A stretch of 64,000 nucleotides of DNA from Pseudarthrobacter sp. NIBRBAC000502772 (lineage in GTDB: Bacteria; Actinomycetota; Actinomycetes; Actinomycetales; Micrococcaceae), in the NCBI RefSeq assembly GCF_006517235.1, contig NZ_CP041188.1, positions 2,790,001-2,854,000 on the forward strand, in the 5' to 3' direction. Under the pieces are notes generated by a model. That model was not told where the DNA came from, did no database searches, and saw only the letters and a program-made list of their open reading frames with translations. Position numbers and translations under genes: made by a program. Positions 1 to 64,000 of this stretch are shown piece after piece. Within the stretch, counting starts at the first letter, position 1. Every line of letters starts with the position of its first letter.

Positions 1-492
1 CAACGAGGGGACCGAACTCCCCAACCGCACCGAGTGCGGTGACCGCGATACCGATCGGGGATTTCGATTCTCCGGCGTCGCGAAGGATCGGCAGCAGCGA
101 CCCAGGGCTGTGGAGCATAAGGCTACTCCGATGATCACGGCAGCCTCCGGTGTGGGGGCCAGGAGTAGGCCAGCGCCAATGCCTGCCGCCAGAATTGACC
201 CAGCCAGCAGACGCACGGTTGGCGGGCCGGCCGCGGATGAGGGCGAAATCTATCTCGTTACCGGCAACGAAGAAGAGCATGGCCAGCCCGAAATCGGCGA
301 GCGTATCCGTGAACTGGACGGGTTGGATCCACCCCAACAGGCTGGGGCCGAGCATGATTCCGAGGACAATTTCAAGGCGATCAGAACCATTGACGTCGAC
401 AAGCCATCCATCGGCGGTACCTCCGGTAGCTCGGCTGCTTCGAAGGAAAAGTACTCCAAAGCTGCCGCCACTGTTGGGGATGGCGCCATAAC
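1..492 (-). pseudogene. decayed monovalent cation:proton antiporter (Kef/NhaP-like), partial
   Basis: Reading leftward, the minus strand encodes typical antiporter segments, but they lie in different frames. One frame gives LGIMLGPSLLGWIQP and then ADFGLAMLFFVAGNEIDF; a second gives an AGIGAGLLLAPTPEAAVIIG-like membrane helix; the first frame resumes with GSLLPILRDAGE and AVTALGAVGEFGPLV at the window edge. These match the early transmembrane helices of cation:proton antiporter-2/Kef-type exchangers. At least two compensating frameshifts break the frame, and the N-terminal part (about 370-490) is also scrambled. The gene runs off the left edge. I read it as a pseudogene; a sequencing indel cluster is the alternative. 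Confidence 0.6.
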
Positions 493-692
493 AGCCACAT
501 CCCACTGGGACACGATCAGGAAGTCGTACTGACGATCGCGGTGGGCGAAAGCGTTAGCCTGCGGGTCCACCCGGCTCGTCCCGCCATGGCATGTTGCGCG
601 GCCGGTGGGATCATCGGTCAGCGGAGGCGATCAGGGACCTGCGAGTGAGATGGCGCGACCCTGACCAGCTGAGGACGAGGTTCGGCGGGACG

Positions 693-911
693 TCAGGTTT
701 CCCTGTTCCGGCGGGCGAACTCGCGGTGGAGTTTGTTCCTGGCGCCGTGTTCGACAAGGGTCGGGATGTAGGTCCGGATCCGGCCGGCATCCAGTGTTTC
801 ATACTCCTCTGTGACGACCCGGACAACCAGCGGCCGGGGTGCGTCGGGATAGCGTGCGGCGAGCAGGTCGCTGACTTTGGCGATGGTGTCGTGCTTCTCC
901 GTATCTTCCAT
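693..911 (-). CDS. small three-helix-bundle dimerization domain protein
   Basis: A 72-residue protein starting at the ATG of MEDTEKHDTIAK. It resembles the short actinobacterial three-helix-bundle dimerization proteins (DUF3562-like): an N-terminal helix, the segment RVVTEEYETLDAGRIRTYIP, then LVEHGARNKLHRE. The pattern suggests a helical dimer of unknown role. A longer in-frame extension upstream (to about 1226) lacks recognisable protein character and overlaps the neighbouring polymerase gene on the same strand, so I chose the internal ATG. It is separated by about 107 bases from the LigD-type gene. Family assignment rests on remembered similarity, not on a search. Confidence 0.65.
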   Translation of the reverse strand: MEDTEKHDTIAKVSDLLAARYPDAPRPLVVRVVTEEYETLDAGRIRTYIPTLVEHGARNKLHREFARRNRET

Positions 912-1018
912 CCAACTAGTTTGATACCGGAGACGTGTGGCGTCTATCACATTTTGCTGGGATGGGGGGAGCGCTGAAGACCCGCTCGGCGCGCGCACGT
1001 CCGGTTTCCGTTGCGGTG

Positions 1019-2263
1019 TCAGGATCCCGGGCGCCCGGGCCACTCCTTGCCGGCCCACGGGTCGTAGTTGGCGATGAGCCCCTCCTGTGGCGGACGCTCC
1101 GAGTCGGGGACGTGCTGCAGGTTCACCCGCACCCGGTACCAGAGCGAGCTTGATCCGCGCATTCCGTCGACGAGCACGTCGGCGGGGTGCAGGGCCGGGA
1201 CGAGGTCCACGTGCCGGGACTTCCACTCATCGAGTGCCGCGAGGGCCTCAGGCTTGGTCCTGGTGCGGGCAACCTCGATGAGCGGCATCAGCGACTGCCG
1301 GCGGCCGGAGCCGTCGCCGCTGCGCGGCGGCTTCTCGGCGGGGCCGAGCTCGGCCGCCAGTGCCAGAAGTCCATCGAGTGTGCCCACCGCGTCATCGATG
1401 CCGGCGTGCGGGTCGCCCAGATCGGCGAAGCGCCCGGGCACTGTGAGCACCGTGAATTGTTCCGGCCGGATGGAGCGGACCTCGTCCCAGGTGAGCGGCG
1501 TCGAGACCCGGGCGTCGGGCAGGGGCCGGATCGAGTACGCCGATGCCACGGTGCGGTCCTTCGCGTTCTGGTTGAAGTCGACGAACACACTTTCGCCGCG
1601 CTCCTCCTTCCACCACCGCGCGGTGGCGAGGCCGGGAGCGCGGTTTTCGACCTCGCGGGCGAGGGTCTCGGCGGCGAGCCGCACCTCGCGGAACGACCAC
1701 TGCGGCGCGATGCGCACCAGGATGTGCAGTCCGCGCGATCCGCTCGTCTTCGGCCACCCCACCAGCCCCACGTCGTCCAGCACCTCCCGCGCGACATATG
1801 CGACATCAACGATCTGGGACCAGCCGACGCCCGGCATCGGATCGAGGTCCACCCGGAGCTCGTCCGGGTGTTCGAGGTCCTCAGCGCGCACGGGATGCGG
1901 GTTGAGGTCCAGGCAGCCAAGATTCACCACCCACGCCAGGCCCGCGGCATCCCGGATGACGGCCTCCTCGGCTGATGTCCCCGACGCGTAGTGCAGCGTT
2001 GCTGTGTCGATGAAGTCGGGGTGGTTTTCGGGCACCCGCTTTTGGAAGAACGGTTCAGCGTCGATGCCCTTCGGGAAGCGCTTGAGCACCATGGGCCGGC
2101 CGCCGGCGCCGCGCAGCGCACCATCCGCGACGGCGAGGTAGTAGCGGACCAGGTCGAGCTTCGTCAGCCCGGGCTCGGGGAAAACCACTTTGTCCGGACT
2201 TGAGATGCGTACCTCGGCGCCGGCAATGTCGAGGATTTCGGCCGGAGTCTTCGACGGGCTCAT
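1019..2263 (-). CDS. non-homologous end-joining polymerase (LigD polymerase domain)
   Basis: A 414-residue protein with the archaeo-eukaryotic primase-type polymerase fold of LigD. The metal-binding pair is in RVDLDP (D139, D141), the nucleotide-binding loop is SGSRGLHILVRI (174-185, H180), and the third acidic motif is VFVDFNQNAKDR with D229, followed by SIRP. It would fill gaps with ribo- or deoxynucleotides during Ku-dependent double-strand break repair in the cytoplasm. No ligase or phosphoesterase domain is attached, as is common for actinobacterial stand-alone paralogs, and no ku gene is in the window. Start ATG at MSPSKTPAEIL gives a normal length. Confidence 0.9.
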   Translation of the reverse strand: MSPSKTPAEILDIAGAEVRISSPDKVVFPEPGLTKLDLVRYYLAVADGALRGAGGRPMVLKRFPKGIDAEPFFQKRVPENHPDFIDTATLHYASGTSAEEAVIRDAAGLAWVVNLGCLDLNPHPVRAEDLEHPDELRVDLDPMPGVGWSQIVDVAYVAREVLDDVGLVGWPKTSGSRGLHILVRIAPQWSFREVRLAAETLAREVENRAPGLATARWWKEERGESVFVDFNQNAKDRTVASAYSIRPLPDARVSTPLTWDEVRSIRPEQFTVLTVPGRFADLGDPHAGIDDAVGTLDGLLALAAELGPAEKPPRSGDGSGRRQSLMPLIEVARTRTKPEALAALDEWKSRHVDLVPALHPADVLVDGMRGSSSLWYRVRVNLQHVPDSERPPQEGLIANYDPWAGKEWPGRPGS

Positions 2264-2569
2264 GGCGCCACGCTAGCAACGATCGGATGTCCCAGCCAGA
2301 CCCGGTGCGGAATGGCTGCATCAGGAGGAACCGCGAAAGGGGGGAGCCTCCTATATGTCCGTTAGTTGAACGCCCGACGGCGGCGCTCACCAGGGGAGCG
2401 GACGGCCCGTTCCGACGCCGTGAACGCGGCGGAGGACAATGCCCGTAACGACAGTGGCCGCCACCGCGCCACTGGAGCCGAACGCGATGTAGCCGCGGTC
2501 GTCGTCGACGATTACATTGGCGGTGACCGTCCAGCCGGGGGCTTGGCCAACTCCTCGCCGGGATCTCCG
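2264..2569. other. 306-base gap between ligD-type and ridA genes
   Basis: No confident gene is present. A minus-strand reading around 2385-2530 gives a short hydrophobic stretch (VIVDDDRGYIAFGSSGAVAA, then TVVTGIVLRR) ending in a stop near 2395, without a credible start or ribosome site. It may be the remnant of a small membrane protein. The rest probably holds the ligD promoter, but I could not pick convincing -35/-10 boxes. Confidence 0.3.
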
Positions 2570-2971
2570 TCACCGCATAACGGCGGCGACCGCGCTGATC
2601 TCGACCAGTGCCCCGGGCACGCCCAGCGCCGCGACACGCGCTCCGGTCACCAGGGCCGGTTCGTCGGACGCGAGTTCCGAAGCGATCGCCCCGTACGCCG
2701 CCGCGAGGTCCACCCCATCGACGAAGAGCACTGTCCATTGCACAACGTCGCCGAGGGTAGCGCCGCCGGCGGCGAGCGCGGTCCGCGCGTTCTCAAGGGC
2801 GCGGGCAGACTGGACGGCCACGTCGTCCTCCCCGACGAGTGCGCCGTCGGCGTCGACGGCGTTCTGGCCACCGACGTAGATGGTGGTCGCGCCGGGCGGC
2901 ACGATGGCGACGTGGCTGAAGGCGGGGCTCGAGACGAGCCCCTGGGGGCGGATGCGCTGTATGGATGCCAT
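2570..2971 (-). CDS. RidA/YjgF/Rid-family enamine deaminase
   Basis: A 133-residue protein of the Rid family, which hydrolyses reactive enamine/imine intermediates released by PLP enzymes. Recognisable segments are AIVPPGATTIYVGGQNAVDA near the N-terminus, the central helix ENARTALAAGGATLGDVVQ with WTVLFVDG, and the C-terminal VPGALVEISAVAAV strand. The usual PxRT context of the active-site arginine is altered here to VTGARVAAL, so it may belong to a divergent Rid subgroup. It stands alone, with no operon partners. Confidence 0.85.
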   Translation of the reverse strand: MASIQRIRPQGLVSSPAFSHVAIVPPGATTIYVGGQNAVDADGALVGEDDVAVQSARALENARTALAAGGATLGDVVQWTVLFVDGVDLAAAYGAIASELASDEPALVTGARVAALGVPGALVEISAVAAVMR

Positions 2972-3148
2972 GCCTGTATGTTCTCACCGACCCCAGGCCG
3001 AGGCGACCCTCGAAACATAGCGATGCTTCATCGGGACGGCTGCGTACTGCCTTCAAGCATTGCGGCACCGTTCATGCGCAGTTTGCACACGGGGATGCTT
3101 TGGCGGATAAGACTCAATCAGTCGCGCGGGAAACGCGAACGTCGCGCC

Positions 3149-3472
3149 GTGAAGAACACCGATCCATTACGCCTGGCGCAGATAACAACGGCCGGCATCC
3201 TGTGGGCCACGGGCGATGTGACTCCCTGGGTATCCTCCCGGGGCTGGTGGACCGTCCACGGCATGCTCACCGACGCGGGGTGCCTGCTCCTGCGGATGCT
3301 GCTGCTCCGCCAGGAAGGACTGCGCCTCCGGGACGTGTTCGGTCTCACGCGCACCAACTGGGGCACGCAACACCGGCTGCGGGCCGCCGGAGCACGGCAC
3401 ATCATCGCGGACTACGAAGGAATGGACGGGTTCAGCGCACGTATGCTCTTCGGCAGCTACGTGACGCCATAG
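3149..3472 (+). pseudogene. truncated membrane protein, CPBP/CAAX-protease-like N-terminus
   Basis: A GTG-started frame gives a segment like the first helices of CPBP intramembrane protease/CAAX family proteins (WWTVHGMLTDAGCLLLRMLL, then LRQEGLRLRDVFGLTR). The remainder is short and unlike the family (RLRAAGARHIIADYEGMDG...). The family is usually about 250-300 residues and carries EExxxR and HxxxN motifs that are absent here, so this looks like a 5' fragment joined to unrelated sequence. The frame continues open upstream but has no protein-like character there. Identification is tentative. Confidence 0.35.
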
Positions 3473-3486
3473 CTGCCTAAACGTGT

Positions 3487-3522
3487 CGAAGCTCCGGTCA
3501 GTTGCTATTGACCGGAGCTTCG
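3487..3522. terminator. bidirectional hairpin terminator
   Basis: A perfect 14-base stem (3487-3500 with 3509-3522) with an 8-base loop. It lies between the rightward CPBP-like fragment and the leftward SnoaL-like gene and overlaps the stop codon of the latter at 3498. Convergent placement suggests use in both directions. Confidence 0.75.
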
Positions 3523-3851
3523 CCATTGAACGGCGGATGAGCCTGGACGAACCACTCATCGTCGATGCCAAGGCGACGTCTTTCTTCCGGCTTATCCTCG
3601 TAGACCCGCCATTCGGTTAGTCCCTCGTGCGCGGCGACAGCCGTCCACAGCGCAGGTCCCTCGAGAGCGGAGAATCCTGGACACACCGTGCGGCCGACGA
3701 TGGTGACCCTGTCCTCTCGCGCCAAGACGGCTTCGAAGATGTTCCTGTAGCCGGGAAAGGAGTCGAAGAAGCTGCGCCAGGCTTCGATGCAGACCGTCTT
3801 GCCGATGAAGGCGTTGCCGCCGGTGTCGATAAAGGAATGGTCGTTGGCCAT
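3498..3851 (-). CDS. SnoaL/NTF2-like protein, N-terminus uncertain
   Basis: The cone-shaped NTF2-like fold is suggested by INARDLTGLARLMANDHSFI, then DTGGNAFIGKTVCIEAWRSF, PGYRNIFEAVLA and the C-terminal WRVYEDKPEERRRLG. Such proteins bind small molecules or act as polyketide-cyclase-like enzymes; no substrate can be deduced. Similar proteins start about 15-20 residues before INARDL. Here the frame continues upstream to 4118 with unrelated sequence, and no start codon with a ribosome site is evident, so a 5' frameshift is possible. The coordinate given uses the internal ATG (MANDHSF), a conservative minimum. It diverges from the reductase gene at 4091. Confidence 0.6.
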   Translation of the reverse strand: MANDHSFIDTGGNAFIGKTVCIEAWRSFFDSFPGYRNIFEAVLAREDRVTIVGRTVCPGFSALEGPALWTAVAAHEGLTEWRVYEDKPEERRRLGIDDEWFVQAHPPFNGEAPVNSN

Positions 3852-4090
3852 GAGCCGGGCAAGCCCCGTCAGGTCCCGCGCGTTGATGGAACGGGGTGTT
3901 GGCGGTGGGTGGGGAACGCGACGTCGGTCGCTTGGGGACGCGACATGCTGCGCCCAAGCTGGTCCCGAACCGTTGAGCCAACGCGGCCCCCTTGAACGTC
4001 TGAGCGCGGCAGGGCTAGCATTGCCGGCACGGGCGCCGATGCCACACCTGGACAACGCGGTGCCGACGTCGATCAAGCGAGGAAACTGCC

Positions 4091-4726
4091 ATGGGCGAGA
4101 CATCTGCAGAGGCGTCATCAGCGGACCTGATGGTCGACCTGATCATCTCGCTGGACGGGTATGCCTCGGCGGAGGGGTGGCCAGGCTGGTGGGGTCTGGA
4201 GGGGCCGGAATACCTGGCTTGGCTCGGGCAGGAGGGGGAGAAGGACTACACGTTCCTCCTCGGGGCGAACACCTACCGGCTGATGTCCAGCATGTCGGAG
4301 GAAGCCGCGGCCGACGCCTCCAGCTTCTCCGAGGAGGAGGGGGCCAGCCTGACCGGCCTTGCCGCCGTGCCCAAGGTCGTCTTCTCCTCCACCCTGCAGG
4401 AGCCCCTGACATGGCCGAACACGGAGCTGGTCACCGGGGACGCGGTCCAGGCCGTGGCGGAGCTGAAACGGACCAGGACCGGAACCCTGAGCACCCTGGG
4501 CAGCATCAGTCTCTGCCGGTCGCTGCTGACCGCCGGCCTCGTGGACAGGTTCCGGTTGGTCATCTTCCCGGTGATCACGGGCAGCACCGGCAGGGAACGG
4601 ATCTACGACCGCTATCCGGACATCTCGCTCGAGATGGTGAACAGCAGGACCTTCGACGGCCGGCTCCAGCTGCTCGAGTACATCCCCACCGTCCTCAGCG
4701 GTCCGCTGGGTCGCGGTCCCACCTGA
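4091..4726 (+). CDS. dihydrofolate reductase-like (RibD C-terminal) family protein
   Basis: A 211-residue protein with the RibD C-terminal/DHFR-like fold. It shows DLIISLDGYASAEG at residues 15-28, then LLGANTYRLMSSM, KVVFSSTLQEP and the nucleotide-loop region GTLSTLGSISLCRSLLTAGL followed by VDRFRLVIFPVITGS. Members are NADPH-dependent reductases of mostly unknown substrate and are abundant in actinobacteria. It is a single gene transcribed toward the convergent hpaI gene, with only 22 bases between stops. A second member of this family is at 60406-60945. Confidence 0.85.
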   Translation: MGETSAEASSADLMVDLIISLDGYASAEGWPGWWGLEGPEYLAWLGQEGEKDYTFLLGANTYRLMSSMSEEAAADASSFSEEEGASLTGLAAVPKVVFSSTLQEPLTWPNTELVTGDAVQAVAELKRTRTGTLSTLGSISLCRSLLTAGLVDRFRLVIFPVITGSTGRERIYDRYPDISLEMVNSRTFDGRLQLLEYIPTVLSGPLGRGPT

Positions 4727-4748
4727 GCCAATCCGTGGAGTTCGCGCG

Positions 4749-5585
4749 TCAGTAGCTGGTGGGCGTTTCGCCGTCGGAGGGCTTAGTGAACGCGGCGGCA
4801 AGCGACTCGGAGCCGCGGGCGAGGATGGCGACGTCGGCGCCCACCAGGACAAAGGCGGCGCCGGCCGCCAGGTAGCTGCGGGCTGTGGCCGGGTTGAAGG
4901 CGTTGACGCCCGCTGGTTTCCCGGCCGCTTTTGCGGCGGTAAGGCAGTGTTCGACGGCGGCGCGCACGTTGGGGTGTTCCTGCTGTCCCAGCACGCCCAT
5001 GGAAGCGGCGAGGTCGGAGGGTCCGAGGAAGATGGCGTCCACGCCGTCCACGGCCAGGATCTCCTCGACGGCTTCGACGGCCGCCGTCGATTCGATCTGC
5101 ACCGTGACGCTGACGGTCTCTGACGCGCGGGCGAGGTAGTCAGGGACACGGTTCCAGCGTGAGGCGCGGGCCAGGGCGGATCCCACCCCGCGGACGCCCT
5201 GGGGTGGATACCGGGTGGCCGCAACCGCGGCTTCCGCTTCGGCCGCCGAGTTGACCATGGGGATCAGCAGGTTTTGCACGCCGAGGTCCAGGTACTGCTT
5301 GATGAGCACGGTGTCGTTGACCGGGGGCCGGACCAGGGCCTGGACCGGGTAGCCGTTGACGGCCTGGAGCTGGGCCAGGATGGATTCGAGGCCGTTGGGG
5401 CTGTGTTCGGCGTCGATGAGGAGCCAGTCCAGGCCGGATCCGGCGCAGAGCTCGGCGATCAGCGGGCTGCCGGAGCAGACCCACATTCCGGCGAGGGGGC
5501 GGCCTGCTTTACCGTTTTGACTGCGGAGGGCGTCGCGGAACGTGTTCGCGTCGTCAGGATTTCCGGGTTCTACTCGAAGCGGCAT
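4749..5585 (-). CDS. hpaI: 4-hydroxy-2-oxoheptanedioate aldolase (HpaI/HpcH)
   Basis: A 278-residue class II, divalent-metal aldolase that splits 4-hydroxy-2-oxoheptane-1,7-dioate into pyruvate and succinic semialdehyde, the last step of homoprotocatechuate meta-cleavage. Signature segments are WLLIDAEHSPNGLESI (catalytic His), VQALVRPP (Arg), TVQIESTAAVE (metal Glu) and FLGPSDLAASMG (metal Asp). The length is slightly above the family norm because of a short N-terminal extension before FRDAL. Its start overlaps the end of hpaH by 16 bases. It is the last gene of the leftward hpa operon. Confidence 0.93.
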   Translation of the reverse strand: MPLRVEPGNPDDANTFRDALRSQNGKAGRPLAGMWVCSGSPLIAELCAGSGLDWLLIDAEHSPNGLESILAQLQAVNGYPVQALVRPPVNDTVLIKQYLDLGVQNLLIPMVNSAAEAEAAVAATRYPPQGVRGVGSALARASRWNRVPDYLARASETVSVTVQIESTAAVEAVEEILAVDGVDAIFLGPSDLAASMGVLGQQEHPNVRAAVEHCLTAAKAAGKPAGVNAFNPATARSYLAAGAAFVLVGADVAILARGSESLAAAFTKPSDGETPTSY

Positions 5586-6355
5586 GTGATGGCCCCCAAT
5601 GGTCCGTAGTCGGCGTGGACGGTGTCGCCCTTGTGCACCCAGAGCGGGCGGGTGAAGGAGCCGGCGAGGATGATGTCCCCGGCTTTCATCCCGTCGCCGT
5701 GGGCGGCGATTTTGTTGGCGAGCCAGTGCACGCCGTTGGCCGGGTGGTCCAGGACGCCGGCTGCAACCCCGGTTTCCTCCACTGTCTGGTTTTTGTAGAG
5801 GATTGCCGAGACCCAGCGGAGGTCCACGGCGTCGGGCTTTACCGGGTTGCCGCCGATCACCATGGCGCCCATCGCGGCGTTGTCCGCGATGGTGTCCACG
5901 ATGGTCCGGCCCTCCATTTCGATCCGGGAGTCCAGGATCTCCAGGGCAGGAACCACGTAGTCAGTGGCGTCCAGGACGTCGAAGATGGTGCAGCCGGGTC
6001 CGGACAGGTCCTTCTTCAGCACAAACGCGAGCTCCACCTCCACCCGGGGATGGGTGTACTGGTCCCACTGCACCGAGCAGCCGGATCCGAGCACCATGTC
6101 ATCGAAGATGGCGCCGTAGTCCGGCTCGGTGATGCCGGTGGCGGCCTGCATGGCCTTGGAGGTGAGGCCGATCTTGTGCCCCACCAGCTTGCGGCCGGCG
6201 TCCTCGTTGCGCCGCCGCCACAGCTGCTGGACGGCGTAGGAGTCCTCCACCGTCATCCCCGGGTAGCGGGCCGTGAGGCGGGGGACCGGGGTGCGGGTCC
6301 GGCCGGCTTCCAGGAGTTCGTCGGCGATGGCCTCGATCGTCTTTGCGTCCAGCAT
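5570..6355 (-). CDS. hpaH: 2-oxo-hept-4-ene-1,7-dioate hydratase (HpaH)
   Basis: A 261-residue member of the hydratase/decarboxylase (FAH-superfamily) group that adds water to 2-oxohept-4-ene-1,7-dioate, using Mg2+. Diagnostic segments are VGHKIGLTSKAMQAATGI, PRVEVELAFVLKKDL and VPALEILDSRIE, with the GVHWLANKIAAHG region near the C-terminus. Length and order match HpaH/HpcG. Only two bases separate it from hpaD upstream, and it overlaps hpaI downstream, so the three are clearly co-transcribed. Confidence 0.93.
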   Translation of the reverse strand: MLDAKTIEAIADELLEAGRTRTPVPRLTARYPGMTVEDSYAVQQLWRRRNEDAGRKLVGHKIGLTSKAMQAATGITEPDYGAIFDDMVLGSGCSVQWDQYTHPRVEVELAFVLKKDLSGPGCTIFDVLDATDYVVPALEILDSRIEMEGRTIVDTIADNAAMGAMVIGGNPVKPDAVDLRWVSAILYKNQTVEETGVAAGVLDHPANGVHWLANKIAAHGDGMKAGDIILAGSFTRPLWVHKGDTVHADYGPLGAITCRFE

Positions 6356-6357
6356 GG

Positions 6358-7443
6358 CTAGAGCTGCGCCCCGAGCTTGAAGCCCGTCCGGTCCCCTTCG
6401 GGGGCCCCGTCTTTTCGGGTGTAGGAGAAGCCGTCGGCACCCACGGTGACCGCCATTTCGCTCTTTTCCTCACGCACGATGACGGGCTGCGGGTTGCCGT
6501 CGAGGTCCAGGACCAGGGAGGCTTCGGTGTACCAGGATGGGACCACGGGGTTGCCCCACCAGTCGCGGCGCTGGTTGTCGTGGACGTCCCAGGTAACGAC
6601 CGGGTTGTCGGGGTCGCCGGTGTAGTAGTCCTGCGTGTAGATCTCGATGCGGTGGCCGTCGGGGTCCAGGATGTAGAGGTAGAACGCGTTGGAGACGCCG
6701 TGCCGGCCGGGGCCGCGTTCGATCCGGTCGCTGATGCGCAGGGCGCCCATCTTGTCGCAGATCTGGATGATGTTGTGCTTTTCGTGGGTGGCGAACGCGA
6801 TGTGGTGCATGCGGGGGCCGTTGCCGCCGGTCAGGGCGGTGTCGTGGACGGTCTGCTTGCGGTGCATCCAGACCGCGTACGTGACGCCGTCGGAGTCCTG
6901 GATGTCCTCGGAGACGCGGAAGCCGAGGTCCTCAAGGTACTTGCGGCCGCGGGGCACGTCCGGGGTGACCTGGTTAAAGTGGTCCAGGCGGACCAGCTCG
7001 CCGGCGGAATAGAGGTCATAGCGCTGGGTGAGGCGCTCGACGTGTTCCACATCGTAGAAGAACTCGTAGGGGAAGCCCAGCGGGTCCTCCACCCGGACGG
7101 AATCGCCGATGCCCTTGGTGAAGCCTTCCTTGCGGCGTTCGGTGCGGCAGCCGAGTTCCTTGTAATAGGCCTCTGCGGCGTCCACTTCGGCGGGGGACTT
7201 CACCCGGTAGGCGAACGCGGCGACGGCGGCGATGGGTCCCTTGCGGAGCACCAGGTTGTGGTGGATGAACTCCTCCAGGGACCGCAGGTAGATGTTGTTC
7301 TCGTCTTCCTCGGTCACGTGCAGGCCCAGGACGTCCACGTAGAACGCGCGGGACCTGGCGAGGTCGGTGACCACAATCTCCATGTAGGCGCAGCGGACGA
7401 TGTCCGGAGCCGGGACGGTGGGGGTGGGGATGAAGTCAGTCAT
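6358..7443 (-). CDS. hpaD: 3,4-dihydroxyphenylacetate 2,3-dioxygenase (HpaD)
   Basis: A 361-residue vicinal-oxygen-chelate extradiol dioxygenase that opens the ring of homoprotocatechuate. The facial triad falls at H155 (RLDHFNQVT), H214 (MHHIAFAT) and E267 (HRIEIYTQ). W192, H200, R243, H248, Y257 and R293 are present as well. These positions coincide with those of the Brevibacterium fuscum enzyme (HPCD) as I recall its numbering, so the protein is almost collinear with it and with Mn-dependent MndD of Arthrobacter globiformis. Whether it uses Fe or Mn cannot be told from sequence. The start is the ATG of MTDFIPTPTV; an upstream in-frame extension would overlap hpaE. Confidence 0.96.
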   Translation of the reverse strand: MTDFIPTPTVPAPDIVRCAYMEIVVTDLARSRAFYVDVLGLHVTEEDENNIYLRSLEEFIHHNLVLRKGPIAAVAAFAYRVKSPAEVDAAEAYYKELGCRTERRKEGFTKGIGDSVRVEDPLGFPYEFFYDVEHVERLTQRYDLYSAGELVRLDHFNQVTPDVPRGRKYLEDLGFRVSEDIQDSDGVTYAVWMHRKQTVHDTALTGGNGPRMHHIAFATHEKHNIIQICDKMGALRISDRIERGPGRHGVSNAFYLYILDPDGHRIEIYTQDYYTGDPDNPVVTWDVHDNQRRDWWGNPVVPSWYTEASLVLDLDGNPQPVIVREEKSEMAVTVGADGFSYTRKDGAPEGDRTGFKLGAQL

Positions 7444-7475
7444 GGGAGTCTCTCTTCTTTGAAAGCGTGGGTGGC

Positions 7476-8990
7476 TCAGGCGCCGAATTTGGGGGTGTGA
7501 ACGGTGCCGAGGCTGATGTGCACGGCCTGCTGGTCGGTGTAGAAGTCGATGGAGCGGTAGCCGCCTTCGTGGCCCAGGCCCGAGGCTTTGACGCCGCCGA
7601 ACGGGGTGCGGAGGTCCCGGACGTTGTGGCTGTTCAGCCACACCATGCCGGCTTCGACGTTCTGCGAGAAGTTGTGGGCGCGGGTCAGGTTCTGCGTCCA
7701 GATGTAGGCCGCGAGCCCGTACTTGGTGTTGTTCGCCAAAGCCAGCGCCTCGTCGTCGTTCTCGAAGGGGGTGATGGCGACGACCGGGCCGAAGATTTCC
7801 TCCTGGAAGATCCGCGCGTCGGGCGCGACGTCGGCGAATACGGTGGGTGCGATGTAGTTGCCTTCGGGGAGGTGGTCGGGCCGTCCGCCACCGGCGAGGA
7901 GCCGGCCTTCGGATTTGCCGATTTCCACGTAGGAGGCCACCTTCGCATAGTGCTCAGGGTGGACCAGCGCACCCACCTCGGTCTTGGGATCGTGCGGGTC
8001 GCCCACCACGATCTTCTTCGCCCTGGCGGCGTACTTCTCGCAGAACTCGTCGTAGACGGCGCGTTCGACGAGGATCCGGGAGCCGGCGGTGCAGCGCTCA
8101 CCGTTGAGGGAGAAGACCCCGAACAGGGCGGAATCGATCGCGGCGTCCAGGTCGGCGTCGGCAAACACCACACAGGGGGATTTGCCGCCGAGTTCCATCG
8201 ACAGCCCCTTGAGGTTGGCGGCGGCGTTGCGGAAGATCGTCTGGCCCGTGGTGGTCTCACCGGTGAACGAGATCAGCGGGACGTCCGGGTGCTTGACCAG
8301 GGCATCGCCGGCTTCCTCGCCGAGGCCGTTGACCAGGTTGAACACACCGTCCGGGAGTCCGGCGTCCTTGAAGATCTGCGCCCACAGCGAGGCGGACAGC
8401 GGCGTGAACTCGGCAGGTTTGAGGACCACGGTATTGCCCGTGGCCAGGGCCGGGGCGAGCTTCCAGGACTCGAGCATGAACGGCGTATTCCACGGGGTGA
8501 TGAGGCCTGCGACGCCGATCGGCTTGCGGTTCACGTAGTTGATCTGCGCGCCGGGGACTTTCATGGCGTCGTCGAACTGGGCCACGATCAGGTCCGCGAA
8601 GAACCTGAAGTTCTCCGCCGCGCGCAGCGCCTGACCCTTGGCCTGCGTGATGGGCAGGCCGGTGTCAAAGGTTTCCAGCTCGGCAAGCCGGGCTTCCTGG
8701 GCTTCGACGGCGTCGGCAATCCTGTTCAGGACGCGGGCACGTTCCCGCGGCTTCATCCGTGGCCACGGGCCGTTGGCGAAGGCTTCGCGGGCGGCGGCGA
8801 CGGCGAGGTCAATGTCCTCCTTCTGGCCGGCTGAAGCGGTGGCGTAATTCCTGTTGGAGACAGGATCCAGGACGTCGAAAGTCGCTCCGTTCACGGAGTC
8901 AACGAACTCTCCGTTGATGTAGTGCTGGATGTGGGTGGGGAGGTCCTGCGGCACGTAATGCGTGCCGGCTTCTGCGGCGGTGAACGTCAT
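7476..8990 (-). CDS. hpaE: 5-carboxymethyl-2-hydroxymuconate semialdehyde dehydrogenase (HpaE)
   Basis: A 504-residue aldehyde dehydrogenase that oxidises the ring-cleavage product with NAD+. It has the substrate-channel segment GLITPWNTPFMLESWKLAPA, the cofactor-loop SFTGETTTGQ, the general-base glutamate in SMELGGKSPCVVF and the catalytic cysteine in NGERCTAGSRI. Length and motifs match HpaE. It lies between gntR and hpaD, with 32 bases to hpaD. The context makes the 5-carboxymethyl-2-hydroxymuconate semialdehyde substrate almost certain. Confidence 0.94.
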   Translation of the reverse strand: MTFTAAEAGTHYVPQDLPTHIQHYINGEFVDSVNGATFDVLDPVSNRNYATASAGQKEDIDLAVAAAREAFANGPWPRMKPRERARVLNRIADAVEAQEARLAELETFDTGLPITQAKGQALRAAENFRFFADLIVAQFDDAMKVPGAQINYVNRKPIGVAGLITPWNTPFMLESWKLAPALATGNTVVLKPAEFTPLSASLWAQIFKDAGLPDGVFNLVNGLGEEAGDALVKHPDVPLISFTGETTTGQTIFRNAAANLKGLSMELGGKSPCVVFADADLDAAIDSALFGVFSLNGERCTAGSRILVERAVYDEFCEKYAARAKKIVVGDPHDPKTEVGALVHPEHYAKVASYVEIGKSEGRLLAGGGRPDHLPEGNYIAPTVFADVAPDARIFQEEIFGPVVAITPFENDDEALALANNTKYGLAAYIWTQNLTRAHNFSQNVEAGMVWLNSHNVRDLRTPFGGVKASGLGHEGGYRSIDFYTDQQAVHISLGTVHTPKFGA

Positions 8991-9013
8991 TGTTGTCTTC
9001 CTTTGCTTCTAAT

Positions 9014-9078
9014 GCAACGCGGGGTCACTTCTTGCCCACGCGGGGCCGTTTATCGGGCGTTTAGTGACCCCGCGTTGC
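9014..9078. repeat. 16-base perfect inverted repeat at the end of gntR
   Basis: Two perfectly complementary 16-base arms (9014-9029 and 9063-9078) flank a 33-base loop that contains the gntR stop codon. The right arm lies inside the coding sequence, encoding part of the C-terminal SNAGSL region. It could be an intra-operon processing or attenuation hairpin, or a REP-like element. I saw no second copy of the arm sequence in this window. Confidence 0.6.
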
Positions 9079-9730
9079 TTTGGGCGAGGTACGCGTCCAG
9101 GGTGGCGGCGCGGTGTCGGCGGGCGGACTGCTCGATTTCTTCCGCGCCTGCGCCGGCTTCGATGAGCCGCAGCAGGGCTTCGTGTTCGTCCACCGATTCG
9201 TGGGCGCGGCCCGGCACGAAGCGGAACGTCGAGGATCGCAGTGAGGCGAGCCGGTTCCAGCCGCGGTGGACCAGGTCCAGGATGTGCGGGTTGGGGCAGT
9301 GCTCGAAGAGGATGCTGTGGAAGTCCTGGTTCAGGTGCGTGAAGCGGACGGGGTCGAAGTGCTGGAGGCATTCGCGCATGTCCTCGTTCACGGCCCGGGC
9401 GCGGGCGATCGCCACGGAATCGATCAGCGGCGCAGACAACGCGGTGGCGGCGCCCTCGACAATGCTCAGGGTCTGCATCGTGTAGAGGTACTCGGTGGGG
9501 TCGATCCCGGAGACCGTGGCGCCGACGTTCCGCTCGAACGTCACCAGTCCTTCGGCCTCGAGGCGCCGGATCGCTTCCCGGACCGGGACCACGCTGACGC
9601 CCAGATCCTTGGCGATCGCGGCCAGGACCAGCCGGTAACCGGGGGAGTAGGTCCCGTCCACGATCCGGGCCTTGACCGCGGCATAGGCCTGTTCGGATTT
9701 GCTGCCTGTCGCCATCAACGTCTCAGTCAT
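9050..9730 (-). CDS. GntR-family (FCD domain) regulator of the hpa operon
   Basis: A 226-residue regulator with an N-terminal winged helix (RLVLAAIAKDLGVSVVPVRE, then AIRRLEAEGLVTFERNVGATV) and a C-terminal FCD effector domain with metal-ligand-type helices (FTHLNQDFHSILFEHC and HESVDEHEALLRLIEAG). FadR/VanR-type members sense small acids. The start ATG overlaps the hpaG stop (ATGA), so the two are translationally coupled. It probably controls the operon through the TCGTATACGA palindrome ahead of hpaG and thereby regulates itself. Confidence 0.9.
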   Translation of the reverse strand: MTETLMATGSKSEQAYAAVKARIVDGTYSPGYRLVLAAIAKDLGVSVVPVREAIRRLEAEGLVTFERNVGATVSGIDPTEYLYTMQTLSIVEGAATALSAPLIDSVAIARARAVNEDMRECLQHFDPVRFTHLNQDFHSILFEHCPNPHILDLVHRGWNRLASLRSSTFRFVPGRAHESVDEHEALLRLIEAGAGAEEIEQSARRHRAATLDAYLAQSNAGSLNAR

Positions 9731-11241
9731 TGGCTTTGCCTGCTTCCCATGGCTTCCCATTCCACGTACCTGGTCCGCCAGGTTGCGTTCAGCGGGTAGA
9801 GGCCGTCCACGCTGTGGCCCGCTGCCACCATTTCGGCGATAAACGTTTCCTCGCGCTCCTGGATGATGGAGTCGTCCGCGAGCTCTTCGGCGAGGGCCGG
9901 CGGGATGACCAGGATGCCGTCGGCGTCGGCCACGATGATGTCGCCGGGCTGGACGGTGGTGCCGCCGCAGGCGATGGTGATGTCGGTGTCCCAGGGGATG
10001 TGCCGGCGCCCCAGGACGGCGGGGTGCGGGTTGGCGTAGTAGGTAGGCATGTCCATGGCCGCGACGGCGGTGAAGTCGCGAACGCCGCCGTCGGTGATGA
10101 TCGCCGCGGCTCCGCGGACCTGGGCGCGCAGGGCCAGGATGTCACCGATGGTGCCCGTGCCCTTTTCCCCGCGGGCTTCCATCACCAGGATCTCGCCCTC
10201 GTTGACGGAGTCGATGGCCTGCTTCTGGGCGTTGAAACCGCCGCCATGGGTTTTGAACAGGTCCTCGCGGTTGGGCACATACCGCAGGGTCCGGGCCAGG
10301 CCTACGATCCGCTTCTCCGGGCGGGTGGAGCTGAGCCCGTCGATGCTGACGTTGTTCAGGCCGCGCTTGCGCAGCTGGGAGGAGAGCGTGGCGGTGCAGA
10401 CGCTTTCGAGCTTCGCCTTCAGCTCCGCGGTCAGGACAGGTCCGACGGCGGCGCTTTCGTCAGGTGAAAGGCCCGCCGCTGCGCGCGAACCGTACGCCTC
10501 CTCCCGCTGCACGTCATCGGCCTTGGGCCGGGCACCAAAGTCAGCGAACGCCGTCGTGCCTTCCTCCACCCGGGTGACCAGCCGCCCGGTGGTGAGTTCA
10601 GCACCGCCGGTGGCTCCCGTCGTCGTGCTCACTTCAACCTCGACGACGTCGCCCGGCTTGGCAACGGAGGCACCGGCGGGGGTGCCGGTCAGGATGATGT
10701 CGCCCTCCTCGAGCGTCAGCAGCTGGGAGAGGTCCGCGACGAGCCGGGCGAACGGGAAAAGCAGGTCCGCGGTGGTGTCGTCCTGGACGAGGTCGCCGTT
10801 GTGCCAGGTACGGATCCGTAGTTGGGCCGGATCCACGGCATCCGCGGGGATCAACCCGGGGCCGATCGGGGTAAAGCCGTCGCCGCCCTTGGACCGGAGG
10901 TTGGAGCCCTTATCTGCGTAGCGCAGATCGTAGACGCCGAGGTCGTTGCTGGCGGTCACCCATTCGACGTGGCTCCAGGCGTCCTCCACGCCTACCCGGC
11001 GGGCGGGCTTGCCGATGATCAGGGCGACCTCGCCCTCAAAACCGAGGAGTTCACAGCCTGCCGGACGCTCCACAACCGAAGGGGCTTCTGCCGAACCGAA
11101 CGCCAGGGAGGACGGCGGCTTCAGGAAGTAGGAGGGCTGCTCCGGCGTGCGGCCGCGCTGGGCTGCCCGGCTGGGGTAATTGATGTGCACCGCGATGACC
11201 TTGCGGGCCGCGGCCAGGGTGTGGTCGGTGACCTGTTCCAA
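9727..11241 (-). CDS. hpaG: FAH-RraA fusion, probable HHDD isomerase/OPET decarboxylase (HpaG-like)
   Basis: A 504-residue protein joining two unrelated folds. Residues about 1-240 are a fumarylacetoacetate-hydrolase domain (NYPSRAAQRGRTPEQPSYF, GFEGEVALIIGK, the metal-site region EWVTASNDLGVYDLRYADKG, LTGTPAGAS). Residues about 280-490 are an RraA/HMG-aldolase-like domain (SSQLRKRGLNNVSIDGL, ALRAQVRGAAAIITDGGVRD, PGDIIVADADGILVIP). E. coli HpaG carries two FAH domains for isomerisation and decarboxylation; here the second half is replaced by RraA, a family with known oxaloacetate-decarboxylase activity. The start is TTG, supported by GAGGAG six bases upstream. It is the first gene of the operon. 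Confidence 0.85.
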   Translation of the reverse strand: MEQVTDHTLAAARKVIAVHINYPSRAAQRGRTPEQPSYFLKPPSSLAFGSAEAPSVVERPAGCELLGFEGEVALIIGKPARRVGVEDAWSHVEWVTASNDLGVYDLRYADKGSNLRSKGGDGFTPIGPGLIPADAVDPAQLRIRTWHNGDLVQDDTTADLLFPFARLVADLSQLLTLEEGDIILTGTPAGASVAKPGDVVEVEVSTTTGATGGAELTTGRLVTRVEEGTTAFADFGARPKADDVQREEAYGSRAAAGLSPDESAAVGPVLTAELKAKLESVCTATLSSQLRKRGLNNVSIDGLSSTRPEKRIVGLARTLRYVPNREDLFKTHGGGFNAQKQAIDSVNEGEILVMEARGEKGTGTIGDILALRAQVRGAAAIITDGGVRDFTAVAAMDMPTYYANPHPAVLGRRHIPWDTDITIACGGTTVQPGDIIVADADGILVIPPALAEELADDSIIQEREETFIAEMVAAGHSVDGLYPLNATWRTRYVEWEAMGSRQSQ

Positions 11242-11266
11242 GAATTACTCCTCATCGAGTACGAAA

Positions 11267-11308
11267 TCGTATACGAAGTAATATGGCAGAAATCCCTTGC
11301 GGCGTCAA
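11267..11308 (-). promoter_or_regulatory. hpa operon promoter with GntR operator
   Basis: On the minus strand TTGACG (11303-11308) and CATATT (11280-11285) are separated by 17 bases. The perfect palindrome TCGTATACGA (11267-11276) sits where transcription should start, 26 bases before the hpaG TTG. It matches the TNGTNNACNA pattern common for FadR/VanR-type GntR regulators, so the operon's own GntR protein is the likely repressor. Confidence 0.65.
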
Positions 11309-11546
11309 TGGGCGCGCGCCGGGTCCGTGGTGGTTCCCATCATGACGCGAGCAGGCGAGAGGCCCGGCCGGTTTTCCGGCCGAGCCTCTTGCCTGGGTCA
11401 AACCGCGGCGGCGGGCCTCACGGAGGGGGATGGCGACACGGTGATGCGGCTGATGGAGCGGATAGCGGAATTTGTCGGACTTTCCAGAACACCGCGAGGC
11501 CGGGTAGTCCGATGGCCGGGGTCCAAGGCCCATGACGGTAGGCCCG
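11309..11546. other. intergenic stretch with strong hairpin, no gene
   Basis: No gene is seen. A 20-base stem with 18 matches and a TTTT loop occupies 11352-11395. It is followed on the plus strand by GGGTCAAAC rather than a T-run. It lies upstream of the hpa promoter and downstream of the leftward SgcJ-like fragment, so it may stop transcription entering the hpa operon from the right. Confidence 0.5.
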
Positions 11547-11852
11547 TTACGTTGCCGGCTTGGAAGGTGCACGTGACGAGTACGTCTCCGGGACAAGTCC
11601 GTCTTCCGAGGAAACGTGCGTTTGCATGCCGGGGACGATGTCGGTGTTTTGGGCGCTTACGGCGAGCCAATGGCCGTTCGATCGTCGGGTGGCCGTGAAA
11701 CTGATGACGCCGCGCCTCGTTCCTGATTTCTCCCCAGCGGGGTCAATCTGCCCGGTCATGCTCCACCTCGCGTGAACCACGGCCACGTCAGTGCCGAGGT
11801 CGCGGACCCTGACGCGCTCCAGCACCATCACGGTGTGCGGGATACTGGGCAT
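11547..11852 (-). pseudogene. truncated SgcJ/EcaC-type NTF2-like protein
   Basis: The frame from MPSIPHTVMVLERV gives only the C-terminal half of an SgcJ/EcaC-family NTF2-like protein: VRVRDLGTDVAVVHARWSMT, VISFTATRRSNGHWLAVSAQ and NTDIVPGM. The family's N-terminal half (about 50 residues, including the first helices and G-x-x-x-I segment) is missing. The 5' end lies 17 bases from the xylB stop, and upstream translation is unrelated. I read it as a remnant left when the xyl locus was joined here. Confidence 0.6.
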
Positions 11853-11868
11853 TGGACAGAACTTTTGG

Positions 11869-13506
11869 CTAACTGAACGTCGAAGACACATCAACGCGGC
11901 TGTCCTCATCAATATGCCCACAGGCCCGCGCGTACTGCTCGCCGATGACGGGCTGAAAGTCCGACGCCGGCGCCGCGGCAAGTGCCACCTGCCAGTCGGG
12001 ACGGGCTCCCGTGAGTGCCCAGGCGGCCTGTGCTGCGGCACCGCGGGCCACGTATTCGTCGGGGCTTGGCACCACAACCGGCAGGTCAAACACCTGTGAC
12101 GCGATCTTCTGTACCGCCGGGTTCTGCACGGCTCCGCCGATCAGCAGCAGCCGCCGCGCCGGGTAGCCCAAAGCCTGCAGGGCTGCCAGGCCGCCGGACA
12201 ATCCGCACAGCATCCCTTCTATGGCCGCCCGGGCAATGTTGCTTCGGGTGGCGGACGCGATGCTGAGACCGTGCAGGCTGGCCTTGGCGTGCGGCAGGTT
12301 GGGGGTGCGTTCGCCCTCAAAATACGGCACGAGCACCACTCCATCTGCCCCGGGCGCAGCGTCCAATGCCAGCCTGGAGAGTTCATCAAAACCGACGTCC
12401 AGCAGCGTGGCCATGGAGCTCAGCACCCTGGCGGCGTTCAGCGTCACGGCGATGGGCAGATAGTCGCCGCCCGCGTCTGCAAAGCCGGCAACTGTTCCGC
12501 TGGGATCGTAACAAACCTCGGATGCGACGGCGAAGACTGTTCCGCTGGTGCCCACCGAGACCACCACATCCCCGGGCCTGGCGCCCAGACCCAGGGCCGC
12601 GGCTGCGTTATCCCCGGCGCCGGCGCCGAGCAGGATTTCAGCCCGCCCGCCGCCACCAGCGCCAGAAGCAGCGGCTGCGCCAGCGCCGGTAGCGGAAGCC
12701 GAATCGCTACGAGAACCAGCGCCGGCGTTGCTCCCGGCAAAACAGAGTGGATGAACACGGCCGGCGGCTTCGCCGGCAACCAGCACGCGCGGCAGGATGA
12801 CAGCGCCCCCGGCCGCGGGGGCAGCCGAAACAGGTGCAGCTCCAGCCGCTTCCTGAGGAGAGGCTTCGCGTGCGTTCCTGCCGAAGGCCAGCCGGAACAG
12901 CTCCACGTCATAGCTGCCGGCAGTGGGGCTCCAGTAGCCGGTCCCGCTGGCATCCGAGCGGTCCGTGGTGAGCGCCTCCAGGTCCGGACCCAGCGGGCTG
13001 GCCCCGGCCGGACCGTATCCGCGCAGGCGCCAGCTCAGCCAGTCATGGGGGAGGGCGACGGCTGCCACCCTGGCCACACTTTCGGGCTCGTTGTCCCTGA
13101 CCCAGCGGATCTTGGTGACCGTGAAGGATGCCACCGGCACCAGCCCGGTACGCCGGGCGAACTCCCCGGCCCCTACCTCATCGATCAGTGCCGCTGCAGC
13201 TGCCGCGGAGCGCGTGTCATTCCACAGGAGCGCGGGCCGCACCACGTTGCCGTCGCGGTCCAGCAGCACCATGCCGTGCTGCTGGCCCGCGACGGACAAT
13301 GCGTCCACGTCCGCCAGCCCGCCGGCGTCCTCGATGGCTTCGGCCAGGGCCCGCCACCAATGGTCAGGATGGACTTCTGTCCCTTCCGGGTGGCTCGCCC
13401 GGCCCTCGCGGACCAGGACACCGCTTTGGGCGTCCAGGACCGCAACCTTGCAACTTTGGGTAGAGGAGTCAACCCCGGCAACGAGGTTCAAGGAAGCAGC
13501 CGCCAC
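11869..13506 (-). CDS. xylB: xylulokinase with Ala/Gly-rich insertion
   Basis: An FGGY-family kinase (545 residues from the GTG at [11 protein letters not shown]) that phosphorylates D-xylulose to xylulose-5-phosphate. N-terminal phosphate-1 motif region [19 protein letters not shown], then [45 protein letters not shown] and the C-terminal [15 protein letters not shown] are all present. An extra low-complexity stretch of about 45 residues, rich in Ala, Gly and Ser, sits between the substrate region and [11 protein letters not shown] and makes the protein longer than the usual 460-490. The start lies four bases after the xylA stop, so the two are co-transcribed. Confidence 0.93.
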
Positions 13507-13510
13507 AGTA

Positions 13511-14701
13511 TCAGCGCGCTCCGAGAAGGTGCTCGATGAAGAGCTGCTGCAGCCGCACGAAGCCGAAGCCCTTGCCGCCAAAGTAGGCATCGGCGTCGAA
13601 ATCCTCGTAGGAAGCGCGGTCCGATCGCAGCTGCTCGTAGCCTTCACCGGGGTTGAGGGTGGGCTCATTGATTTGGGCAACGCGGGAAGCCAGCAGCGCT
13701 TCCTGCACTTCGGGGTCGGCACGGAAGGCCTTCGCGCGTTCCTTCAACAGCAGGTAGGTCTGCATGTTCGCGGCGGCGGAGTCCCACACGCCGTCGATGT
13801 CTTCGGTGCGGCTGGGCTTGTAGTCGAAGTGGCGGGGGCCGCTGTAGGCCGGTCCGCCGTCGGGGCCGCCGTTTTCGAGCAGGTCCACCAGGGAGAACGC
13901 GTTCTGCAGGTCGCCGTGGCCGAACACCAGGTCCTGGTCGAACTTGATGCTGCGCTGGCCGTTCAGGTCGATGTGGAACAGCTTGCCCTGGTACAAAGCC
14001 TGGGCAATGCCGTGGGTGAAGTTGAGACCGGCCATCTGCTCGTGGCCGGTCTCAGGGTTAACGCCCACGAGTTCCGGACGTTCCAGGGTCTCGATGAACG
14101 CAAGGGCGTGTCCCAGGGTGGGGAGCAGGATGTCGCCGCGGGGTTCGTTCGGCTTCGGTTCGATGGCGAAGCGGATGTTGTAGCCCTTGTCCGTGACGTA
14201 GTCGCCGAGCAGATTCACGGCCTCGCGGTAACGCTCCAGGGCGCCGCGGATGTCCTTGGCGGCGTCGTACTCGCTGCCCTCACGGCCTCCCCACATCACG
14301 AACGTTTCGGCGCCGAGTTCAGCTGCGAGGTCGATGTTGTCCAGCACTTTGCGCAAGGCGAAGCGGCGCACGCCCCGGTCATTGCTCGTGAAGCCGCCGT
14401 CCTTGAAGACCGGGTGGCTGAACAGATTCGTGGTGACCATGGGAACGATCATCCCCGTGGACTTGAGCGCACCGGTCAGCCGGTCGATCTCACGCTGGCG
14501 ATCAGCTGCCGAGCAGCCAAAGGGAAAGAGATCGTTGTCGTGGAAGGTGATGCCGTAGGCACCCAGATCACTCAGCTTGTTGACGGCTTCGACGGTGTCC
14601 AGGGGCGGACGGGTGGCAGAACCGAACTGGTCCTGGGCCTCCCAGCCGACCGTCCAAAGGCCGAAGGAAAACTTGTCTTCGCGGGTGGGCTGAATCGTCA
14701 T
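13511..14701 (-). CDS. xylA: xylose isomerase (actinobacterial type)
   Basis: A 396-residue TIM-barrel enzyme converting D-xylose to D-xylulose. Active-site H54 and D57 lie in [12 protein letters not shown], with numbering as in Streptomyces enzymes. Metal-binding segments are [38 protein letters not shown] and [12 protein letters not shown]. The start ATG ([17 protein letters not shown]) is 67 bases downstream of a clear promoter. It is first in the xylA-xylB operon and divergent from the alditol oxidase gene. Confidence 0.97.
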
Positions 14702-14767
14702 TGAATGCTCCGTTAGTAGGTATGAAGAGGAGTGCGTACGGCGTCCCTTTGATGAGTCGCAGCATTT

Positions 14768-14808
14768 TGTTCTGCACACAAACATATTAGGAATTTCCGT
14801 AATGTCAA
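14768..14808 (-). promoter_or_regulatory. xylA: xylAB promoter with candidate XylR operator
   Basis: On the minus strand TTGACA (14803-14808) and TATGTT (14781-14786) have a 16-base spacer. Overlapping the -10 box is an imperfect palindrome of 17 bases with TGTT/AACA ends (14768-14784). A related TGTT-N6-AACA element lies at 14880-14893 before the divergent oxidase gene. Both could bind the ROK repressor encoded at 16209; that link is inference. Confidence 0.5.
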
Positions 14809-14931
14809 CCACTACGCACTGCTGGGTTCTGAATGCCCACTCCCTCGAAATCTCTGGTTTTGCGCACCCGCAGCTGTTATGTTGTATAGAACACCAAACC
14901 TGAAAACCAGACTCCATGGAGGACGCAGACC

Positions 14932-16206
14932 GTGACTGAACAACGTGTGCAGGAACGGAACTGGGCCGGAAACCTCGGCTACCGGGCGGAGCGGATCGCA
15001 CACCCGCGCACCGTGGCGGAGCTGCAGGAACTCGTGGCCGGAGCCCGGACCATCCGCGCCCTGGGATCCCGTCATTCGTTCAACGACATCGCCGACACTT
15101 CCGGCACGCTGGCGGCCCTGGACCTGCTGGATCCGGCCATCACCGTCGATGCTGAGAACATGACCGTCACCGTGAGCGGAGGCGCGCGGTACGGGACGCT
15201 CGCCGCTGAGCTGCAGCGGCAAGGCTTCGCCCTGCACAACCTGGCCTCGCTGCCCCACATTTCGGTGGCCGGTGCGGTGGCCACGGCCACGCACGGCTCC
15301 GGTGACGGCAACGGGAATCTGGCCACCGCCGTCGCCGGTTTGGAACTGGTGACAGCCGACGGCGGCATCCTCACCGCCCGCCGCAGCGAGACCATGGACT
15401 TTGACGGCATGGTGGTGGGACTCGGCGCCCTGGGAATCGTCAGCAGCGTGACCCTGGACATCGAGCCGGCCTTCCATGTTGCCCAGCACGTTTTTAAGAA
15501 CCTGGACTGGGAGCAGGTTCTGGAGAATTTCGACGGCGTCACCTCCTCCGCGTACAGCGTCAGCCTCTTCACCGACTGGAGCGGCAGTACCGTAGGGCAA
15601 GCCTGGCTGAAAAGCCGGTTGCCGGATCTGAAAGGGGATGCCGTCAGGCGGGACTTCTTCGGCGGCACCCCGGCCCTGTCGGCCCGGCATCCGCTCCCGG
15701 GCGTCTCCGGAAGCAACTGCACGGAACAACTCGGCGTGCCGGGGCCGTGGTCGGACCGGCTTGCCCACTTCAGGATGGAATTCACGCCCAGCAAGGGCGA
15801 CGAACTCCAGTCCGAGTACGTGGTGCCCCGGGAACACGCTGTGGATGCCATCCGCACGCTGCGCAAACTCTCCGGGGTCCTGACTCCCTTGCTCCTGGTC
15901 TCCGAGATCCGCACGATTGCTGCCGACCGGCTCTGGCTGAGCCCAAATTATGGTCGCGACGGCATCGGCCTGCACTTCACCTGGCGGCAGGACCAGCCTG
16001 CGGTGGAGGCGGTACTGCCACTGCTTGAGGCGGAGCTGGCGCCCTTTGCCGCACGGCCTCACTGGGGCAAGCTGTTCGACGGCGGTGCTGCCGCCGTCGG
16101 GCCCCTGTACCCACACTTCGATGACTTCAGGGCCCTGGCCGGCCGGCTGGATCCGGCCGGAAAGTTCCGCAACCGGTTCCTGGACTACGCGGTCTTCGGC
16201 TCCTGA
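14932..16206 (+). CDS. FAD-linked alditol (xylitol) oxidase
   Basis: A 424-residue VAO-family flavoprotein like Streptomyces AldO and actinobacterial xylitol oxidase. It oxidises the terminal hydroxyl of xylitol or sorbitol with O2, giving the aldose and H2O2. The covalent-FAD histidine is H48 in [12 protein letters not shown]. The FAD region [20 protein letters not shown] and the substrate residues in [17 protein letters not shown] and HWGKLF match AldO, including the conserved Glu/Arg pair. GTG start with GGAGG at a proper distance. Placement beside xylA suggests xylitol is fed into the xylose pathway. Confidence 0.88.
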
Positions 16207-16208
16207 TA

Positions 16209-17438
16209 TTGTCACGGATGATGTCCTCAGCAACCCGCCTCCCCGCAACGGCCAGCGATCCCGATCCGTCGCGGCGGAACAACCTTGCCCTGATCGCGAC
16301 CCTGGTGCACCACCATGGTGTCCTCAGCCGAGCGGAGCTGACCAGACGGACCGGGCTGAACAGGTCCACGGTGGGGACGCTGGTGGGCCAGCTGGTGGCC
16401 CTCGGACTCGTCTATGAAGCGGCGCCGTCCGGCGAGGCCCAGGTTGGCCGTCCGAGCCCGGACGTAAGGCCTGATCCGTCCACGGCGGCATTGGCCGTGA
16501 ACCCGGAAGTGGACGCCGTCACCATCGGGCTGGTGAGCCTGGGCGGAAAAGTCCAGAAGAAAATCCGTTTCGCCACGGAGCGGATCCCCACCGCCAAGGA
16601 AGCAGTCAACATCGCTGCCGCAGTCATTGCAGGGATGCGGTCGGAGCTCGATGCGTCCTACCGGATCGTTGGCATCGGCTTGGCAGTGCCCGGCCTGGTC
16701 AACCGTGCCGACGGGGTGGTCCGCCACGCCCCCCATTTGGGTTGGCGCGACGAACCCGTGGCCCGGATGATGGGCGAGGCCACCGGCTACCCGTGCCTGG
16801 CGGACAACGATGCCTCCCTGGGTGCGGAAGCCGAGCTCATTTTCGGGGCCGGCGCCGGCCGCGGCAACCTGGTCTACCTCAACGGCGGCGCCAGCGGCAT
16901 CGGCGGCGGCGTTATTGCCGACGGGGCGTTGCTGCGCGGGTCCGCCGGATATGCCGGCGAACTCGGACACACCTTCGTGCGCACCGACGGTAAGATCTGC
17001 CACTGCGGGGCCTCCGGCTGCCTCGAAACCGAGGTGTCCCAGTCCCGGCTCTTTGACCTGGCCGGGCTCGGCGGCGGCGACGCCAGCCAGCTGGAAGCGG
17101 CCCTCCGCTCGAAAGCCAGTGCGGAGCTGGCCGCGGAAGTGGCCCGCCAACTGGGCTATCTGGGCATCACCCTGCGCAACGCGGTCAACACGTTCAACCC
17201 GGACGCGATCGTCCTCGATGGGTTCCTGGGCATTCTGCACGCACTCTCGCCTGACACGCTGGACGGCCTGATCCGGACCCAGGCCCTGGACGAGGCGGCG
17301 GGCCGGGCCAGGATCTACCGTGCCGCGCTGGGCTCCGATCTTATGATGATCGGGGCTGCCGAACTGGCGTTTACCCGATTACTCGCGGACCCGGCAGGCA
17401 TCACTGCCCTGCCCGCACCTCCTGCGAAGGTGCGCTGA
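16209..17438 (+). CDS. xylR: ROK-family repressor, probable xylose regulator XylR
   Basis: A ROK protein of about 409 residues with an N-terminal winged helix (LIATLVHHHGVLSRAELTRR, then TGLNRSTVGTLVGQLVALGL) followed by a sugar-kinase-like fold. It has VGIGLAVPGLVN, the ROK signature around GYAGELGHTFV and the zinc motif CHCGASGCLET. ROK repressors of this build control xylose genes in many Gram-positives. It begins two bases after the oxidase stop. The start could be the TTG at 16209 or the ATGs at 16218/16221; no ribosome site decides. Confidence 0.88.
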   Translation: MSRMMSSATRLPATASDPDPSRRNNLALIATLVHHHGVLSRAELTRRTGLNRSTVGTLVGQLVALGLVYEAAPSGEAQVGRPSPDVRPDPSTAALAVNPEVDAVTIGLVSLGGKVQKKIRFATERIPTAKEAVNIAAAVIAGMRSELDASYRIVGIGLAVPGLVNRADGVVRHAPHLGWRDEPVARMMGEATGYPCLADNDASLGAEAELIFGAGAGRGNLVYLNGGASGIGGGVIADGALLRGSAGYAGELGHTFVRTDGKICHCGASGCLETEVSQSRLFDLAGLGGGDASQLEAALRSKASAELAAEVARQLGYLGITLRNAVNTFNPDAIVLDGFLGILHALSPDTLDGLIRTQALDEAAGRARIYRAALGSDLMMIGAAELAFTRLLADPAGITALPAPPAKVR

Positions 17439-17570
17439 GCGGCCTGAGGACGGCACCTCCCCGTGGGCGGGCGTGCCCGGGGCAGTGCTCACGGCGCACG
17501 CTGCTTTCCGCATCGATCACGGCCATAGAATATTTGACAGCACCTTGTCTTCCACCGAAGGGTCCCTCGC

Positions 17571-18584
17571 ATGGGCAACACCATTGACCGACGCCAGCCA
17601 CGCCTGGAGGACGTGGCAGCGCGGGCAAAAGTGTCCCACCAGACGGTCTCGCGGGTCATCAACAACCACCCCAATGTCAGCAGCGCCACCAGGGAGAAAG
17701 TGGAAGCGGCGATTGCGGAACTCGGCTACCGGCGCAACACCGCCGCCAGGAGCCTGGTCACCCGGCGTTCGCAAACCATAGGTGTCCTCGCGGCCGAAAT
17801 GGGGCAGTACGGCCCGGCCAACACCCTTCTCGGGGTCCAGCAGGCTGCCAGGGAGGCCGGTTACTTTGTGAGCATCGAGGCCATCAAGGAGGCCGGAGCG
17901 GATGCCATCTCGGACGCCGTCCGCCATCTCACGGACCAGGGCGCGGACGGGATCATCGTCATTGTGCCCCACGACGGTACCGTTCAGGCGCTGGAGGGCC
18001 TCACCCTGGACGTTCCCGTGATCCTTGTGGGTGCCGCCGGTGGGGGCCTCTTCAGCGGAGCGTTGGTGGACCAGAAGCTCGGGGCGCGCCTGGCGGTCTC
18101 GCACTTGATCGACCTGGGGCACCGGCGGATCGGGCATGTTTCCGGGCCCCAGGACTGGGTTGATGGCAGGTCACGTGCCGAGGGGTGGGGTGAGCGGCTC
18201 CGCGAGGCCGGCCTGGCTGATGACCTGTTGATCGAAGGGGACTGGAGCGCCGGCAGCGGGTACCGGATCGGCCGGCAGCTTGCCGCTGAGCGCACGGCAA
18301 CGGCCCTATTCGTGGGCAATGACCAGATGGCCCTGGGCCTGCTGCGCGCCTTCAGCGAAGCGGGGGTCCGCGTGCCCGACGACGTCTCCGTGGTGGGCTT
18401 CGACGACCAGCCTGAGTCGGGCTACTTCACGCCGCCCCTGACCACCGTGCGCCAGGACTTCGAGGAACTCGGCAGGCGCTGCATGGCCGTTATGCTGAAC
18501 GCCCTTGAGGGCGGCGCGGGCGCAGGCACCATCATGGTGGAGCCGGAGCTGGTTGTCCGCAGCAGCACGTCCGCTCCCGCCTGA
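17571..18584 (+). CDS. LacI-family regulator of the arabinose operon (AraR-like)
   Basis: A 337-residue LacI-type regulator. The helix-turn-helix is LEDVAARAKVSHQTVSRVIN, followed by the hinge GYRRNTAARSLVTRR and a periplasmic-binding-protein-like core (SQTIGVLAAEMGQYG, LVGAAGGGLFSGALVDQKLG, LGHRRIGHVSGP, ALFVGNDQMALGLL, GFDDQPESGYFTPPLTTV). It sits directly upstream of araBDA in the same direction. Corynebacterium has a LacI-type AraR, so an arabinose role is likely. The lac-like operator at 18630-18649 is its probable target. ATG start at MGNTIDRRQ. Confidence 0.9.
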   Translation: MGNTIDRRQPRLEDVAARAKVSHQTVSRVINNHPNVSSATREKVEAAIAELGYRRNTAARSLVTRRSQTIGVLAAEMGQYGPANTLLGVQQAAREAGYFVSIEAIKEAGADAISDAVRHLTDQGADGIIVIVPHDGTVQALEGLTLDVPVILVGAAGGGLFSGALVDQKLGARLAVSHLIDLGHRRIGHVSGPQDWVDGRSRAEGWGERLREAGLADDLLIEGDWSAGSGYRIGRQLAAERTATALFVGNDQMALGLLRAFSEAGVRVPDDVSVVGFDDQPESGYFTPPLTTVRQDFEELGRRCMAVMLNALEGGAGAGTIMVEPELVVRSSTSAPA

Positions 18585-18619
18585 ACCCTTCCTGATCTTC
18601 CCAGCCATAACCCCGACAC

Positions 18620-18649
18620 TTGACGTGCCAATTGTTAGCGCTCACAATT
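18620..18649 (+). promoter_or_regulatory. araB: araBDA promoter with near-symmetric lac-type operator
   Basis: TTGACG (18620-18625) and CACAAT (18643-18648) are 17 bases apart. The 20-base element AATTGTTAGCGCTCACAATT (18630-18649) covers the spacer and -10. It differs from the ideal symmetric E. coli lac operator at a single base. The adjacent LacI-type regulator is the obvious ligand. araB starts 43 bases downstream. Confidence 0.75.
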
Positions 18650-18691
18650 GAATCAATCCGCGCTCACCGGACCAGCTATTTGGAGGACTTC

Positions 18692-20416
18692 ATGGACGTC
18701 ACAGTGGACGGCACAGACAACTACGTCATCGGCGTGGACTACGGAACGCTTTCGGGACGGGCCGTTGTGGTCCGGGTCCGTGACGGCAAGGAACTGGGCA
18801 GCGGTGTCTTCGACTATCCGCACGCCGTGGTCACCGATGCTTTGCCGGCGGATGTGGCGGGTGATGCGGGCGACGGCGCCGGCCGGCTTCCCGGGGAATG
18901 GGCACTTCAAGTGCCGAACGACTACCGCGACGTCCTCCGCCACGCCGTCCCCGCAGCGATCGTAGACGCCGGGATCAACCCGGCGGCCGTCATCGGAATT
19001 GCCACTGACTTCACGGCCTGCACCATGGTTCCGGTCAAGGCCAACGGCACCCCGCTCAACGAACTGCCCGGCTTTGCCAGCCGCCCGCACGCTTACGTGA
19101 AGCTGTGGCGGCACCACGCCGCGCAGCCGCAGGCGGACCGGATCAATGCCCTGGCCGCCGAGCGCGGCGAAGCCTGGCTGCCGCGCTACGGGGGACTGAT
19201 TTCCTCCGAGTGGGAATTCGCCAAGGGCCTGCAGTTGCTGGAAGAGGACCCGGAAGCCTACGCCGCCATGGACCACTGGGTGGAGGCGGCCGACTGGATC
19301 GTCTGGCAGCTTTGCGGCCAATACGTTCGCAACGCCTGCACCGCCGGTTACAAGGGCATCTACCAGGACGGCCGGTACCCCTCCGAGGACTTCCTCGCCG
19401 CGCTGAACCCGGAATTCAAGGACTTCGTCAGCACCAAACTCGAACACACCATCGGGCGCCTCGGCGACGCCGCAGGCTACTTGACCGCCGAGGCCGCCGC
19501 TTGGACCGGACTGCCGGAAGGCATTGCCGTGGCCGTCGGCAACGTGGACGCCCATGTCACCGCCCCGGCCGCAAAAGCCGTGGAGCCGGGGCAGCTGGTG
19601 GCCATCATGGGCACCTCCACCTGCCACGTGATGAACGGCGCCGAACTGCGGGAAGTCCCGGGCATGTGCGGCGTGGTGGACGGCGGGATCGTGGACGGCC
19701 TCTGGGGTTACGAGGCCGGACAGTCCGGCGTAGGCGACATCTTCGGCTGGTTCACCAACAACGGTGTCCCGCCGGAATACCACCAGGCGGCGGCCGCGGC
19801 AGGTCTGGGCATCCACGAATACCTCACCGAACTCGCCGCACACCAGGCCATCGGTGAGCACGGCCTCATCGCCCTGGACTGGCACTCGGGGAACCGTTCG
19901 GTGCTGGTGGACCACGAGCTCTCCGGCGTGGTGGTGGGCCAGACGCTCGCCACCAAGCCCGAGGACACCTACCGCGCGCTGCTGGAGGCCACGGCCTTCG
20001 GCACCCGCACCATCGTGGATGCCTTCCGCGATTCCGGGGTGCCCGTCAAGGAGTTCATCGTGGCCGGCGGCCTGCTGAAGAACAAGCTGCTCATGCAGAT
20101 CTACGCCGACATCACCGGCCTGCAGCTTTCGACCATTGGCTCAACCCAGGGTCCGGCGCTGGGAGCGGCCATCCATGCCGCCGTTGCGGCCGGGAAGTAC
20201 GCCAATATCCGCGAAGCCGCGGCCGCCATGGGCTCAGAACCCGGCGACGTCTACACACCGATCCCGAAGAACGTGGCGGCCTACGAGGAACTGTTCCAGG
20301 AATACCGGACACTCCACGACTACTTCGGCCGGGGAGCCAATGACGTGATGCACCGGCTTAAGGCCATCCAGCGCAACGCCACCAAAGTACTCGTTGCTGC
20401 CGGAGCCTCCGCATGA
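18692..20416 (+). CDS. araB: ribulokinase
   Basis: A 574-residue FGGY kinase that phosphorylates L-ribulose. Features are the phosphate motif VIGVDYGTLSGRAVVVRV near residue 15, GIATDFTACTMVPV, LWRHHAAQPQADRIN, WVEAADWIVWQLCG, MGTSTCHVMNG and the C-terminal FIVAGGLLKNKLLMQIYAD. The AraB-type GTDFT/LWKHHAA signatures separate it from xylulokinase. ATG start with TGGAGG just upstream; the longer in-frame reading from 18620 would overlap the promoter. Its stop overlaps the araD start (ATGA). Confidence 0.96.
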   Translation: MDVTVDGTDNYVIGVDYGTLSGRAVVVRVRDGKELGSGVFDYPHAVVTDALPADVAGDAGDGAGRLPGEWALQVPNDYRDVLRHAVPAAIVDAGINPAAVIGIATDFTACTMVPVKANGTPLNELPGFASRPHAYVKLWRHHAAQPQADRINALAAERGEAWLPRYGGLISSEWEFAKGLQLLEEDPEAYAAMDHWVEAADWIVWQLCGQYVRNACTAGYKGIYQDGRYPSEDFLAALNPEFKDFVSTKLEHTIGRLGDAAGYLTAEAAAWTGLPEGIAVAVGNVDAHVTAPAAKAVEPGQLVAIMGTSTCHVMNGAELREVPGMCGVVDGGIVDGLWGYEAGQSGVGDIFGWFTNNGVPPEYHQAAAAAGLGIHEYLTELAAHQAIGEHGLIALDWHSGNRSVLVDHELSGVVVGQTLATKPEDTYRALLEATAFGTRTIVDAFRDSGVPVKEFIVAGGLLKNKLLMQIYADITGLQLSTIGSTQGPALGAAIHAAVAAGKYANIREAAAAMGSEPGDVYTPIPKNVAAYEELFQEYRTLHDYFGRGANDVMHRLKAIQRNATKVLVAAGASA

Positions 20417-21117
20417 GCACCGCGACCGTAAAGACACCGGACACCATCGCCCGGATCCGGCAGGAAGTCTGCACCCTGCACGCCGAACTGACCCGCTACG
20501 GGCTGGTGGTGTGGACGGCAGGCAATGTCTCCGCGCGCGTTCCAGGCCATAACCTGATGGTCATTAAGCCGTCCGGCGTTTCCTACGAAGACCTCACACC
20601 CGAACAGATGGTGGTCACCGACCTCTACGGCGTGCCCGTGGATGGCGATGCGGACGGTGAGTGGGGCAACCCGCCGCTGTCGCCGTCGTCGGACACCGCG
20701 GCGCACGCATATGTCTACCGGCACATGCCCGACGTCGGCGGTGTGGTGCACACGCACTCCACCTACGCCACGGCGTGGGCAGCCCGGGGCGAGTCGATCC
20801 CGTGCGTGCTGACCATGATGGGCGATGAATTCGGCGGCTCCATCCCGGTAGGCCCGTTCGCGCTGATCGGTGACGACTCGATCGGGCAGGGAATTGTGGA
20901 GACGCTGAAGAATTCCACCTCACCCGCGGTCCTGATGCAGAACCACGGCCCGTTCACCATCGGCAAGGACGCCCGTTCCGCAGTGAAGGCCGCCGTGATG
21001 TGCGAGGAAGTGGCGCGCACCGTCCATGTCGCACGCCAGCTCGGCGAACCTATCGCCATCGACCAGTCCCGGATCGACTCCCTCTACGCCCGCTACCAGA
21101 ACGTCTACGGCCAGTAA
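20413..21117 (+). CDS. araD: L-ribulose-5-phosphate 4-epimerase
   Basis: A 234-residue class II aldolase-like epimerase converting L-ribulose-5-P to D-xylulose-5-P. It has the phosphate-binding [20 protein letters not shown], the zinc histidines in [16 protein letters not shown] and the third ligand region in [11 protein letters not shown]. Length and motifs are typical of AraD. It is translationally coupled to araB by a four-base overlap and is 43 bases from araA. The product enters the pentose phosphate pathway at the same point as that of xylB. Confidence 0.96.
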
Positions 21118-21160
21118 CTGCCGCCGTCGGCCCAGCCCCAAACTTTCACAGGAGAAAAAC

Positions 21161-22681
21161 ATGAACAACGCCAACAGCACGTCCCTCGGCCACTACGAGG
21201 TCTGGTTCCTCACCGGCAGCCAGCACCTCTACGGCGACGACGTCCTCAAGCAGGTCGCCGCCCAGTCGCAGGAGATTGCCGCCGCGCTGAACGCCTCCTC
21301 CGACGTCCCCGTCAAGGTGGTCTGGAAGCCGGTCCTCACTGATTCGGACGCCATCCGCCGCACCGCGCTGGACGCGAACGCGGACGATTCCGTGATCGGT
21401 GTGACGGCGTGGATGCACACGTTCTCCCCGGCCAAGATGTGGATCCAGGGCCTGGACCTGCTGCGCAAGCCGCTTCTGCACCTGCACACGCAGGCCAATG
21501 TTGAGCTGCCCTGGGCGGACATCGACTTCGACTTCATGAACCTGAACCAGGCCGCCCACGGCGACCGCGAGTTCGGCTACATCCAGTCCCGCCTCGGCAT
21601 TCCCCGCAAGACCGTGGTGGGCCACGTGTCCAACCCGGAAGTCTCGCGCCAGGTGGGCGTGTGGCAGCGGGCGTCGGCCGGCTGGGCCGCGGTCCGGACC
21701 CTCAAGCTGACCCGCTTCGGTGACAACATGCGCAACGTCGCCGTCACCGAAGGCGACAAGACCGAAGCGGAGCTGCGCTTCGGCGTCTCCGTGAACACGT
21801 GGTCCGTCAACGAACTCGCCGACGCCGTGCACGGCGCCGCAGAGTCCGACGTCGACGCACTGGTTGCGGAATACGAGAGCCTCTACGAGGTGCTCCCGGA
21901 ACTCCGCGCCGGGGGAGCGCGGCACGAGTCGCTGCGATACAGCGCCCGGATCGAACTGGGGCTGCGCAGCTTCCTGGAGGCCAACGGCTCCGCCGCGTTC
22001 ACCACCTCGTTTGAGGATCTTGGCGAACTGCGCCAGCTGCCGGGCATGGCCGTGCAGCGGCTCATGGCCGACGGGTACGGCTTCGGCGCCGAGGGCGACT
22101 GGAAGACGGCCATTCTGGTCCGCGCCGCCAAGGTAATGGGCGCGGGCCTGCCCGGCGGCGCCTCCCTGATGGAGGACTACACGTACCACCTCGAGCCCGG
22201 CGCCGAGAAGATCCTGGGCGCGCACATGCTCGAGGTCTGCCCGTCGCTGACGGCCACAAAACCGCGCGTCGAGATCCACCCGCTCGGTATCGGCGGCAAG
22301 GAAGACCCGGTCCGGATGGTGTTTGACACCGACGCCGGCCCCGGTGTCGTGGTGGCGCTCTCGGACATGCGCGACCGCTTCCGGCTCGTGGCGAACGCCG
22401 TCGACGTCGTGGACCTGGACGAGCCGCTGCCCAACCTGCCGGTGGCCCGGGCTCTCTGGTCGCCGAAACCCGACTTCGCCACGTCGGCCGCCGCGTGGCT
22501 CACCGCAGGCGCCGCGCACCATACGGTACTGTCCACGCAGGTGGGTCTGGACGTGTTCGAGGACTTCGCCGAAATTGCCAAGACCGAGCTCCTCACCATC
22601 GATGAAGGCACCACCATCAAGCAGTTCAAGAAGGAACTCAACTGGAACGCCGCCTACTATAAGCTGGCTGGCGGCCTGTGA
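21161..22681 (+). CDS. araA: L-arabinose isomerase
   Basis: A 506-residue metal-dependent isomerase converting L-arabinose to L-ribulose. Recognised by [20 protein letters not shown] at the N-terminus, [45 protein letters not shown] and the active-site segment [15 protein letters not shown] stretch [21 protein letters not shown] strong AGGAG precedes the ATG. The order araB-D-A is the one found in several actinobacteria. The stop overlaps the next start (GTGA). Confidence 0.97.
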
Positions 22682-23580
22682 ACGGCGCCGAACTTCAGCT
22701 CGTCTCGGGGGACTACACCGCCTCCGTCGTGCAGCGCGGCGGTGCCCTGAGGCGGCTGACGTTCCAGGGCCGGGACCTGGTGGTGCCGTTCGACGCCGAT
22801 GCGCCCATCCCGTCCTACCGGGGGATCGTCGCTGCGCCGTGGCCCAACCGGATCGCCGACGGCACCTACCGTATTGCCGGCGTCGAGCATCAACTGCCCA
22901 TCAACGAACCGGAGAGGGGCACGGCGCTGCACGGGCTCGCCTTCGACCGATTGTGGACCGTTGAACGCAGCGGTGCCGATGCGCTGAGCCTGTCCTGTGA
23001 GATCCCCGGCGCGCCTGGGTATCCGTTCCACCTTCGGCTCCGCCTCGAATACAAGTTGGACGACGCCGGGCTGCACACCACCGTCACGGCAAACAACGCC
23101 GGAGACGAGGCGGCCCCTTACGGGGTTTGCCCGCACCCGTATCTGCTGGCGGGCCCCGCGCCTCTGGATGAATGGACCGTCCGGATCCCCGCGGGGTCTT
23201 TCCTCGAGGTCACGCCGGACCGGCTCCTGCCGGTCGCCACCCGGACGGTGGAGGGCCACCACTTCGACTTCCGGGCGCCGCGGGCAATCGGCGGCACACA
23301 GATCGACCACGCCTTCACCGACCTTGAGTTCGACGACGGCGGCCACGCCCACCTGATCGCCAGGGACCCCGGCGGAACCGGGGTGGGCATGGCCTGGGAC
23401 CGGACATGCCCCTGGCTGCAGATCCATACCGCCGACAAACCCGCCCCCGCAGCAAACAGGCTGGGCCTGGCGGTTGAGCCGATGACCTGTCCGCCGGACG
23501 CCTTCAACAGCGGCCAGGACCTGCTGCAGCTGGAACCGGGCAGCAGCCACCAGGCCGGCTGGAGTATCTTCGCCGCCTGA
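22678..23580 (+). CDS. aldose 1-epimerase family protein
   Basis: A 300-residue galactose-mutarotase-like protein starting at a GTG that overlaps the araA stop. The fold is indicated by [33 protein letters not shown], the active-site histidine region [12 protein letters not shown] and the late acidic segment [16 protein letters not shown]. It probably interconverts anomers of L-arabinose for the isomerase. As the last gene of the ara operon it is followed by a strong hairpin at 23611-23651. Confidence 0.92.
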
Positions 23581-23610
23581 TGCCGCGTGATGGTGGCGCT
23601 GATACGCACA

Positions 23611-23651
23611 GAAGCGGCCGGCCCCGGCAGTCTGCCGGGGCCGGCCGCTTC
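23611..23651. terminator. ara operon terminator hairpin
   Basis: A perfect 19-base GC-rich stem (23611-23629 with 23633-23651) and a three-base loop, 30 bases after the epimerase stop. There is no T-run, as is frequent in high-GC actinobacteria. Confidence 0.7.
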
Positions 23652-24076
23652 GGAGGCGGGCGCCTGCTCCAGGACAGCTGCCGCCTCCCGCAGGGACAAC
23701 ACAATCACGCCGTTATCGTCGCCCAGCACCCAGTCGCCGGGGCCACGTCCACGCCCCCGCATGTCACGGGAACGTTGATCGCAGACTCCGTGCCGTGTAC
23801 ACGCTTGGTGGTGAGGCACGACGTGCCGCGGGCGAAGACGGGCAGGCCGGTGCCAGGGTAGGCCGAGGCAAACGTGCCGAATGCGAGCATGGTGCCCACC
23901 AGCGGGTCGAAGCTGGGGAAGAAGATTTTGTTGAAGACGAGCGCGGAAGCTGTTCCGAAAACGAAGAGGTCGTACCACTCGACGGTGGTACCGATGACGC
24001 TGGCGAGGGCGATTTTGCGCATTTTTGCGAGGTCCAGCCGTGCCGTAGCAGCGGCGGTGGTGGTGGTATTTACCAC
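23650..24076 (-). pseudogene. deletion scar: MHS-family transporter start joined to RraA-family tail
   Basis: From the ATG at 24076 the first 72 or so residues are the N-terminus of an MHS-type MFS transporter (MRKIALASVIGTTVEWYDLF, VFGTASALVFNK, FFPSFDPLVGTMLAFGTFA). Around 23855 the frame switches without a break to the C-terminal part of an RraA/HMG-aldolase-like enzyme (FARGTSCLTTKRVHGTESAI, NVPVTCGGVDVAPG). A one-base loss after GGVDVAP shifts the frame; the correct continuation (DWVLGDDNGVIVLSLREAAA) is readable in the next frame down to the ara terminator. This is a fused, then frameshifted, remnant of two genes. Confidence 0.75.
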
Positions 24077-24120
24077 GTTGGAGTTCAGTGGCTAAAAATC
24101 CACCAGAAAAGGCCGATAAA

Positions 24121-24132
24121 TGTGAGTTCACA
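24121..24132. promoter_or_regulatory. operator-like palindrome ahead of the scar
   Basis: TGTGAGTTCACA is palindromic apart from its two central bases and lies 45 bases before the ATG of the transporter remnant. It may be the surviving operator of the lost locus. Evidence is the symmetry alone. Confidence 0.3.
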
Positions 24133-24209
24133 CAACATGCCCCTCAGGTATTAACGGGCCGCTACGCGCAGACCATTACCAGTCGGGCGGCCTGCGCCGG
24201 ATCAGTGCG

Positions 24210-24563
24210 TCACACCTGGGCAGAAAGTTCGTGCCGGGTCAGGTTCAGGTACACCTTTCCGTCTTCGACCCGGTTGATGGCATCCGCAGCAGCATACGAG
24301 TCGCTTGCCCAGAATCCGCGGGCATCGATTTTGATGTAGCCCGAATGGAACAACCGCCGGGCCATCAGCTCGGGTACTTTCGGTTCCCTGCCGAAGACAG
24401 CACTCAGCCCGAGGTTGATCAAATCCTGTTGGGAAGCCGTGGCGGCTTCTTCGAACACTTCTGCCTTAGTGTTGGGCGGAACGATGCGCTCAACCGCACC
24501 GATATCATCGCCCGACGCATCCACAACGCGCATTCCCTTGGACACGGATTCCAAGACGTCCAC
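24210..24563 (-). CDS. DUF2171/PRC-barrel-like small protein
   Basis: A 117-residue protein starting at a GTG preceded by GGAGGAGG. The N-terminal VSKGMRVVDASGDDIGAVER strand pair and the C-terminal GYIKIDARGFWASDSYAAAD, then INRVEDGKVYLNLTRHEL resemble the paired beta segments of DUF2171/PRC-barrel proteins. A less conserved middle (residues about 35-65) links them. Function is unknown; such proteins are often stress-related in actinobacteria. It stands alone in a region of decayed genes but shows no damage. Confidence 0.6.
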   Translation of the reverse strand: MDVLESVSKGMRVVDASGDDIGAVERIVPPNTKAEVFEEAATASQQDLINLGLSAVFGREPKVPELMARRLFHSGYIKIDARGFWASDSYAAADAINRVEDGKVYLNLTRHELSAQV

Positions 24564-24663
24564 GATCGTCCTCCTCCACTCAACTTCATTACGGCACCGT
24601 TGCGCCCCACGGTCAAGGGGGTGTGGCTTGGGCGGGCGCCGCCACTGGTGACGCTCGCAGACG

Positions 24664-24897
24664 TCAGGCCCACGCCACTACCAGCCTGGCCACCTGGGCG
24701 GGAACGGCAAGGTCGATTCCGGTCAGGTCCTGGGTGGTGATGTTTCCTGTGGACAGGAAATGACGCACCGTCTCCTCGAGGCGTTCGCGTTCTCCGCCGC
24801 GGCGCGGCGAGAGTGCCGCGTCCAGGTCCGCCCACAAGTCCAGGCCGGCGTCCTGGAGCTGTTGCTTGGCCAGCCGGGCCCACGCCGCGGCGGCCGT
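24664..24897 (-). pseudogene. PucR/CdaR-type regulator C-terminal remnant
   Basis: The minus strand encodes LTAAAAWARLAKQQLQDAGL, an LEETVRHFLSTGNI helix and the tail LTGIDLAVPAQVARLVVAWA before a stop at 24664. This is the end of a PucR/CdaR-family regulator, but the helix-turn-helix core (normally HRNTLRYRL-like, between the STGN and LTGxDL segments) is deleted. No start belongs to it. PucR proteins regulate purine/ureide or amino-acid catabolism. Confidence 0.5.
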
Positions 24898-24915
24898 CAG
24901 GGGTCCCTCCTGGGC

Positions 24916-25060
24916 GCCGCCATGCTGGTGGTGGCCGCCCGCGAACTGGCCGACAGGTTCCCCGGCGTGCTGCACACCTCCGTGGGTGAGCTGACCGTGT
25001 ATCCCAATTCGCCGGTGGTGGTCCCGTCCCGGGTCAACCTCCTGCTTTACCTGCGCAACC
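24916..25060 (+). pseudogene. Zn-dependent amidohydrolase (hydantoinase/carbamoylase, M20-like) fragment
   Basis: The plus strand carries an internal piece of an allantoate/N-carbamoyl-amino-acid hydrolase: AAMLVVAARELADRFPGVLH followed by TSVGELTVYPNSPVVVPSRV and a strand like LLLYLR. This matches the dimerization-domain region where intact proteins read ARELADRFPG...TVG..TVxPNSxNVVP. Both ends of the gene are missing and no start or stop belongs to it. It abuts the oppositely oriented PucR-like tail at about 24900. Confidence 0.55.
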
Positions 25061-25063
25061 CAA

Positions 25064-25101
25064 ATAGCCCGGTGCGCGGCAACTGCCGCGCACCGGGCTA
25101 T
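25064..25101 (-). terminator. terminator of the apionate operon
   Basis: A perfect 17-base stem (25064-25080 with 25085-25101) with a four-base loop, 10 bases after the apnO stop. It is followed on the minus strand by TTTGGGTT, so it resembles an intrinsic terminator for leftward transcription. Confidence 0.8.
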
Positions 25102-25111
25102 CACTTGAGGC

Positions 25112-25972
25112 TTAGCGCTTGACGGCGTCCAGCTTGAGCATTTTGGCGATGACGCCGTCGAGCTCGGAGTCGTCGAAGATCTTCTTCCAGTCGTCCTTGA
25201 TGATGGTGTCCTTGCCGTACTGGATAGCGATTTCGCACGCCTCGGAGAACGGGTTGGAGCCACGGAGGGCGTTGGTCAGGGCGATCTGCACGTGGCCGAA
25301 CAGCATGGCCTTGGCCGCTTCCTCGGGAACGCCGGCAGTGTGCACGGTCTCGTGCAGCGCCTCGTTGAGCAGGGTGCCGATCATGCAGGCCACGGTTTCC
25401 ACCAGGGTGGGTTCGAGGATGGCGAGCTGCTTCACGGTGACCCAGTGGACGTCGATGACGGGGGCGTAGATGGTGCGGATGACTGCCTCGGCCGAATCGC
25501 GGGTCGCTGCCGGGGCGTCCTCGTCAATCGCGGCAACCACGTTCTGCGGGGCGCCCTCGCCGCCGAAGGTGTCGGCCCATTCTTCCTTGGTGGTGCGCTC
25601 CAGGAACACAGACGGGTGGCACGGGTGCGCAACTGCCTGGACGACGTCGTCGCGCTTGGCCAGCAGGCCGGCGTAGGCGGCGGCGGGGTCCAGGGTGAGC
25701 AGGATCGCGCCTGCCTTCATCTGGGGGACAACGCCCTCGGACACAACGCCCAGGACGGTGTCCGGGACGGCGAGGATAACCACGTCCGCGTTCTTGACGG
25801 CGTCCTCAGTGGAGGTGATGTCGCGGCCCTCGGCCTGGACGCGTTCCTGGCCGGCGGGGGAGTTCTCGGTGTAGAAGACGGTGTGGGCGCTCTTCTGGAG
25901 GTTCCGGGAAACGCGCATTCCCATTTTTCCACCGGCTCCGACGACGGCGACGGTCAATTTTTCTGCTGACAT
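25112..25972 (-). CDS. apnO: D-apionate oxidoisomerase-like dehydrogenase (ApnO)
   Basis: A 286-residue Rossmann protein (LTVAVVGAGGKMGMRVSRNL at the N-terminus, DVVILAVPDTVLG, LLTLDPAAAYAGLL, AHPCHPSVF) with an all-helical 6-phosphogluconate-dehydrogenase-like C-terminal domain (PTLVETVACMIGTLLNEALH, MLFGHVQIALTNALRG). Proteins of this build were shown to be D-apionate oxidoisomerases, turning D-apionate into 3-oxo-isoapionate with NAD+. The neighbours fit the next steps exactly. AAGGAG overlaps the end of oiaC just before the ATG. It is the last gene of the leftward operon. A related hydroxy-acid substrate is the alternative. Confidence 0.8.
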   Translation of the reverse strand: MSAEKLTVAVVGAGGKMGMRVSRNLQKSAHTVFYTENSPAGQERVQAEGRDITSTEDAVKNADVVILAVPDTVLGVVSEGVVPQMKAGAILLTLDPAAAYAGLLAKRDDVVQAVAHPCHPSVFLERTTKEEWADTFGGEGAPQNVVAAIDEDAPAATRDSAEAVIRTIYAPVIDVHWVTVKQLAILEPTLVETVACMIGTLLNEALHETVHTAGVPEEAAKAMLFGHVQIALTNALRGSNPFSEACEIAIQYGKDTIIKDDWKKIFDDSELDGVIAKMLKLDAVKR

Positions 25973-25973
25973 T

Positions 25974-26789
25974 TCACTTGCTCCTTAGGAATTCGATGCT
26001 GTGTTGGGTCCACTGGTTTTCTAGGCGGATGGTCTCCGCCTCGGAGTCCTGCCACGGCAGCCAGTGTTCGACGATCTGGTTGATACTTCTTTGGTGCGGC
26101 TGGAATTTGCTGACCATGTACTCGTAGTCGAGCAGGCCTTCGCCGAGCGGTGCGCCGGCATAGGTGAACCCGACCCAGCCGTCCTTGCGGCTGAACGCGA
26201 AGTCCTTGACGTGCATGTTCAGGACGTAAGGCGCGACGGCGTCAATCACCTCGCGCGGCATCTCCAGCGCAGCGACCGTGTTGGCCGGGTCGCTGCAGAT
26301 GCCGAGGTACGGGCTGTCCACTCCGCGGATCACGTCCAGGATCCGGGAGGTGGGCACCTGCTCGTAGGTTTCCACCGCGATCTTGACGCCCGCGGCTTCG
26401 AACTCCGGCAGGACCTCCTTGAAGATCGCCACGGCTTCCTCCGCCGTCGGGGTGTGGCCCGGGACGTTGAACATGGTCCGCAGCAGGGGCGAGCCCAGGA
26501 TGCCGGCGATGTGCAGGAATTTCCTTAGGTGCTCCGGGCGGATGCCCTTGGTGCCGAGCTCCAGGGTCATGCCCAGCCGGTCAGCTGTGGCCAGGACGGC
26601 ATCCAGTTCGGAGTCCGTCATCGCTTCCAACGGGGCATAGTCGCAGACCTGGAAGAGGTCCACGCCGAGTTCCGCGGTCCGCTCCAGCGCCTGGTGGAGG
26701 CTGAGCGGTTCGGTCACCTTGTCCGAGAGCTGCCAGAAGAAGGCGTAGCTGCTCAGGCCGATCCGTGAGCCCGGGCCGGTGCGGCTCAT
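25974..26789 (-). CDS. oiaC: 3-oxo-isoapionate decarboxylase-like TIM-barrel protein (OiaC)
   Basis: A 271-residue xylose-isomerase-like TIM barrel (AP-endonuclease-2 superfamily). Metal-site carboxylates appear in VKIAVETYEQVPT, LGICSDPANT and the histidine in LNMHVKDFAF, with LGEGLLDYEY near the end. It resembles sugar phosphate isomerases, but next to an apnO-like gene it fits OiaC, which decarboxylates 3-oxo-isoapionate to L-erythrulose. The first residues contain GLSSYAFFWQLSD, an ordinary barrel start. Its ATG overlaps the lerI stop by four bases. Confidence 0.75.
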   Translation of the reverse strand: MSRTGPGSRIGLSSYAFFWQLSDKVTEPLSLHQALERTAELGVDLFQVCDYAPLEAMTDSELDAVLATADRLGMTLELGTKGIRPEHLRKFLHIAGILGSPLLRTMFNVPGHTPTAEEAVAIFKEVLPEFEAAGVKIAVETYEQVPTSRILDVIRGVDSPYLGICSDPANTVAALEMPREVIDAVAPYVLNMHVKDFAFSRKDGWVGFTYAGAPLGEGLLDYEYMVSKFQPHQRSINQIVEHWLPWQDSEAETIRLENQWTQHSIEFLRSK

Positions 26790-27595
26790 ACCGCCACCTC
26801 CGCTGCTGCCAGCCGTGCGGCCGTCTCGTCCAGGATGGTCTTCAGTGCCTTCGGGTCATGGGCGAAGCGGCCCAGGAACAGGCCCGCGACGGCGGAGTCC
26901 AGCTTGGTGATCAGGCCGGGTCCGGCGCTGCCGCCGTAGATCACGCGGCTGTCCGCCTGGCCGGGCAGGGCGCGCAGGTGCGCGTCCAGCCCGGTGATGA
27001 CGGCGCTGATGTACTCCGGGCTTGCGGGATCCGGGGCGCCGATGGCCCACTGCGGCTCGTAGGCCACGATGGTCCGGCCGGCGGGTCCCAGCGACTGGGC
27101 GCGGTTGAGGGCGGCGTCGATCTCGGCGGTGCAATGCGTTATAGCCTCTTCCGGCGAACCGGCGTGAAGTTCCCCGACGCAAAGGACCGGGGTAAGGCCG
27201 TTGCGGTAGGCGGCGGCCGTCTTCAGCCCGATGACCGTGTCATCTTCGCCGAAGATCCGGCGGCGTTCGGCGTGGCCCACCACGGCGTAGCGTCCGCCGA
27301 GCTCGGCCACGGTCTTGCCGCCCACTTCACCGGTGAACGCGCCTTCGTCTTCCCAGAAGATGTCCTGGGCGCCCGCGGCGGCTCCTGCAGTGCCCAGGAT
27401 GCGGGCAGCTTCGGGAAGGACGGGGAGAGTAGGCAGGACAAACAGCTCAATGTCGCCGCCCTGTACTGCCGGGTGCGCGAACGCGACGCCGGCAACGTCG
27501 CGGCAATAGTCCACCGAGCGCTGGTAGCCGAAGTACATCTTCAGGCTGACGCCGATGATGGCTTTCGGTTTCTTAGCAGGAAGTGACACCCTCAT
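26786..27595 (-). CDS. lerI: triosephosphate isomerase-like L-erythrulose-1-phosphate isomerase (LerI)
   Basis: A 269-residue TIM homologue with catalytic residues in place: K19 (SLKMYFG), H108 (VVGHAERR) and E180 (AYEPQWAIG), plus the phosphate loop IYGGSAGPG. It differs from housekeeping TpiA in NWKMN -> SLKMY and GHSERR -> GHAERR, as expected of the LerI/EryH group that interconverts L-erythrulose-1-P and D-erythrulose-4-P. It is clustered with LerK and DerI homologues, with a four-base overlap to oiaC and a 23-base overlap with derI. Confidence 0.82.
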
Positions 27596-28043
27596 AGTCC
27601 TTAATCAGTGTGACCTTCTCTGCCGAGGCGGAGGTTTCGTCGAAGGTGTAGGTGAGCCATTCCTTGGCGAGGCGGCGGGCCAGTTCCAGGCCGACGACGC
27701 GCTGGCCGAAGGTGAGGACCTGGACGTCGTTGGAGAGGATGGAGCGTTCAACCGAGTAGCTGTCGTGCGCGGTGACGGCGCGGATGCCGGGAACCTTGTT
27801 CGCGGCGATGGCTACGCCGAGCCCGGTGCCGCAGACCAGCAGGGCACGGTCGGCCTTGCCGGCGGCGATAAGTTCGGCGGCGGCGATGGCCACGGACGGG
27901 TAGGGGGTGTGGCTGGTGGCATCCACCCCGACGTCGGTCACGGATTCGACCAGGTCGGAGGCCTCCAGGTCAGCCTTGAGGGCTTCCTTGTAGTCGAATC
28001 CGGCGTCGTCGGCTCCGATGACCAGGCGCAGTTTGGCGCTCAT
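27573..28043 (-). CDS. derI: RpiB-family D-erythrulose-4-phosphate isomerase (DerI)
   Basis: A 156-residue RpiB/LacAB-type isomerase. The phosphate and active-site segment [20 protein letters not shown] has C71 as candidate base, and H92 lies in [10 protein letters not shown]. The N-terminal GSDHAG motif of ribose enzymes reads GADDAG here, a His-to-Asp change also seen, to my recollection, in tetrulose-phosphate members. In this operon it should convert D-erythrulose-4-P to D-erythrose-4-P, feeding transketolase. The start ATG overlaps the lerK stop by four bases. Confidence 0.82.
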
Positions 28044-29824
28044 GCGTTCTCCTTGACTGAGTTGGTGCTGGGGGTGTTCCCGGCGGGTGATTTCTCGCCG
28101 AAGGTGTTGTGGATGGCCCGGACGATCAGGGCCATGGAGACCGCTCCGGCGTCGGGGGTTCCGAGGCTTTTCTCGGCGTGCGGGCGGGCGCGGCCCATGA
28201 GGGGCAGCAGCCCGGCGGTATCGTCGGCGGCCTGCTGCGCGACGGTGGCGGCGGCGCCCCACGCGTCGGTCAGGGAGTGCCCGGCGTGCACTCCGGCTGC
28301 CAAGGCGTCGCGGAACGGGACCAGGACGTCCACCAGGGTTTTGTCCCCGGGTTTGGCCTTGCCGAAGTCCATGATCGCGGCCGCGGCACCCGCGACTCCG
28401 GCGGCGACAGCTCCGGCGTCGGGGGCGTTGGCGTCCCCGACCGCGTCACCGACGGCCCGCAGGGCCATGCCCCAGAGCGCGCCGGACGTGCCGCCTGCCT
28501 TGTCGGACCAGGCGTCTGCGGCGAAGTGCAGCGTGGTGGCCGCGCCGGCGCCGCGGGCGACGGCGTCCGTTGCGGCTTCGACGGCGGCGCGGACGCCGCG
28601 TTCCATGCCGATGCCGTGATCACCGTCGCCGGCGATCGCGTCGATCCGGCCCAGTTCGTCAGCATTCGCTTCCACCACGGCCTTGGCGGCGCCGAGCGCG
28701 GCGAGGATGCGGACGGCACCGGCGCGGGACTCCGCCGTCGAGTCCGGGATGGAGAGTTCGACGTCGGCCACTTCGCCGCCGTCGGACGCGTCCAGTGCCG
28801 CCGCAGTGACGGCGCCGCGGCGGAAGGCCGGAGCGTCCGCCGGGGCGTTCCAGAGGGACTCGAGTGCGTCGTCGAGCCAGAACAGGGTGAGGGACGTGCC
28901 GGCCATGTCGAAGCTGGTCACGAGTTCGCCCACCTGCGGGTCCACCGCTTCCAGGCCGGCCTCGGCCAGGAGTTGGGCGACGCGGCGGTAAACCACGAAG
29001 AGTTCCTCGTACTTGACGCTGCCCAGGCCGTTGAGGATCGGCACCACGCGCCGTCGGGCAGAAGCGCCGGCGGCCTCGAGGCCGTCGGGGATTTCGGTGA
29101 GGAGCTTGGCGACCAGGAGCTCGGCGAGCTCATCCGCCGTCGGGATGGCCGTCTCGCCGATGCCGGGTTCGCCGTGGATGCCCATGCCCACGGCCATCCG
29201 GCCCTCGGGGACGGAGAACAGCGGGTGGTCCGCGCCCGGCAGGGTGCAGCCGGTGAAGGCAACGCCGAAGGAGCGGGTGCGGTCGTTGGCGCGCTCGGCG
29301 ATGGCGACGACGTCGTCCATGGAGTAGCCGGCTTCCGCTGCGGCGGCGGCGACCTTGAAGACGGTCAGGTCCCCGGCGATGCCGCGGCGTTTGGCGCGTT
29401 CGGCCAGCGGGGCGGAAGAGACGTCGTCGGTGACGGCGATGCTGCGGCAGTCGATGCCTTCCTTGCGGAGGCGGTCCTGTGCCTGGTTGAAGTGCAGGAC
29501 ATCGCCGGCGTAGTTGCCGTAGCCCAGCAGCACGCCGGCGCCGTTGTTGGATGCTTTGGCCACGTTGTAGACCTGCTGCGCCGAGGGGGAGGCGAAGAGG
29601 TTGCCCATCGCTGCGCCGTGCGCCAGGCCCTGTCCCACCAGGCCGGCGAACGCCGGGTAGTGGCCGGAGCCGCCGCCGATCACCAGGGCCACCGTGTCCG
29701 GGGTGCTCTTGGTGTTGCGTACCACGCCGCCCGAAACACGCTTCACCCAGCGGCCGTGGGAGGCAACAAAGCCTTCGATCATCTCGTCAGCGAAGGCTGC
29801 TGGTTCATTGAAAAGGCGTGTCAT
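28040..29824 (-). CDS. lerK: L-erythrulose kinase, DhaK-DhaL fusion (LerK)
   Basis: A 594-residue ATP-dependent dihydroxyacetone-kinase-type protein. The N-terminal DhaK domain has [21 protein letters not shown] and the substrate-linking H217 in [12 protein letters not shown]. The C-terminal DhaL domain has the ADP/Mg site [17 protein letters not shown] and [12 protein letters not shown]. An Ala-rich linker runs around residues 330-385. Such kinases phosphorylate dihydroxyacetone, glyceraldehyde or tetruloses. With lerI and derI beside it, L-erythrulose is the most likely substrate. It is the promoter-proximal gene of the catabolic set, preceded by a hairpin. Confidence 0.85.
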
Positions 29825-29883
29825 GGGGAGCTCCTGGGCCTAGCTGCGGGAAGTCGTGATTCGGGGTGGGGGGTGGGTTGGTG

Positions 29884-29916
29884 CGGGGGCGTCCCCGGGT
29901 AAGGGGGACGCCCCCG
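29884..29916. terminator. hairpin between transporter and lerK
   Basis: A perfect 13-base GC-rich stem (29884-29896 with 29904-29916) lies just after the MFS stop, in a 98-base gap. It may be a partial terminator lowering expression of the catabolic genes relative to the transporter. Confidence 0.55.
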
Positions 29917-29922
29917 GGCCTG

Positions 29923-31287
29923 TTACGGCTCGGCGTGGTGTCCGGCCCCTGCAGGGTCAAGGGCTTCCGCCGGGACTCCATCGCTGACCTTGCCGGAGCG
30001 GCTCAGCGCCACCATGAGGATGGAGGACAGGAGCATAAAGCCGCCGACGACGAACATCGGTACCGTGTAGCTGCCGGTCAGGTCCTTGAGCCAGCCGGTG
30101 ATGTACCCGGCGCTGAATCCGGCGAGGTTGCCCACGGTGTTGATCAGGGCGATGCCGGCAGCGGCTGCCGCGCCGGTGAGGAACTGGGTGGGTACGGTCC
30201 AGAAGTTGGGCAGGGCCGCGAAGATCGACATGGCCGTGATGGTGATGACGGCGATCGTTGCGGCCGGCGAGCCGGCGAACAGTGCCAGCGGGATGCTCAG
30301 GCCGCCGAAAAGCGCCGGGAGGGCGATGTGCCAGGTCTTGACGCCGCGCTTTGTGGCGTCCTTGGACCAGAAGTACAGGGCGAACGCCGCCGGCAGGTAG
30401 GGAATGGCGGTGATGAGGCCCTTCTGAAGAACATCGAACTTGGCGCCGTAGAGGCCTTCGAAGCCGGCGATGATGGTGGGCAGGAAGAACCCGAGGGCAT
30501 ACAGGCCGTAGATGAAGCCGAAGTAGATGGCGGACAGCATCCAGACCCGGCCGTTGCCGAAGACGGTGCGGACACTGACGTGCTTGTTGCTGGCGGTGGT
30601 CGCCTTCTTTTCCGTCTCCAGGGCGCCGGTCAGCCAGGTCTTTTCCTCGGCGGTCAGCCACTTGGCCTTGGCGGGGGAGTCAGCGAGGTAGAACCAGGCA
30701 ATGATGCCGACGATGATGGCCGGAATGGCGACGCCGAAGAACATTACGCGCCAGCCTTCAAGCCCGAAGAGGCCATGCTGCTGGATGAGGAGGCCAGCCA
30801 GCGGGGCACCGATCACGGTGGTCAGCGGCTGGGCCAAGTAGAAGAGGGCGAGGATCTTGCTGCGGTGGCGGGACGGAACCCAGAGGCTCAGGAAGAGGAT
30901 GGCGCCGGGGAAGAACCCGGCCTCTGCTACGCCCAGGATGAAGCGCAGGATGTAGAGCTGCTCCACGTTGCCCACCCAGGTGAACAGGAGGGACACGATG
31001 CCCCAGCTGACCATGATGCGGGCGAGCCAGCGGCGCGCTCCGAACTTGTGCAGTGCCAGGTTGCTGGGAATCTCGAGCAGGATGTAGCCGATGAAGAAGA
31101 CGCCGGAGGCGAAGCCAAACTGGGCGGCCGAGAGGGCCAGGTCCGTGTTCATGCCGTTCGGACCGGCAAAGGAAATTGCCGTGCGGTCCAGGTAATTGAT
31201 GAAGAACATCAGGGCGACGAAGGGAACAAGCCGGATCGCCACTTTCCTGATTGCAGATTTTTCGACCACCGATTGTGTGGTGTCCAC
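29923..31287 (-). CDS. MFS transporter, anion:cation symporter type
   Basis: A 454-residue, 12-helix major facilitator of the ACS family, used for sugar acids such as galactonate, glucarate or tartrate. Signature segments are RLVPFVALMFFINYLDRTAI, FGFASGVFFIGYILLEIPSN, the loop ARRWLARIMVSWG and WVPSRHRSKILALFYLAQPL. D-Apionate is a branched C5 sugar acid, so uptake of apionate is a reasonable guess. GTG start with AGGAG nearby. It is first in the leftward operon, divergent from the FadR-type gene. Confidence 0.9.
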   Translation of the reverse strand: MDTTQSVVEKSAIRKVAIRLVPFVALMFFINYLDRTAISFAGPNGMNTDLALSAAQFGFASGVFFIGYILLEIPSNLALHKFGARRWLARIMVSWGIVSLLFTWVGNVEQLYILRFILGVAEAGFFPGAILFLSLWVPSRHRSKILALFYLAQPLTTVIGAPLAGLLIQQHGLFGLEGWRVMFFGVAIPAIIVGIIAWFYLADSPAKAKWLTAEEKTWLTGALETEKKATTASNKHVSVRTVFGNGRVWMLSAIYFGFIYGLYALGFFLPTIIAGFEGLYGAKFDVLQKGLITAIPYLPAAFALYFWSKDATKRGVKTWHIALPALFGGLSIPLALFAGSPAATIAVITITAMSIFAALPNFWTVPTQFLTGAAAAAGIALINTVGNLAGFSAGYITGWLKDLTGSYTVPMFVVGGFMLLSSILMVALSRSGKVSDGVPAEALDPAGAGHHAEP

Positions 31288-31396
31288 GTTGACTCCTAGA
31301 TGTTGATGTCCCGGGCGGCTTCCTGCACTGGATGCGCCGGGGCTGACTCACTGCCCATGCCGGTGGGGCCGGCTCCGGCTAAAGCGTGTGATTTAA

Positions 31397-31434
31397 ACCA
31401 TAGAGCCGGAACTTAAATTGGTCAACCGGTTGAC
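31397..31434 (-). promoter_or_regulatory. promoter of the apionate operon with palindromic operator
   Basis: On the minus strand TTGACC (31420-31425) and TATGGT (31397-31402) are 17 bases apart. The -35 box is one arm of the perfect palindrome GTCAACCGGTTGAC (31421-31434). The 19-base string AATTGGTCAACCGGTTGAC (31416-31434) recurs exactly at 33555-33573. Confidence 0.75.
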
Positions 31435-31470
31435 GTGTGCTTTTTCGCGCGGGTCCGTTCCGCCGAATTG

Positions 31471-31484
31471 GTCAGCCGGTTGTT
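31471..31484 (+). promoter_or_regulatory. second, imperfect operator before the FadR-type gene
   Basis: AATTGGTCAGCCGGTTG at 31466-31482 repeats most of the 31416-31434 operator with one change in the first half. It ends about a dozen bases before the regulator's GTG, so binding would repress the regulator's own gene. Confidence 0.6.
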
Positions 31485-31495
31485 AGGCTTGGACC

Positions 31496-32239
31496 GTGAC
31501 CCTAAATTCCGCTGCCTCGGCGGCCAAGATCAGTGCCGCCCTCGGCTCCGTAGGGCAGGGTTCCGTTGTGTCGGAGGTTGCCGAGCGCCTTCTGGCCTAT
31601 TTCACAAGCGGGGATATCGCCGTCGGAACCCGGCTTCCTGCGGAGCGCCAGCTCGCGGCGTCCCTCGGTGTCGGCAGGTCTGCCGTGCGCGAGGCGTTGG
31701 CAGCCCTGGAAATCCTGGGCATCGTGATTGTCCGCCCAGGTTCAGGGACCTACCTCCGGGACGGCATTTCCGAACTCCTGCCCCGCACGCTGAGCTGGGG
31801 CCTGATGCTTGGGGCGCCCCGGACCCGAGAGCTGGTGGAGCTGCGAAGCGGCCTGGAGGTCCAGGCGGCGCAGCTGGCTGCCGACCGGATTACCGACGAA
31901 GCGCTGGACCGCATGCGCGGCAACTTGGAAATTATGGCCCACACGCTCGATGACCTTGCCGCGTTCGTCGAGGCGGACGCTTTGTTTCACCGCGAAATTG
32001 CCGAGAGTTCGGGCAATCAGGTTCTGCAGGAGCTGCTGCAGAGCATCCGGTCCCTGCTGCGGATCTGGGTGGACCGTGCGCTGACCGACGAGGGGCATGC
32101 GGCGGCGGCCCTGAGGGAACACTCGCAGATCTTTGCGGCCCTTGAAGCGCGGGACCCCGACGCCGTCACACTGACTATGCGTTCACACATGCAGACGGCT
32201 TCCAGGCGACTGCTCGCTGGCTTCGACGCATCGCAGTAG
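31496..32239 (+). CDS. FadR-subfamily GntR regulator of apionate catabolism
   Basis: A 247-residue regulator. The N-terminal winged helix is GTRLPAERQLAASLGVGRSA, then VREALAALEILGIVIVRPGS and GTYLRDG. The C-terminal FCD domain has ELVELRSGLEVQAAQLAADR, ADALFHREIAESSGNQVLQE and the late LREHSQIFAALEARD. The ligand is probably an acid of the divergent operon. Operators of the form TTGGTCAACCGG on both sides of the intergenic region fit its family. GTG start; no strong ribosome site is visible. Confidence 0.88.
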   Translation: MTLNSAASAAKISAALGSVGQGSVVSEVAERLLAYFTSGDIAVGTRLPAERQLAASLGVGRSAVREALAALEILGIVIVRPGSGTYLRDGISELLPRTLSWGLMLGAPRTRELVELRSGLEVQAAQLAADRITDEALDRMRGNLEIMAHTLDDLAAFVEADALFHREIAESSGNQVLQELLQSIRSLLRIWVDRALTDEGHAAAALREHSQIFAALEARDPDAVTLTMRSHMQTASRRLLAGFDASQ

Positions 32240-32296
32240 CATCCGTCGATTTGGACGGACCGGGCTGCACGTAGAAAGTTGCGGGTGAGCCGGGCC

Positions 32297-33331
32297 CTAG
32301 AGCCGTTGCGCGCCTGAGGTCGAATCGCGAATCACAAGCTCGGGCTCGACGACGTAATGCTGGGCGCGTTCTCCTGTGAGGATCTGATGGTGGAGCATTT
32401 TGAAAGTCGCGATGCCCAGCGCCCGGAAGTCGAGTCGCATGGTGGTTAGCGGAGGTGAGAAGTAGGCTGCTGTAGGCATGTCGTCAACGCCAACGATTGA
32501 AAAGTCGTGAGGTGCTCGGGCCCCGCGCCTTTCCAGGGCGCTCATGAAGCCCAGGGCAATCTCGTCGTTGGCTGCGAAGACAGCCGTGAATGTGGCCGGA
32601 TCCGCCAGTACCCCGGCGCGATACCCGGAAATCGAGGACCAGTCGTCTGCAACGTTGAGCACGTGTGGACTAAGTCTGGCGCCGAGCATGGCATCGCGGT
32701 AACCGCGCTCACGCTCCCGTGCTTCGTTGCGGGTCGCGGGGCCGGCGATGTGCAGGATGTCCCGGTGCCCGAGTCCAATGAGGTGCTGGGTCGCTTCCCA
32801 GCCGGCGGCGTGGGAGTGTGTGCCTGCGGAGCCTTCGTCCGTCCATGGAAGTTCGGAGACTGTGATCAGGGGTGTCGACTGGTCCCAATCTGCTAGGAGT
32901 TTGTCGACGTCCGGCAGCGGTGTCGACAAGACTATTCCGTCGACCTGTACGGACTTGAAGTGAGTTAGTGCGCGCCGCGCCTCGTTTTCCCAGTTCTTCG
33001 CTTCGAAGTCGAGATCAAGGGCGGCAATGGTGAGGGTGACGTCGGCCTCGCGGGCTGCAACTCCCAGTCCGGTGAGCACGCCGGCGCTGCCGTAGCTGAA
33101 AGCGCCCATGGTTAAGACGCCAACGGAGTTCGTCCTGCTCGTGCGGAGAGTGCGGGCGGATTGATTTGGTACGTACCCAAGTTCTTCGATGGCAGCGGCG
33201 ATCCGGTCCCGCGTCTCGGTCCGCACATAACCAACACCGGTGAAATACCGGGACACCGTCTGGGTCGAGACGTTTGCCAGCCTCCCCACGTCCGCCATGC
33301 TTGGCCGCGTCGCCGTCCTTGCCTTTGCCAA
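32297..33331 (-). CDS. LacI-family regulator of the ABC/glycosidase operon
   Basis: A 344-residue LacI-type protein. The helix-turn-helix is SMADVGRLANVSTQTVSRYF, followed by LGYVPNQSARTLRTSRTNSV, a ligand core (ILHIAGPATRNEARERERG, AVFAANDEIALGFMSALERR) and the end segment PPLTTMRLDFRALGIATFK. The chosen TTG start (LAKARTATRP) has GGAGAGGTGGG immediately upstream; a GTG 30 bases earlier is the alternative. It is divergent from the sugar ABC operon, and two GTTTACGATAAC-type sites in the shared intergenic region are its likely operators. Confidence 0.88.
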   Translation of the reverse strand: MAKARTATRPSMADVGRLANVSTQTVSRYFTGVGYVRTETRDRIAAAIEELGYVPNQSARTLRTSRTNSVGVLTMGAFSYGSAGVLTGLGVAAREADVTLTIAALDLDFEAKNWENEARRALTHFKSVQVDGIVLSTPLPDVDKLLADWDQSTPLITVSELPWTDEGSAGTHSHAAGWEATQHLIGLGHRDILHIAGPATRNEARERERGYRDAMLGARLSPHVLNVADDWSSISGYRAGVLADPATFTAVFAANDEIALGFMSALERRGARAPHDFSIVGVDDMPTAAYFSPPLTTMRLDFRALGIATFKMLHHQILTGERAQHYVVEPELVIRDSTSGAQRL

Positions 33332-33440
33332 ATTCCCACCTCTCCATGCACGGTCTGCCACGCGGCCCAGCTTGTGCTGCCGGTTGCTGCTGCGAGGTTG
33401 GGGTGACGAAGCCCATTGGATAGGCCCCTGTTCAGACTAA

Positions 33441-33452
33441 GTTTACGATAAC
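33441..33452 (-). promoter_or_regulatory. LacI-type operator 1 (GTTTACGATAAC)
   Basis: GTTTACGATAAC with central CG lies 110 bases upstream of the LacI gene start. Its reverse complement occurs at 33578-33589. The copy nearer the regulator gene suggests autoregulation or looping. Confidence 0.55.
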
Positions 33453-33554
33453 CTACGGTGCTTGCTTCCACCTGCGGAGGCGATTCTGCTTGGCCTCCGG
33501 CCAGTAGCCGTCAGGCCAATGCCGGGCGCTGTCCCCGTACGTAAATCAAAGATT

Positions 33555-33598
33555 AATTGGTCAACCGGTTGACTTGAGTTATCGTAAACCTACATACT
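33555..33598 (+). promoter_or_regulatory. promoter of the sugar ABC/GH operon with two overlapping operators
   Basis: TTGACT (33569-33574) and CATACT (33593-33598) have an 18-base spacer. The -35 lies in the right arm of GTCAACCGGTTGAC (33560-33573), part of the 19-base string shared with the apionate promoter. The LacI-type site GTTATCGTAAAC (33578-33589) fills the spacer. This implies dual control by the FadR-type and LacI-type regulators. The rest of the 358-base gap 33332-33689 holds no gene. Confidence 0.7.
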
Positions 33599-33689
33599 CG
33601 TTTATGGGCCAGATCACATCCGCGCTTTTCCGAAGGGGCGGCCGAATTGACGAAGGCACCCTCACATAAACCTACGAAAGGACGCGACG

Positions 33690-34949
33690 ATGCGTTTGCT
33701 TGCCAAAGGCGCTGTTGCTCTTACGGCCATTGCCGTGCTGGCCGGTTGCTCTGCCGGTGCAGGATCCGATGCATCTGGGAAAACTCAGCTGGACTGGTGG
33801 GTGATCAACCCGAGCTCCCCGTCAGCGGCGGCGGCGCAGGAAAAGGTCATCACGGATTTCCAGGCAGCCAACCCTGACATCACGATTAAGAAGACCAACC
33901 GGGCAGTCGATGCGCACAAGGATGCGCTGCGGACCTCTATCGGTACTGCCGCGGCCCCCGACATTTATGACTTCTGGGCGGGCCCGGGTCTTGGTGGCGA
34001 GTTGGTGAAGAACGGCGCCAGTGCTGACCTGAGTGCCCAGTACACCGAGTACAAGTGGCCCGAACGGTTCACGGAGGCAGCCCTCGGGCCCGTTACGCAG
34101 TACGGCGGCTACCACGGGGTTCCGTGGAAGCTCAACGGTGAAGCGATGTACTACAACAAGGCTTTGTTCGAACAGGCCGGCATCACTGAGGTGCCGAAGA
34201 CCATGGACGAACTGAACGATGCAGCCGCGAAGCTCAAGGACGCCGGAATCACGCCGATCGAGTTCGGCGGTACCGTCAACTGGCACGTCATGCGCCTGCT
34301 CGACACTTTCCTCGAGGGCTACTGCGGTTCTGACACGTTCGACAAGCTGGTCACCAGGCAGGCAAATTGGGGCCAAGAAGAGTGCGTGACGAAGTCCTTC
34401 ACGAACCTTCAGAAGTGGTCAAAGGACTACTTCAACTCCGGATTCATCGGCATCAACAATGACGAAGCCTCGTCGCTGTTCTTCAACGGCAAGGCCGCCA
34501 TGGCCCTCGAAGGAGACTGGTTCAACGCCCAGATCAAAGACAAGGCCACCAAGGCCGAGGACTATGGCGTGTTCCCCCTGCCGACCGGCACCGGCCGCAT
34601 GTACGGCTTCGAGCAGGCCATGTACATCACCAAGGACAGCAAGCACGCTGATGCTGCGGCCAAGTTCCTGGACTTCATGATGTCCACTCCGGTTCAGAAA
34701 GAAACGCTGGGCAAGTTCTCGACCCAGTCAGTGAACAAGGAAGTCAAACCCACAGGCACGGACGAACTCACCAAGTCCTGGGAAGGCATCTTCGCCGATG
34801 CAAAGGGCCTGTACATGAACAACGACCAGAACCTCACCCAGTCCCAGACCACTGAATACTGGCGCATCCAGAACCTGGTCGCCACCGGCAGCCTGGACCC
34901 GGCCAAGGCCGGGGCTGAGTTCCAGAAGTTCCTGGATTCGAGCAAATAG
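33690..34949 (+). CDS. sugar ABC transporter substrate-binding lipoprotein (family 1)
   Basis: A 419-residue extracellular binding protein. The lipoprotein signal MRLLAKGAVALTAIAVLAGC puts the lipidated Cys at residue 20. The mature part has the family-1 pattern QLDWWVINPSSPSAAAAQEK, APDIYDFWAGPGLGGELVKN, YGGYHGVPWKLNGEAMYYNK and FNGKAAMALEGDWFNAQIK. It should capture an oligosaccharide or glycoside outside the cell. Two permease genes follow, but no ATPase gene is in the operon, so a shared MsmK-type ATPase elsewhere is expected. Confidence 0.92.
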   Translation: MRLLAKGAVALTAIAVLAGCSAGAGSDASGKTQLDWWVINPSSPSAAAAQEKVITDFQAANPDITIKKTNRAVDAHKDALRTSIGTAAAPDIYDFWAGPGLGGELVKNGASADLSAQYTEYKWPERFTEAALGPVTQYGGYHGVPWKLNGEAMYYNKALFEQAGITEVPKTMDELNDAAAKLKDAGITPIEFGGTVNWHVMRLLDTFLEGYCGSDTFDKLVTRQANWGQEECVTKSFTNLQKWSKDYFNSGFIGINNDEASSLFFNGKAAMALEGDWFNAQIKDKATKAEDYGVFPLPTGTGRMYGFEQAMYITKDSKHADAAAKFLDFMMSTPVQKETLGKFSTQSVNKEVKPTGTDELTKSWEGIFADAKGLYMNNDQNLTQSQTTEYWRIQNLVATGSLDPAKAGAEFQKFLDSSK

Positions 34950-34963
34950 CTCCTCTGCTGAAG

Positions 34964-34996
34964 GGTGGGACTGGGCGTCCAGCGCAGTCCCACCCC
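34964..34996 (+). terminator. intra-operon hairpin after the binding-protein gene
   Basis: An 11-base perfect stem (34964-34974 with 34986-34996), 15 bases after the stop. Such hairpins commonly protect the binding-protein message or reduce downstream transcription, giving excess binding protein. Confidence 0.6.
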
Positions 34997-35036
34997 TTTA
35001 GCCCCGTAACCGATAAAAGATCAAAGGCGACCTCTC

Positions 35037-36002
35037 TTGTCCAAGCTCACAGCCGCGCCCCTCCAGACGCAGGTGCCTGCGCCCCGGAAAATTCCGAAAA
35101 AGCCTCTCCTGAAACGCCTTACCAAAGGTGGTTTCATCGCGGCACTGCCGTTCCTCGCTCCTGCCCTGGCCGCATACGTTGTCTTCGTCATCGGGCCGAT
35201 GGTCAGCGCCGTGCGCTTGAGCCTGTACGAGTGGTCGGGCTTCAACGCCGACCCGCAGGTGTTTGTCGGCTTCCAGAACTACGTCCGTCTCTTCACACAG
35301 GACCCGGTGTTCTGGACAGCCATGCAGAACACCATCATCTGGGTGCTGCTCTCCCTGGTAATTCCGACCACCCTGGGTCTGGCGATGGCCCTGGCCCTGA
35401 ACCGTCCGATCTTTGGACGGAATCTCTTCCGCTCTGTCTTCTACATCCCCGGCGTCCTGGCCCCGATCGCCATCGCGAACATGTGGCGCTGGATGTACAA
35501 CCCCAACTACGGGGTGTTTTCAGAGCTTGCCAAAGCCTGGCACCTCGGCGATGGCTCGGGTGTGACCTTCCTCAGCGACCCCAAATTGGCCATCTACGCT
35601 ATCTTCGCCGCTTTCGTCTGGCAGATCGCCGGCCTGAACATGGTCCTCTTCCTTGCCGGCCTGCAAAGTGTGTCCAAGGAACTTGTTGAAGCGGCCCGTC
35701 TGGACGGAGCAACCAGCTGGAAGGTCTTCCGGCACGTGACCTTTCCCGCCCTCCGCCCCACGGTCGTGGTGGTCATGGTGCTGACCATCGTCCACTCCAT
35801 CAAGGTCTTTGACCTCGTGGTCGGCATGACCGGCGGCGGTCCCGCGCAGTCCTCGCAGGTACTGGCTCTGTGGTCCTACTCCCAGTCCTTCCTGCAGCAC
35901 GACTTCGGCATGGGCAACGCGATAGCCACGGTGCTGCTCGCCGTCACCCTTGTCCTTGTCATCCCCTACCTGATCTGGTCCACCAAAGGAAACGAAGACT
36001 GA
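35037..36002 (+). CDS. sugar ABC transporter permease (MalF type)
   Basis: A 321-residue inner-membrane permease with six predicted helices. It contains GGFIAALPFLAPALAAYVVF, the segment SLYEWSGFNADPQVFVGFQN typical of MalF-like subunits, and the cytoplasmic EAA loop ELVEAARLDGATSWKVFRHV followed by TFPALRP. The start is listed as TTG (SKLTAAPLQT); the ribosome site is weak, so the true start could differ by a few codons. It overlaps the next permease by one base (TGATG). Confidence 0.92.
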   Translation: MSKLTAAPLQTQVPAPRKIPKKPLLKRLTKGGFIAALPFLAPALAAYVVFVIGPMVSAVRLSLYEWSGFNADPQVFVGFQNYVRLFTQDPVFWTAMQNTIIWVLLSLVIPTTLGLAMALALNRPIFGRNLFRSVFYIPGVLAPIAIANMWRWMYNPNYGVFSELAKAWHLGDGSGVTFLSDPKLAIYAIFAAFVWQIAGLNMVLFLAGLQSVSKELVEAARLDGATSWKVFRHVTFPALRPTVVVVMVLTIVHSIKVFDLVVGMTGGGPAQSSQVLALWSYSQSFLQHDFGMGNAIATVLLAVTLVLVIPYLIWSTKGNED

Positions 36003-36886
36003 TGAGCACCCTGACTCTCGGGCGCGCCAAGCACGCCGACGGAACGTCCCGTCCACGCCGCAACGTCGACTATGTAAGGATCGGGCTCTGGCTGGCACTG
36101 GCCGTCACCATGGTCATCTGGGCCATGCCCTTGATCTTCGTGATGTTTACATCGCTGAAGTCAGAAGCCGCGATCTTCAGCACCTCGTCCTTCGCCCTTC
36201 CGCTCGCTGCTGAATGGGAGAACTACGCCGAGGCGCTGGAAACCGGCAACCTCCTCACTGCCGGCGGCAACAGCCTTCTCATTGCCGCGATCAAGGTGCC
36301 ACTAGGCCTGCTGTTCTCGGCCGCCGCTGCCTTCGGCCTGTCCCGTATCCGTTTCAAGCACAGCAAGCTGCTGCTGGGGGCGTTCGCCCTTGGATCCATG
36401 GTTCCGATCCAGGTAGCCCTGGGACCGCTGTTCAAGACGATCCTGGACATGGGTCTGCTCAACAGCCCGATCGGCGTGATCCTCCCGTACATCGGTTTCG
36501 GCCTGCCCATTCAGATCTTCATCTTGCACGGGTTCTTCAGCGCCATCCCGAAGGAAATCGACGAAAGCGTCCGAGTGGACGGCGGCGGGAACTGGCGGCT
36601 GTTCTGGCAGATTATCCTTCCCCTGTCCAAGCCTGCCCTGGCTGCACTGTTCATCCTTGACTTCGTGGCCACATGGAATGAATACGCCATCGCCCTTGTG
36701 ATCCTGCAGGACCAGGCCGCCCAGACCATTCCTCTGGCCATCCAAGGCTTCCAGTCCCAGTTCACCAGCTCCTACGGTCCGCTGAATGCCTTCACGGTCA
36801 TGTCGATCCTCCCGGTCCTCATCGTGTACCTGCTCTTCCAGCGCTACTTCGTCGAGGGCATGTTCAGCGGCGCTGTCAAGGGCTGA
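36002..36886 (+). CDS. sugar ABC transporter permease (MalG type)
   Basis: A 294-residue partner permease. Its features are an N-terminal helix LWLALAVTMVIWAMPLIFVM, the SLKSEAAIF loop of MalG-like subunits, and the EAA loop EIDESVRVDGGGNWRLFWQI followed by ILPLSKPALAA. With the preceding permease it forms the membrane channel for the 33690 binding protein. The ATG overlaps the upstream stop by one base, so translation is coupled. Confidence 0.93.
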   Translation: MSTLTLGRAKHADGTSRPRRNVDYVRIGLWLALAVTMVIWAMPLIFVMFTSLKSEAAIFSTSSFALPLAAEWENYAEALETGNLLTAGGNSLLIAAIKVPLGLLFSAAAAFGLSRIRFKHSKLLLGAFALGSMVPIQVALGPLFKTILDMGLLNSPIGVILPYIGFGLPIQIFILHGFFSAIPKEIDESVRVDGGGNWRLFWQIILPLSKPALAALFILDFVATWNEYAIALVILQDQAAQTIPLAIQGFQSQFTSSYGPLNAFTVMSILPVLIVYLLFQRYFVEGMFSGAVKG

Positions 36887-36931
36887 CCCCGCCCCCTTCG
36901 GTTACGAAACTTTCAACGCAGAAAGGCCATC

Positions 36932-38686
36932 ATGGCGACCTACACCGCAACCACTCCGCTCTTCGAGGTCATGCGCGACCCCGTCGGACACGAGATCCTG
37001 GAGCACGACGTTCCTGAACTCGCGGCCAACCCGCTGCTCCACACGCTGTACCACTACCAGCTGGGCCTGATCCTCGGCACCGAGGAATCCCTGCGCAACG
37101 ACCCGGCAAAGAAGGCCAAGATCCTCGCGAAAATCGAGGCCCTGCAGCCGTCACCCGCACCTGACCGGTCAGTCCGGCGCAACGCACCGGCAGCCGGCTA
37201 TGAGCCGGAATCGGTCGAGCGAGGCAGCGCCCGGACCGATTTCCCCGCCGAGAGCACCAAATGGCAGCAGTACGAGATCGCGCTGCAGGGCCCCTCGCAC
37301 GGAAACCCGTTCACGGACGTTGAACTGTCCGCTGACTTCACCATCAACGGTGACACTCTGACAGTTCCCGGTTTCTACGACGGCGACGGCACCTACCGGA
37401 TCCGCCTGCTCGTCCCGGCTGAGGGGGAGTGGTCCTTCACCACCCGCAGCAACGCCACGTCCCTGGACGCCATCACGGGAAGCTTCACCGCGGCAGCGGC
37501 GTCGCCGGATTCCCGCGGGGTAGTCCAGGTGGCCGACACCTTCCACTTCGCCTACGAGGACGGAACGCCCTACCTCCCGATCGGCACGACATCCTATGTC
37601 TGGACCCACCAGGGCGAGGCCCTCGAAGAACAGACCCTCCAGTCCCTGAAGACCGGGCCCTTCAACAAAATGCGCATGTGCGTCTTCCCTAAGTCCTACC
37701 TGTTCAACGAAAACGAGCCTGAAATCTACCCCTACGAGGGGAACCTTCAGGACGGTTTCGACTACACCCGGCCCAACCCCGCCTACTACAGCCACCTGGA
37801 GAAGCGGATCAGCCAGCTCGACGAGCTCGGCATCGAAGCGGACCTGATCCTCTTCCACGCCTATGACCGGTGGGGCTTCTCCAAAATGAACCCTGCAGCC
37901 GATGATCTGTACGTCAAATACGTCACCGCGCGCCTAGCCTCACACCGCAATATCTGGTGGTCCCTAGCCAACGAGTTCGACCTCATGTTCGAAAAGACCA
38001 TCGAGGATTGGGAACGCTTCGCCGCAATCGTTCAGGAGAACGACCCGACCCACCACCTGCTCTCCATCCACAACTGCCGCGAGATGTACGACCACTCACG
38101 CCCTTGGGTCACGCACTGCAGCATTCAACGGCTCGACATCTACAAGACCGCCGAAATGACCAGTCAATGGCGGCAGCAATGGCAGAAGCCTGTCGTCATC
38201 GACGAATGCGCCTACGAGGGGAACATCGACCAGGGCTGGGGAAACATCACCGGCGAGGAAATGACCCGGCGGTTCTGGGAAGGCGCGGTCCGGGGCGGTT
38301 ACGTCGGACACGGCGAAACCTATGTCCATCCGGATGATGTTCTCTGGTGGGCCAAGGGTGGGAAGCTGCGTGGCACCAGCCCCGACCGCATCGGATTCCT
38401 GCGACGCATCATGCAGGAAGCCCCCGAAGGCCACCTCGAGCCGCTGCCTGGCCACTGGGATGCTCCCAGCGCCGGAATCAAGAACGAATATGAACTGATC
38501 TATTTCGGCTTTAACCAGCCCACCTACCGGCGATTTGTCATGCCCCCGGGGATAGAGTTCCAGATTGACGTCATCGACACCTGGAACATGACCGTTGAGA
38601 CACTTCCCAGCACATTCGAAGGCCGCTTCCGCATCGAACTACCCGGCCGGCAGTACATTGCCGTACGCATGCGCGCTGTGGCTTGA
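36932..38686 (+). CDS. cytoplasmic DUF5060/apiosidase-like (GH140-related) glycoside hydrolase, copy 1
   Basis: A 584-residue protein with no signal peptide. Residues about 1-75 form a helical cap; about 115-190 are a DUF5060 beta-sandwich (GNPFTDVELSADF, TVPGFYDGDGTYRIRLLVPA); about 200-500 are a TIM barrel of the DUF4038/apiosidase group (TFHFAYEDGTPYLPIGTTSY, FNKMRMCVFPKSYLFNENEP); and the end is a DUF5605-like sandwich. Clan-A-type acids would be E348 (SLANEFDL) and E425 (VVIDECAYEGN). It follows an importer and precedes an apionate-lactonase-like gene, so release of apiose from an imported glycoside is plausible. The paralogue at 56386 shares long identical blocks. Confidence 0.8.
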   Translation: MATYTATTPLFEVMRDPVGHEILEHDVPELAANPLLHTLYHYQLGLILGTEESLRNDPAKKAKILAKIEALQPSPAPDRSVRRNAPAAGYEPESVERGSARTDFPAESTKWQQYEIALQGPSHGNPFTDVELSADFTINGDTLTVPGFYDGDGTYRIRLLVPAEGEWSFTTRSNATSLDAITGSFTAAAASPDSRGVVQVADTFHFAYEDGTPYLPIGTTSYVWTHQGEALEEQTLQSLKTGPFNKMRMCVFPKSYLFNENEPEIYPYEGNLQDGFDYTRPNPAYYSHLEKRISQLDELGIEADLILFHAYDRWGFSKMNPAADDLYVKYVTARLASHRNIWWSLANEFDLMFEKTIEDWERFAAIVQENDPTHHLLSIHNCREMYDHSRPWVTHCSIQRLDIYKTAEMTSQWRQQWQKPVVIDECAYEGNIDQGWGNITGEEMTRRFWEGAVRGGYVGHGETYVHPDDVLWWAKGGKLRGTSPDRIGFLRRIMQEAPEGHLEPLPGHWDAPSAGIKNEYELIYFGFNQPTYRRFVMPPGIEFQIDVIDTWNMTVETLPSTFEGRFRIELPGRQYIAVRMRAVA

Positions 38687-38694
38687 CGGCTATT

Positions 38695-38731
38695 CAACGG
38701 CCGGGGGTTGCGCTCCTTCCCCCGGCCGTTG
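38695..38731 (+). terminator. hairpin downstream of the DUF5060 gene
   Basis: A perfect 13-base stem (38695-38707 with 38719-38731) and an 11-base loop, directly after the stop. It separates the importer/hydrolase genes from the lactonase-like gene, which may be expressed by read-through or from its own promoter in 38732-38861 (GGAGG and CATAAT are present, but no well-spaced -35). Confidence 0.6.
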
Positions 38732-38861
38732 ACATCCCTCCCATCCCCCGTCTGTGATTCCATAATCGGAGGTGTCCTGACTCACAGGCCATCTTTGAGT
38801 TTGCACTAGACAAGCCGCTTACCCGGGGCATAGCAGCCCCTGGCCGGCAGAGAGTAGCGAC

Positions 38862-40757
38862 GTGACTTTCCAGCCCTTTCAGTATGACGAACCCGGAGTA
38901 TCCCGCCCCGCGCCCTCCCACCGCGCACCGTCACGCCTGGCACCCGCCCGCCGGGCACTGTCCGCGGGACCATGGTCTGCCGAGCTTGTCGGCGACGAAT
39001 TGGCCAACATCAGCTACCTTGGGCGGCCCGTCCTGCGGGCTGTTAAGGCAGTGGTCCGGGACCAGGACTGGCGCACGCCGCAGCCGACGGTCCGCACGCT
39101 TGAGGTCACGCAGGATAACGAGCGCTTGCAGGCAGGTTGGACCGTCCGCTTTGCCGGCCACGGCGTGGAGTATGACGGCCACCTGACGGCTGACTTCAGC
39201 CCTGCCGCCGTGGAGATAGCGTTCGAGGGCACAGCCCTTCACGCGTTCCGCAGCAACAGGATCGGCCTGGTGGTGTTGCACCCGCCAGCTGACGCCGGTA
39301 GGCACGTCACCGTGTCACATCCCGACGGCGGCCGCACGCCTGCGCAGTTCCCAAGCGACATCAGCCCCCACCAGCCGTTTATGGACGTCGGAGCCCTTGA
39401 ATGGGCCGACGACGGCGGCACCACCTTCCGCCTGTCGTTCACCGGCGATGTCTTCGAAACCGAGGACCAGCGCAACTGGACCGATGGTTCCTTCAAGACC
39501 TACAGCACGCCGCTGGCGCGGCCGTTCCCGGTGGACGTTGCTGCCGGAGACGCTGTGCGTCAATCGGTGCGCCTGGAGGCCATCACAGCGGACGCCGGCG
39601 CGCTGGAATCGCTGGAATCGCAAAAGGCCGGAAGGGTGGCCGCCAGTGTGGGGGGTGTGGCCGGCCACGTTCCCAAGCTGGCCGTTGTTGCAGCACCCCA
39701 CGCCGGCGTGCTTCCCCCGCTTACCGGACTGGATGCAGTCCTGGTGGAACTCATTGAAGAGACTGGCGCCACGCCCTGGTCCGGCTGGGCTGCCCGGCTG
39801 CAGGCCGCCGCGGATGAGGCCGCCGTCCATGGCGCGGGCCTGGACATCCGGGCCGTTGCCGCGGACCCCGCGGCCGCGGCGGCGGAACTCGCCCCGTACC
39901 TTTCCCAGGCCAAGCGGCTGGCGGTATTCCACCCGTCCAGCCACCTCACCGAACCGGACACCTGGCCGGAACTCAAATCTGCACTTCATGCCGCCGGCTT
40001 CCGTGGAGAGCTCCTTGCCGGTGTCCGTTCGCACTTCACGGAACTCAACCGCAACAGCGGCCGCACGCCGTCGGACTCCGACGCCCTGACCTTCAGCATC
40101 ACGCCGCAGATGCACAGCACCGAGACCGCGCACATCATCGACTCCGTTCCCATGCAACGGCTTGTGGCGCAGAACGCACTCCGTCTGGGCTGCGGAAGGC
40201 CCGTGCATGTGGGGCCGGTGACCCTGCTGCCGCGCTTCAATGCCGTATCCACGTCCGGCGCAGCCCCCGAGGCCGAAGCGGATGAACTCCAGGCGGAACC
40301 CTTTGCCGCGGCGTGGACCCTGGCGAGCATCGATGCACTCACGCTGGACGGAGTGGAATCCGTCGCCTACTTCGAGGCCTCCGGCCCGAGGGGGATTTCC
40401 GACTCCGGCGGCCGGCTCAATCCAGCCGGCGAACTCCTGAAAGAGCTCGCCGCCCTCCGGGGCAGCGACGTGCTGTCGGTCCACAACGAGGGGCAATCTT
40501 CATTGACGCTCTATCCCGTGGTGACATCCCGCGGGCTCGCCCTTTTTGCCGGGAATCTCTCCGCATCCGCCCTGGGCGTGGAGGTCCGGCTTCCGGACGG
40601 CACAGCCGCCGTGGACGGCGAATGCAGGGTTTTTGGGCAGGACCGGGGTTCGGCCATGGCCTTCACTGCCGACGACGACGACGGCGGCACGGCCGCTGGG
40701 CGGCTCACTCTGGGCCCCTGGTCGGCCGGCGTCGTCCGTTTTCCAGCCGTCCGCTGA
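38862..40757 (+). CDS. apnL: D-apionate lactonase-like protein (ApnL)
   Basis: A 631-residue protein with the domain feel of D-apionate lactonases: an N-terminal beta-sandwich (ANISYLGRPVLRAVKAVVRD, then QDWRTPQP; RIGLVVLHPPADAGRHVTVS; FPSDISPHQPFMDVGALEWA), a middle TIM-barrel-like part (ELLAGVRSHFTELNRNSGRT, SITPQMHSTETAHIIDSVPM, HVGPVTLLPRFNAV) and a C-terminal sandwich. It would hydrolyse D-apionolactone to D-apionate, upstream of ApnO. No signal peptide, so cytoplasmic. Start GTG with GAGAG upstream. Assignment is from remembered family features plus context; otherwise it would be a hypothetical protein. Confidence 0.7.
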   Translation: MTFQPFQYDEPGVSRPAPSHRAPSRLAPARRALSAGPWSAELVGDELANISYLGRPVLRAVKAVVRDQDWRTPQPTVRTLEVTQDNERLQAGWTVRFAGHGVEYDGHLTADFSPAAVEIAFEGTALHAFRSNRIGLVVLHPPADAGRHVTVSHPDGGRTPAQFPSDISPHQPFMDVGALEWADDGGTTFRLSFTGDVFETEDQRNWTDGSFKTYSTPLARPFPVDVAAGDAVRQSVRLEAITADAGALESLESQKAGRVAASVGGVAGHVPKLAVVAAPHAGVLPPLTGLDAVLVELIEETGATPWSGWAARLQAAADEAAVHGAGLDIRAVAADPAAAAAELAPYLSQAKRLAVFHPSSHLTEPDTWPELKSALHAAGFRGELLAGVRSHFTELNRNSGRTPSDSDALTFSITPQMHSTETAHIIDSVPMQRLVAQNALRLGCGRPVHVGPVTLLPRFNAVSTSGAAPEAEADELQAEPFAAAWTLASIDALTLDGVESVAYFEASGPRGISDSGGRLNPAGELLKELAALRGSDVLSVHNEGQSSLTLYPVVTSRGLALFAGNLSASALGVEVRLPDGTAAVDGECRVFGQDRGSAMAFTADDDDGGTAAGRLTLGPWSAGVVRFPAVR

Positions 40758-40842
40758 ACCACTGAACCGTTGAGCCGTTGCGCCGCGAACAATACTTTTG
40801 CGCCGCCCCGGGGGCGGTGTCACACCAACGAAAGGAGACCCC

Positions 40843-41598
40843 ATGGGTCTGCGTCTTGAAGGAAAAACAGCCCTGGTCACTGGAGCCGGATCGGGCATCG
40901 GCCTGGCCGTGGCCCAGCGTTTCGTGGCCGAAGGGGCCACCGTCTACTTCGCCGACATCAACATGGCGGCCGCCGAACGGGCCGCCGAGGCCACAGCCTC
41001 CCCGCGGGCCCGGGCCTTGCGCATGGACATCTCGGACGAGGACAGCGTGACTGCCGCCTACGCCGCCGTGGCCGGAGGCGGGCAGCTGGATGTGGTGGTG
41101 GCGAACGCCGGAGTGCAGCTCTTCGGCCAGGATGCCAAGGTGGGTGAACTGGACCTTGCGGTCTGGGAAAGGACCGTCAGCATCAACCAGCGCGGCGCCT
41201 TCCTGACCCTCAAGCACGCCGTCCGGGCCATGGAAGGCCGCGGTGGCTCCATCATCTGCACCGGCAGCCCTACCGCCGTGGTGGGCTGCGGCCAGACCTT
41301 CACGGCATACACAAGCTCCAAGGCCGGGGTCCATGGCTTGGCCCGCGTGGTCGCGGCGGACTACGCGCAGGCCGGGATCCGCGTCAACACCGTGGTTCCG
41401 GGCTACACCGAGACGCCGCTGGTGCAGGCCATCGCGGACGACCCCGTCAGCCGCGCAGGCCTGGTAGATTCCACCATGCTGGGACGGCCCGGCACGGCCG
41501 CGGACGTGGAGGGGATCATGGTGTTCCTCGCCAGCGACGACTCCTCCTACGCAACCGGGGGAGTCTTCACAGTGGACGGCGGCCTGACAGCGCTGTAA
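40843..41598 (+). CDS. SDR-family dehydrogenase, candidate sugar (apiose) dehydrogenase
   Basis: A 251-residue classical short-chain dehydrogenase. The cofactor motif is TGAGSGIG with the acidic FADIN after strand 2, which favours NAD. NAGV, the catalytic Ser in ICTGSPTAVVG, and Tyr-Lys in YTSSKAG are present, followed by RVNTVVPGYTETPLV and FTVDGG. AAAGGAG precedes the ATG. The described apiose dehydrogenase, ApsD, belongs to another family (Gfo/Idh/MocA), so oxidation of apiose to apionolactone by this SDR is only a context-based proposal. Confidence 0.85.
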   Translation: MGLRLEGKTALVTGAGSGIGLAVAQRFVAEGATVYFADINMAAAERAAEATASPRARALRMDISDEDSVTAAYAAVAGGGQLDVVVANAGVQLFGQDAKVGELDLAVWERTVSINQRGAFLTLKHAVRAMEGRGGSIICTGSPTAVVGCGQTFTAYTSSKAGVHGLARVVAADYAQAGIRVNTVVPGYTETPLVQAIADDPVSRAGLVDSTMLGRPGTAADVEGIMVFLASDDSSYATGGVFTVDGGLTAL

Positions 41599-41623
41599 GG
41601 GGGTGGCGCTGTGATGCTTCGGC

Positions 41624-42265
41624 TTAGAACTTTTCCGTGGTGATGGCTTCGAGGAACGCTGCCACTTCGGCCGGCATATCCACGGACCCGTTGTCCAGCA
41701 GCCATTGCACTTGCAGGCCATCCATCAGGGCCGCGAGCTGGCGGGCAGCGGCGGCGGGAACGATGCCCGGCCGGAGTTGGCTGAGCCGTTGCATCTCAGC
41801 GAAGGCCTCGGTCATGGTGCCGCGCACCCACGCGTAGCGCCGTTGGAAATAGCCGTGGGCCGGGTGGTCAGGGTCTGTGGCCTCAGCGGACAGGACGCAG
41901 TAGAGGGCGACGAGGCCGGGGATGGTGGTGTTGTAGTGCGTGAGCTCCACCAGGCCACGCAACATGTCGATCCCCTTGGCGGTCAGGGACCGTGTGCGGA
42001 CCACCGAGTCCTCGTCCCGCAGGGTCAGGACTGCCTCCAGCAGGGCCTCCTTGCTCGGGAAGTGATGCAGCAGGCCGGCCTGGCTCAGGCCCACTTTGTC
42101 CGCCACGTCCCTCAGCGACCCCGCACGGTAGCCCGACGTCGAAAACACCTCAAAGGCGGCGGTCAGGATCTCCTGCCGGCGGGCCTCGGTCTTAGCGTAG
42201 CTGCCCCGCGGACGGCCCCGCCGTGGCGCTTCAGCCACTGCGCCGGCTGGTGTGTCAGTCATCAC
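41624..42265 (-). CDS. TetR-family regulator
   Basis: A 213-residue TetR-type repressor. The N-terminal helix-turn-helix is GYRAGSLRDVADKVGLSQAG followed by LLHHFPSKEALLEAVLTLRD. The C-terminal ligand domain begins with the RGLVELTHYNTTIPGLVALY helix. It ends 25 bases from the convergent SDR gene and is divergent from the oligopeptide-type importer operon. The palindrome at 42361-42384 is the likely operator, so it should control the glycosidase locus to its right. Confidence 0.9.
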   Translation of the reverse strand: MMTDTPAGAVAEAPRRGRPRGSYAKTEARRQEILTAAFEVFSTSGYRAGSLRDVADKVGLSQAGLLHHFPSKEALLEAVLTLRDEDSVVRTRSLTAKGIDMLRGLVELTHYNTTIPGLVALYCVLSAEATDPDHPAHGYFQRRYAWVRGTMTEAFAEMQRLSQLRPGIVPAAAARQLAALMDGLQVQWLLDNGSVDMPAEVAAFLEAITTEKF

Positions 42266-42302
42266 GTAACCCTAACAAGCTCGTTCCTGTGCGCTTGAAA
42301 CC

Positions 42303-42315
42303 AATTGGTCAACCG
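42303..42315 (-). promoter_or_regulatory. half copy of the apionate-type operator
   Basis: AATTGGTCAACCG matches the left 13 bases of the 19-base operator at 31416 and 33555, then diverges. On the minus strand it again supplies TTGACC, here 49 bases before the TetR gene. It may be a weak site or chance. Confidence 0.35.
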
Positions 42316-42360
42316 CTGTGGGTGGCGTCACATTTCGTGACGATTCAAAATTGGGAAATA

Positions 42361-42384
42361 AAAACCTAGTACCCACTAGGTTTT
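42361..42384 (+). promoter_or_regulatory. TetR operator palindrome
   Basis: Perfect 10-base arms (AAAACCTAGT and ACTAGGTTTT) around ACCC. It lies 63 bases before the binding-protein gene and 96 bases from the divergent TetR gene. Its size and symmetry are typical for TetR dimers. Confidence 0.7.
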
Positions 42385-42446
42385 CATGTTACGGTCTTTC
42401 CCAATGGCAGTCCATGGTGGACCGCCACTGACCGTGAAAGGGACCA

Positions 42447-43970
42447 ATGATGTTCCGATCCAAGCGAATGGCCGCCGTTGTTGCCGCCGTAGCCCTGAGC
42501 CTCGCCGGCTGCTCCGCCGGTGGAGATGCCTCCGCAGAACAGTCCTCACAAACCCTCACCCTCGGCGCCATCCAGTCGCCCAAGACGTTCGATGCCAGCC
42601 AGTCCGAGTTCGCCAATCTCTCGCCGTTCTACCAGGCCGTGTACGACACCCTGCTCCGCATGGAACCGGACGGCACGCTGGTGCCCATGCTGGCGACGGA
42701 GTGGAAGTACAACGACGACAAGACTGTCCTGACCCTCAAGCTGCGCGACGACGTGAAGTTCACCGACGGGACCGCTTTCAATGCCGACGCCGCCAAACAG
42801 AACCTCGAGCGCTTCAAGGCCGGGACCTCCCCGGATGCCCAGTTCCTTGCGGCTCTGAAGTCGGCCACGGCCGTCGACGCCACTACTTTGGAACTGACCC
42901 TCTCCGCCCCGGACCCGGCGTTCCTGAACTACCTGTCCAAGGACGCGTCGTTTATGCAGAGCCCGGCCTCCTTCGCCAACGCGGACATCGCCACCAACCC
43001 CGTTGGTTCCGGACCGTACATCCTGGACACCGCGGCCACCGTCACCGGCACCTCCTACACGTACAAGAGCAACCCGGACTACTGGGCCAAGGACCTGGTC
43101 CACTACGACCAGCTGGTCCTGAACGTCTACCTCGACCAGACGTCCCTGCTGAACGCCATCAAGTCCGGCACCCTGAACGGCGCCAACACCATTGACAACA
43201 ACACGCTCACGGAGATCGAGGCTGCAGGCTACAAGGTCAACCCGCTCCAGCTGAACTGGTCCGGCCTCCTGATCTTCGACCGCGCCGGAACCACCAACCC
43301 TGCACTCAAGGACGTCCGCGTCCGCCAGGCACTAAACTACGCGTTCGACACGAAAGCGCTGCTGGAGTCCATCGGCCAGGGCCACGGCGAGCAGACCGCC
43401 CAGGTGTTCCCGCCGTCGTCGGACGCTTATGACAAGTCGCTGGATTCCCGCTACGCCTACGACCCCGCCAAGGCCAAGGCACTGCTGGCCGAGGCCGGCT
43501 ACGCCAGCGGCCTGACCCTGACGCTGCCGTCCTCGGCCCTCCTGGGCAACACCATTCCGGCGCTGATCACCCAGCAGCTCAAGGATGTTGGCATCACTGC
43601 GGAGTTCACCGATACCGGCAACAACTTCATCGCTGACCTCCTGGCACCGAAGTACGGCGTGAGCTACATGATCCTGGAGCAGCAGTCCGACTGGCAGCTG
43701 ATCAATATGAAGCTCACCGCCAACGCCCCCTGGAACCCGTACAACTACGAGGATCCCAAGGTAGATGAGCTGGTCAACAAGATCCACGTTGGATCTGCGG
43801 ACGAGCAGAAGGCCGCGGCCAAGGAACTGAACAAGTACATCGTGGAGCAGGCCTGGTTCGCCCCGTGGTTCCGCCCACAGTCCAGTTTCGTGACCGACGC
43901 CAAGACCAACGTCGAGGTCCAGACGGGCAACGCCTACCCGTTCCTCTGGTCCTTCACCCCCGCCTCCTAG
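42447..43970 (+). CDS. oligopeptide-type ABC substrate-binding lipoprotein (family 5)
   Basis: A 507-residue extracellular family-5 binding protein. The lipobox LSLAGC places the lipidated Cys at about residue 22. It has LTLGAIQSPKTFDASQSEFA, LLRMEPDGTLVPMLATEWKY, LRDDVKFTDGTAFNADAAKQ and VRVRQALNYAFDTKALLE. Family-5 proteins carry peptides but also oligosaccharides and glycosides, including cellobiose- and xyloside-type sugars. The neighbours here are all glycosidases, so a sugar ligand is likely. Two adjacent ATGs could start it. Confidence 0.92.
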   Translation: MMFRSKRMAAVVAAVALSLAGCSAGGDASAEQSSQTLTLGAIQSPKTFDASQSEFANLSPFYQAVYDTLLRMEPDGTLVPMLATEWKYNDDKTVLTLKLRDDVKFTDGTAFNADAAKQNLERFKAGTSPDAQFLAALKSATAVDATTLELTLSAPDPAFLNYLSKDASFMQSPASFANADIATNPVGSGPYILDTAATVTGTSYTYKSNPDYWAKDLVHYDQLVLNVYLDQTSLLNAIKSGTLNGANTIDNNTLTEIEAAGYKVNPLQLNWSGLLIFDRAGTTNPALKDVRVRQALNYAFDTKALLESIGQGHGEQTAQVFPPSSDAYDKSLDSRYAYDPAKAKALLAEAGYASGLTLTLPSSALLGNTIPALITQQLKDVGITAEFTDTGNNFIADLLAPKYGVSYMILEQQSDWQLINMKLTANAPWNPYNYEDPKVDELVNKIHVGSADEQKAAAKELNKYIVEQAWFAPWFRPQSSFVTDAKTNVEVQTGNAYPFLWSFTPAS

Positions 43971-44045
43971 CGGACAGCTTCCGGACCGGGCCGCACAACA
44001 GCGGTCCGGTCCGGCAGCCCAGGAACCTTCCCTAAGGATTTTCGA

Positions 44046-44987
44046 ATGTACCGATTCGTGCTGCGGCGCCTGTTTTCCGGTGTCCTCCTGCTGTTCGTCA
44101 TCACCACGGTCGCCTACCTGCTGCTGTATGCCGGCGGCGGCGACATCGCCCGCCGCATCGTGGGACCCACCGCCAGCGACGCCCAGGTTGCGCTGAAAGC
44201 CAGCCAGCTGGGCCTGGACCGCCCGCTCCTGGTCCAGTACTGGGACTGGCTCACCAGCGCCCTGACCGGCGATCTTGGCCGGTCCTGGTTCAACGGCCAG
44301 CTGGTGACCGCCGGCGTCACCGGCCGTGTCTCCGTGACCCTCTCCCTGGTCCTCGGCGCCACCATCATCGCGGCGGTTATCTCCGTGGTTCTCGGCGTCC
44401 TGGCCGCTGTCCGCCGCGGCACGGTGGATCGGGTGGCGCAGCTCGTCGGCGTCCTGGGCCACGCCATCCCGGGCTTCCTCATCGCCCTGGGGCTTGTGTC
44501 CCTCTTCGCCCTGAACCTCAAGTGGTTCAAGGCCACCGGCTACGTCCCCATTACGACGTCGTTCGGCGGCTGGGCAGCCACCGTCACCCTTCCGATCATC
44601 GCCCTTTCCATCGGCTGCATCGCGGCGATCGTCCAACAGGTCCGCGGTTCCCTCATTGACGCGCTCCGCCAGGACTACGTCCGGACGCTCCGCGCCCGCG
44701 GCCTGTCCTTCAACCGCGTTGTCTACAAGCACGTGCTGCGCAACGCCGGCGGTCCTGCCCTCGCTGTGCTGGCCGTGCAGTTCATCGGCCTGCTCGGCGG
44801 TGCCGTCATTGTGGAACAGATCTTCGCGCTGCCCGGTCTCGGGCAGATCACCGTCACCGCCACCGGCCAGGGCGACATCCCGGTCGTGATGGGAGTCGTC
44901 GTCGCGACTGCCGCCATCGTGGTGACCGTCAACCTCATCATCGACCTCGCGCAGGGCTGGCTCAATCCGAAAGTTCGGCTGTCATGA
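44046..44987 (+). CDS. ABC permease, DppB type
   Basis: A 313-residue permease. The first helix with FRVLRRL-type start (MYRFVLRRLFSGVLLLFVIT), LGLDRPLLVQYWDWL, the helix RVSVTLSLVLGATIIAAVIS, the DppB loop QDYVRTLRARGLSFNRVVYK and the end VVIVEQIFALPGLG-like stretch are in order. It pairs with the permease half of the next gene, whose start overlaps its stop by four bases. Confidence 0.93.
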   Translation: MYRFVLRRLFSGVLLLFVITTVAYLLLYAGGGDIARRIVGPTASDAQVALKASQLGLDRPLLVQYWDWLTSALTGDLGRSWFNGQLVTAGVTGRVSVTLSLVLGATIIAAVISVVLGVLAAVRRGTVDRVAQLVGVLGHAIPGFLIALGLVSLFALNLKWFKATGYVPITTSFGGWAATVTLPIIALSIGCIAAIVQQVRGSLIDALRQDYVRTLRARGLSFNRVVYKHVLRNAGGPALAVLAVQFIGLLGGAVIVEQIFALPGLGQITVTATGQGDIPVVMGVVVATAAIVVTVNLIIDLAQGWLNPKVRLS

Positions 44988-46857
44988 TCGAAACTCCCAT
45001 CGCACTGCCCGTCACGGCAGCCAAGGTTTCCCTGTTCCGCAAGCTCCTGACCAACCCCACCGGCGCGGCATCGCTGCTGGTCCTGCTGATCGTGGCACTT
45101 GCCTCCATCCTGGCGCCACTGCTCGCCACCCATGACCCCAGCACCGCCAGCCTGCAGGATGTGCTCGCCAAATCCGGATCCGAGCACCTGCTGGGTGCCG
45201 ACAGTGCCGGCCGCGACGTCCTGAGCCGGCTGCTCTTCGCCGGCCAGTTCAGCCTCGCCGGGGCAGTCGTTGCCCTCGTGGTAGCGCTGGTGCTGGGCGT
45301 TACCGGCGGCCTGATCGCCGGCTACTACGGGGGCTGGTTCGACTCCGCAGCTTCCTGGCTCACCGGCCTGCTGATGGCCCTTCCCGGCATGGTGGTGCTG
45401 CTGGCCGCCCGTGCAGTCCTTGGCCCGTCCATGTGGCTGTCCATGATGATCTTCGGCATCATGCTCTCGCCCGCCTACTTCCGGCTGGTCTACGCCTCGG
45501 TGACCGCCGTCCGCAACGAACTGTATGTGGACGCGGCCCGAGTCTCCGGACTCAGCGATTTCCGGATCATCGGCCGCCATATCCTCACAGTGGTCCGGGC
45601 GCCCGTCATCATCCAGTCCGCCATGATCCTGGGCATTGCCATTGCCATCCAGGCAGGCCTCGAATTCCTGGGCCTGGGCGACCTCAACATCCCCACCTGG
45701 GGCAGCATGCTCAATGACGGCTTCATCAACATTTTCAAGTCGCCAACGCTGGTCCTGTGGCCCGCTCTGATCATCGGGCTCGTCTGCATCGCCCTGACAC
45801 TCCTGGCCAACGCCATGCGCGATGAACTGGAACGCAGCCGCGGGCCCGTCAAGCGGCGCAAGGCCGCCACCACCAATGCCGCCACCGCGGTTGCCGAGGC
45901 AGCAGCGAAACGCGGCGAGGCCGCCGTCGTACATCCCGAAGAGCCGACCGGCGCAGCCACCAAAACAGTCGGCGAGCTGCTTCTGAAAGTCACTGACCTA
46001 GGCGTTGGCTACGACCAGCCCGACGGTTCCACCACCCACGTGGTGAACCACGTTGGCCTGGCCGTCCGCCGCGGCGAAGTCCACGGCCTGGTGGGCGAAT
46101 CAGGTTCCGGCAAGACCCAGACAGCCTTCTCCATCCTCCGGCTCCTGCCGCAGGGCGGACGCATCACGGGCGGCTCCATCTTCTTCGAGGGCAAGGACCT
46201 GGCGCACCTTTCCGAGAAGGAGATGACCAAGGTCCGCGGAAAACGCATCGCGTACATCCCGCAGGAACCCATGTCCAACCTGGACGGCGCGTTCACCATC
46301 GGCAGCCAGCTGATGGAGCCCATGCGCGTCTGCCTGGGAATCTCCAAAGCCGAGGCCCGCAAACGCGCGCTCGCGCTGCTGGCCAAGGTGGGCATCCCCA
46401 ACCCGGAACGCACGTTCAATTCCTACCCGCACCAGGTCTCGGGCGGCATGGCCCAGCGAGTCCTGATCGCCGGCGCCGTGTCCTGCGAACCGGACCTGCT
46501 GATCGCCGACGAGCCGACCACCGCCCTTGACGTGACCGTGCAGGCCGAAGTCCTGAACCTGCTCCGCGAGCTGCAGGCGGAGCTGAACATGGGCGTCATC
46601 CTGGTGACGCACAACTTCGGCGTAGTGGCCGATCTCTGCGACCGGGTCTCGGTGATGCAGTCCGGCCGTGTGGTGGAAACCGGCCCCGTCCGCGCCATCT
46701 TCAACGACGCCCAACACCCGTACACCCGGCAGCTGCTGGAAGCCATCCTCGAGGACACCGCTCCCCGCGGACCGCTCGGCGCCGGAGATCCCGCCGGCGG
46801 CCAGGCCGCCGGCGAAACTCCAGCCGCCCGGCCCAAGACATTGAATGGAGTGACGCC

Positions 46858-46861
<4 letters not shown>
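44984..46861 (+). CDS. fused ABC permease (DppC type) and ATPase (DppD type)
   Basis: A 625-residue fusion. Residues about 1-285 are a DppC-like permease ([60 protein letters not shown]). An Ala/Glu-rich linker follows (about 285-325), then an ATPase with Walker [12 protein letters not shown]-loop, signature VSGGMAQR, Walker [13 protein letters not shown] and H-loop LVTHNFG, ending in a C-terminal peptide-transporter extension. Two subunits that are usually separate are joined, so the complex would contain DppB, this protein and the 46858 ATPase. Overlaps of four bases on both sides couple translation. Confidence 0.93.
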
Positions 46862-47718
<857 letters not shown>

Positions 47719-47760
47719 CCACGTTCCCACCACAGTCCACACCATATGAAAGGCGCGCCC

Positions 47761-49227
47761 ATGACGGAGCCAGCAGCCTCCCCACGCCCTCAGCTATCCT
47801 CCGGTGCAACCTTCCCCGCCGGCTTTGCCTGGGGCGTGGCCACCGCCGCGTACCAGATCGAAGGTGCGGTCAACGAAGGTGGCCGCGGCCCCAGCATCTG
47901 GGACACGTTCTCGCACCAGGCGGGCACCACCATCAACGGTGACAACGGCGATATTGCCTGCGATCACTACCACCGCTGGGAAACGGACCTGGACCTCATG
48001 GCCCAGCTCGGGATTCCGTCCTACCGCCTGTCGCTGTCCTGGTCCCGCCTGCAGCCCGCCGGCACAGGCCCGCTGAACGCCGAGGGAGTCCGCTTCTACC
48101 GGGACCTGCTGGCAGGCTGCATTGCCCGCGGCATCACCCCCTATGTCACGCTCTACCACTGGGACCTGCCGCAGGCACTGCAGGACGACGGCGGCTGGCC
48201 GGCCCGGCAGACGGCGTACCGCTTCGGCGACTACGCCGGACTGGTGGCCGACGCCCTGGGCGACCTCGCCGAACACTGGATCACCATCAACGAACCGATG
48301 TGCGCGGCGTTCCTGGGCCACTCGTGGGGCATGCAGGCCCCCGGCTTCAAGGACGACAGCCTGGCCGTGCCCGCCGCGCACCACCTCCTCCTGGCCCACG
48401 GCCTGGCCCTGGCCGAATTCCGCACCCGCCGGCCCGGCACCAAGCTGGGCATCACCAACATCATCGGCAACCTGAACCCGGCCACCGACTCCCAGGCGGA
48501 CCGCGACGCCAACGACTACTGGGATGCCGTAAGCAACCGGATCTTCCTGGACCCGGTCTACCGGGGCCACTACGCCGATTCCACCATCGCCGCGTACGGC
48601 AAGTACGGCCTGACCGCCACGGGTGAAGGGGCCGGAGCCGGGGACCTGGTCCAGCCAGGCGATCTGGATATCATCTCCGCGCCGGGCGACTTCGCGGGCG
48701 TCAACCACTACACCAACATGCTGGTCTCCGCGGGTCCCGGCGCGGACGGCACGCCCAACTGGACGCACGTCCAGCCGGCGCCGTCCTCCTTCGGCTGGTC
48801 CAACACACCCGGAGCCCTCAAGGCAGTCCTCGCCCGGGTGGCCGCCGAATACACCAAGCTGCCGCTGTACGTCACCGAGAACGGCGTGACGTTCCACGAC
48901 TATGTGGACCCGAACGGAGAAGTCCGGGACCCCCGGCGCATCGACTATCTGCGCGGTTACATCTCCGCGGTGGGCGAGGCGATCACCGCGGGCGTGGACG
49001 TCCGCGGCTACTTCGCCTGGTCCTTTATGGACAACTTCGAATGGGCCGAGGGCTACGACAAGCGCTTCGGGCTGGTCTACGTGGACTACGGCACGCAAAC
49101 CCGCATCCCCAAGCAGAGCGCCTACTGGTACCGGGACACCATCGCCGCCCACAGCGCCGGGACGGGCAGCGCCGGGACCGACAGCGCCGCTACCGCAACA
49201 CCCGTCACTGCCGGTGCCACAGCATGA
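47761..49227 (+). CDS. GH1 beta-glucosidase (cytoplasmic)
   Basis: A 488-residue family-1 glycoside hydrolase without signal peptide. N-terminal FAWGVATAAYQIEGAVNEGG, the acid/base E178 in WITINEPMC and the nucleophile E373 in LYVTENGVTFHDY are intact; RGYFAWSFMDNFEWAEGYDK forms the aglycone side. It should cleave beta-glucosides (or related diglycosides) brought in by the preceding transporter. AAAGGCG before this ATG favours it over one 15 bases earlier. The C-terminus ends in a short Ala/Gly/Thr-rich tail. The stop overlaps a possible start of the GH3 gene. Confidence 0.95.
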   Translation: MTEPAASPRPQLSSGATFPAGFAWGVATAAYQIEGAVNEGGRGPSIWDTFSHQAGTTINGDNGDIACDHYHRWETDLDLMAQLGIPSYRLSLSWSRLQPAGTGPLNAEGVRFYRDLLAGCIARGITPYVTLYHWDLPQALQDDGGWPARQTAYRFGDYAGLVADALGDLAEHWITINEPMCAAFLGHSWGMQAPGFKDDSLAVPAAHHLLLAHGLALAEFRTRRPGTKLGITNIIGNLNPATDSQADRDANDYWDAVSNRIFLDPVYRGHYADSTIAAYGKYGLTATGEGAGAGDLVQPGDLDIISAPGDFAGVNHYTNMLVSAGPGADGTPNWTHVQPAPSSFGWSNTPGALKAVLARVAAEYTKLPLYVTENGVTFHDYVDPNGEVRDPRRIDYLRGYISAVGEAITAGVDVRGYFAWSFMDNFEWAEGYDKRFGLVYVDYGTQTRIPKQSAYWYRDTIAAHSAGTGSAGTDSAATATPVTAGATA

Positions 49228-49268
49228 GCATCGATACCTCCGCCACCGGAACAGCTAGGAAAGCCGTC

Positions 49269-51791
49269 ATGGAAACCCTCACCTCAGACCACCGCGCCAC
49301 GGACGTTCGCCTGGAGTCCCTGCTCGCCGAACTCACCCTCGAAGAGAAGGTCCGGCTCCTGACCGGCCGCGACTTCTGGACCACCTGGCCGCTGGAAAAG
49401 ATCGGCCTGCGCCGCATGCTGTTCTCCGACGGCCCCACCGGGGTCCGGGGCGAGGTGTGGGATGAGCGCGAGCCGTCCATGAACTTCCCGTCCGCCGCTG
49501 CCATCAGCTCCAGCTGGGATCCGGCCATCGCAGACCGGCTGGGCGCCGCGTCCGCCGTCGAGGCCCGCCGCAAAGGCGTTGACGTTGTCCTGGGCCCCAC
49601 CATTAACCTGCACCGCTCACCCTTGGGTGGCCGCCACTTCGAGGCGTTCAGCGAGGACCCCGTCCTGACGGCCGAACTCGCCGCCGCATACGTGTCCGGC
49701 GTGCAGCGCAACGGCGTCGGCGCCACACCGAAGCACTACATCGCCAACGATTCCGAAACCGACCGGTTCACGGTGGATGTGAACGTGGACGAGCGGCCGC
49801 TGCGCGAGCTGTACCTGCTCGCGTTTGAGAAGGCCATCGTCGAATCCAAGGCCTGGCTGGTGATGAGTGCCTATAACTCGATCAACGGCGCCACCGCCAC
49901 CGAGAACGACCTGCTGGAAACCCCGCTGAATACCGAGTGGGGTTTCGACGGCGTGGTCATCAGCGACTGGACAGCCGTCCGCAGCATCAACAGCGCCAAC
50001 GCATCCCAGGATCTCGCCATGCCGGGCCCCGCCGGGCCCTGGGGCGCGGCGCTGGTGGTGGCCGTCAAGTCCGGCCAGGTCGCCGAGGCGGCGATCGACC
50101 GCAAGGTGCTGAGGATCCTCCAGCTCGCCGCCCGGGTAGGTGCCCTGGAGGGCTTCGAGGCGGTCCAGGCTGAGCCTGCTGACCGGGAAGACCCCATCGC
50201 TTTCGCCCGCGAAGCGTCCGCCGCGGGCACCGTAATGGTGAAGAACGACGGCGTGCTGCCGCTGGATCCTGCCTCCCTCAAAACCGTCGCGGTGGGGAAG
50301 TCCGGCGTCAAGTCAGTCGCGGTGATCGGGCACAACGCCCGGTACGCCCGCACCCAGGGCGGCGGCTCCGCCACCGTGGTCCCGGAGAAGATCGTCACCC
50401 CGCTGGACGGGATCCGTGCCGCGTTCGGAACGGACAACGTCAGCTACAGCGTGGGCGCCGTAGTGCAGGAGGGCATCGCCGAACTCCCGCTGGAACAGAT
50501 CACCAACCCGGTGACCGGCGCGCCCGGCGTGCGGGTGCGTTTCCTCGATGCCAACGGCGGAGAACTATTTGCCGAGGACCGCCGCTCCACCGCGCTGGTC
50601 TGGTTCGGTGGGGACGCTCCCATCGAAGCGTCCTCCATGGTCCAGTTCCACACGCTTTACACGCCGGACGAAACAGGTCCGGTCAAGCTGGGCTTCTCCA
50701 CCGTGGGCCATGGCCGGATCTTCGTGGACGGTGTCCTCGCCCACGAGGCAACCATCGAGGCCACCGGGACCGACCTGGGTGCGGCGTTCCTGGCCCCACC
50801 GTCGGCGTCCGTGGAAATCACGGCAACGGCCGGGGTGCAGCTGCAGGTCCGGATTGAACTGGACACGGGGGACCGTGCCGGGGCCCTGTCCAACGCGCTG
50901 GCCATCACCATCGGCGTGGAAGCGGACTGCAGCAACCCCGACGCCCTGATCCGCGAGGCCGTGGAGGCTGCCCGCGCGGCCGCGATCGCCGTCGTTGTGG
51001 TGGGCACCAACTCCCGCGTCGAATCCGAAGGCTATGACCGGACCTCGCTGGAGCTTCCCGGCCTGCAGGACCGGCTCGTACACGCCGTTGCCGCCGCCAA
51101 CCCGCGCACCGTGGTGATCGTGAACTCCGGCTCGCCGGTCCTCCTGCCGTGGCGGGACGAGGTGGCGGCAACCCTGATCGGTTACTTCGGCGGCCAGGAA
51201 TTCGGTAACGCCCTCGCGGACATCCTCACCGGCGCCAGCGAACCCGGCGGCCGGCTGCCCACCACCTGGCCCGCCACCCAGGAAGACGTTCCCGTCATCA
51301 ACGTCACGCCCGCAGCTGACGGGACGCTGACCTATGACGAAGGCATCCACATCGGCTACCGCGCCTGGCTCAAAACCGGCACCACCCCGGCGTACGAATT
51401 CGGCCACGGGCTCGGCTACACGGACTGGACCGTGGATTTGGTGGATGTCCCCGCCCAGGCCGCACCGGGCGCCGTCGTGCCCGTAACCGTCACCCTGACG
51501 AACACCGGCAGCCGGCCCGGCAAGAACGTGGTGCAGGTGTACGCCGAAAAGCCAGGCTCCGCCGTCGACCGTCCGGTCCGCTGGCTCATCGGCTCCACCC
51601 CTGTATGGGCCGGACCGGGCGAAACCGTCACCGCCCTGCTGGACGTCCCCACCCGACTCCTGGCCTACTGGGACAAAGACTGGACCTACGAACCCGGCGA
51701 CTACACCCTCCGCATCGGCACCTCCGTGACCGACCTGCCGCTCGAAACTACCCTAACCCTGACCGATATCTCCCAGGAGGGAGCAGCATGA
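49269..51791 (+). CDS. GH3 beta-glycosidase with PA14 insertion
   Basis: An 840-residue family-3 enzyme, no signal peptide. The (beta/alpha)8 domain holds GATPKHYIANDSETDR and the nucleophile D233 in GVVISDWTAV. The alpha/beta sandwich domain is interrupted at about residues 430-540 by a PA14 module (ALVWFGGDAPIEASSMVQFH, HGRIFVDGVLAHEA), which in related beta-glucosidases shapes the substrate pocket. A fibronectin-III-like domain ends the protein (PGAVVPVTVTLTNTGSRPGK). AGGAAAG precedes the chosen ATG; an ATG at 49224 overlapping the GH1 stop is the alternative. Likely beta-glucosidase or beta-xylosidase. Confidence 0.92.
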   Translation: METLTSDHRATDVRLESLLAELTLEEKVRLLTGRDFWTTWPLEKIGLRRMLFSDGPTGVRGEVWDEREPSMNFPSAAAISSSWDPAIADRLGAASAVEARRKGVDVVLGPTINLHRSPLGGRHFEAFSEDPVLTAELAAAYVSGVQRNGVGATPKHYIANDSETDRFTVDVNVDERPLRELYLLAFEKAIVESKAWLVMSAYNSINGATATENDLLETPLNTEWGFDGVVISDWTAVRSINSANASQDLAMPGPAGPWGAALVVAVKSGQVAEAAIDRKVLRILQLAARVGALEGFEAVQAEPADREDPIAFAREASAAGTVMVKNDGVLPLDPASLKTVAVGKSGVKSVAVIGHNARYARTQGGGSATVVPEKIVTPLDGIRAAFGTDNVSYSVGAVVQEGIAELPLEQITNPVTGAPGVRVRFLDANGGELFAEDRRSTALVWFGGDAPIEASSMVQFHTLYTPDETGPVKLGFSTVGHGRIFVDGVLAHEATIEATGTDLGAAFLAPPSASVEITATAGVQLQVRIELDTGDRAGALSNALAITIGVEADCSNPDALIREAVEAARAAAIAVVVVGTNSRVESEGYDRTSLELPGLQDRLVHAVAAANPRTVVIVNSGSPVLLPWRDEVAATLIGYFGGQEFGNALADILTGASEPGGRLPTTWPATQEDVPVINVTPAADGTLTYDEGIHIGYRAWLKTGTTPAYEFGHGLGYTDWTVDLVDVPAQAAPGAVVPVTVTLTNTGSRPGKNVVQVYAEKPGSAVDRPVRWLIGSTPVWAGPGETVTALLDVPTRLLAYWDKDWTYEPGDYTLRIGTSVTDLPLETTLTLTDISQEGAA

Positions 51792-53341
51792 ACTTGCCCA
51801 ACCCGCTGATCCCCGGCTTCAACCCGGACCCCAGCATCGTCAAGGTGGGAGGGGACTACTACCTGGCCACCTCCACGTTCGAATACCTGCCCGGCATCCC
51901 CGTCTACCACAGCACCGACCTGGTCGACTGGACCCGGATCGGCCACGTAGTGGACCGCGAAGGCCAGCTGGATTCCCGCGAGGTGCCCACCCTGGGCGGT
52001 GCCTGGGCACCCACCATCCGCTTCCACAACGGCCTGTTCTACGTGGCCGTCACCGACGCCATGGCACGCGGCACGCTGGTGTTCACCGCCACGGACCCCA
52101 CGGGACCGTGGAGTGACGGACTGGTCATCGAAGGCGCCATCGGCATCGACCAGGACCTCGCCTGGGACGAGGACGGCACCGCCTACATGACCTACTCCGG
52201 GCTGGACACCGTCACCGGAAACATCAACGAGCACGGCGGCATCCTCCAGGTCCGCGTGGACCTCGAGGCGGGCAAGGCCCTGGAGGAGCCCCGCAGCGTC
52301 TGGTCCGGCACCGGCCTGATGTTTCCCGAAGCGCCGCACCTCTACCGTCGCGGCGACTACTGGTACCTCATGATCGCCGAAGGCGGCACGGAGCGTGGGC
52401 ACAGCGTCAGCATCGCCCGCGGAACCTCACCGGCCGGGCCCTTCGAGGGCAACCCGGCCAACCCCATCCTGAGCGCCCGCAGCACCGACCGCCCCATCCA
52501 GAACACCGGCCACGGCGACCTCGTGGAGACGCCCGACGGCGGCTGGGCCATGGTGCTCCTGGGCATGCGCCCCAAGGGCATGACCCGCGCGTTCTCCGCC
52601 CTCGGCCGCGAAACCTTTATCACCCCCGTCACCTGGGAGGACGGCTGGCCGGTGGTTGAACCTGTCCGCCTTAATCCCCGTCCCGGCGGCGGCGGGTTTG
52701 AGGATGACTTTGCGGACGCCGAGCTCGACGGCGGCTGGATCGCCGTGCGGCGTTTCCCCGGTGCGTTCGCCTCCACGGAGAAGGACCCCGGCCGCCTCAC
52801 GCTGACCAGTGACGGCACCAGCCTGGACGACGCCCGCCCGGCATTCCTTGGCCGCCGCCAGCGGTACCAGGTGGAGACCATCTCCGCGCTGGTGGACGCG
52901 GGATCGTCGGAGTCAGGGACAGGGACAAGGACAGGGACAAGGACAGGGACCGAGTCCGGGAACGGCGCCGGAGGCCTGGCCGTGCGCTACGACGAGACCC
53001 ACCACTACTCCATCGAGACGAACGGCACCACGGTCACCGCCAGAGCCAGGATCTCCTCGATCGAGCAGAGCTGGACCCGCGCCGCGCCCGCCGGGCCGCT
53101 GGAGCTCCGGATCGAGACCCGCCAGCCTGAAGGCGGCGCGGGCCTGAGCCACCTGAGCTCGGACACCATCGCGCTGCAGGCGGTCATCAACGGCGAAGCG
53201 GTGACCCTCGCCGAACTGGACGGGCGCTACCTCTCGGCCGAGACCGCCGCGTCCTTCACCGGCCGGGTGTCCGGCGTCTTCGCCAGCCGCGGCACCGTGG
53301 CCTTCGACTGGTTCCGCAGCTCCGGTCGCGAACCCAGCTAA
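51788..53341 (+). CDS. GH43 beta-xylosidase/arabinofuranosidase
   Basis: A 517-residue family-43 enzyme. The start is typical (NPLIPGFNPDPSIVKVGGDY, general base D14), followed by the pKa-modulating Asp region in GIDQDLAWDEDGTAYMTYSG and the general acid Glu in MFPEAPHLYRRGDYWYLM. A C-terminal beta-sandwich (about residues 310-510) resembles that of XynB-type beta-xylosidases. It carries a hexanucleotide repeat tract in a surface loop. No signal peptide. The ATG overlaps the GH3 stop by four bases. Confidence 0.93.
   Translation: MNLPNPLIPGFNPDPSIVKVGGDYYLATSTFEYLPGIPVYHSTDLVDWTRIGHVVDREGQLDSREVPTLGGAWAPTIRFHNGLFYVAVTDAMARGTLVFTATDPTGPWSDGLVIEGAIGIDQDLAWDEDGTAYMTYSGLDTVTGNINEHGGILQVRVDLEAGKALEEPRSVWSGTGLMFPEAPHLYRRGDYWYLMIAEGGTERGHSVSIARGTSPAGPFEGNPANPILSARSTDRPIQNTGHGDLVETPDGGWAMVLLGMRPKGMTRAFSALGRETFITPVTWEDGWPVVEPVRLNPRPGGGGFEDDFADAELDGGWIAVRRFPGAFASTEKDPGRLTLTSDGTSLDDARPAFLGRRQRYQVETISALVDAGSSESGTGTRTGTRTGTESGNGAGGLAVRYDETHHYSIETNGTTVTARARISSIEQSWTRAAPAGPLELRIETRQPEGGAGLSHLSSDTIALQAVINGEAVTLAELDGRYLSAETAASFTGRVSGVFASRGTVAFDWFRSSGREPS
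52915..52950 (+). repeat. six-fold hexanucleotide repeat inside the GH43 gene
   Basis: Six tandem hexamers, AGGGAC or AAGGAC, encode alternating GT and RT dipeptides in the C-terminal sandwich domain. The in-frame unit can expand or contract without shifting the frame. Confidence 0.85.
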
Positions 53342-53429
53342 GAACGCCAACCCAGCAAGGACCGCGTGCAGGCTGGCTCACCGCGGCCTGCCCAGCCTTC
53401 ATCCACCTCTTTCCCGAAAGGCCTTCTTC

Positions 53430-56339
53430 GTGACATCCACGTCCCTGACACCGCAGTCAGCCATCCGCCAGCAGGCCGCCGTCAGCCGGTTGACGGCGGA
53501 GTACCGGGCTGACACCCCGTTCGTGGCTGAGCCGCGGCCCCGGCTCAGCTGGGTCACCGCCACGGACAGCATCGGCTGGCAGCAGTCGCAGGCCGAGCTG
53601 CGGATCACCCGCGGCGGCGCAGTGGAGTCCGTGGTGCAGGACGGCCCGGACTCGGTCCTCGTGGAGTGGCCTTTCGGGTCCATCGCCGCCGGGGACTGCG
53701 TGCAGGTGGAAGTCCGGGTCACCGGGAACGACGGCGGCACGACGGACTGGAGCGCGCCTCTGGCATTGGTGGGCGGTTTCGTTGACGGTCCCTGGCAGGC
53801 CGAAGCCATCGGCCTGCCGTCCCCGGCGGGGGAGGAACCGCCATTGGGCCAGCCCGGCCAGCTGCGGTACGAATTCACAGTGGGGGAGGGCCTCGCCAAA
53901 GCGACCCTCTTCGCCACCGCACACGGCGTCTACCAGGCCGAAATCAACGGCACGGAGGTGGATGACCATGTCCTCAAGCCGGGCTGGACGGCGTACGCGG
54001 ACCGGCTCAACCACGAGACAACGGATGTCACCGCACTCCTGACGCCAGGCCCCAACGCCATTGGCATCTGGCTGGCCGGCGGCTGGTTTACCGAAAAGTA
54101 CGGCTTCCACGGCTTCGCCAAGCCCGTCTACGGTGAGCAGCCTGCCGTGAAGGTGGAGCTGCAACTTGAATACACAGACGGCACACGGGAAACCGTGGCC
54201 AGCGGACCTGACTGGCGCTCCACCACCGCCGGTCCGCTGGTCTCCAGCGGCATCTACGCCGGCGAAGCCTTCGACGCCCGCCGCGCCGAAGCGGGCTGGT
54301 CCGAACCCGGCTTCGACGACGCCCACTGGCTCCCCGCGCCGCTCACGGAAGGGGACTGGGCTGAGGCCACGCCGGCCATCGCCCCGCCCGTACGCCGCAT
54401 CGAGGAACTGCCCGTCAGGGAAGTCCTGACCACGCCCTCCGGCGCCACGGTGCTGGACTTCGGCCAGAACCTGGTGGGCCGCCTCCGGATCCGCGTGACC
54501 GGCGAGGCCGGCCGCACCATCATCCTCCGGCATGCCGAAGTACTTGAAGACGGCGAATTGTCACTCCGCCCGCTGCGCCAGGCGGCCGCCACCGATACCT
54601 ACACGCTTGCCGGCGCCGGTGTTGCCGAAAACGGCGAAGGAGCAGACGGCGCGGAAGTGTGGGAACCGCGGTTCACGTTCCACGGCTTCCGCTACGCCCA
54701 GGTGGACAACTGGCCCGGCGACCTGGACCCGGCGGCGATCACCGCCGTCGTGATCCACAACGACATGCGCCGCACGGGCTGGTTCGAGTGTTCCGATCCG
54801 CTGTTGAACCGGCTGCACGAAAACGCCCTCTGGGGGATGCGCGGCAACTTCCTGGCCCTGCCCACCGACTGCCCGCAGCGTGATGAGCGGCTCGGCTGGA
54901 CCGGGGACATCCAGGTCTTCAGCCCCACCGCCAGCTACCTGTACGACTCGCTGGGCTTCCTCGGGTCCTGGCTGCAGGACCTCGCGCTCGAGCAGGGCCA
55001 TCGCGAGGGCGTGGTCCCCATCATCGTGCCGTCGGTGCTGGGCATGCTCGAATCGCCGGTGGCTGCATGGGGCGACGCCGCGACGGTGGTCCCGTGGGTG
55101 CTGTTCGAACGCTTCGGGGACACCGGCCTGCTCCGCCGGCAGTACACCAGCATGCGGGACTGGGCCGATGCGCTGCTGAAGGTCCGGGACAGCTCCGGGC
55201 TATGGCAGGGACAGATGCAGCTGGGCGACTGGCTCGACCCCGCCGCGCCGCCGGACAAGCCAGGTGCTGCCCGCACCCACGGCGACATCGTGGCCAGCGC
55301 CTACCTGTTCCGGTCCCTGGACCTGGTGGCCCAGGCGGCCGCCGTACTGGGGAACGACGCCGATCACGGCACCTACGCGACGCTCGCCGAGGAGACTCGG
55401 CAGGCATTCCTGGCCGAGTACGTCACGCCTGCCGGCAGGATGGTTTCGGACGCCCAGACCGCCTACTCCCTGGTTCTGATGTTCGGCATCAGCACCGACC
55501 CGTCCCAGCGTCAGGCGCTCGGTGACAGGCTCGCCGAGCTCGCGCGCCTGGGCGGCTACCGGATCGCCACCGGATTCGTCGGAACGCCCCTGATTGCCGA
55601 CGCCCTGACCGTCACAGGACACCTGGACGCCGCCGAGCGGCTGCTGACCCAGACCGAATGCCCCTCCTGGCTGTACCCGGTGACGCAGGGCGCCACCACC
55701 ATCTGGGAACGCTGGGACTCCATCCTGGAGGACGGCAGCGTCAACCCCGGCGAAATGACGTCCTTTAATCACTACGCGCTGGGCGCCATCGCCGACTGGA
55801 TGCACCGCACCGTGGCCGGCCTGGCACTGGCCGCGCCCGGGTACCGGAAACTGCGCATCGCGCCCCGCCCGCTGAACAGCCTGACGCACGCTTCGACGTC
55901 GCACGAGACGCCCTACGGACTGGCCCGGGTCGCCTGGCGGCGTGCCGGGGACCGGATCCTGGTGGACGCCACCGTGCCGCCCGGCACCACCGCATTGGTC
56001 TCGCTCCCTGACCGCTCCGCGGAGTTTGTTGTGGGGTCAGGCCGGCACAGCTGGGACGTTCCCGACGCCGAGCCGGCAGCGGAACCCGGCGCCGTCTCGC
56101 TGCACTCCCCACTGGCGGACATCATGGACGATCCCGCAGCCTACGCCGCAGTATGGCAGGCCATCGATGCGCATGATCCGGCCGGGGCTGCCGCGTTCCG
56201 AAAGGACACCGTCTGGTACCGGCAGACCACCCTTGACCAGAGCTTGCTCTTCACCCAGCCCGCGGTCAAAGCGGACATCGCAGCCGCACTGGCTGCCCTC
56301 AGCGACGGCCGCTCCGCCCGAACCCCCGCAAACTCCTGA
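53430..56339 (+). CDS. GH78 alpha-L-rhamnosidase
   Basis: A 969-residue family-78 enzyme. Early beta domains (RLTAEYRADTPFVAEPRPRL, AEINGTEVDDHVLKPGWTAY, TEKYGFHGFAKPVYGEQPAV) are followed by the (alpha/alpha)6 catalytic barrel with the family block LALPTDCPQRDERLGWTGDI and GWTG-adjacent acids, IWERWDSILEDGSVNPGEM and the C-terminal sandwich. It removes terminal L-rhamnose from plant glycosides such as rutinosides. There is no signal peptide, which fits intracellular hydrolysis after uptake. GTG start preceded by GAAAGG. Confidence 0.95.
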   Translation: MTSTSLTPQSAIRQQAAVSRLTAEYRADTPFVAEPRPRLSWVTATDSIGWQQSQAELRITRGGAVESVVQDGPDSVLVEWPFGSIAAGDCVQVEVRVTGNDGGTTDWSAPLALVGGFVDGPWQAEAIGLPSPAGEEPPLGQPGQLRYEFTVGEGLAKATLFATAHGVYQAEINGTEVDDHVLKPGWTAYADRLNHETTDVTALLTPGPNAIGIWLAGGWFTEKYGFHGFAKPVYGEQPAVKVELQLEYTDGTRETVASGPDWRSTTAGPLVSSGIYAGEAFDARRAEAGWSEPGFDDAHWLPAPLTEGDWAEATPAIAPPVRRIEELPVREVLTTPSGATVLDFGQNLVGRLRIRVTGEAGRTIILRHAEVLEDGELSLRPLRQAAATDTYTLAGAGVAENGEGADGAEVWEPRFTFHGFRYAQVDNWPGDLDPAAITAVVIHNDMRRTGWFECSDPLLNRLHENALWGMRGNFLALPTDCPQRDERLGWTGDIQVFSPTASYLYDSLGFLGSWLQDLALEQGHREGVVPIIVPSVLGMLESPVAAWGDAATVVPWVLFERFGDTGLLRRQYTSMRDWADALLKVRDSSGLWQGQMQLGDWLDPAAPPDKPGAARTHGDIVASAYLFRSLDLVAQAAAVLGNDADHGTYATLAEETRQAFLAEYVTPAGRMVSDAQTAYSLVLMFGISTDPSQRQALGDRLAELARLGGYRIATGFVGTPLIADALTVTGHLDAAERLLTQTECPSWLYPVTQGATTIWERWDSILEDGSVNPGEMTSFNHYALGAIADWMHRTVAGLALAAPGYRKLRIAPRPLNSLTHASTSHETPYGLARVAWRRAGDRILVDATVPPGTTALVSLPDRSAEFVVGSGRHSWDVPDAEPAAEPGAVSLHSPLADIMDDPAAYAAVWQAIDAHDPAGAAAFRKDTVWYRQTTLDQSLLFTQPAVKADIAAALAALSDGRSARTPANS

Positions 56340-56385
56340 ACTCCGAAGTCCAGAACTCCCGAGTCCCGAAATCAAGAAGGCCCCG

Positions 56386-58158
56386 ATGACAACTTTCACC
56401 GCTGAAAGCCCCCTGTATTTTGTGATGCGGCACGCCGAAGGCAACCGCATCCTGAGCCAGCACGTCCCCACGCTGGCCGACAACCCCCTGCTGCACACCC
56501 TCTTCTTCCACGAGGTGGGCATGATCCTGGGCACCGAGGACGCCCTGCAAGGGAAACCTGAAGAGGTGGCGGAGATCCTCCGCCTGATCAGCGAGCTGGA
56601 GCCGGAGGACGCCGTGGCCCAGCGCACCGCGGCGGCCGCCGTCGACGGTCCCGCCCCGGCCGTCGGCTACGAGCCGGAAACCGTGGAGCAAGGCAGTGCC
56701 GCCGTTGCCCTGCCCACGACGGCGGCAGCGCGGGAACGTTTCGAAATCACCTTCGCCGGGCCCTCGCACGGCAACCCGTTCACCGACGTCGAACTCCGGG
56801 CCGTGTTCACTGCCCCCTCCGGCAAGGTGCTCAGCGTCCCCGGCTTCTACGACGGCGACGGGATGTACAGGGTCAGGCTCCTGGTCCCGGAAGCAGGGGG
56901 CTGGACCTTCAGCACGTCCAGCAACGCCCGCTCGCTGGACGGCGTCACCGGCTCGTTCACTGCAGCGGACGCCGCAGCCGGTGCCAGGGGCGTGGTTCGG
57001 GTGGCCAACACGTTCCATTTCGCGTACGACGACGGCACCCCCTACCTGCCGGTCGGCACCACGGCCTACGCCTGGACCCACCAGGGCGACGCCCTGGAAA
57101 AGCAGACTCTGGACACGCTCGCCGCAGGCCCGTTCAACAAGATGCGGATGTGCGTCTTTCCCAAGTCGTACCTGTTCAACGAGAACGAACCGGACCTGTA
57201 CCCGTTCGAGGGCTCCCTGGCGGGCGGCTTCGACTACGAGCGGCCCAACCCGGCGTTCTACCGCCACCTCGAACAGCGCATCAGCCAGCTGGACGAACTC
57301 GGCATCGAAGCGGACCTCATCCTCTTCCACGCCTACGACCGCTGGGGCTTCTCCACCATGAGCCCGGGCCAGGATGACCGCTACCTCAAGTACGTGGTGG
57401 CCCGGCTGGCGTGGCACCGGAACATCTGGTGGTCCCTGGCCAACGAATACGACCTGCTGTTCCGCAAGACCACCGAGGACTGGGAGCGCTTCGCGGGCAT
57501 CGTCCAGGCCAACGACCCCAGCGGCCACCTGCTCTCCATCCACAACTGCCACGACTTCTACGACTACAGCCGGCCGTGGATCACGCACAGCAGCATCCAG
57601 CGCCAGGACGTGCACAAGACCGCCGAGTTCACAGGGGAGTGGCGGGACCGCTGGCAGAAGCCGGTGGTCATCGACGAGTGCGCCTACGAGGGCAACATCG
57701 ACCAGGGCTGGGGAAACATCACCGGCGAGGAAATGACCCGGCGGTTCTGGGAAGGTGCCATCCGCGGCGGCTATGTGGGCCATGGCGAAACATACATGCA
57801 TGAACAGGACGTCTTGTGGTGGGCCAAGGGCGGGGAGTTTCACGGCAGCAGCCCCGAGCGCATCGCCTTCCTGCGGCGCATCCAGGAGGAGACCCCCGGC
57901 GGGTTCCTTGACCCACTGCCCAGCACTTGGGACGTACCCACCGCGGGCATCCGGCACGAGTACGAACTCAGCTACTTCGGCTTCAACCAGCCCACCTACC
58001 GGAACTTCGTGATGCCCGCCGGGCGAAAGTACCAGGTGGACATCATCGACACCTGGAACATGACGGTGGGCACCCTTCCCGGCACCGTGGACGGAAGGTT
58101 CCGGGTGGAGCTTCCGGGCCGCCAGTTCATCGCCGTCAGGATCCGCGCCGTCAGCTGA
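56386..58158 (+). CDS. cytoplasmic DUF5060/apiosidase-like glycoside hydrolase, copy 2
   Basis: A 590-residue paralogue of the 36932 protein, with the same four-part layout and no signal peptide. Conserved blocks include GPSHGNPFTDVEL, PFNKMRMCVFPKSYLFNENE, SLANEYDL and VVIDECAYEGNIDQGWGNIT, so the same two glutamates are proposed as catalytic. It ends the TetR-controlled operon after the rhamnosidase. The start ATG (MTTFTAESPLYF) follows AGAAGG; the longer upstream frame overlaps the rhamnosidase in a different frame and is not real. Specificity may differ from copy 1. Confidence 0.8.
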   Translation: MTTFTAESPLYFVMRHAEGNRILSQHVPTLADNPLLHTLFFHEVGMILGTEDALQGKPEEVAEILRLISELEPEDAVAQRTAAAAVDGPAPAVGYEPETVEQGSAAVALPTTAAARERFEITFAGPSHGNPFTDVELRAVFTAPSGKVLSVPGFYDGDGMYRVRLLVPEAGGWTFSTSSNARSLDGVTGSFTAADAAAGARGVVRVANTFHFAYDDGTPYLPVGTTAYAWTHQGDALEKQTLDTLAAGPFNKMRMCVFPKSYLFNENEPDLYPFEGSLAGGFDYERPNPAFYRHLEQRISQLDELGIEADLILFHAYDRWGFSTMSPGQDDRYLKYVVARLAWHRNIWWSLANEYDLLFRKTTEDWERFAGIVQANDPSGHLLSIHNCHDFYDYSRPWITHSSIQRQDVHKTAEFTGEWRDRWQKPVVIDECAYEGNIDQGWGNITGEEMTRRFWEGAIRGGYVGHGETYMHEQDVLWWAKGGEFHGSSPERIAFLRRIQEETPGGFLDPLPSTWDVPTAGIRHEYELSYFGFNQPTYRNFVMPAGRKYQVDIIDTWNMTVGTLPGTVDGRFRVELPGRQFIAVRIRAVS

Positions 58159-58224
58159 TCGAGGTTCCCAAAGGAACGGAACTAGACCCTCTCGGGAATC
58201 CGACGCAAGCTGACTATCCGCTGG

Positions 58225-58851
58225 ATCAGTGGCTCGTCGGAATATCCTGGGAGGCGGCCCACTCGCCCACATCCCGCCGTTCAATGGCCGCGGCCATCAA
58301 ATCCGGGAACAGGTCCGGCGTGCAGGCGAAGGCCAGGACGCCGATTCCGGCCAGGGCAGCGCATGGTCTGAGTCGAATGACGGTTGGCCGCTGTTGCTTA
58401 AGGCCAGAAGCGCGATCATGGTCGTCCCCGACCCCACGATCGTGGCCGCGCGCCGTAGCATCTCCTCGGCAATGCCGCCTTCGTAGAGGTCGTTGATGAG
58501 CACCAGGATGGTCTCGGCGGGCCGGGCGATCTGGTCCTGGCAGTATGCCAGGGCACGGTTGATGTCCGTGCCGCCACCGAGTTGCACACCAAACAGCACA
58601 TCAACCGTATGGTCCAGCTTGTCCGTCAGGTCGACCACAGCAGCGTTGCGTCGCCGGAGAGCAGGCCATCCAGCCAGGCGGCGGCTTTCCCGCGCAGGCG
58701 CCGCGATTGACAGCCGCCGGCTGAGCCTGGCCGCTACGTCGTTGCCGTCAACCAGGCCCGCGTCCAGGAGCAGCCTGGTGTCCCGGCCAGCCACTGAGCC
58801 ATGGATCCGGTCAGGCCCCGCGACGGCGGCGAGCGCCCGGTGCAAGATCAC
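58225..58851 (-). pseudogene. VWA-domain protein remnant, frameshifted
   Basis: The minus strand encodes the second half of a von Willebrand factor A (CoxE-like) protein: AAVVDLTDKLDHTVDVLFGV, QLGGGTDINRALAYCQDQIA and ETILVLINDLYEGGIAEEML. Near 58360 the frame shifts by one base; the proper ending (GVLAFACTPDLFPDLMAAAI, then ERRDVGEWAASQ) continues in the next frame to a stop at 58225. The MIDAS-containing N-terminal part is missing or scrambled. Intact relatives sit beside MoxR ATPases, which are absent here. Confidence 0.7.
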
Positions 58852-58925
58852 AATTGTCCGACGAGCCCAAGGCCATGCCCCGTCTCTATGGCAATGACAA
58901 GGCTCTGTGGCCTTGAACCGTCGGC

Positions 58926-60116
58926 TCAGCGCCGCTTGCGTTTGGACCGTTGCTCCTCCCGCCGCTCGGAACTGTCACGCTCTGCGGAACGCTGCGATTT
59001 CCCTGCCACCACCACCCTTTGGTGCCACTCGCGCTGGTAGGCCCGGCGGGCGGCGGCATCTGTGCGGCGGGCCAGGGCGGCGAGTTCGCGCTGGAGTTTG
59101 CCGTAGCTGAGCCAGCGGCGTTCGTCCAGTGTCCCGTCCACCAACGCCGCCTGCACGGCGCAGCCGGGCTCCTGCTGGTGGGCGCAGTTGGAGAACCGGC
59201 ACAGGCCGGCGAGTTCCTCCACGTCCCCGAACATCTCGCCTAGGCCTTCATCGGCGTCGAACAGGCCGAATCCCCGGACGCCCGGAGTGTCCATGAGGAC
59301 GGCTCCGTTAGGCAGCGGCACGAGTTCCCGGGACGTGGTGGTGTGCTTGCCTTTGAAGTCGCCGGAGCGGACCTCGCGGGTGTGCTGGACCTCGCGTCCC
59401 GCCAGCGCGTTGATGAGGGTGGACTTGCCGGCGCCCGACGGGCCGAGGAGGACCAGCGTGCCGTGTGGCGGCAGGTGCTCCAGCAGCGCATCGATCCCGT
59501 CGCCGTTCTCGGCTGACGTGGTGACCACGTCCACGCCCGCCGCCTGCAGGATGACCTTCCCGACGACGTCGTCCGCTATGTCCGCAAGGTCGGCTTTGGT
59601 GATGATCACGAGCGGAACCGCCCCGGAATCCCAGGCTGCCACGAGTGTGCGTTCGAGGCGGTTGTGCGTGAGCGGCCGGTCCACCGGGACCACTACACCC
59701 ACCACATCCATGTTGGCGGCCAGTACCTGGGCCTCCGAGGAATCTTCAAAGGCGCGCTTCCGGCTGAGCTCAGACCGGCGGGGGAGGATCCCGGTGATCT
59801 GGCGGCCGCCCGCGCGGTTGGGCCCGATCCAGACCCAGTCGCCGGTGACCGGAACGCCGGCGTCGAGCGGGTACGGCAGGTGGAGTAGTTCGCCGCCAAC
59901 GGCTGTGAGCACGAGGTTGCGGTCCAGGCGCACCACCCGTCCGCGCTCGCTGTGTTGGTTCGCTGGGTGGTGGGTCCGGTGTTGGGTTTGGTGGGCGTCA
60001 AAATAGCCGGCGACGGCGGGGGAGTAGCCATACGTTGTGGGCCCTTCGGGCCCAGGGATCGAGTCGGAGGTTGATGGGGAGTAGCTGTCCAGGCTGGTGC
60101 CTGAGGAATTGTTCAA
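58926..60116 (-). CDS. rsgA: ribosome small subunit-dependent GTPase A
   Basis: A 396-residue circularly permuted GTPase that assists late 30S maturation. An OB-fold lies near residues 60-115, followed by the permuted G-domain with G4 ITKADL, G1 GPSGAGKST and G3 DTPGVRGFG. The zinc motif is CRFSNCAHQQEPGC, and the C-terminus is a basic tail (RSKRKRR end). The TTG start follows GAGGAC. Upstream, 84 bases away, is a 26-codon small ORF in the same direction. Confidence 0.96.
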   Translation of the reverse strand: MNNSSGTSLDSYSPSTSDSIPGPEGPTTYGYSPAVAGYFDAHQTQHRTHHPANQHSERGRVVRLDRNLVLTAVGGELLHLPYPLDAGVPVTGDWVWIGPNRAGGRQITGILPRRSELSRKRAFEDSSEAQVLAANMDVVGVVVPVDRPLTHNRLERTLVAAWDSGAVPLVIITKADLADIADDVVGKVILQAAGVDVVTTSAENGDGIDALLEHLPPHGTLVLLGPSGAGKSTLINALAGREVQHTREVRSGDFKGKHTTTSRELVPLPNGAVLMDTPGVRGFGLFDADEGLGEMFGDVEELAGLCRFSNCAHQQEPGCAVQAALVDGTLDERRWLSYGKLQRELAALARRTDAAARRAYQREWHQRVVVAGKSQRSAERDSSERREEQRSKRKRR

Positions 60117-60200
60117 GGTGAGTCCTCGGGAGAGGTCTCCAGACTCCGGAATCAGCGCAGCCCTGCGGCCGTTAGGCCTGTCCGTTGGTGTGTTGGGCTC

Positions 60201-60281
60201 TTACGCCGTGCGGATGCTGGAGACGGTGGTGATGGGTTTGATGCGTGCGGGGCGCACTGGGCGCGTGGCTGTAGCAGTCAT
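60201..60281 (-). CDS. 26-residue small ORF upstream of rsgA
   Basis: ATG to TAA encodes MTATATRPVRPARIKPITTV followed by SSIRTA, a basic, Thr/Pro-rich peptide. GGAGGT lies eight bases before the ATG, the best ribosome site in this part of the window. The codons are high-GC like those of the neighbours. It could be a small protein or a leader peptide influencing rsgA 84 bases downstream. No known family is recognised. Confidence 0.6.
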   Translation of the reverse strand: MTATATRPVRPARIKPITTVSSIRTA

Positions 60282-60405
60282 CAAAACCACCTCCGTTTCT
60301 CTCCAGATGTCCGGATGCTGTCACGGACTCTCGGCTCTGAGTGTAGCTGGCCGGGGTTGTGTTGAATAGGGCAGCTTCCGCTTGGTTCGGCTGCGCCGGT
60401 TCCCG

Positions 60406-60945
60406 TTAGCCGGTGGGGCCGGTCAGTTGGTAGTTCAGCAGCACGATGCCGGACGGAAAGGAGCGGCACTCCCGGAGCGCAAGCTTTTTCCATTCGCTCA
60501 TCCTGCCGAAGAAGGGCACTCCGCCGCCGAGGATGACCGGCACGATGGCGACGCCCAGTTCGTCCAGCAGACCCAACTCGATGAATTCAGTGATGAGCTG
60601 ACCGCCGCCGAACACGCAAATGTCCTTCTCCGCAGGGATGGCGGACTTTATCCGGACGACAAGATCGCGCAAATTTCCGGAGTACAGGTGCGTGTTCCGT
60701 CCCGCGGCCAGAGTTTCATGGTGGGAGAGGACATACGTGGGAACCGCGGAGCCCCGACTGCCCATTGCCGCCATTTCCCGGTAGGTATTGGCACCCATGA
60801 CATAGGCCCCGGTTCTGCGCTCAGTTGCCTCGAATCCGTAATCTTCATTCTTGGCCATGGCATCGTTCAGCCATGACAGGTCCCCGCTCTCTGAACGGAT
60901 GTAGCCATCGAGGCTGACCGCCATGCCCCCAAAGATGGTGCCCAT
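60406..60945 (-). CDS. dihydrofolate reductase-like (RibD C-terminal) family protein
   Basis: A 179-residue reductase-fold protein: GGMAVSLDGYIRSESGDLSW at the N-terminus, YVMGANTYREMAAMG, VPTYVLSHHE, then the nucleotide-binding CVFGGGQLITEFIELGLLDE and LGVAIVPVILGGGVPFFG. It resembles YyaP/YwjB-type NADPH reductases of unknown substrate. The ATG at MGTIFGG gives normal family length; the frame extends upstream but without protein-like sequence. Only distantly like the 4091 paralogue. Confidence 0.88.
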   Translation of the reverse strand: MGTIFGGMAVSLDGYIRSESGDLSWLNDAMAKNEDYGFEATERRTGAYVMGANTYREMAAMGSRGSAVPTYVLSHHETLAAGRNTHLYSGNLRDLVVRIKSAIPAEKDICVFGGGQLITEFIELGLLDELGVAIVPVILGGGVPFFGRMSEWKKLALRECRSFPSGIVLLNYQLTGPTG

Positions 60946-61104
60946 AGTCGCGACGCTATCCAGCGCCGATGTCACGGTCAAGACCACCGCGGCGCCGGCC
61001 GGCAACTCTGAACACATCGAGCGGATCGGGGCTGCACAGCTCATTCCGCGGCTGGAGCGCAGGACCATCCAAACGTTCGAGGTTACGGCGGACGCCTAGG
61101 TTTA

Positions 61105-61689
61105 TCAGCCCTGGGCTGCAGCCACTACGCGCTCGCCGTTGAAGTATTCGAGGTGCCAGCCCTCGGTGGCATGGTAATGGGCAAGGTTCAGCACCGCGTT
61201 GTCGATCCTGTGCAATGTGCGGCCAATAGCCCGGTTAAGGCTCACCCGGAGGAGTGTGCCGTGGGCGACCACAAGGACGCGGCGGGCGGGGAATTCTTCG
61301 GCCAGCGCTTCCAGTGCACCCAACCCGCGCGCGGCCGCGTCTTCCTCGCTTTCGGCGCCGCGGTAACCACCGGGTATGCGCAGGGCCTCCAGCTCGGGGC
61401 CGGCCTGCAACCCCTCTGCCGGTCCGAAGCTGCGTTCGGCCAGCGCCGGAATGTGCCGCGTAACGCTCAGCCCCAGCCCGTCCGCAATCACGCTGGCGGT
61501 TTCCGCGGCACGGCTAAGCGGCGAGGACACGATCGCATCCCACTCGTACTCTGACAGGACGTCGACGGCGTCACGCGCCTGCCCACGGCCGACGTCGTTC
61601 AGCGGAATATCGGTGGCTCCCTGGAGCCGACGCTGCGCATTCCAGTCTGTCTGGCCATGGCGGATCAGGGCGAAGGTCGTAAGGGTCAT
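61105..61689 (-). CDS. histidine phosphatase (phosphoglycerate mutase-like)
   Basis: A 194-residue histidine phosphatase. The phosphorylated histidine is in FALIRHGQTDWNAQRRLQGA with the following TDIPLNDVGRGQA, and SSPLSRAAETASVIADGLG, RSFGPAEG and the second histidine in VLVVAHGTLLRVSLNRAIG complete the site. Substrate is uncertain: small phosphate esters, as for the broad-specificity phosphatases of actinobacteria. Monocistronic by spacing. Confidence 0.93.
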   Translation of the reverse strand: MTLTTFALIRHGQTDWNAQRRLQGATDIPLNDVGRGQARDAVDVLSEYEWDAIVSSPLSRAAETASVIADGLGLSVTRHIPALAERSFGPAEGLQAGPELEALRIPGGYRGAESEEDAAARGLGALEALAEEFPARRVLVVAHGTLLRVSLNRAIGRTLHRIDNAVLNLAHYHATEGWHLEYFNGERVVAAAQG

Positions 61690-61751
61690 GCTGTCTATTC
61701 TCCCCGACGGCGGGGACGGTCCGGGCAGCCGCCGGGATCAAGGCAATCTTT

Positions 61752-62567
61752 CTAGGCCCAAGAGTCCGGTCCGGCGTTCCGGTCGATGAAGTCCACGACA
61801 GCCGGATGGGCAGGATTAATAAGGTGCCCGCCCGGGACCAGCACCGTATGGGTTAAGGGCAGTGCACCCGACAACCTGGCGTTCACGGACCGGCAGGCCT
61901 CGGGGGAGTCCTCGGCGGAGACAATCAGGGTGGGCCGGCGGATCCCGGCGAGTTGCTCCTCGTTCAGTTCCAGAGCATCGTCGCTGAGATCCAGGCCGTG
62001 GCCGTTGATTTCGGCCAGGACAGCGTGGCTCGTATCGGCAAACATCTGTTTGAGCCCTGCGGGAAGCGACTCCCACGTCGCATCCCCCAGGGCTTCCCGG
62101 ATCACAATCTCGGCGGCAAGCCCGGGCTGAGCGTCCGTGCGCTCAAGCACACGGCGGCGCAGGCCGCGGGCCCAGGCGTCTGCATCCGGAGCGATGGTGA
62201 ACAACGCCGGTTCCAATAGGACCAGCGCTTTGACTTTGTCCGGGAAACGGCGGGAAAGTTCGATGGCGATCAGGCCGCCTGTGCTGCGGCCGATCACGAT
62301 TGCCGGCCCGGCACGGAGCGCCGCCAGGACTGCGGCTGCGTCGTCGACATGATCCACGAGGTCCAAGGTCGCGAACGGCCGCGGCGGGGCACTGCGGTGG
62401 AAACCCCTGCGGTCGTAGATGATGCAGCGGCCATGCCGGGCGAGTTCGGTTGCGGCGTCCGCCCACATCACAGCCGAACTGGGTGTTCCGTGCACGCCCA
62501 GTATTGGTGTCCCTTGGCCGCTCTCTTCGTAGTAGAGATCAACACCATTGACGGTGACGTGGGGCAT
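61752..62567 (-). CDS. alpha/beta hydrolase
   Basis: A 271-residue alpha/beta-fold hydrolase. It has the oxyanion region LGVHGTPSSAVMWADAATEL, IYDRRGFHRSAPP, the nucleophile elbow VIGRSTGGLIAIEL (GRSTG) and the catalytic histidine in LVPGGHLINPAHPAVVDF; the acid is probably the Asp of VSAEDSPEA. It resembles esterase/haloperoxidase-type enzymes. Cytoplasmic, no signal peptide. Substrate unknown. Confidence 0.93.
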   Translation of the reverse strand: MPHVTVNGVDLYYEESGQGTPILGVHGTPSSAVMWADAATELARHGRCIIYDRRGFHRSAPPRPFATLDLVDHVDDAAAVLAALRAGPAIVIGRSTGGLIAIELSRRFPDKVKALVLLEPALFTIAPDADAWARGLRRRVLERTDAQPGLAAEIVIREALGDATWESLPAGLKQMFADTSHAVLAEINGHGLDLSDDALELNEEQLAGIRRPTLIVSAEDSPEACRSVNARLSGALPLTHTVLVPGGHLINPAHPAVVDFIDRNAGPDSWA

Positions 62568-62615
62568 GTCGTCAGCCTGGAGTTCGCGCGCTCATCGCAG
62601 GACCACCACCCGGGC

Positions 62616-62810
62616 TTACGGGCCCGGCCAGTGCTCTCGGTCGAAGCCATAGGGGTTGGGAGCAGCATCCCGGTCAGCCGCTGCGGCGGGGCCGTTCCGT
62701 TCGTCGTCGTGATGACGTGGCGGCGGGTGCGGGTCCGAAGCCTGCTTCATGGGCACTCGGGGCGCAGTCTTTACGGGTGCATCTTCCTTTACGGGTGCAT
62801 CTTCGGCCAC
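62616..62810 (-). CDS. small Pro/Asp-rich hypothetical protein with EDAPVK repeat
   Basis: A 64-residue frame from a GTG with GAGG seven bases upstream. It starts with two tandem EDAPVK units and continues with a Pro/His/Asp-rich segment and an ending like NPYGFDREHWPGP. Composition suggests a disordered protein. No family is recognised. It may be a real small gene or a chance frame in the gap between the hydrolase and exonuclease genes. Confidence 0.4.
   Translation of the reverse strand: MAEDAPVKEDAPVKTAPRVPMKQASDPHPPPRHHDDERNGPAAAADRDAAPNPYGFDREHWPGP
62769..62804. repeat. 18-base tandem duplication
   Basis: Two perfect adjacent copies of an 18-base unit (62769-62786 and 62787-62804), in frame in the small ORF at 62616-62810, where each encodes six residues. 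Confidence 0.85.
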
Positions 62811-62939
62811 GGGGAAACCTCACAAACACAGAAGGTTGGCCCGCTGCTTGAACCGATAGAGGCATCGTAACCCCATGGGAGCGTTCTGTCGCCGGTAAAT
62901 TCTCATAGCCCGGCAGCTGCTTCCGTGTCAGGATCAGGT

Positions 62940-63875
62940 ATGCCACACCGCCTGATGCTGCTTGATACTGCGTCACTGTACTTTCGCGCCTTTTATGGCT
63001 TGCCGGACACGATCCGCCGTGCTGACGGAACGCCTGTGAACGCGGTTCGCGGCCTGATGGACATGATCGCCCGCCTCACCACGGATTACGGGGCAACGCA
63101 TCTGATTGCCTGCTGGGACGACGACTGGCGTCCGCAGTGGCGCGTGGACCTCATCCCGACCTACAAGTCGCACCGGGTTGCCGAACTTGTGTCGAATGCC
63201 CCCGACGTCGAGGTCGTCCCGGACGCGCTCGAGGCGCAGCTTCCGATGATCCGCCGCGTGCTCGAACTCGCCGGCATCGCCATCGTGGGGGTCGCGGAAC
63301 ACGAGGCCGACGACGTCGTCGGTACTTATGCCAGCCACGCAGACCTCCCCGTGGATGTGGTCACCGGCGACCGTGATCTTTTCCAGACCGTCAACGATGA
63401 CCGTCAGGTCCGGGTGATCTACACCGCGAGGGGGATGAGGAACCTCGAAGTCGTGACGGACGCCGTCGTCGTCGGGAAGTACCGCGTGCTGCCCGAACAG
63501 TATGCCGATTACGCGACCCTTCGCGGCGACGCCTCCGACGGGCTGCCAGGCGTTGCCGGCATCGGCGAGAAGACCGCTGCTTCGCTCCTTGGCGAGTACG
63601 GCACACTGGAGAACTTGCTCGCTGCAGCCGCCGACGGGGGAGGCAGGGTATCCGCCTCGGTTCGGTCAAAGCTGGCCGCGGCCGCCGACTACCTCACGGT
63701 CGCGCCAACGGTTGTAAAAATCGTGCGCGACCTCCCGCTTCCCACCCTCGAGGATGCGGGAGCACAGCTGCACCCCGTCGACGGCGAATCGCGCGCCGAG
63801 CTGGAGCGTCTCGCCGTCGAATGGAACCTTGGAGGCTCGGTCAAACGGCTGCTCGACGCGCTTGACCGGCAGTAG
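62940..63875 (+). CDS. 5'-3' exonuclease (Pol I N-terminal-like, FEN family)
   Basis: A 311-residue stand-alone flap-endonuclease-type nuclease. N-terminal LMLLDTASLYFRAFYGLPDT, WDDDWRPQWRVDLIPTYKSH, the acidic cluster in EADDVVGTYA and TGDRDLFQ, then the helix-3-turn region ASDGLPGVAGIGEKTAASLL follow the order seen in Pol I exonuclease domains. It would remove RNA primers or flaps. Lacking a polymerase domain is usual for this actinobacterial paralogue. The ATG at MPHRLML is preferred; a GTG five codons earlier is possible. Confidence 0.93.
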   Translation: MPHRLMLLDTASLYFRAFYGLPDTIRRADGTPVNAVRGLMDMIARLTTDYGATHLIACWDDDWRPQWRVDLIPTYKSHRVAELVSNAPDVEVVPDALEAQLPMIRRVLELAGIAIVGVAEHEADDVVGTYASHADLPVDVVTGDRDLFQTVNDDRQVRVIYTARGMRNLEVVTDAVVVGKYRVLPEQYADYATLRGDASDGLPGVAGIGEKTAASLLGEYGTLENLLAAAADGGGRVSASVRSKLAAAADYLTVAPTVVKIVRDLPLPTLEDAGAQLHPVDGESRAELERLAVEWNLGGSVKRLLDALDRQ

Positions 63876-63898
63876 CGGTGATTGCTGCATAGGCCCAG

Positions 63899-64000
63899 CT
63901 AGACCGTTTGGGGGATGCTCCACTCCGGCCATGGCTCGTCGACCGGCGCCTGTTGCCAGCTCCACTCCAGGAAGGGATCTACCGGGCGCAGCTCCTTAGG
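63899..64000 (-). CDS. C-terminal end of an unidentified gene (partial)
   Basis: Reading leftward from the window edge, an open frame of 33 codons ends at a TAG at 63899. It encodes a Trp-, Pro- and acid-rich tail (PFLEWSWQQAPVDEPWPEWS). The gene continues beyond the window; no family can be named. It converges on the exonuclease gene with a 23-base gap. Confidence 0.4.
   Translation of the reverse strand, partial: PKELRPVDPFLEWSWQQAPVDEPWPEWSIPQTV

Follow-up and report, generated by a model that had tools for sequence, protein, structure and literature searches.

A three-operon island in the soil actinobacterium Pseudarthrobacter sp. NIBRBAC000502772, at positions 25112-58158 of the window, probably channels apiosyl glycosides of plants into central metabolism (we put the probability at roughly 0.8), each reaction being predicted from sequence. 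By the window we mean the whole stretch that was analysed, 64,000 nt of NZ_CP041188.1 (2,790,001-2,854,000, forward strand). The core route appears to be a known one, while the first oxidation and the cleaving enzymes seem to be novel variants. Apiose, a branched sugar, occurs widely in plants; to our knowledge, the microbial apiosidases described so far are few, as are the actinobacteria known to use this sugar. If the reading is true, the island supplies a candidate actinobacterial apiose dehydrogenase, a candidate second apiosidase family and a candidate apiose-responsive regulator with a defined operator; such genes are masked by the annotations ribose-5-phosphate isomerase, triose-phosphate isomerase and hypothetical protein. 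Apiosidases are relevant to how aroma compounds and aglycones are set free, according to an excerpt of PMC10742834. The open-licence PMC literature yielded nothing on an apionate or apiose lactonase and, in the excerpts it offered, nothing on apiose catabolism in Arthrobacter beyond one review that mentions apiose once.

In the proposed scheme, a CUT1-type and a dipeptide-type ABC importer would take up glycosides that contain apiose, probably short diglycosides. Two DUF5060-PF13204-DUF5605 enzymes would release D-apiose in the cytosol, their predicted location, where GH1, GH3, GH43 and GH78 enzymes would remove glucose, arabinose/xylose and rhamnose. The SDR would convert D-apiose to D-apionolactone and ApnL the lactone to D-apionate, which the MFS transporter may also import. 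ApnO would turn D-apionate into 3-oxo-isoapionate by oxidation with hydroxymethyl migration, and OiaC would decarboxylate this to L-erythrulose; LerK would then form L-erythrulose-1-phosphate, LerI D-erythrulose-4-phosphate and DerI D-erythrose-4-phosphate. A GntR/FCD regulator acting on a shared palindrome would couple the first two operons, and the LacI and TetR proteins would exert local control.

ORFs for all of these genes were present, with profile matches to the expected families (Table 1). The preliminary description had named the adjacent PGDH_C, TIM-barrel, TIM, RpiB, DhaK-DhaL and ACS-type transporter genes, and a rightward operon with an importer, an apiosidase-like hydrolase, a lactonase-like protein and a dehydrogenase; all were found in place and in their families. 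It had split the system over two operons; both are there, but a third operon (42447-58158) belongs to the island and carries it further right. Its route from an apioside to D-erythrose-4-phosphate is supported as a prediction, and the gap it had left at the first oxidation now has the SDR as a candidate.

Table 1. Features of the island with predicted functions (window coordinates)
Feature	Position	Strand	Evidence or remark
ApnO-like D-apionate oxidoisomerase, NAD_binding_2 / PGDH_C	25112..25972	-	PF16896 193 bits
OiaC-like 3-oxo-isoapionate decarboxylase, xylose-isomerase-like TIM barrel	25974..26789	-	PF01261 66 bits
LerI-like L-erythrulose-1-phosphate isomerase, TIM family	26786..27595	-	PF00121 162 bits
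DerI-like D-erythrulose-4-phosphate isomerase, RpiB family, TTG start	27573..28031	-	PF02502 144 bits
LerK-like L-erythrulose kinase, DhaK-DhaL fusion	28040..29824	-	Dak1+Dak2 369/152 bits
MFS transporter, ACS kind, probable D-apionate importer	29923..31287	-	MFS_1 152 bits
Shared operator copy 1, TTGGTCAACCGGTTGAC	31418..31434	+	exact 17-mer; weaker copy 31468-31484
GntR/FCD regulator, probable reader of shared operator	31496..32239	+	PF00392 + PF07729; position
LacI-family regulator of rightward operon	32297..33361	-	PF00356 + PF13377
Candidate LacI site, GTTTACGATAAC	33441..33452	+	reverse complement 33578-33589
Shared operator copy 2	33557..33573	+	exact 17-mer; 117 bases upstream of SBP gene
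SBP_bac_1 lipoprotein, CUT1-type sugar importer	33690..34949	+	PF01547 134 bits
ABC permease 1	35037..36002	+	PF00528 82 bits
ABC permease 2	36002..36886	+	BPD_transp_1 match; longer ORF from 35870
Apiosidase-like hydrolase 1, DUF5060-PF13204-DUF5605	36932..38686	+	profile search
Putative divergent D-apionolactonase (ApnL)	38862..40757	+	NF049900
SDR dehydrogenase, candidate D-apiose 1-dehydrogenase	40843..41598	+	SDR profile, linkage; ORF from 40798
TetR-family regulator of third operon	41624..42265	-	PF00440 58 bits
Half-site of shared operator, TTGGTCAACCG	42305..42315	+	sequence match
Palindrome ACCTAGTACCCACTAGGTT	42364-42382		core TTGGTCAAC kept in 6/7 relatives
SBP_bac_5, dipeptide-type ABC importer	42447-43970	+	profile search
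Permease, dipeptide-type importer	44046-44987	+	profile search
Permease-ATPase, dipeptide-type importer	44984-46861	+	profile search
ATPase, dipeptide-type importer	46858-47718	+	profile search
GH1 beta-glucosidase	47746..49227	+	TIGR03356 557 bits, cut-off 478.5
GH3 enzyme, true start probably near 49224	49041..51791	+	PF00933/PF01915
GH43 enzyme, true start probably near GH3 stop	51605..53341	+	PF04616 281 bits
GH78 alpha-L-rhamnosidase	53430..56339	+	PF17389 411 bits
Apiosidase-like hydrolase 2	56386..58158	+	69% identical to hydrolase 1

The leftward operon and the predicted route from D-apionate

Judged by its families, the leftward operon is the known set leading from D-apionate to D-erythrose-4-phosphate, common to Pantoea and Erwinia; the decarboxylation branch ApnO-OiaC-LerK-LerI-DerI was reportedly described by Carter et al. 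(2018, Nat Chem Biol). The window resembles that branch in the enzyme families held in one operon and in the predicted intermediates. It differs in its actinobacterial host, in the SDR that would replace the Gfo/Idh enzyme ApsD, in a divergent ApnL and in two added importer-hydrolase modules, of which one shares its operator with the core operon.

The ApnO-like protein, the sole protein of the genome to match PGDH_C, carries this domain C-terminal to its Rossmann domain and is 41% identical to the R. brockwellii ApnO that lies beside OiaX, ApsD and ApnL, and 63% to the Pantoea protein. No curated ApnO model matched it, and none matched the Rhizobium ApnO beside a curated OiaX either (E<=1e-15); its oxidoisomerase activity is a prediction. 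The PF01261 gene, which we take, after Carter et al. 2018, to have the OiaC function, encodes a protein 53% identical to its Pantoea counterpart. The genome contains four TIM matches, the top-scoring one lying outside the island and the LerI-like protein being another, and the DerI-like protein, whose start was corrected from that of a longer ORF, is one of three RpiB-family matches. The proposal that this RpiB homologue is DerI held at the level of the family, but the protein falls below the cut-off of the DerI model (NF051858, 140.5 bits against 240) and above that of the generic actinobacterial RpiB model (RPI_actino, 198 against 168); the RpiB that accompanies this core in Erwinia likewise stays under the DerI cut-off (182.8 against 240). 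The LerK-like protein exceeds the subfamily cut-off of NF011049 (731.6 bits against 492) and is 66% identical to that of Pantoea. The MFS transporter reaches 277 bits against a cut-off of 395 (TIGR00893) and is 75% identical to its counterpart in Pantoea, where the stretch read shows no ApnL. The genes araB, araD and araA lie directly to the left of the core operon.

Plasmids of Pantoea sp. At-9b and Erwinia sp. E602 carry MFS-DhaKL-TIM-TIM barrel-PGDH_C in the order of the window. The Pantoea operon proteins are 53-75% identical to those of the window, with RpiB set apart at 46%. In neither Pantoea nor Erwinia did the annotation of the stretch read include an ApnL, an SDR or an apiosidase-like gene; Pantoea has an SMP-30/gluconolactonase-family gene and a ribose-type importer nearby. 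We also compared 80 loci around ApnL relatives, 38 actinobacterial (including L040, Arthrobacter) and 42 other. The full leftward set of six genes together with GntR occurred in 11 of the 80, all Arthrobacter; given these loci and the Pantoea and Erwinia plasmids, we regard the set as more than a chance grouping. ApnO lay near ApnL at 39 of the 80 loci (21/38 actinobacterial, 18/42 other) and was not seen at 41, many of which are contig-limited or cut at 10 kb. OiaC was present at 31 of these 39 (19/21 and 12/18), and OiaX at 0 of the 21 actinobacterial ones; the 18 others had OiaC only (9), OiaX only (5), both (3) or neither (1).

The lactonase-like protein and the first oxidation

A lactonase HMM had been suggested as a check on the ApnL-like protein, and the outcome was divided: the sole NCBIfam match was indeed NF049900, D-apionate lactonase (208.5 bits, E 1.8e-61), but below the equivalog cut-off of 750, and Pfam gave no match. 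None of 197 genomes of the host's family passes this cut-off, while the ApnL proteins of Shinella, Roseibium and R. brockwellii, the three scanned among our four Rhizobiales references, do (813, 923 and 1053 bits). Across 54 ApnL relatives 31 columns are invariant, 28 of them identical in all four references (T200, G229 and W485 are those that differ). The ApnL-like gene lies 13 kb from the ApnO gene, both operons being under the same operator. No solved relative was found by sequence at E<=1, and the fold search gave weak barrel matches only (GH30; TM by query length at most ~0.40). We read the protein as a divergent D-apionolactonase. The whole set could instead act on another branched or C4-C6 sugar acid, its ApnL and ApnO relatives having drifted in substrate. 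The low score, the 28% identity to Rhizobium ApnL, residue E505 (nearly invariant across the 54 aligned relatives, where the four references have A, T or S instead) and the want of a Gfo/Idh ApsD in the genome would fit this; we consider it very unlikely, as the 28 shared invariant residues are retained, the neighbours are still ApnO, OiaC, LerK, LerI and DerI, and relatives of the hydrolase module (hydrolase about 46% identical) occur in clusters with an OiaX that scores above its curated threshold.

For the first oxidation of D-apiose, the SDR adjoining ApnL (start most likely ATG 40843) is the candidate. It was found at 23/38 actinobacterial and 0/42 other ApnL loci, and the usual Gfo/Idh gene at 0/38 and 18/42. 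In a tree built without L040, a branch with 100/100 support runs alongside this split, and two actinobacterial rows (L046 and L078) fall outside the SDR clade. Because the split follows phylum, it would represent one event and not many. Seven of the 21 ApnO-bearing actinobacterial loci show no full-length SDR. Among ten ORFs scanned at three SDR-less Arthrobacter loci (L040, L015, L018), no clear replacement dehydrogenase was found near ApnL: they comprise an arginase, a xanthine/uracil permease, a stress protein, DUF3472, GH95, an AraC regulator, AHSA1, an AMP-binding enzyme, one without a match and a short one with weak FAD-binding matches. A Gfo/Idh enzyme elsewhere in the Pseudarthrobacter genome was considered and rejected, as its best match reached 30% identity and 75 bits, compared with 211-363 bits for linked ApsD genes among the 42 non-actinobacterial loci.

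The 197 family genomes, the host's own included, contain ApnL in 6, PGDH_C in 9, DUF5605 in 3 and the SDR in 5. ApnL and PGDH_C are both present in all 3 DUF5605 genomes and all 5 SDR genomes, and the SDR is also in all 3 DUF5605 genomes (Fisher tests, kinship ignored: 6.7e-5 for DUF5605 with PGDH_C, 2.6e-9 for SDR with ApnL).

The hydrolases, the importers and the third operon

Hydrolase 1 shares the PF13204 profile (69.4 bits, cut-off 26.5) with the GH140 apiosidases BT_1012 and 8t9w. The label apiosidase-like thus holds at the level of the profile, but GH140 membership was not borne out and we do not propose it: the hydrolases are relatives by fold and profile only, with no pairwise similarity, and the accessory domain PF12904, C-terminal in BT_1012 according to an excerpt of PMC4032388, was not found in the hydrolase, which has DUF5060 and DUF5605 instead. 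A sequence search against structures returned only 4n0r at E<=0.1 and no GH140 entry; 4n0r is BVU_0362 of Bacteroides vulgatus, a putative glycoside hydrolase whose title names no substrate (39% identity, TM 0.88 by target length). Foldseek matched the hydrolase model to GH140 structures 5msy and 8t9w at 15-17% identity. Invariant E348 and E425, which may be a catalytic pair, sit at strand ends of the model, and judged by position a Glu would stand at the place of Asp187 of BT_1012; the same excerpt gives Glu in 17.3% of PF13204 (PMC4032388). No signal peptide was seen by eye in hydrolase 1.

We infer apiosidase activity of both hydrolases from gene linkage, to which counter-examples exist. 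The hydrolase occurs at 8/38 actinobacterial and 1/42 other ApnL loci, and hydrolase, ApnL and SDR are consecutive in five (L016, L017, L020, L027, L030). Its family (6904 matches of 7999 scored) extends to Paenibacillus and Cohnella. A hand tally of the matches listed finds it without a nearby ApnL or ApnO in Aureimonas, Shinella oryzae, Rhizobium BG6, Martelella, R. tumorigenes, Ochrobactrum and Streptomyces, and in R. etli CFN 42 no such gene lies within 14 kb of the apiose cluster. In other Rhizobium the importer-hydrolase module adjoins the OiaX/ApnO/ApsD/ApnL cluster. The apiose clusters on plasmids of R. acidisoli FH23 and R. brockwellii CC275e share with the window ApnO, ApnL, DhaK/DhaL, the run SBP-permease-permease-DUF5060 hydrolase and, in R. 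acidisoli, TIM and RpiB; OiaK with OiaX, the Gfo/Idh ApsD, a ribose-type importer and an own UgpC are theirs alone, whereas OiaC, SDR, MFS and the third operon are on the window side. The SBP_bac_1 protein has a lipobox-like LAGC at its N-terminus. No ATPase gene adjoins the CUT1-type permeases; a UgpC/MsiK-like ATPase, 55% identical to Rhizobium UgpC, is encoded elsewhere in the genome.

The importer, GH1, GH3 (752 bits against a cut-off of 1300 for NF052330), GH43, GH78 and hydrolase 2 of the third operon suggest plant diglycosides as the food. ApnL-SDR is followed by TetR and the third-operon importer in 7 loci, and L017 shows the run GH1-GH3-GH43-hydrolase 2-ApnL-SDR. Rhamnogalacturonan-II (RG-II) contains apiose, rhamnose and arabinose, and its side-chain oligosaccharides might be the target in place of small diglycosides; the GH78 and GH43 enzymes of the third operon, and the fact that the GH140 enzyme BT_1012 is a PF13204 protein, would agree with this. 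We hold it to be improbable, since a fucosidase, glucuronidase, pectate lyase or KDO/DHA enzyme was not found among the ORFs scanned (a subset of the window), the GH1 beta-glucosidase over its cut-off fits glucosides, and the order described for plant diglycosides in an excerpt of PMC10742834 is rhamnosidase, arabinosidase or apiosidase first and beta-glucosidase second.

In Monoglobus pectinilyticus the operon that holds the hydrolase also encodes a sugar isomerase, a transketolase split into two halves and a kinase of the FGGY type. AptA/AptB and AplK are gene names in the apiose cluster of E. coli ST131 (excerpt of PMC13001218). The Monoglobus transketolase halves are 46%/33% identical to AptA/AptB compared with 33%/24% to a Pantoea transketolase, and the kinase is 35% identical to AplK, yet over a GlpK subfamily cut-off. 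No curated model confirms the operon as an apiose cluster; a link to apiose use is suggestive only.

The shared operator

The 17-base core of a palindromic operator occurs in exactly two copies in the 4.80-Mb genome, one before each of the first two operons. At <=3/20 mismatches the operator gave 2 matches within the window against 0.01 expected; genome-wide it gave 22, as did the reversed control, and is thus not commoner there. Operator 12-mers were present in all 14 MFS/OiaC-GntR intergenic stretches compared, and in relatives the operator precedes MFS/GntR, ApnL, SBP/LacI or OiaC. The GntR/FCD protein, acting on the palindrome TTGGTCAACCGGTTGAC[CAA], would probably join the first two operons. 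The site GTTTACGATAAC may belong to LacI.

This shared control bears on whether the core is a D-apionate (or apionolactone) route alone, with hydrolases and importers that act on other plant glycosides and lie beside it as genes of plant-sugar islands tend to do. The core is kept in Pantoea and Erwinia with no ApnL in the stretch read, four Arthrobacter loci (L012, L015, L034, L040) have core and ApnL with neither SDR nor hydrolase adjoining, several Rhizobiales among the matches listed have the hydrolase module by itself, and the ara genes adjoin the core operon. Against these stand the exact operator common to both operons, the five loci with consecutive hydrolase, ApnL and SDR, the module inside Rhizobium apiose clusters, and the co-occurrence of ApnL, PGDH_C and SDR in every DUF5605 genome of the 197, and we think this reading unlikely. 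We would give even odds to a wider proposal: that a Glu-Glu cytosolic apiosidase family apart from GH140, an SDR that replaced Gfo/Idh once in actinobacteria and the third operon form one regulon stripping plant diglycosides of their apiosyl, rhamnosyl, arabinosyl and glucosyl units inside the cell. Upstream of the third operon, the shared operator is represented by a half-site only.

Gene layout and the probable core D-apionate route

The reading of this region as an apiose/apionate catabolic island is, at the level of sequence, well supported by anatomy and linkage. ORF calls and profile matches placed the genes of the two operons named in the preliminary description in the families claimed, and because they were found in those families and in the stated order, we count that observation as confirmed. 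The core route is already known: ApnO, OiaC, LerK, LerI and DerI were reportedly described by Carter and colleagues in 2018, and work on tetrulose catabolism is a further source for its enzymes. What appears new is an SDR that probably replaces the Gfo/Idh enzyme, an apparently divergent lactonase, and two putative importer-hydrolase modules under partly shared control. The genome is a single contig of 4.80 Mb. The CUT1-type importer has no ATPase gene alongside; a UgpC/MsiK-like ATPase, 55% identical to Rhizobium UgpC, is encoded elsewhere in the genome. To the left of the island, araB, araD and araA are adjacent, each over an NCBIfam cut-off, and an aldose 1-epimerase gene comes next; with these genes the island belongs to a larger plant-sugar region.

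Features of the island and its surroundings (window positions)
Feature	Position	Strand or orientation	Content
araB-araD-araA	18620-22681		
Aldose 1-epimerase	22678-23580		
Leftward operon	25112-31287	minus	from 31287 down: MFS, DhaK-DhaL kinase (LerK-like), RpiB (DerI-like), TIM (LerI-like), AP_endonuc_2 barrel (OiaC-like), PGDH_C dehydrogenase (ApnO-like)
Operator, exact 17-mer	31418		ahead of leftward operon
GntR/FCD gene	31496-32239	divergent from leftward operon	
LacI gene	32297-33361	minus	
Operator, exact 17-mer	33557		ahead of rightward operon
SBP_bac_1, two permeases		rightward	importer
Hydrolase 1	36932-38686	rightward	DUF5060-Apiosidase-DUF5605
ApnL candidate	38862-40757	rightward	631 residues
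SDR	~40843-41598	rightward	
Half-site TTGGTCAACCG	42305		
Third operon	42447-58158		dipeptide-type importer, GH1, GH3, GH43, GH78, hydrolase 2; preceded by a TetR gene at 41624-42265, minus strand
Hydrolase 2	56386-58158		DUF5060-Apiosidase-DUF5605

On plasmids of Pantoea sp. At-9b and Erwinia sp. E602, the MFS-DhaKL-TIM-barrel-PGDH_C genes follow the same order as in the window; the Pantoea proteins are 75, 66, 53, 53 and 63% identical, respectively, to those of the window, and RpiB is 46% identical. Near the Pantoea apionate core, where ApnL is missing, an SMP-30/gluconolactonase-family gene, which might encode another lactonase, lies with a ribose-type importer at L087 13667-15790. A neighbouring route, as outlined in one account (PMC11747546), has genes for D-apionolactonase, apiose dehydrogenase, apionate oxidoisomerase and 3-oxo-isoapionate kinase and decarboxylase, with growth on D-apiose. 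The best 80 of 246 ApnL relatives, viewed with at most 10 kb on each side (some contigs being short), divided into 38 actinobacterial and 42 other loci. ApnO was near ApnL at 21/38 and 18/42 of these, respectively, and was not seen within this range at 41 of the 80. OiaC accompanied ApnO at 19 of 21 actinobacterial and 12 of 18 other loci, and OiaX, the kinase-dependent alternative, at 0/21 and 8/18; the 18 other loci carried OiaC only (9), OiaX only (5), both (3) or neither (1). A role of OiaC as direct decarboxylase fits this pattern, in which the two mostly substitute for each other; beyond the actinobacteria, some of the genes counted as OiaC are only remotely similar (25-36% identity). 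At L021 (Arthrobacter sp. Hiyo8), OiaC, LerK and SDR are each split in two pieces, by frameshifts or sequencing error.

As the genome holds three RpiB-like and four TIM matches, the window RpiB and TIM may be specialised copies. Two more such pairs lie outside the window, at 598429-599679 and 3136487-3141020 of the genome's contig (G000:C1), the former consisting of adjacent genes with an RpiB 82% identical to that of the window; they perhaps serve other tetrulose routes, e.g. for erythritol or threitol.

The candidate lactonase and the first oxidation

The lactonase prediction held in part: the sole curated match of the 631-residue protein was indeed NF049900 (D-apionate lactonase), at 208.5 bits, under the cut-off of 750, while cluster proteins serving as positive controls scored 813 (Shinella), 1053 (R. 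brockwellii) and 923 (Roseibium). The protein database assigns PF25838 and PF25837, which we take to be apionate lactonase domains, to this protein and to 119 of 119 other proteins listed. Among the matches listed, its nearest kin come from Arthrobacter and Pseudarthrobacter; named relatives are mostly "hypothetical protein", and one that is 64% identical (P0040) bears the source name D-apionolactonase. An alignment of 54 relatives has 32 invariant columns, and 28 of the 31 checked were identical in all four Rhizobiales proteins added (three over the NF049900 cut-off, the R. acidisoli one outside that scan), with T200, G229 and W485 varying. E505 is almost fully conserved among the 54 relatives, whereas the four references read A, T, S and A at that position. 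We read the protein as representing a putative divergent ApnL subfamily. Its predicted model is of high confidence (pLDDT 89.6), and neither sequence search nor fold search with this model found a close solved structure. At four Arthrobacter loci (L010, L011, L013, L032) the ApnL relatives are ~50% identical, and ApnO, a full SDR and the operator were not found within the locus; these are possibly paralogues in another role.

The preliminary description had left the first oxidation without a family; the SDR immediately after ApnL is now a candidate by linkage. In Rhizobiales clusters, a Gfo/Idh gene immediately precedes ApnL. Such a gene was near ApnL at 18/42 other and 0/38 actinobacterial loci, the SDR at 0/42 and 23/38, and no locus of the 80 had both. 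The window has no such gene (ApsD, a Gfo/Idh apiose dehydrogenase), and genome-wide nothing matches better than at 30% identity and 75 bits. A 58-row ApnL tree, with 30 rows unlabelled and four on long branches, has one branch (support 100/100) that separates 7 SDR-linked from 21 ApsD-linked rows; two unlabelled, long-branched actinobacterial rows (L046, L078) group on the ApsD side. Since the split follows phylum, it counts as one event, and the simplest reading is a single displacement of Gfo/Idh by SDR within actinobacteria. No full-length SDR was seen at 7 of the 21 actinobacterial loci with ApnO. Of these, L028 lies on a contig of just 3.7 kb, the match at L004 is partial (88%), and the strain of L040 carries the SDR on other contigs (L020, L029); L012, L015, L034 and L078 have no such explanation. 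As the best curated matches of the SDR are generic or substrate-unrelated and all under cut-offs, its substrate is inferred. For the E. coli ST131 apiose cluster, a published description supposes two oxidoreductases in place of apiose isomerase; two SDR genes there (L110, 19959-21574) are 30-33% identical to the window SDR.

Co-occurrence and a shared operator

In one draw of 197 family genomes, that of the window included, 6 genomes had an ApnL relative, 9 had PGDH_C (in one case as a fragment), 3 had DUF5605 and 5 had the SDR (E up to 1e-80; at most 13 first-look candidates scored per genome among the rows listed). The DUF5605 and SDR genomes all fell within both the ApnL and PGDH_C sets; one genome had ApnL without PGDH_C and four the reverse. 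Fisher tests on co-occurrence, computed without regard to relatedness, gave 6.7e-5 for DUF5605 with PGDH_C and 2.6e-9 for SDR with ApnL.

Twelve-mers of TTGGTCAACCGGTTGAC occurred in 14/14 MFS/OiaC-GntR intergenic stretches (window and 13 relatives), and the exact 17-mer of this operator has no copy in the genome beyond the one ahead of each of the first two operons. Genome-wide, at up to 3 mismatches there were 22 matches versus 22 for the reversed control (a total, not split by mismatch number), so that weight attaches to the exact copies alone; within the window, a search allowing up to 3 mismatches in 20 positions gave 2 matches, with 0.01 expected from shuffles. Among 35 loci (L003-L037), 26 had an operator-like site at up to 4 mismatches, 24 of them before MFS/GntR, ApnL, SBP/LacI or OiaC-ApnO (those of L029 and L031 had no gene assigned); at this threshold none was found at L010, L011, L013, L017, L018, L026, L032, L033 and L036. 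We infer that the GntR protein binds the shared operator, and we regard the first two operons as one regulon.

Hydrolases and the third operon

The hydrolase matched PF13204 at 69 bits (cut-off 26.5), and its predicted model (pLDDT 88.7) places Asn347-Glu348 and Glu425, conserved without exception across 39 sequences, at strand ends, a placement known from clan GH-A enzymes. The closest solved structures were, in order, 4n0r, a GH5 mannanase and the GH140 apiosidases 8t9w and 5msy (15-17% identity). For BT_1012, PMC4032388 gives Asp187/Glu284 together with a PF12904 domain; among proteins of PF13204 it reports Asp in 82% and Glu in 17.3%. The R. brockwellii and R. acidisoli clusters have an SBP-permease-permease-hydrolase-UgpC block contiguous with OiaX, OiaK, ApnO, ApsD, ApnL, DhaK and DhaL. 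A hand tally of plasmids (60 records spread over 101 with a hydrolase match, 18 of the 60 outside the tally) placed ApnL no farther than 9 kb from the hydrolase in at least 32 of 60; in 2 others, ApnO lay no farther away than 14 kb. Nearly all of these records are Rhizobium, which brings them close to a single lineage. Eight records had neither gene nearby, and R. etli CFN 42 has an apiose cluster with no hydrolase within 14 kb. In Lactobacillus jensenii, DUF4038 and DUF5060 genes accompany an alpha-rhamnosidase gene, and the authors guess at an amylase (PMC10711310). On balance the two hydrolases are likely apiosidases. In Monoglobus pectinilyticus (L105), the operon of a DUF5060 hydrolase also encodes an isomerase, a glycerol-kinase-like protein and a split transketolase that is closer to AptA/AptB than to a Pantoea transketolase; it may represent a non-oxidative route for apiose.

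Both operons of the preliminary description are present, and its extent was too narrow: genes further right, beyond the SDR, form a third operon that also belongs to the island. Hydrolase 2 is 69% identical to hydrolase 1. At L003, L005, L007, L014, L021, L022 and L035, ApnL-SDR is followed by TetR, importer and GH3 or GH1, the locus ending short of the remainder, and at L017 GH1-GH3-GH43-hydrolase 2 immediately precedes ApnL and SDR. The core of the half-site is retained in 6/7 relatives, and we take the palindrome beside it to be a putative TetR site. The predicted enzyme set matches stepwise plant glycoside hydrolysis as sketched in PMC10742834, in which a rhamnosidase, arabinosidase or apiosidase strips the outer sugar and beta-glucosidase then acts.
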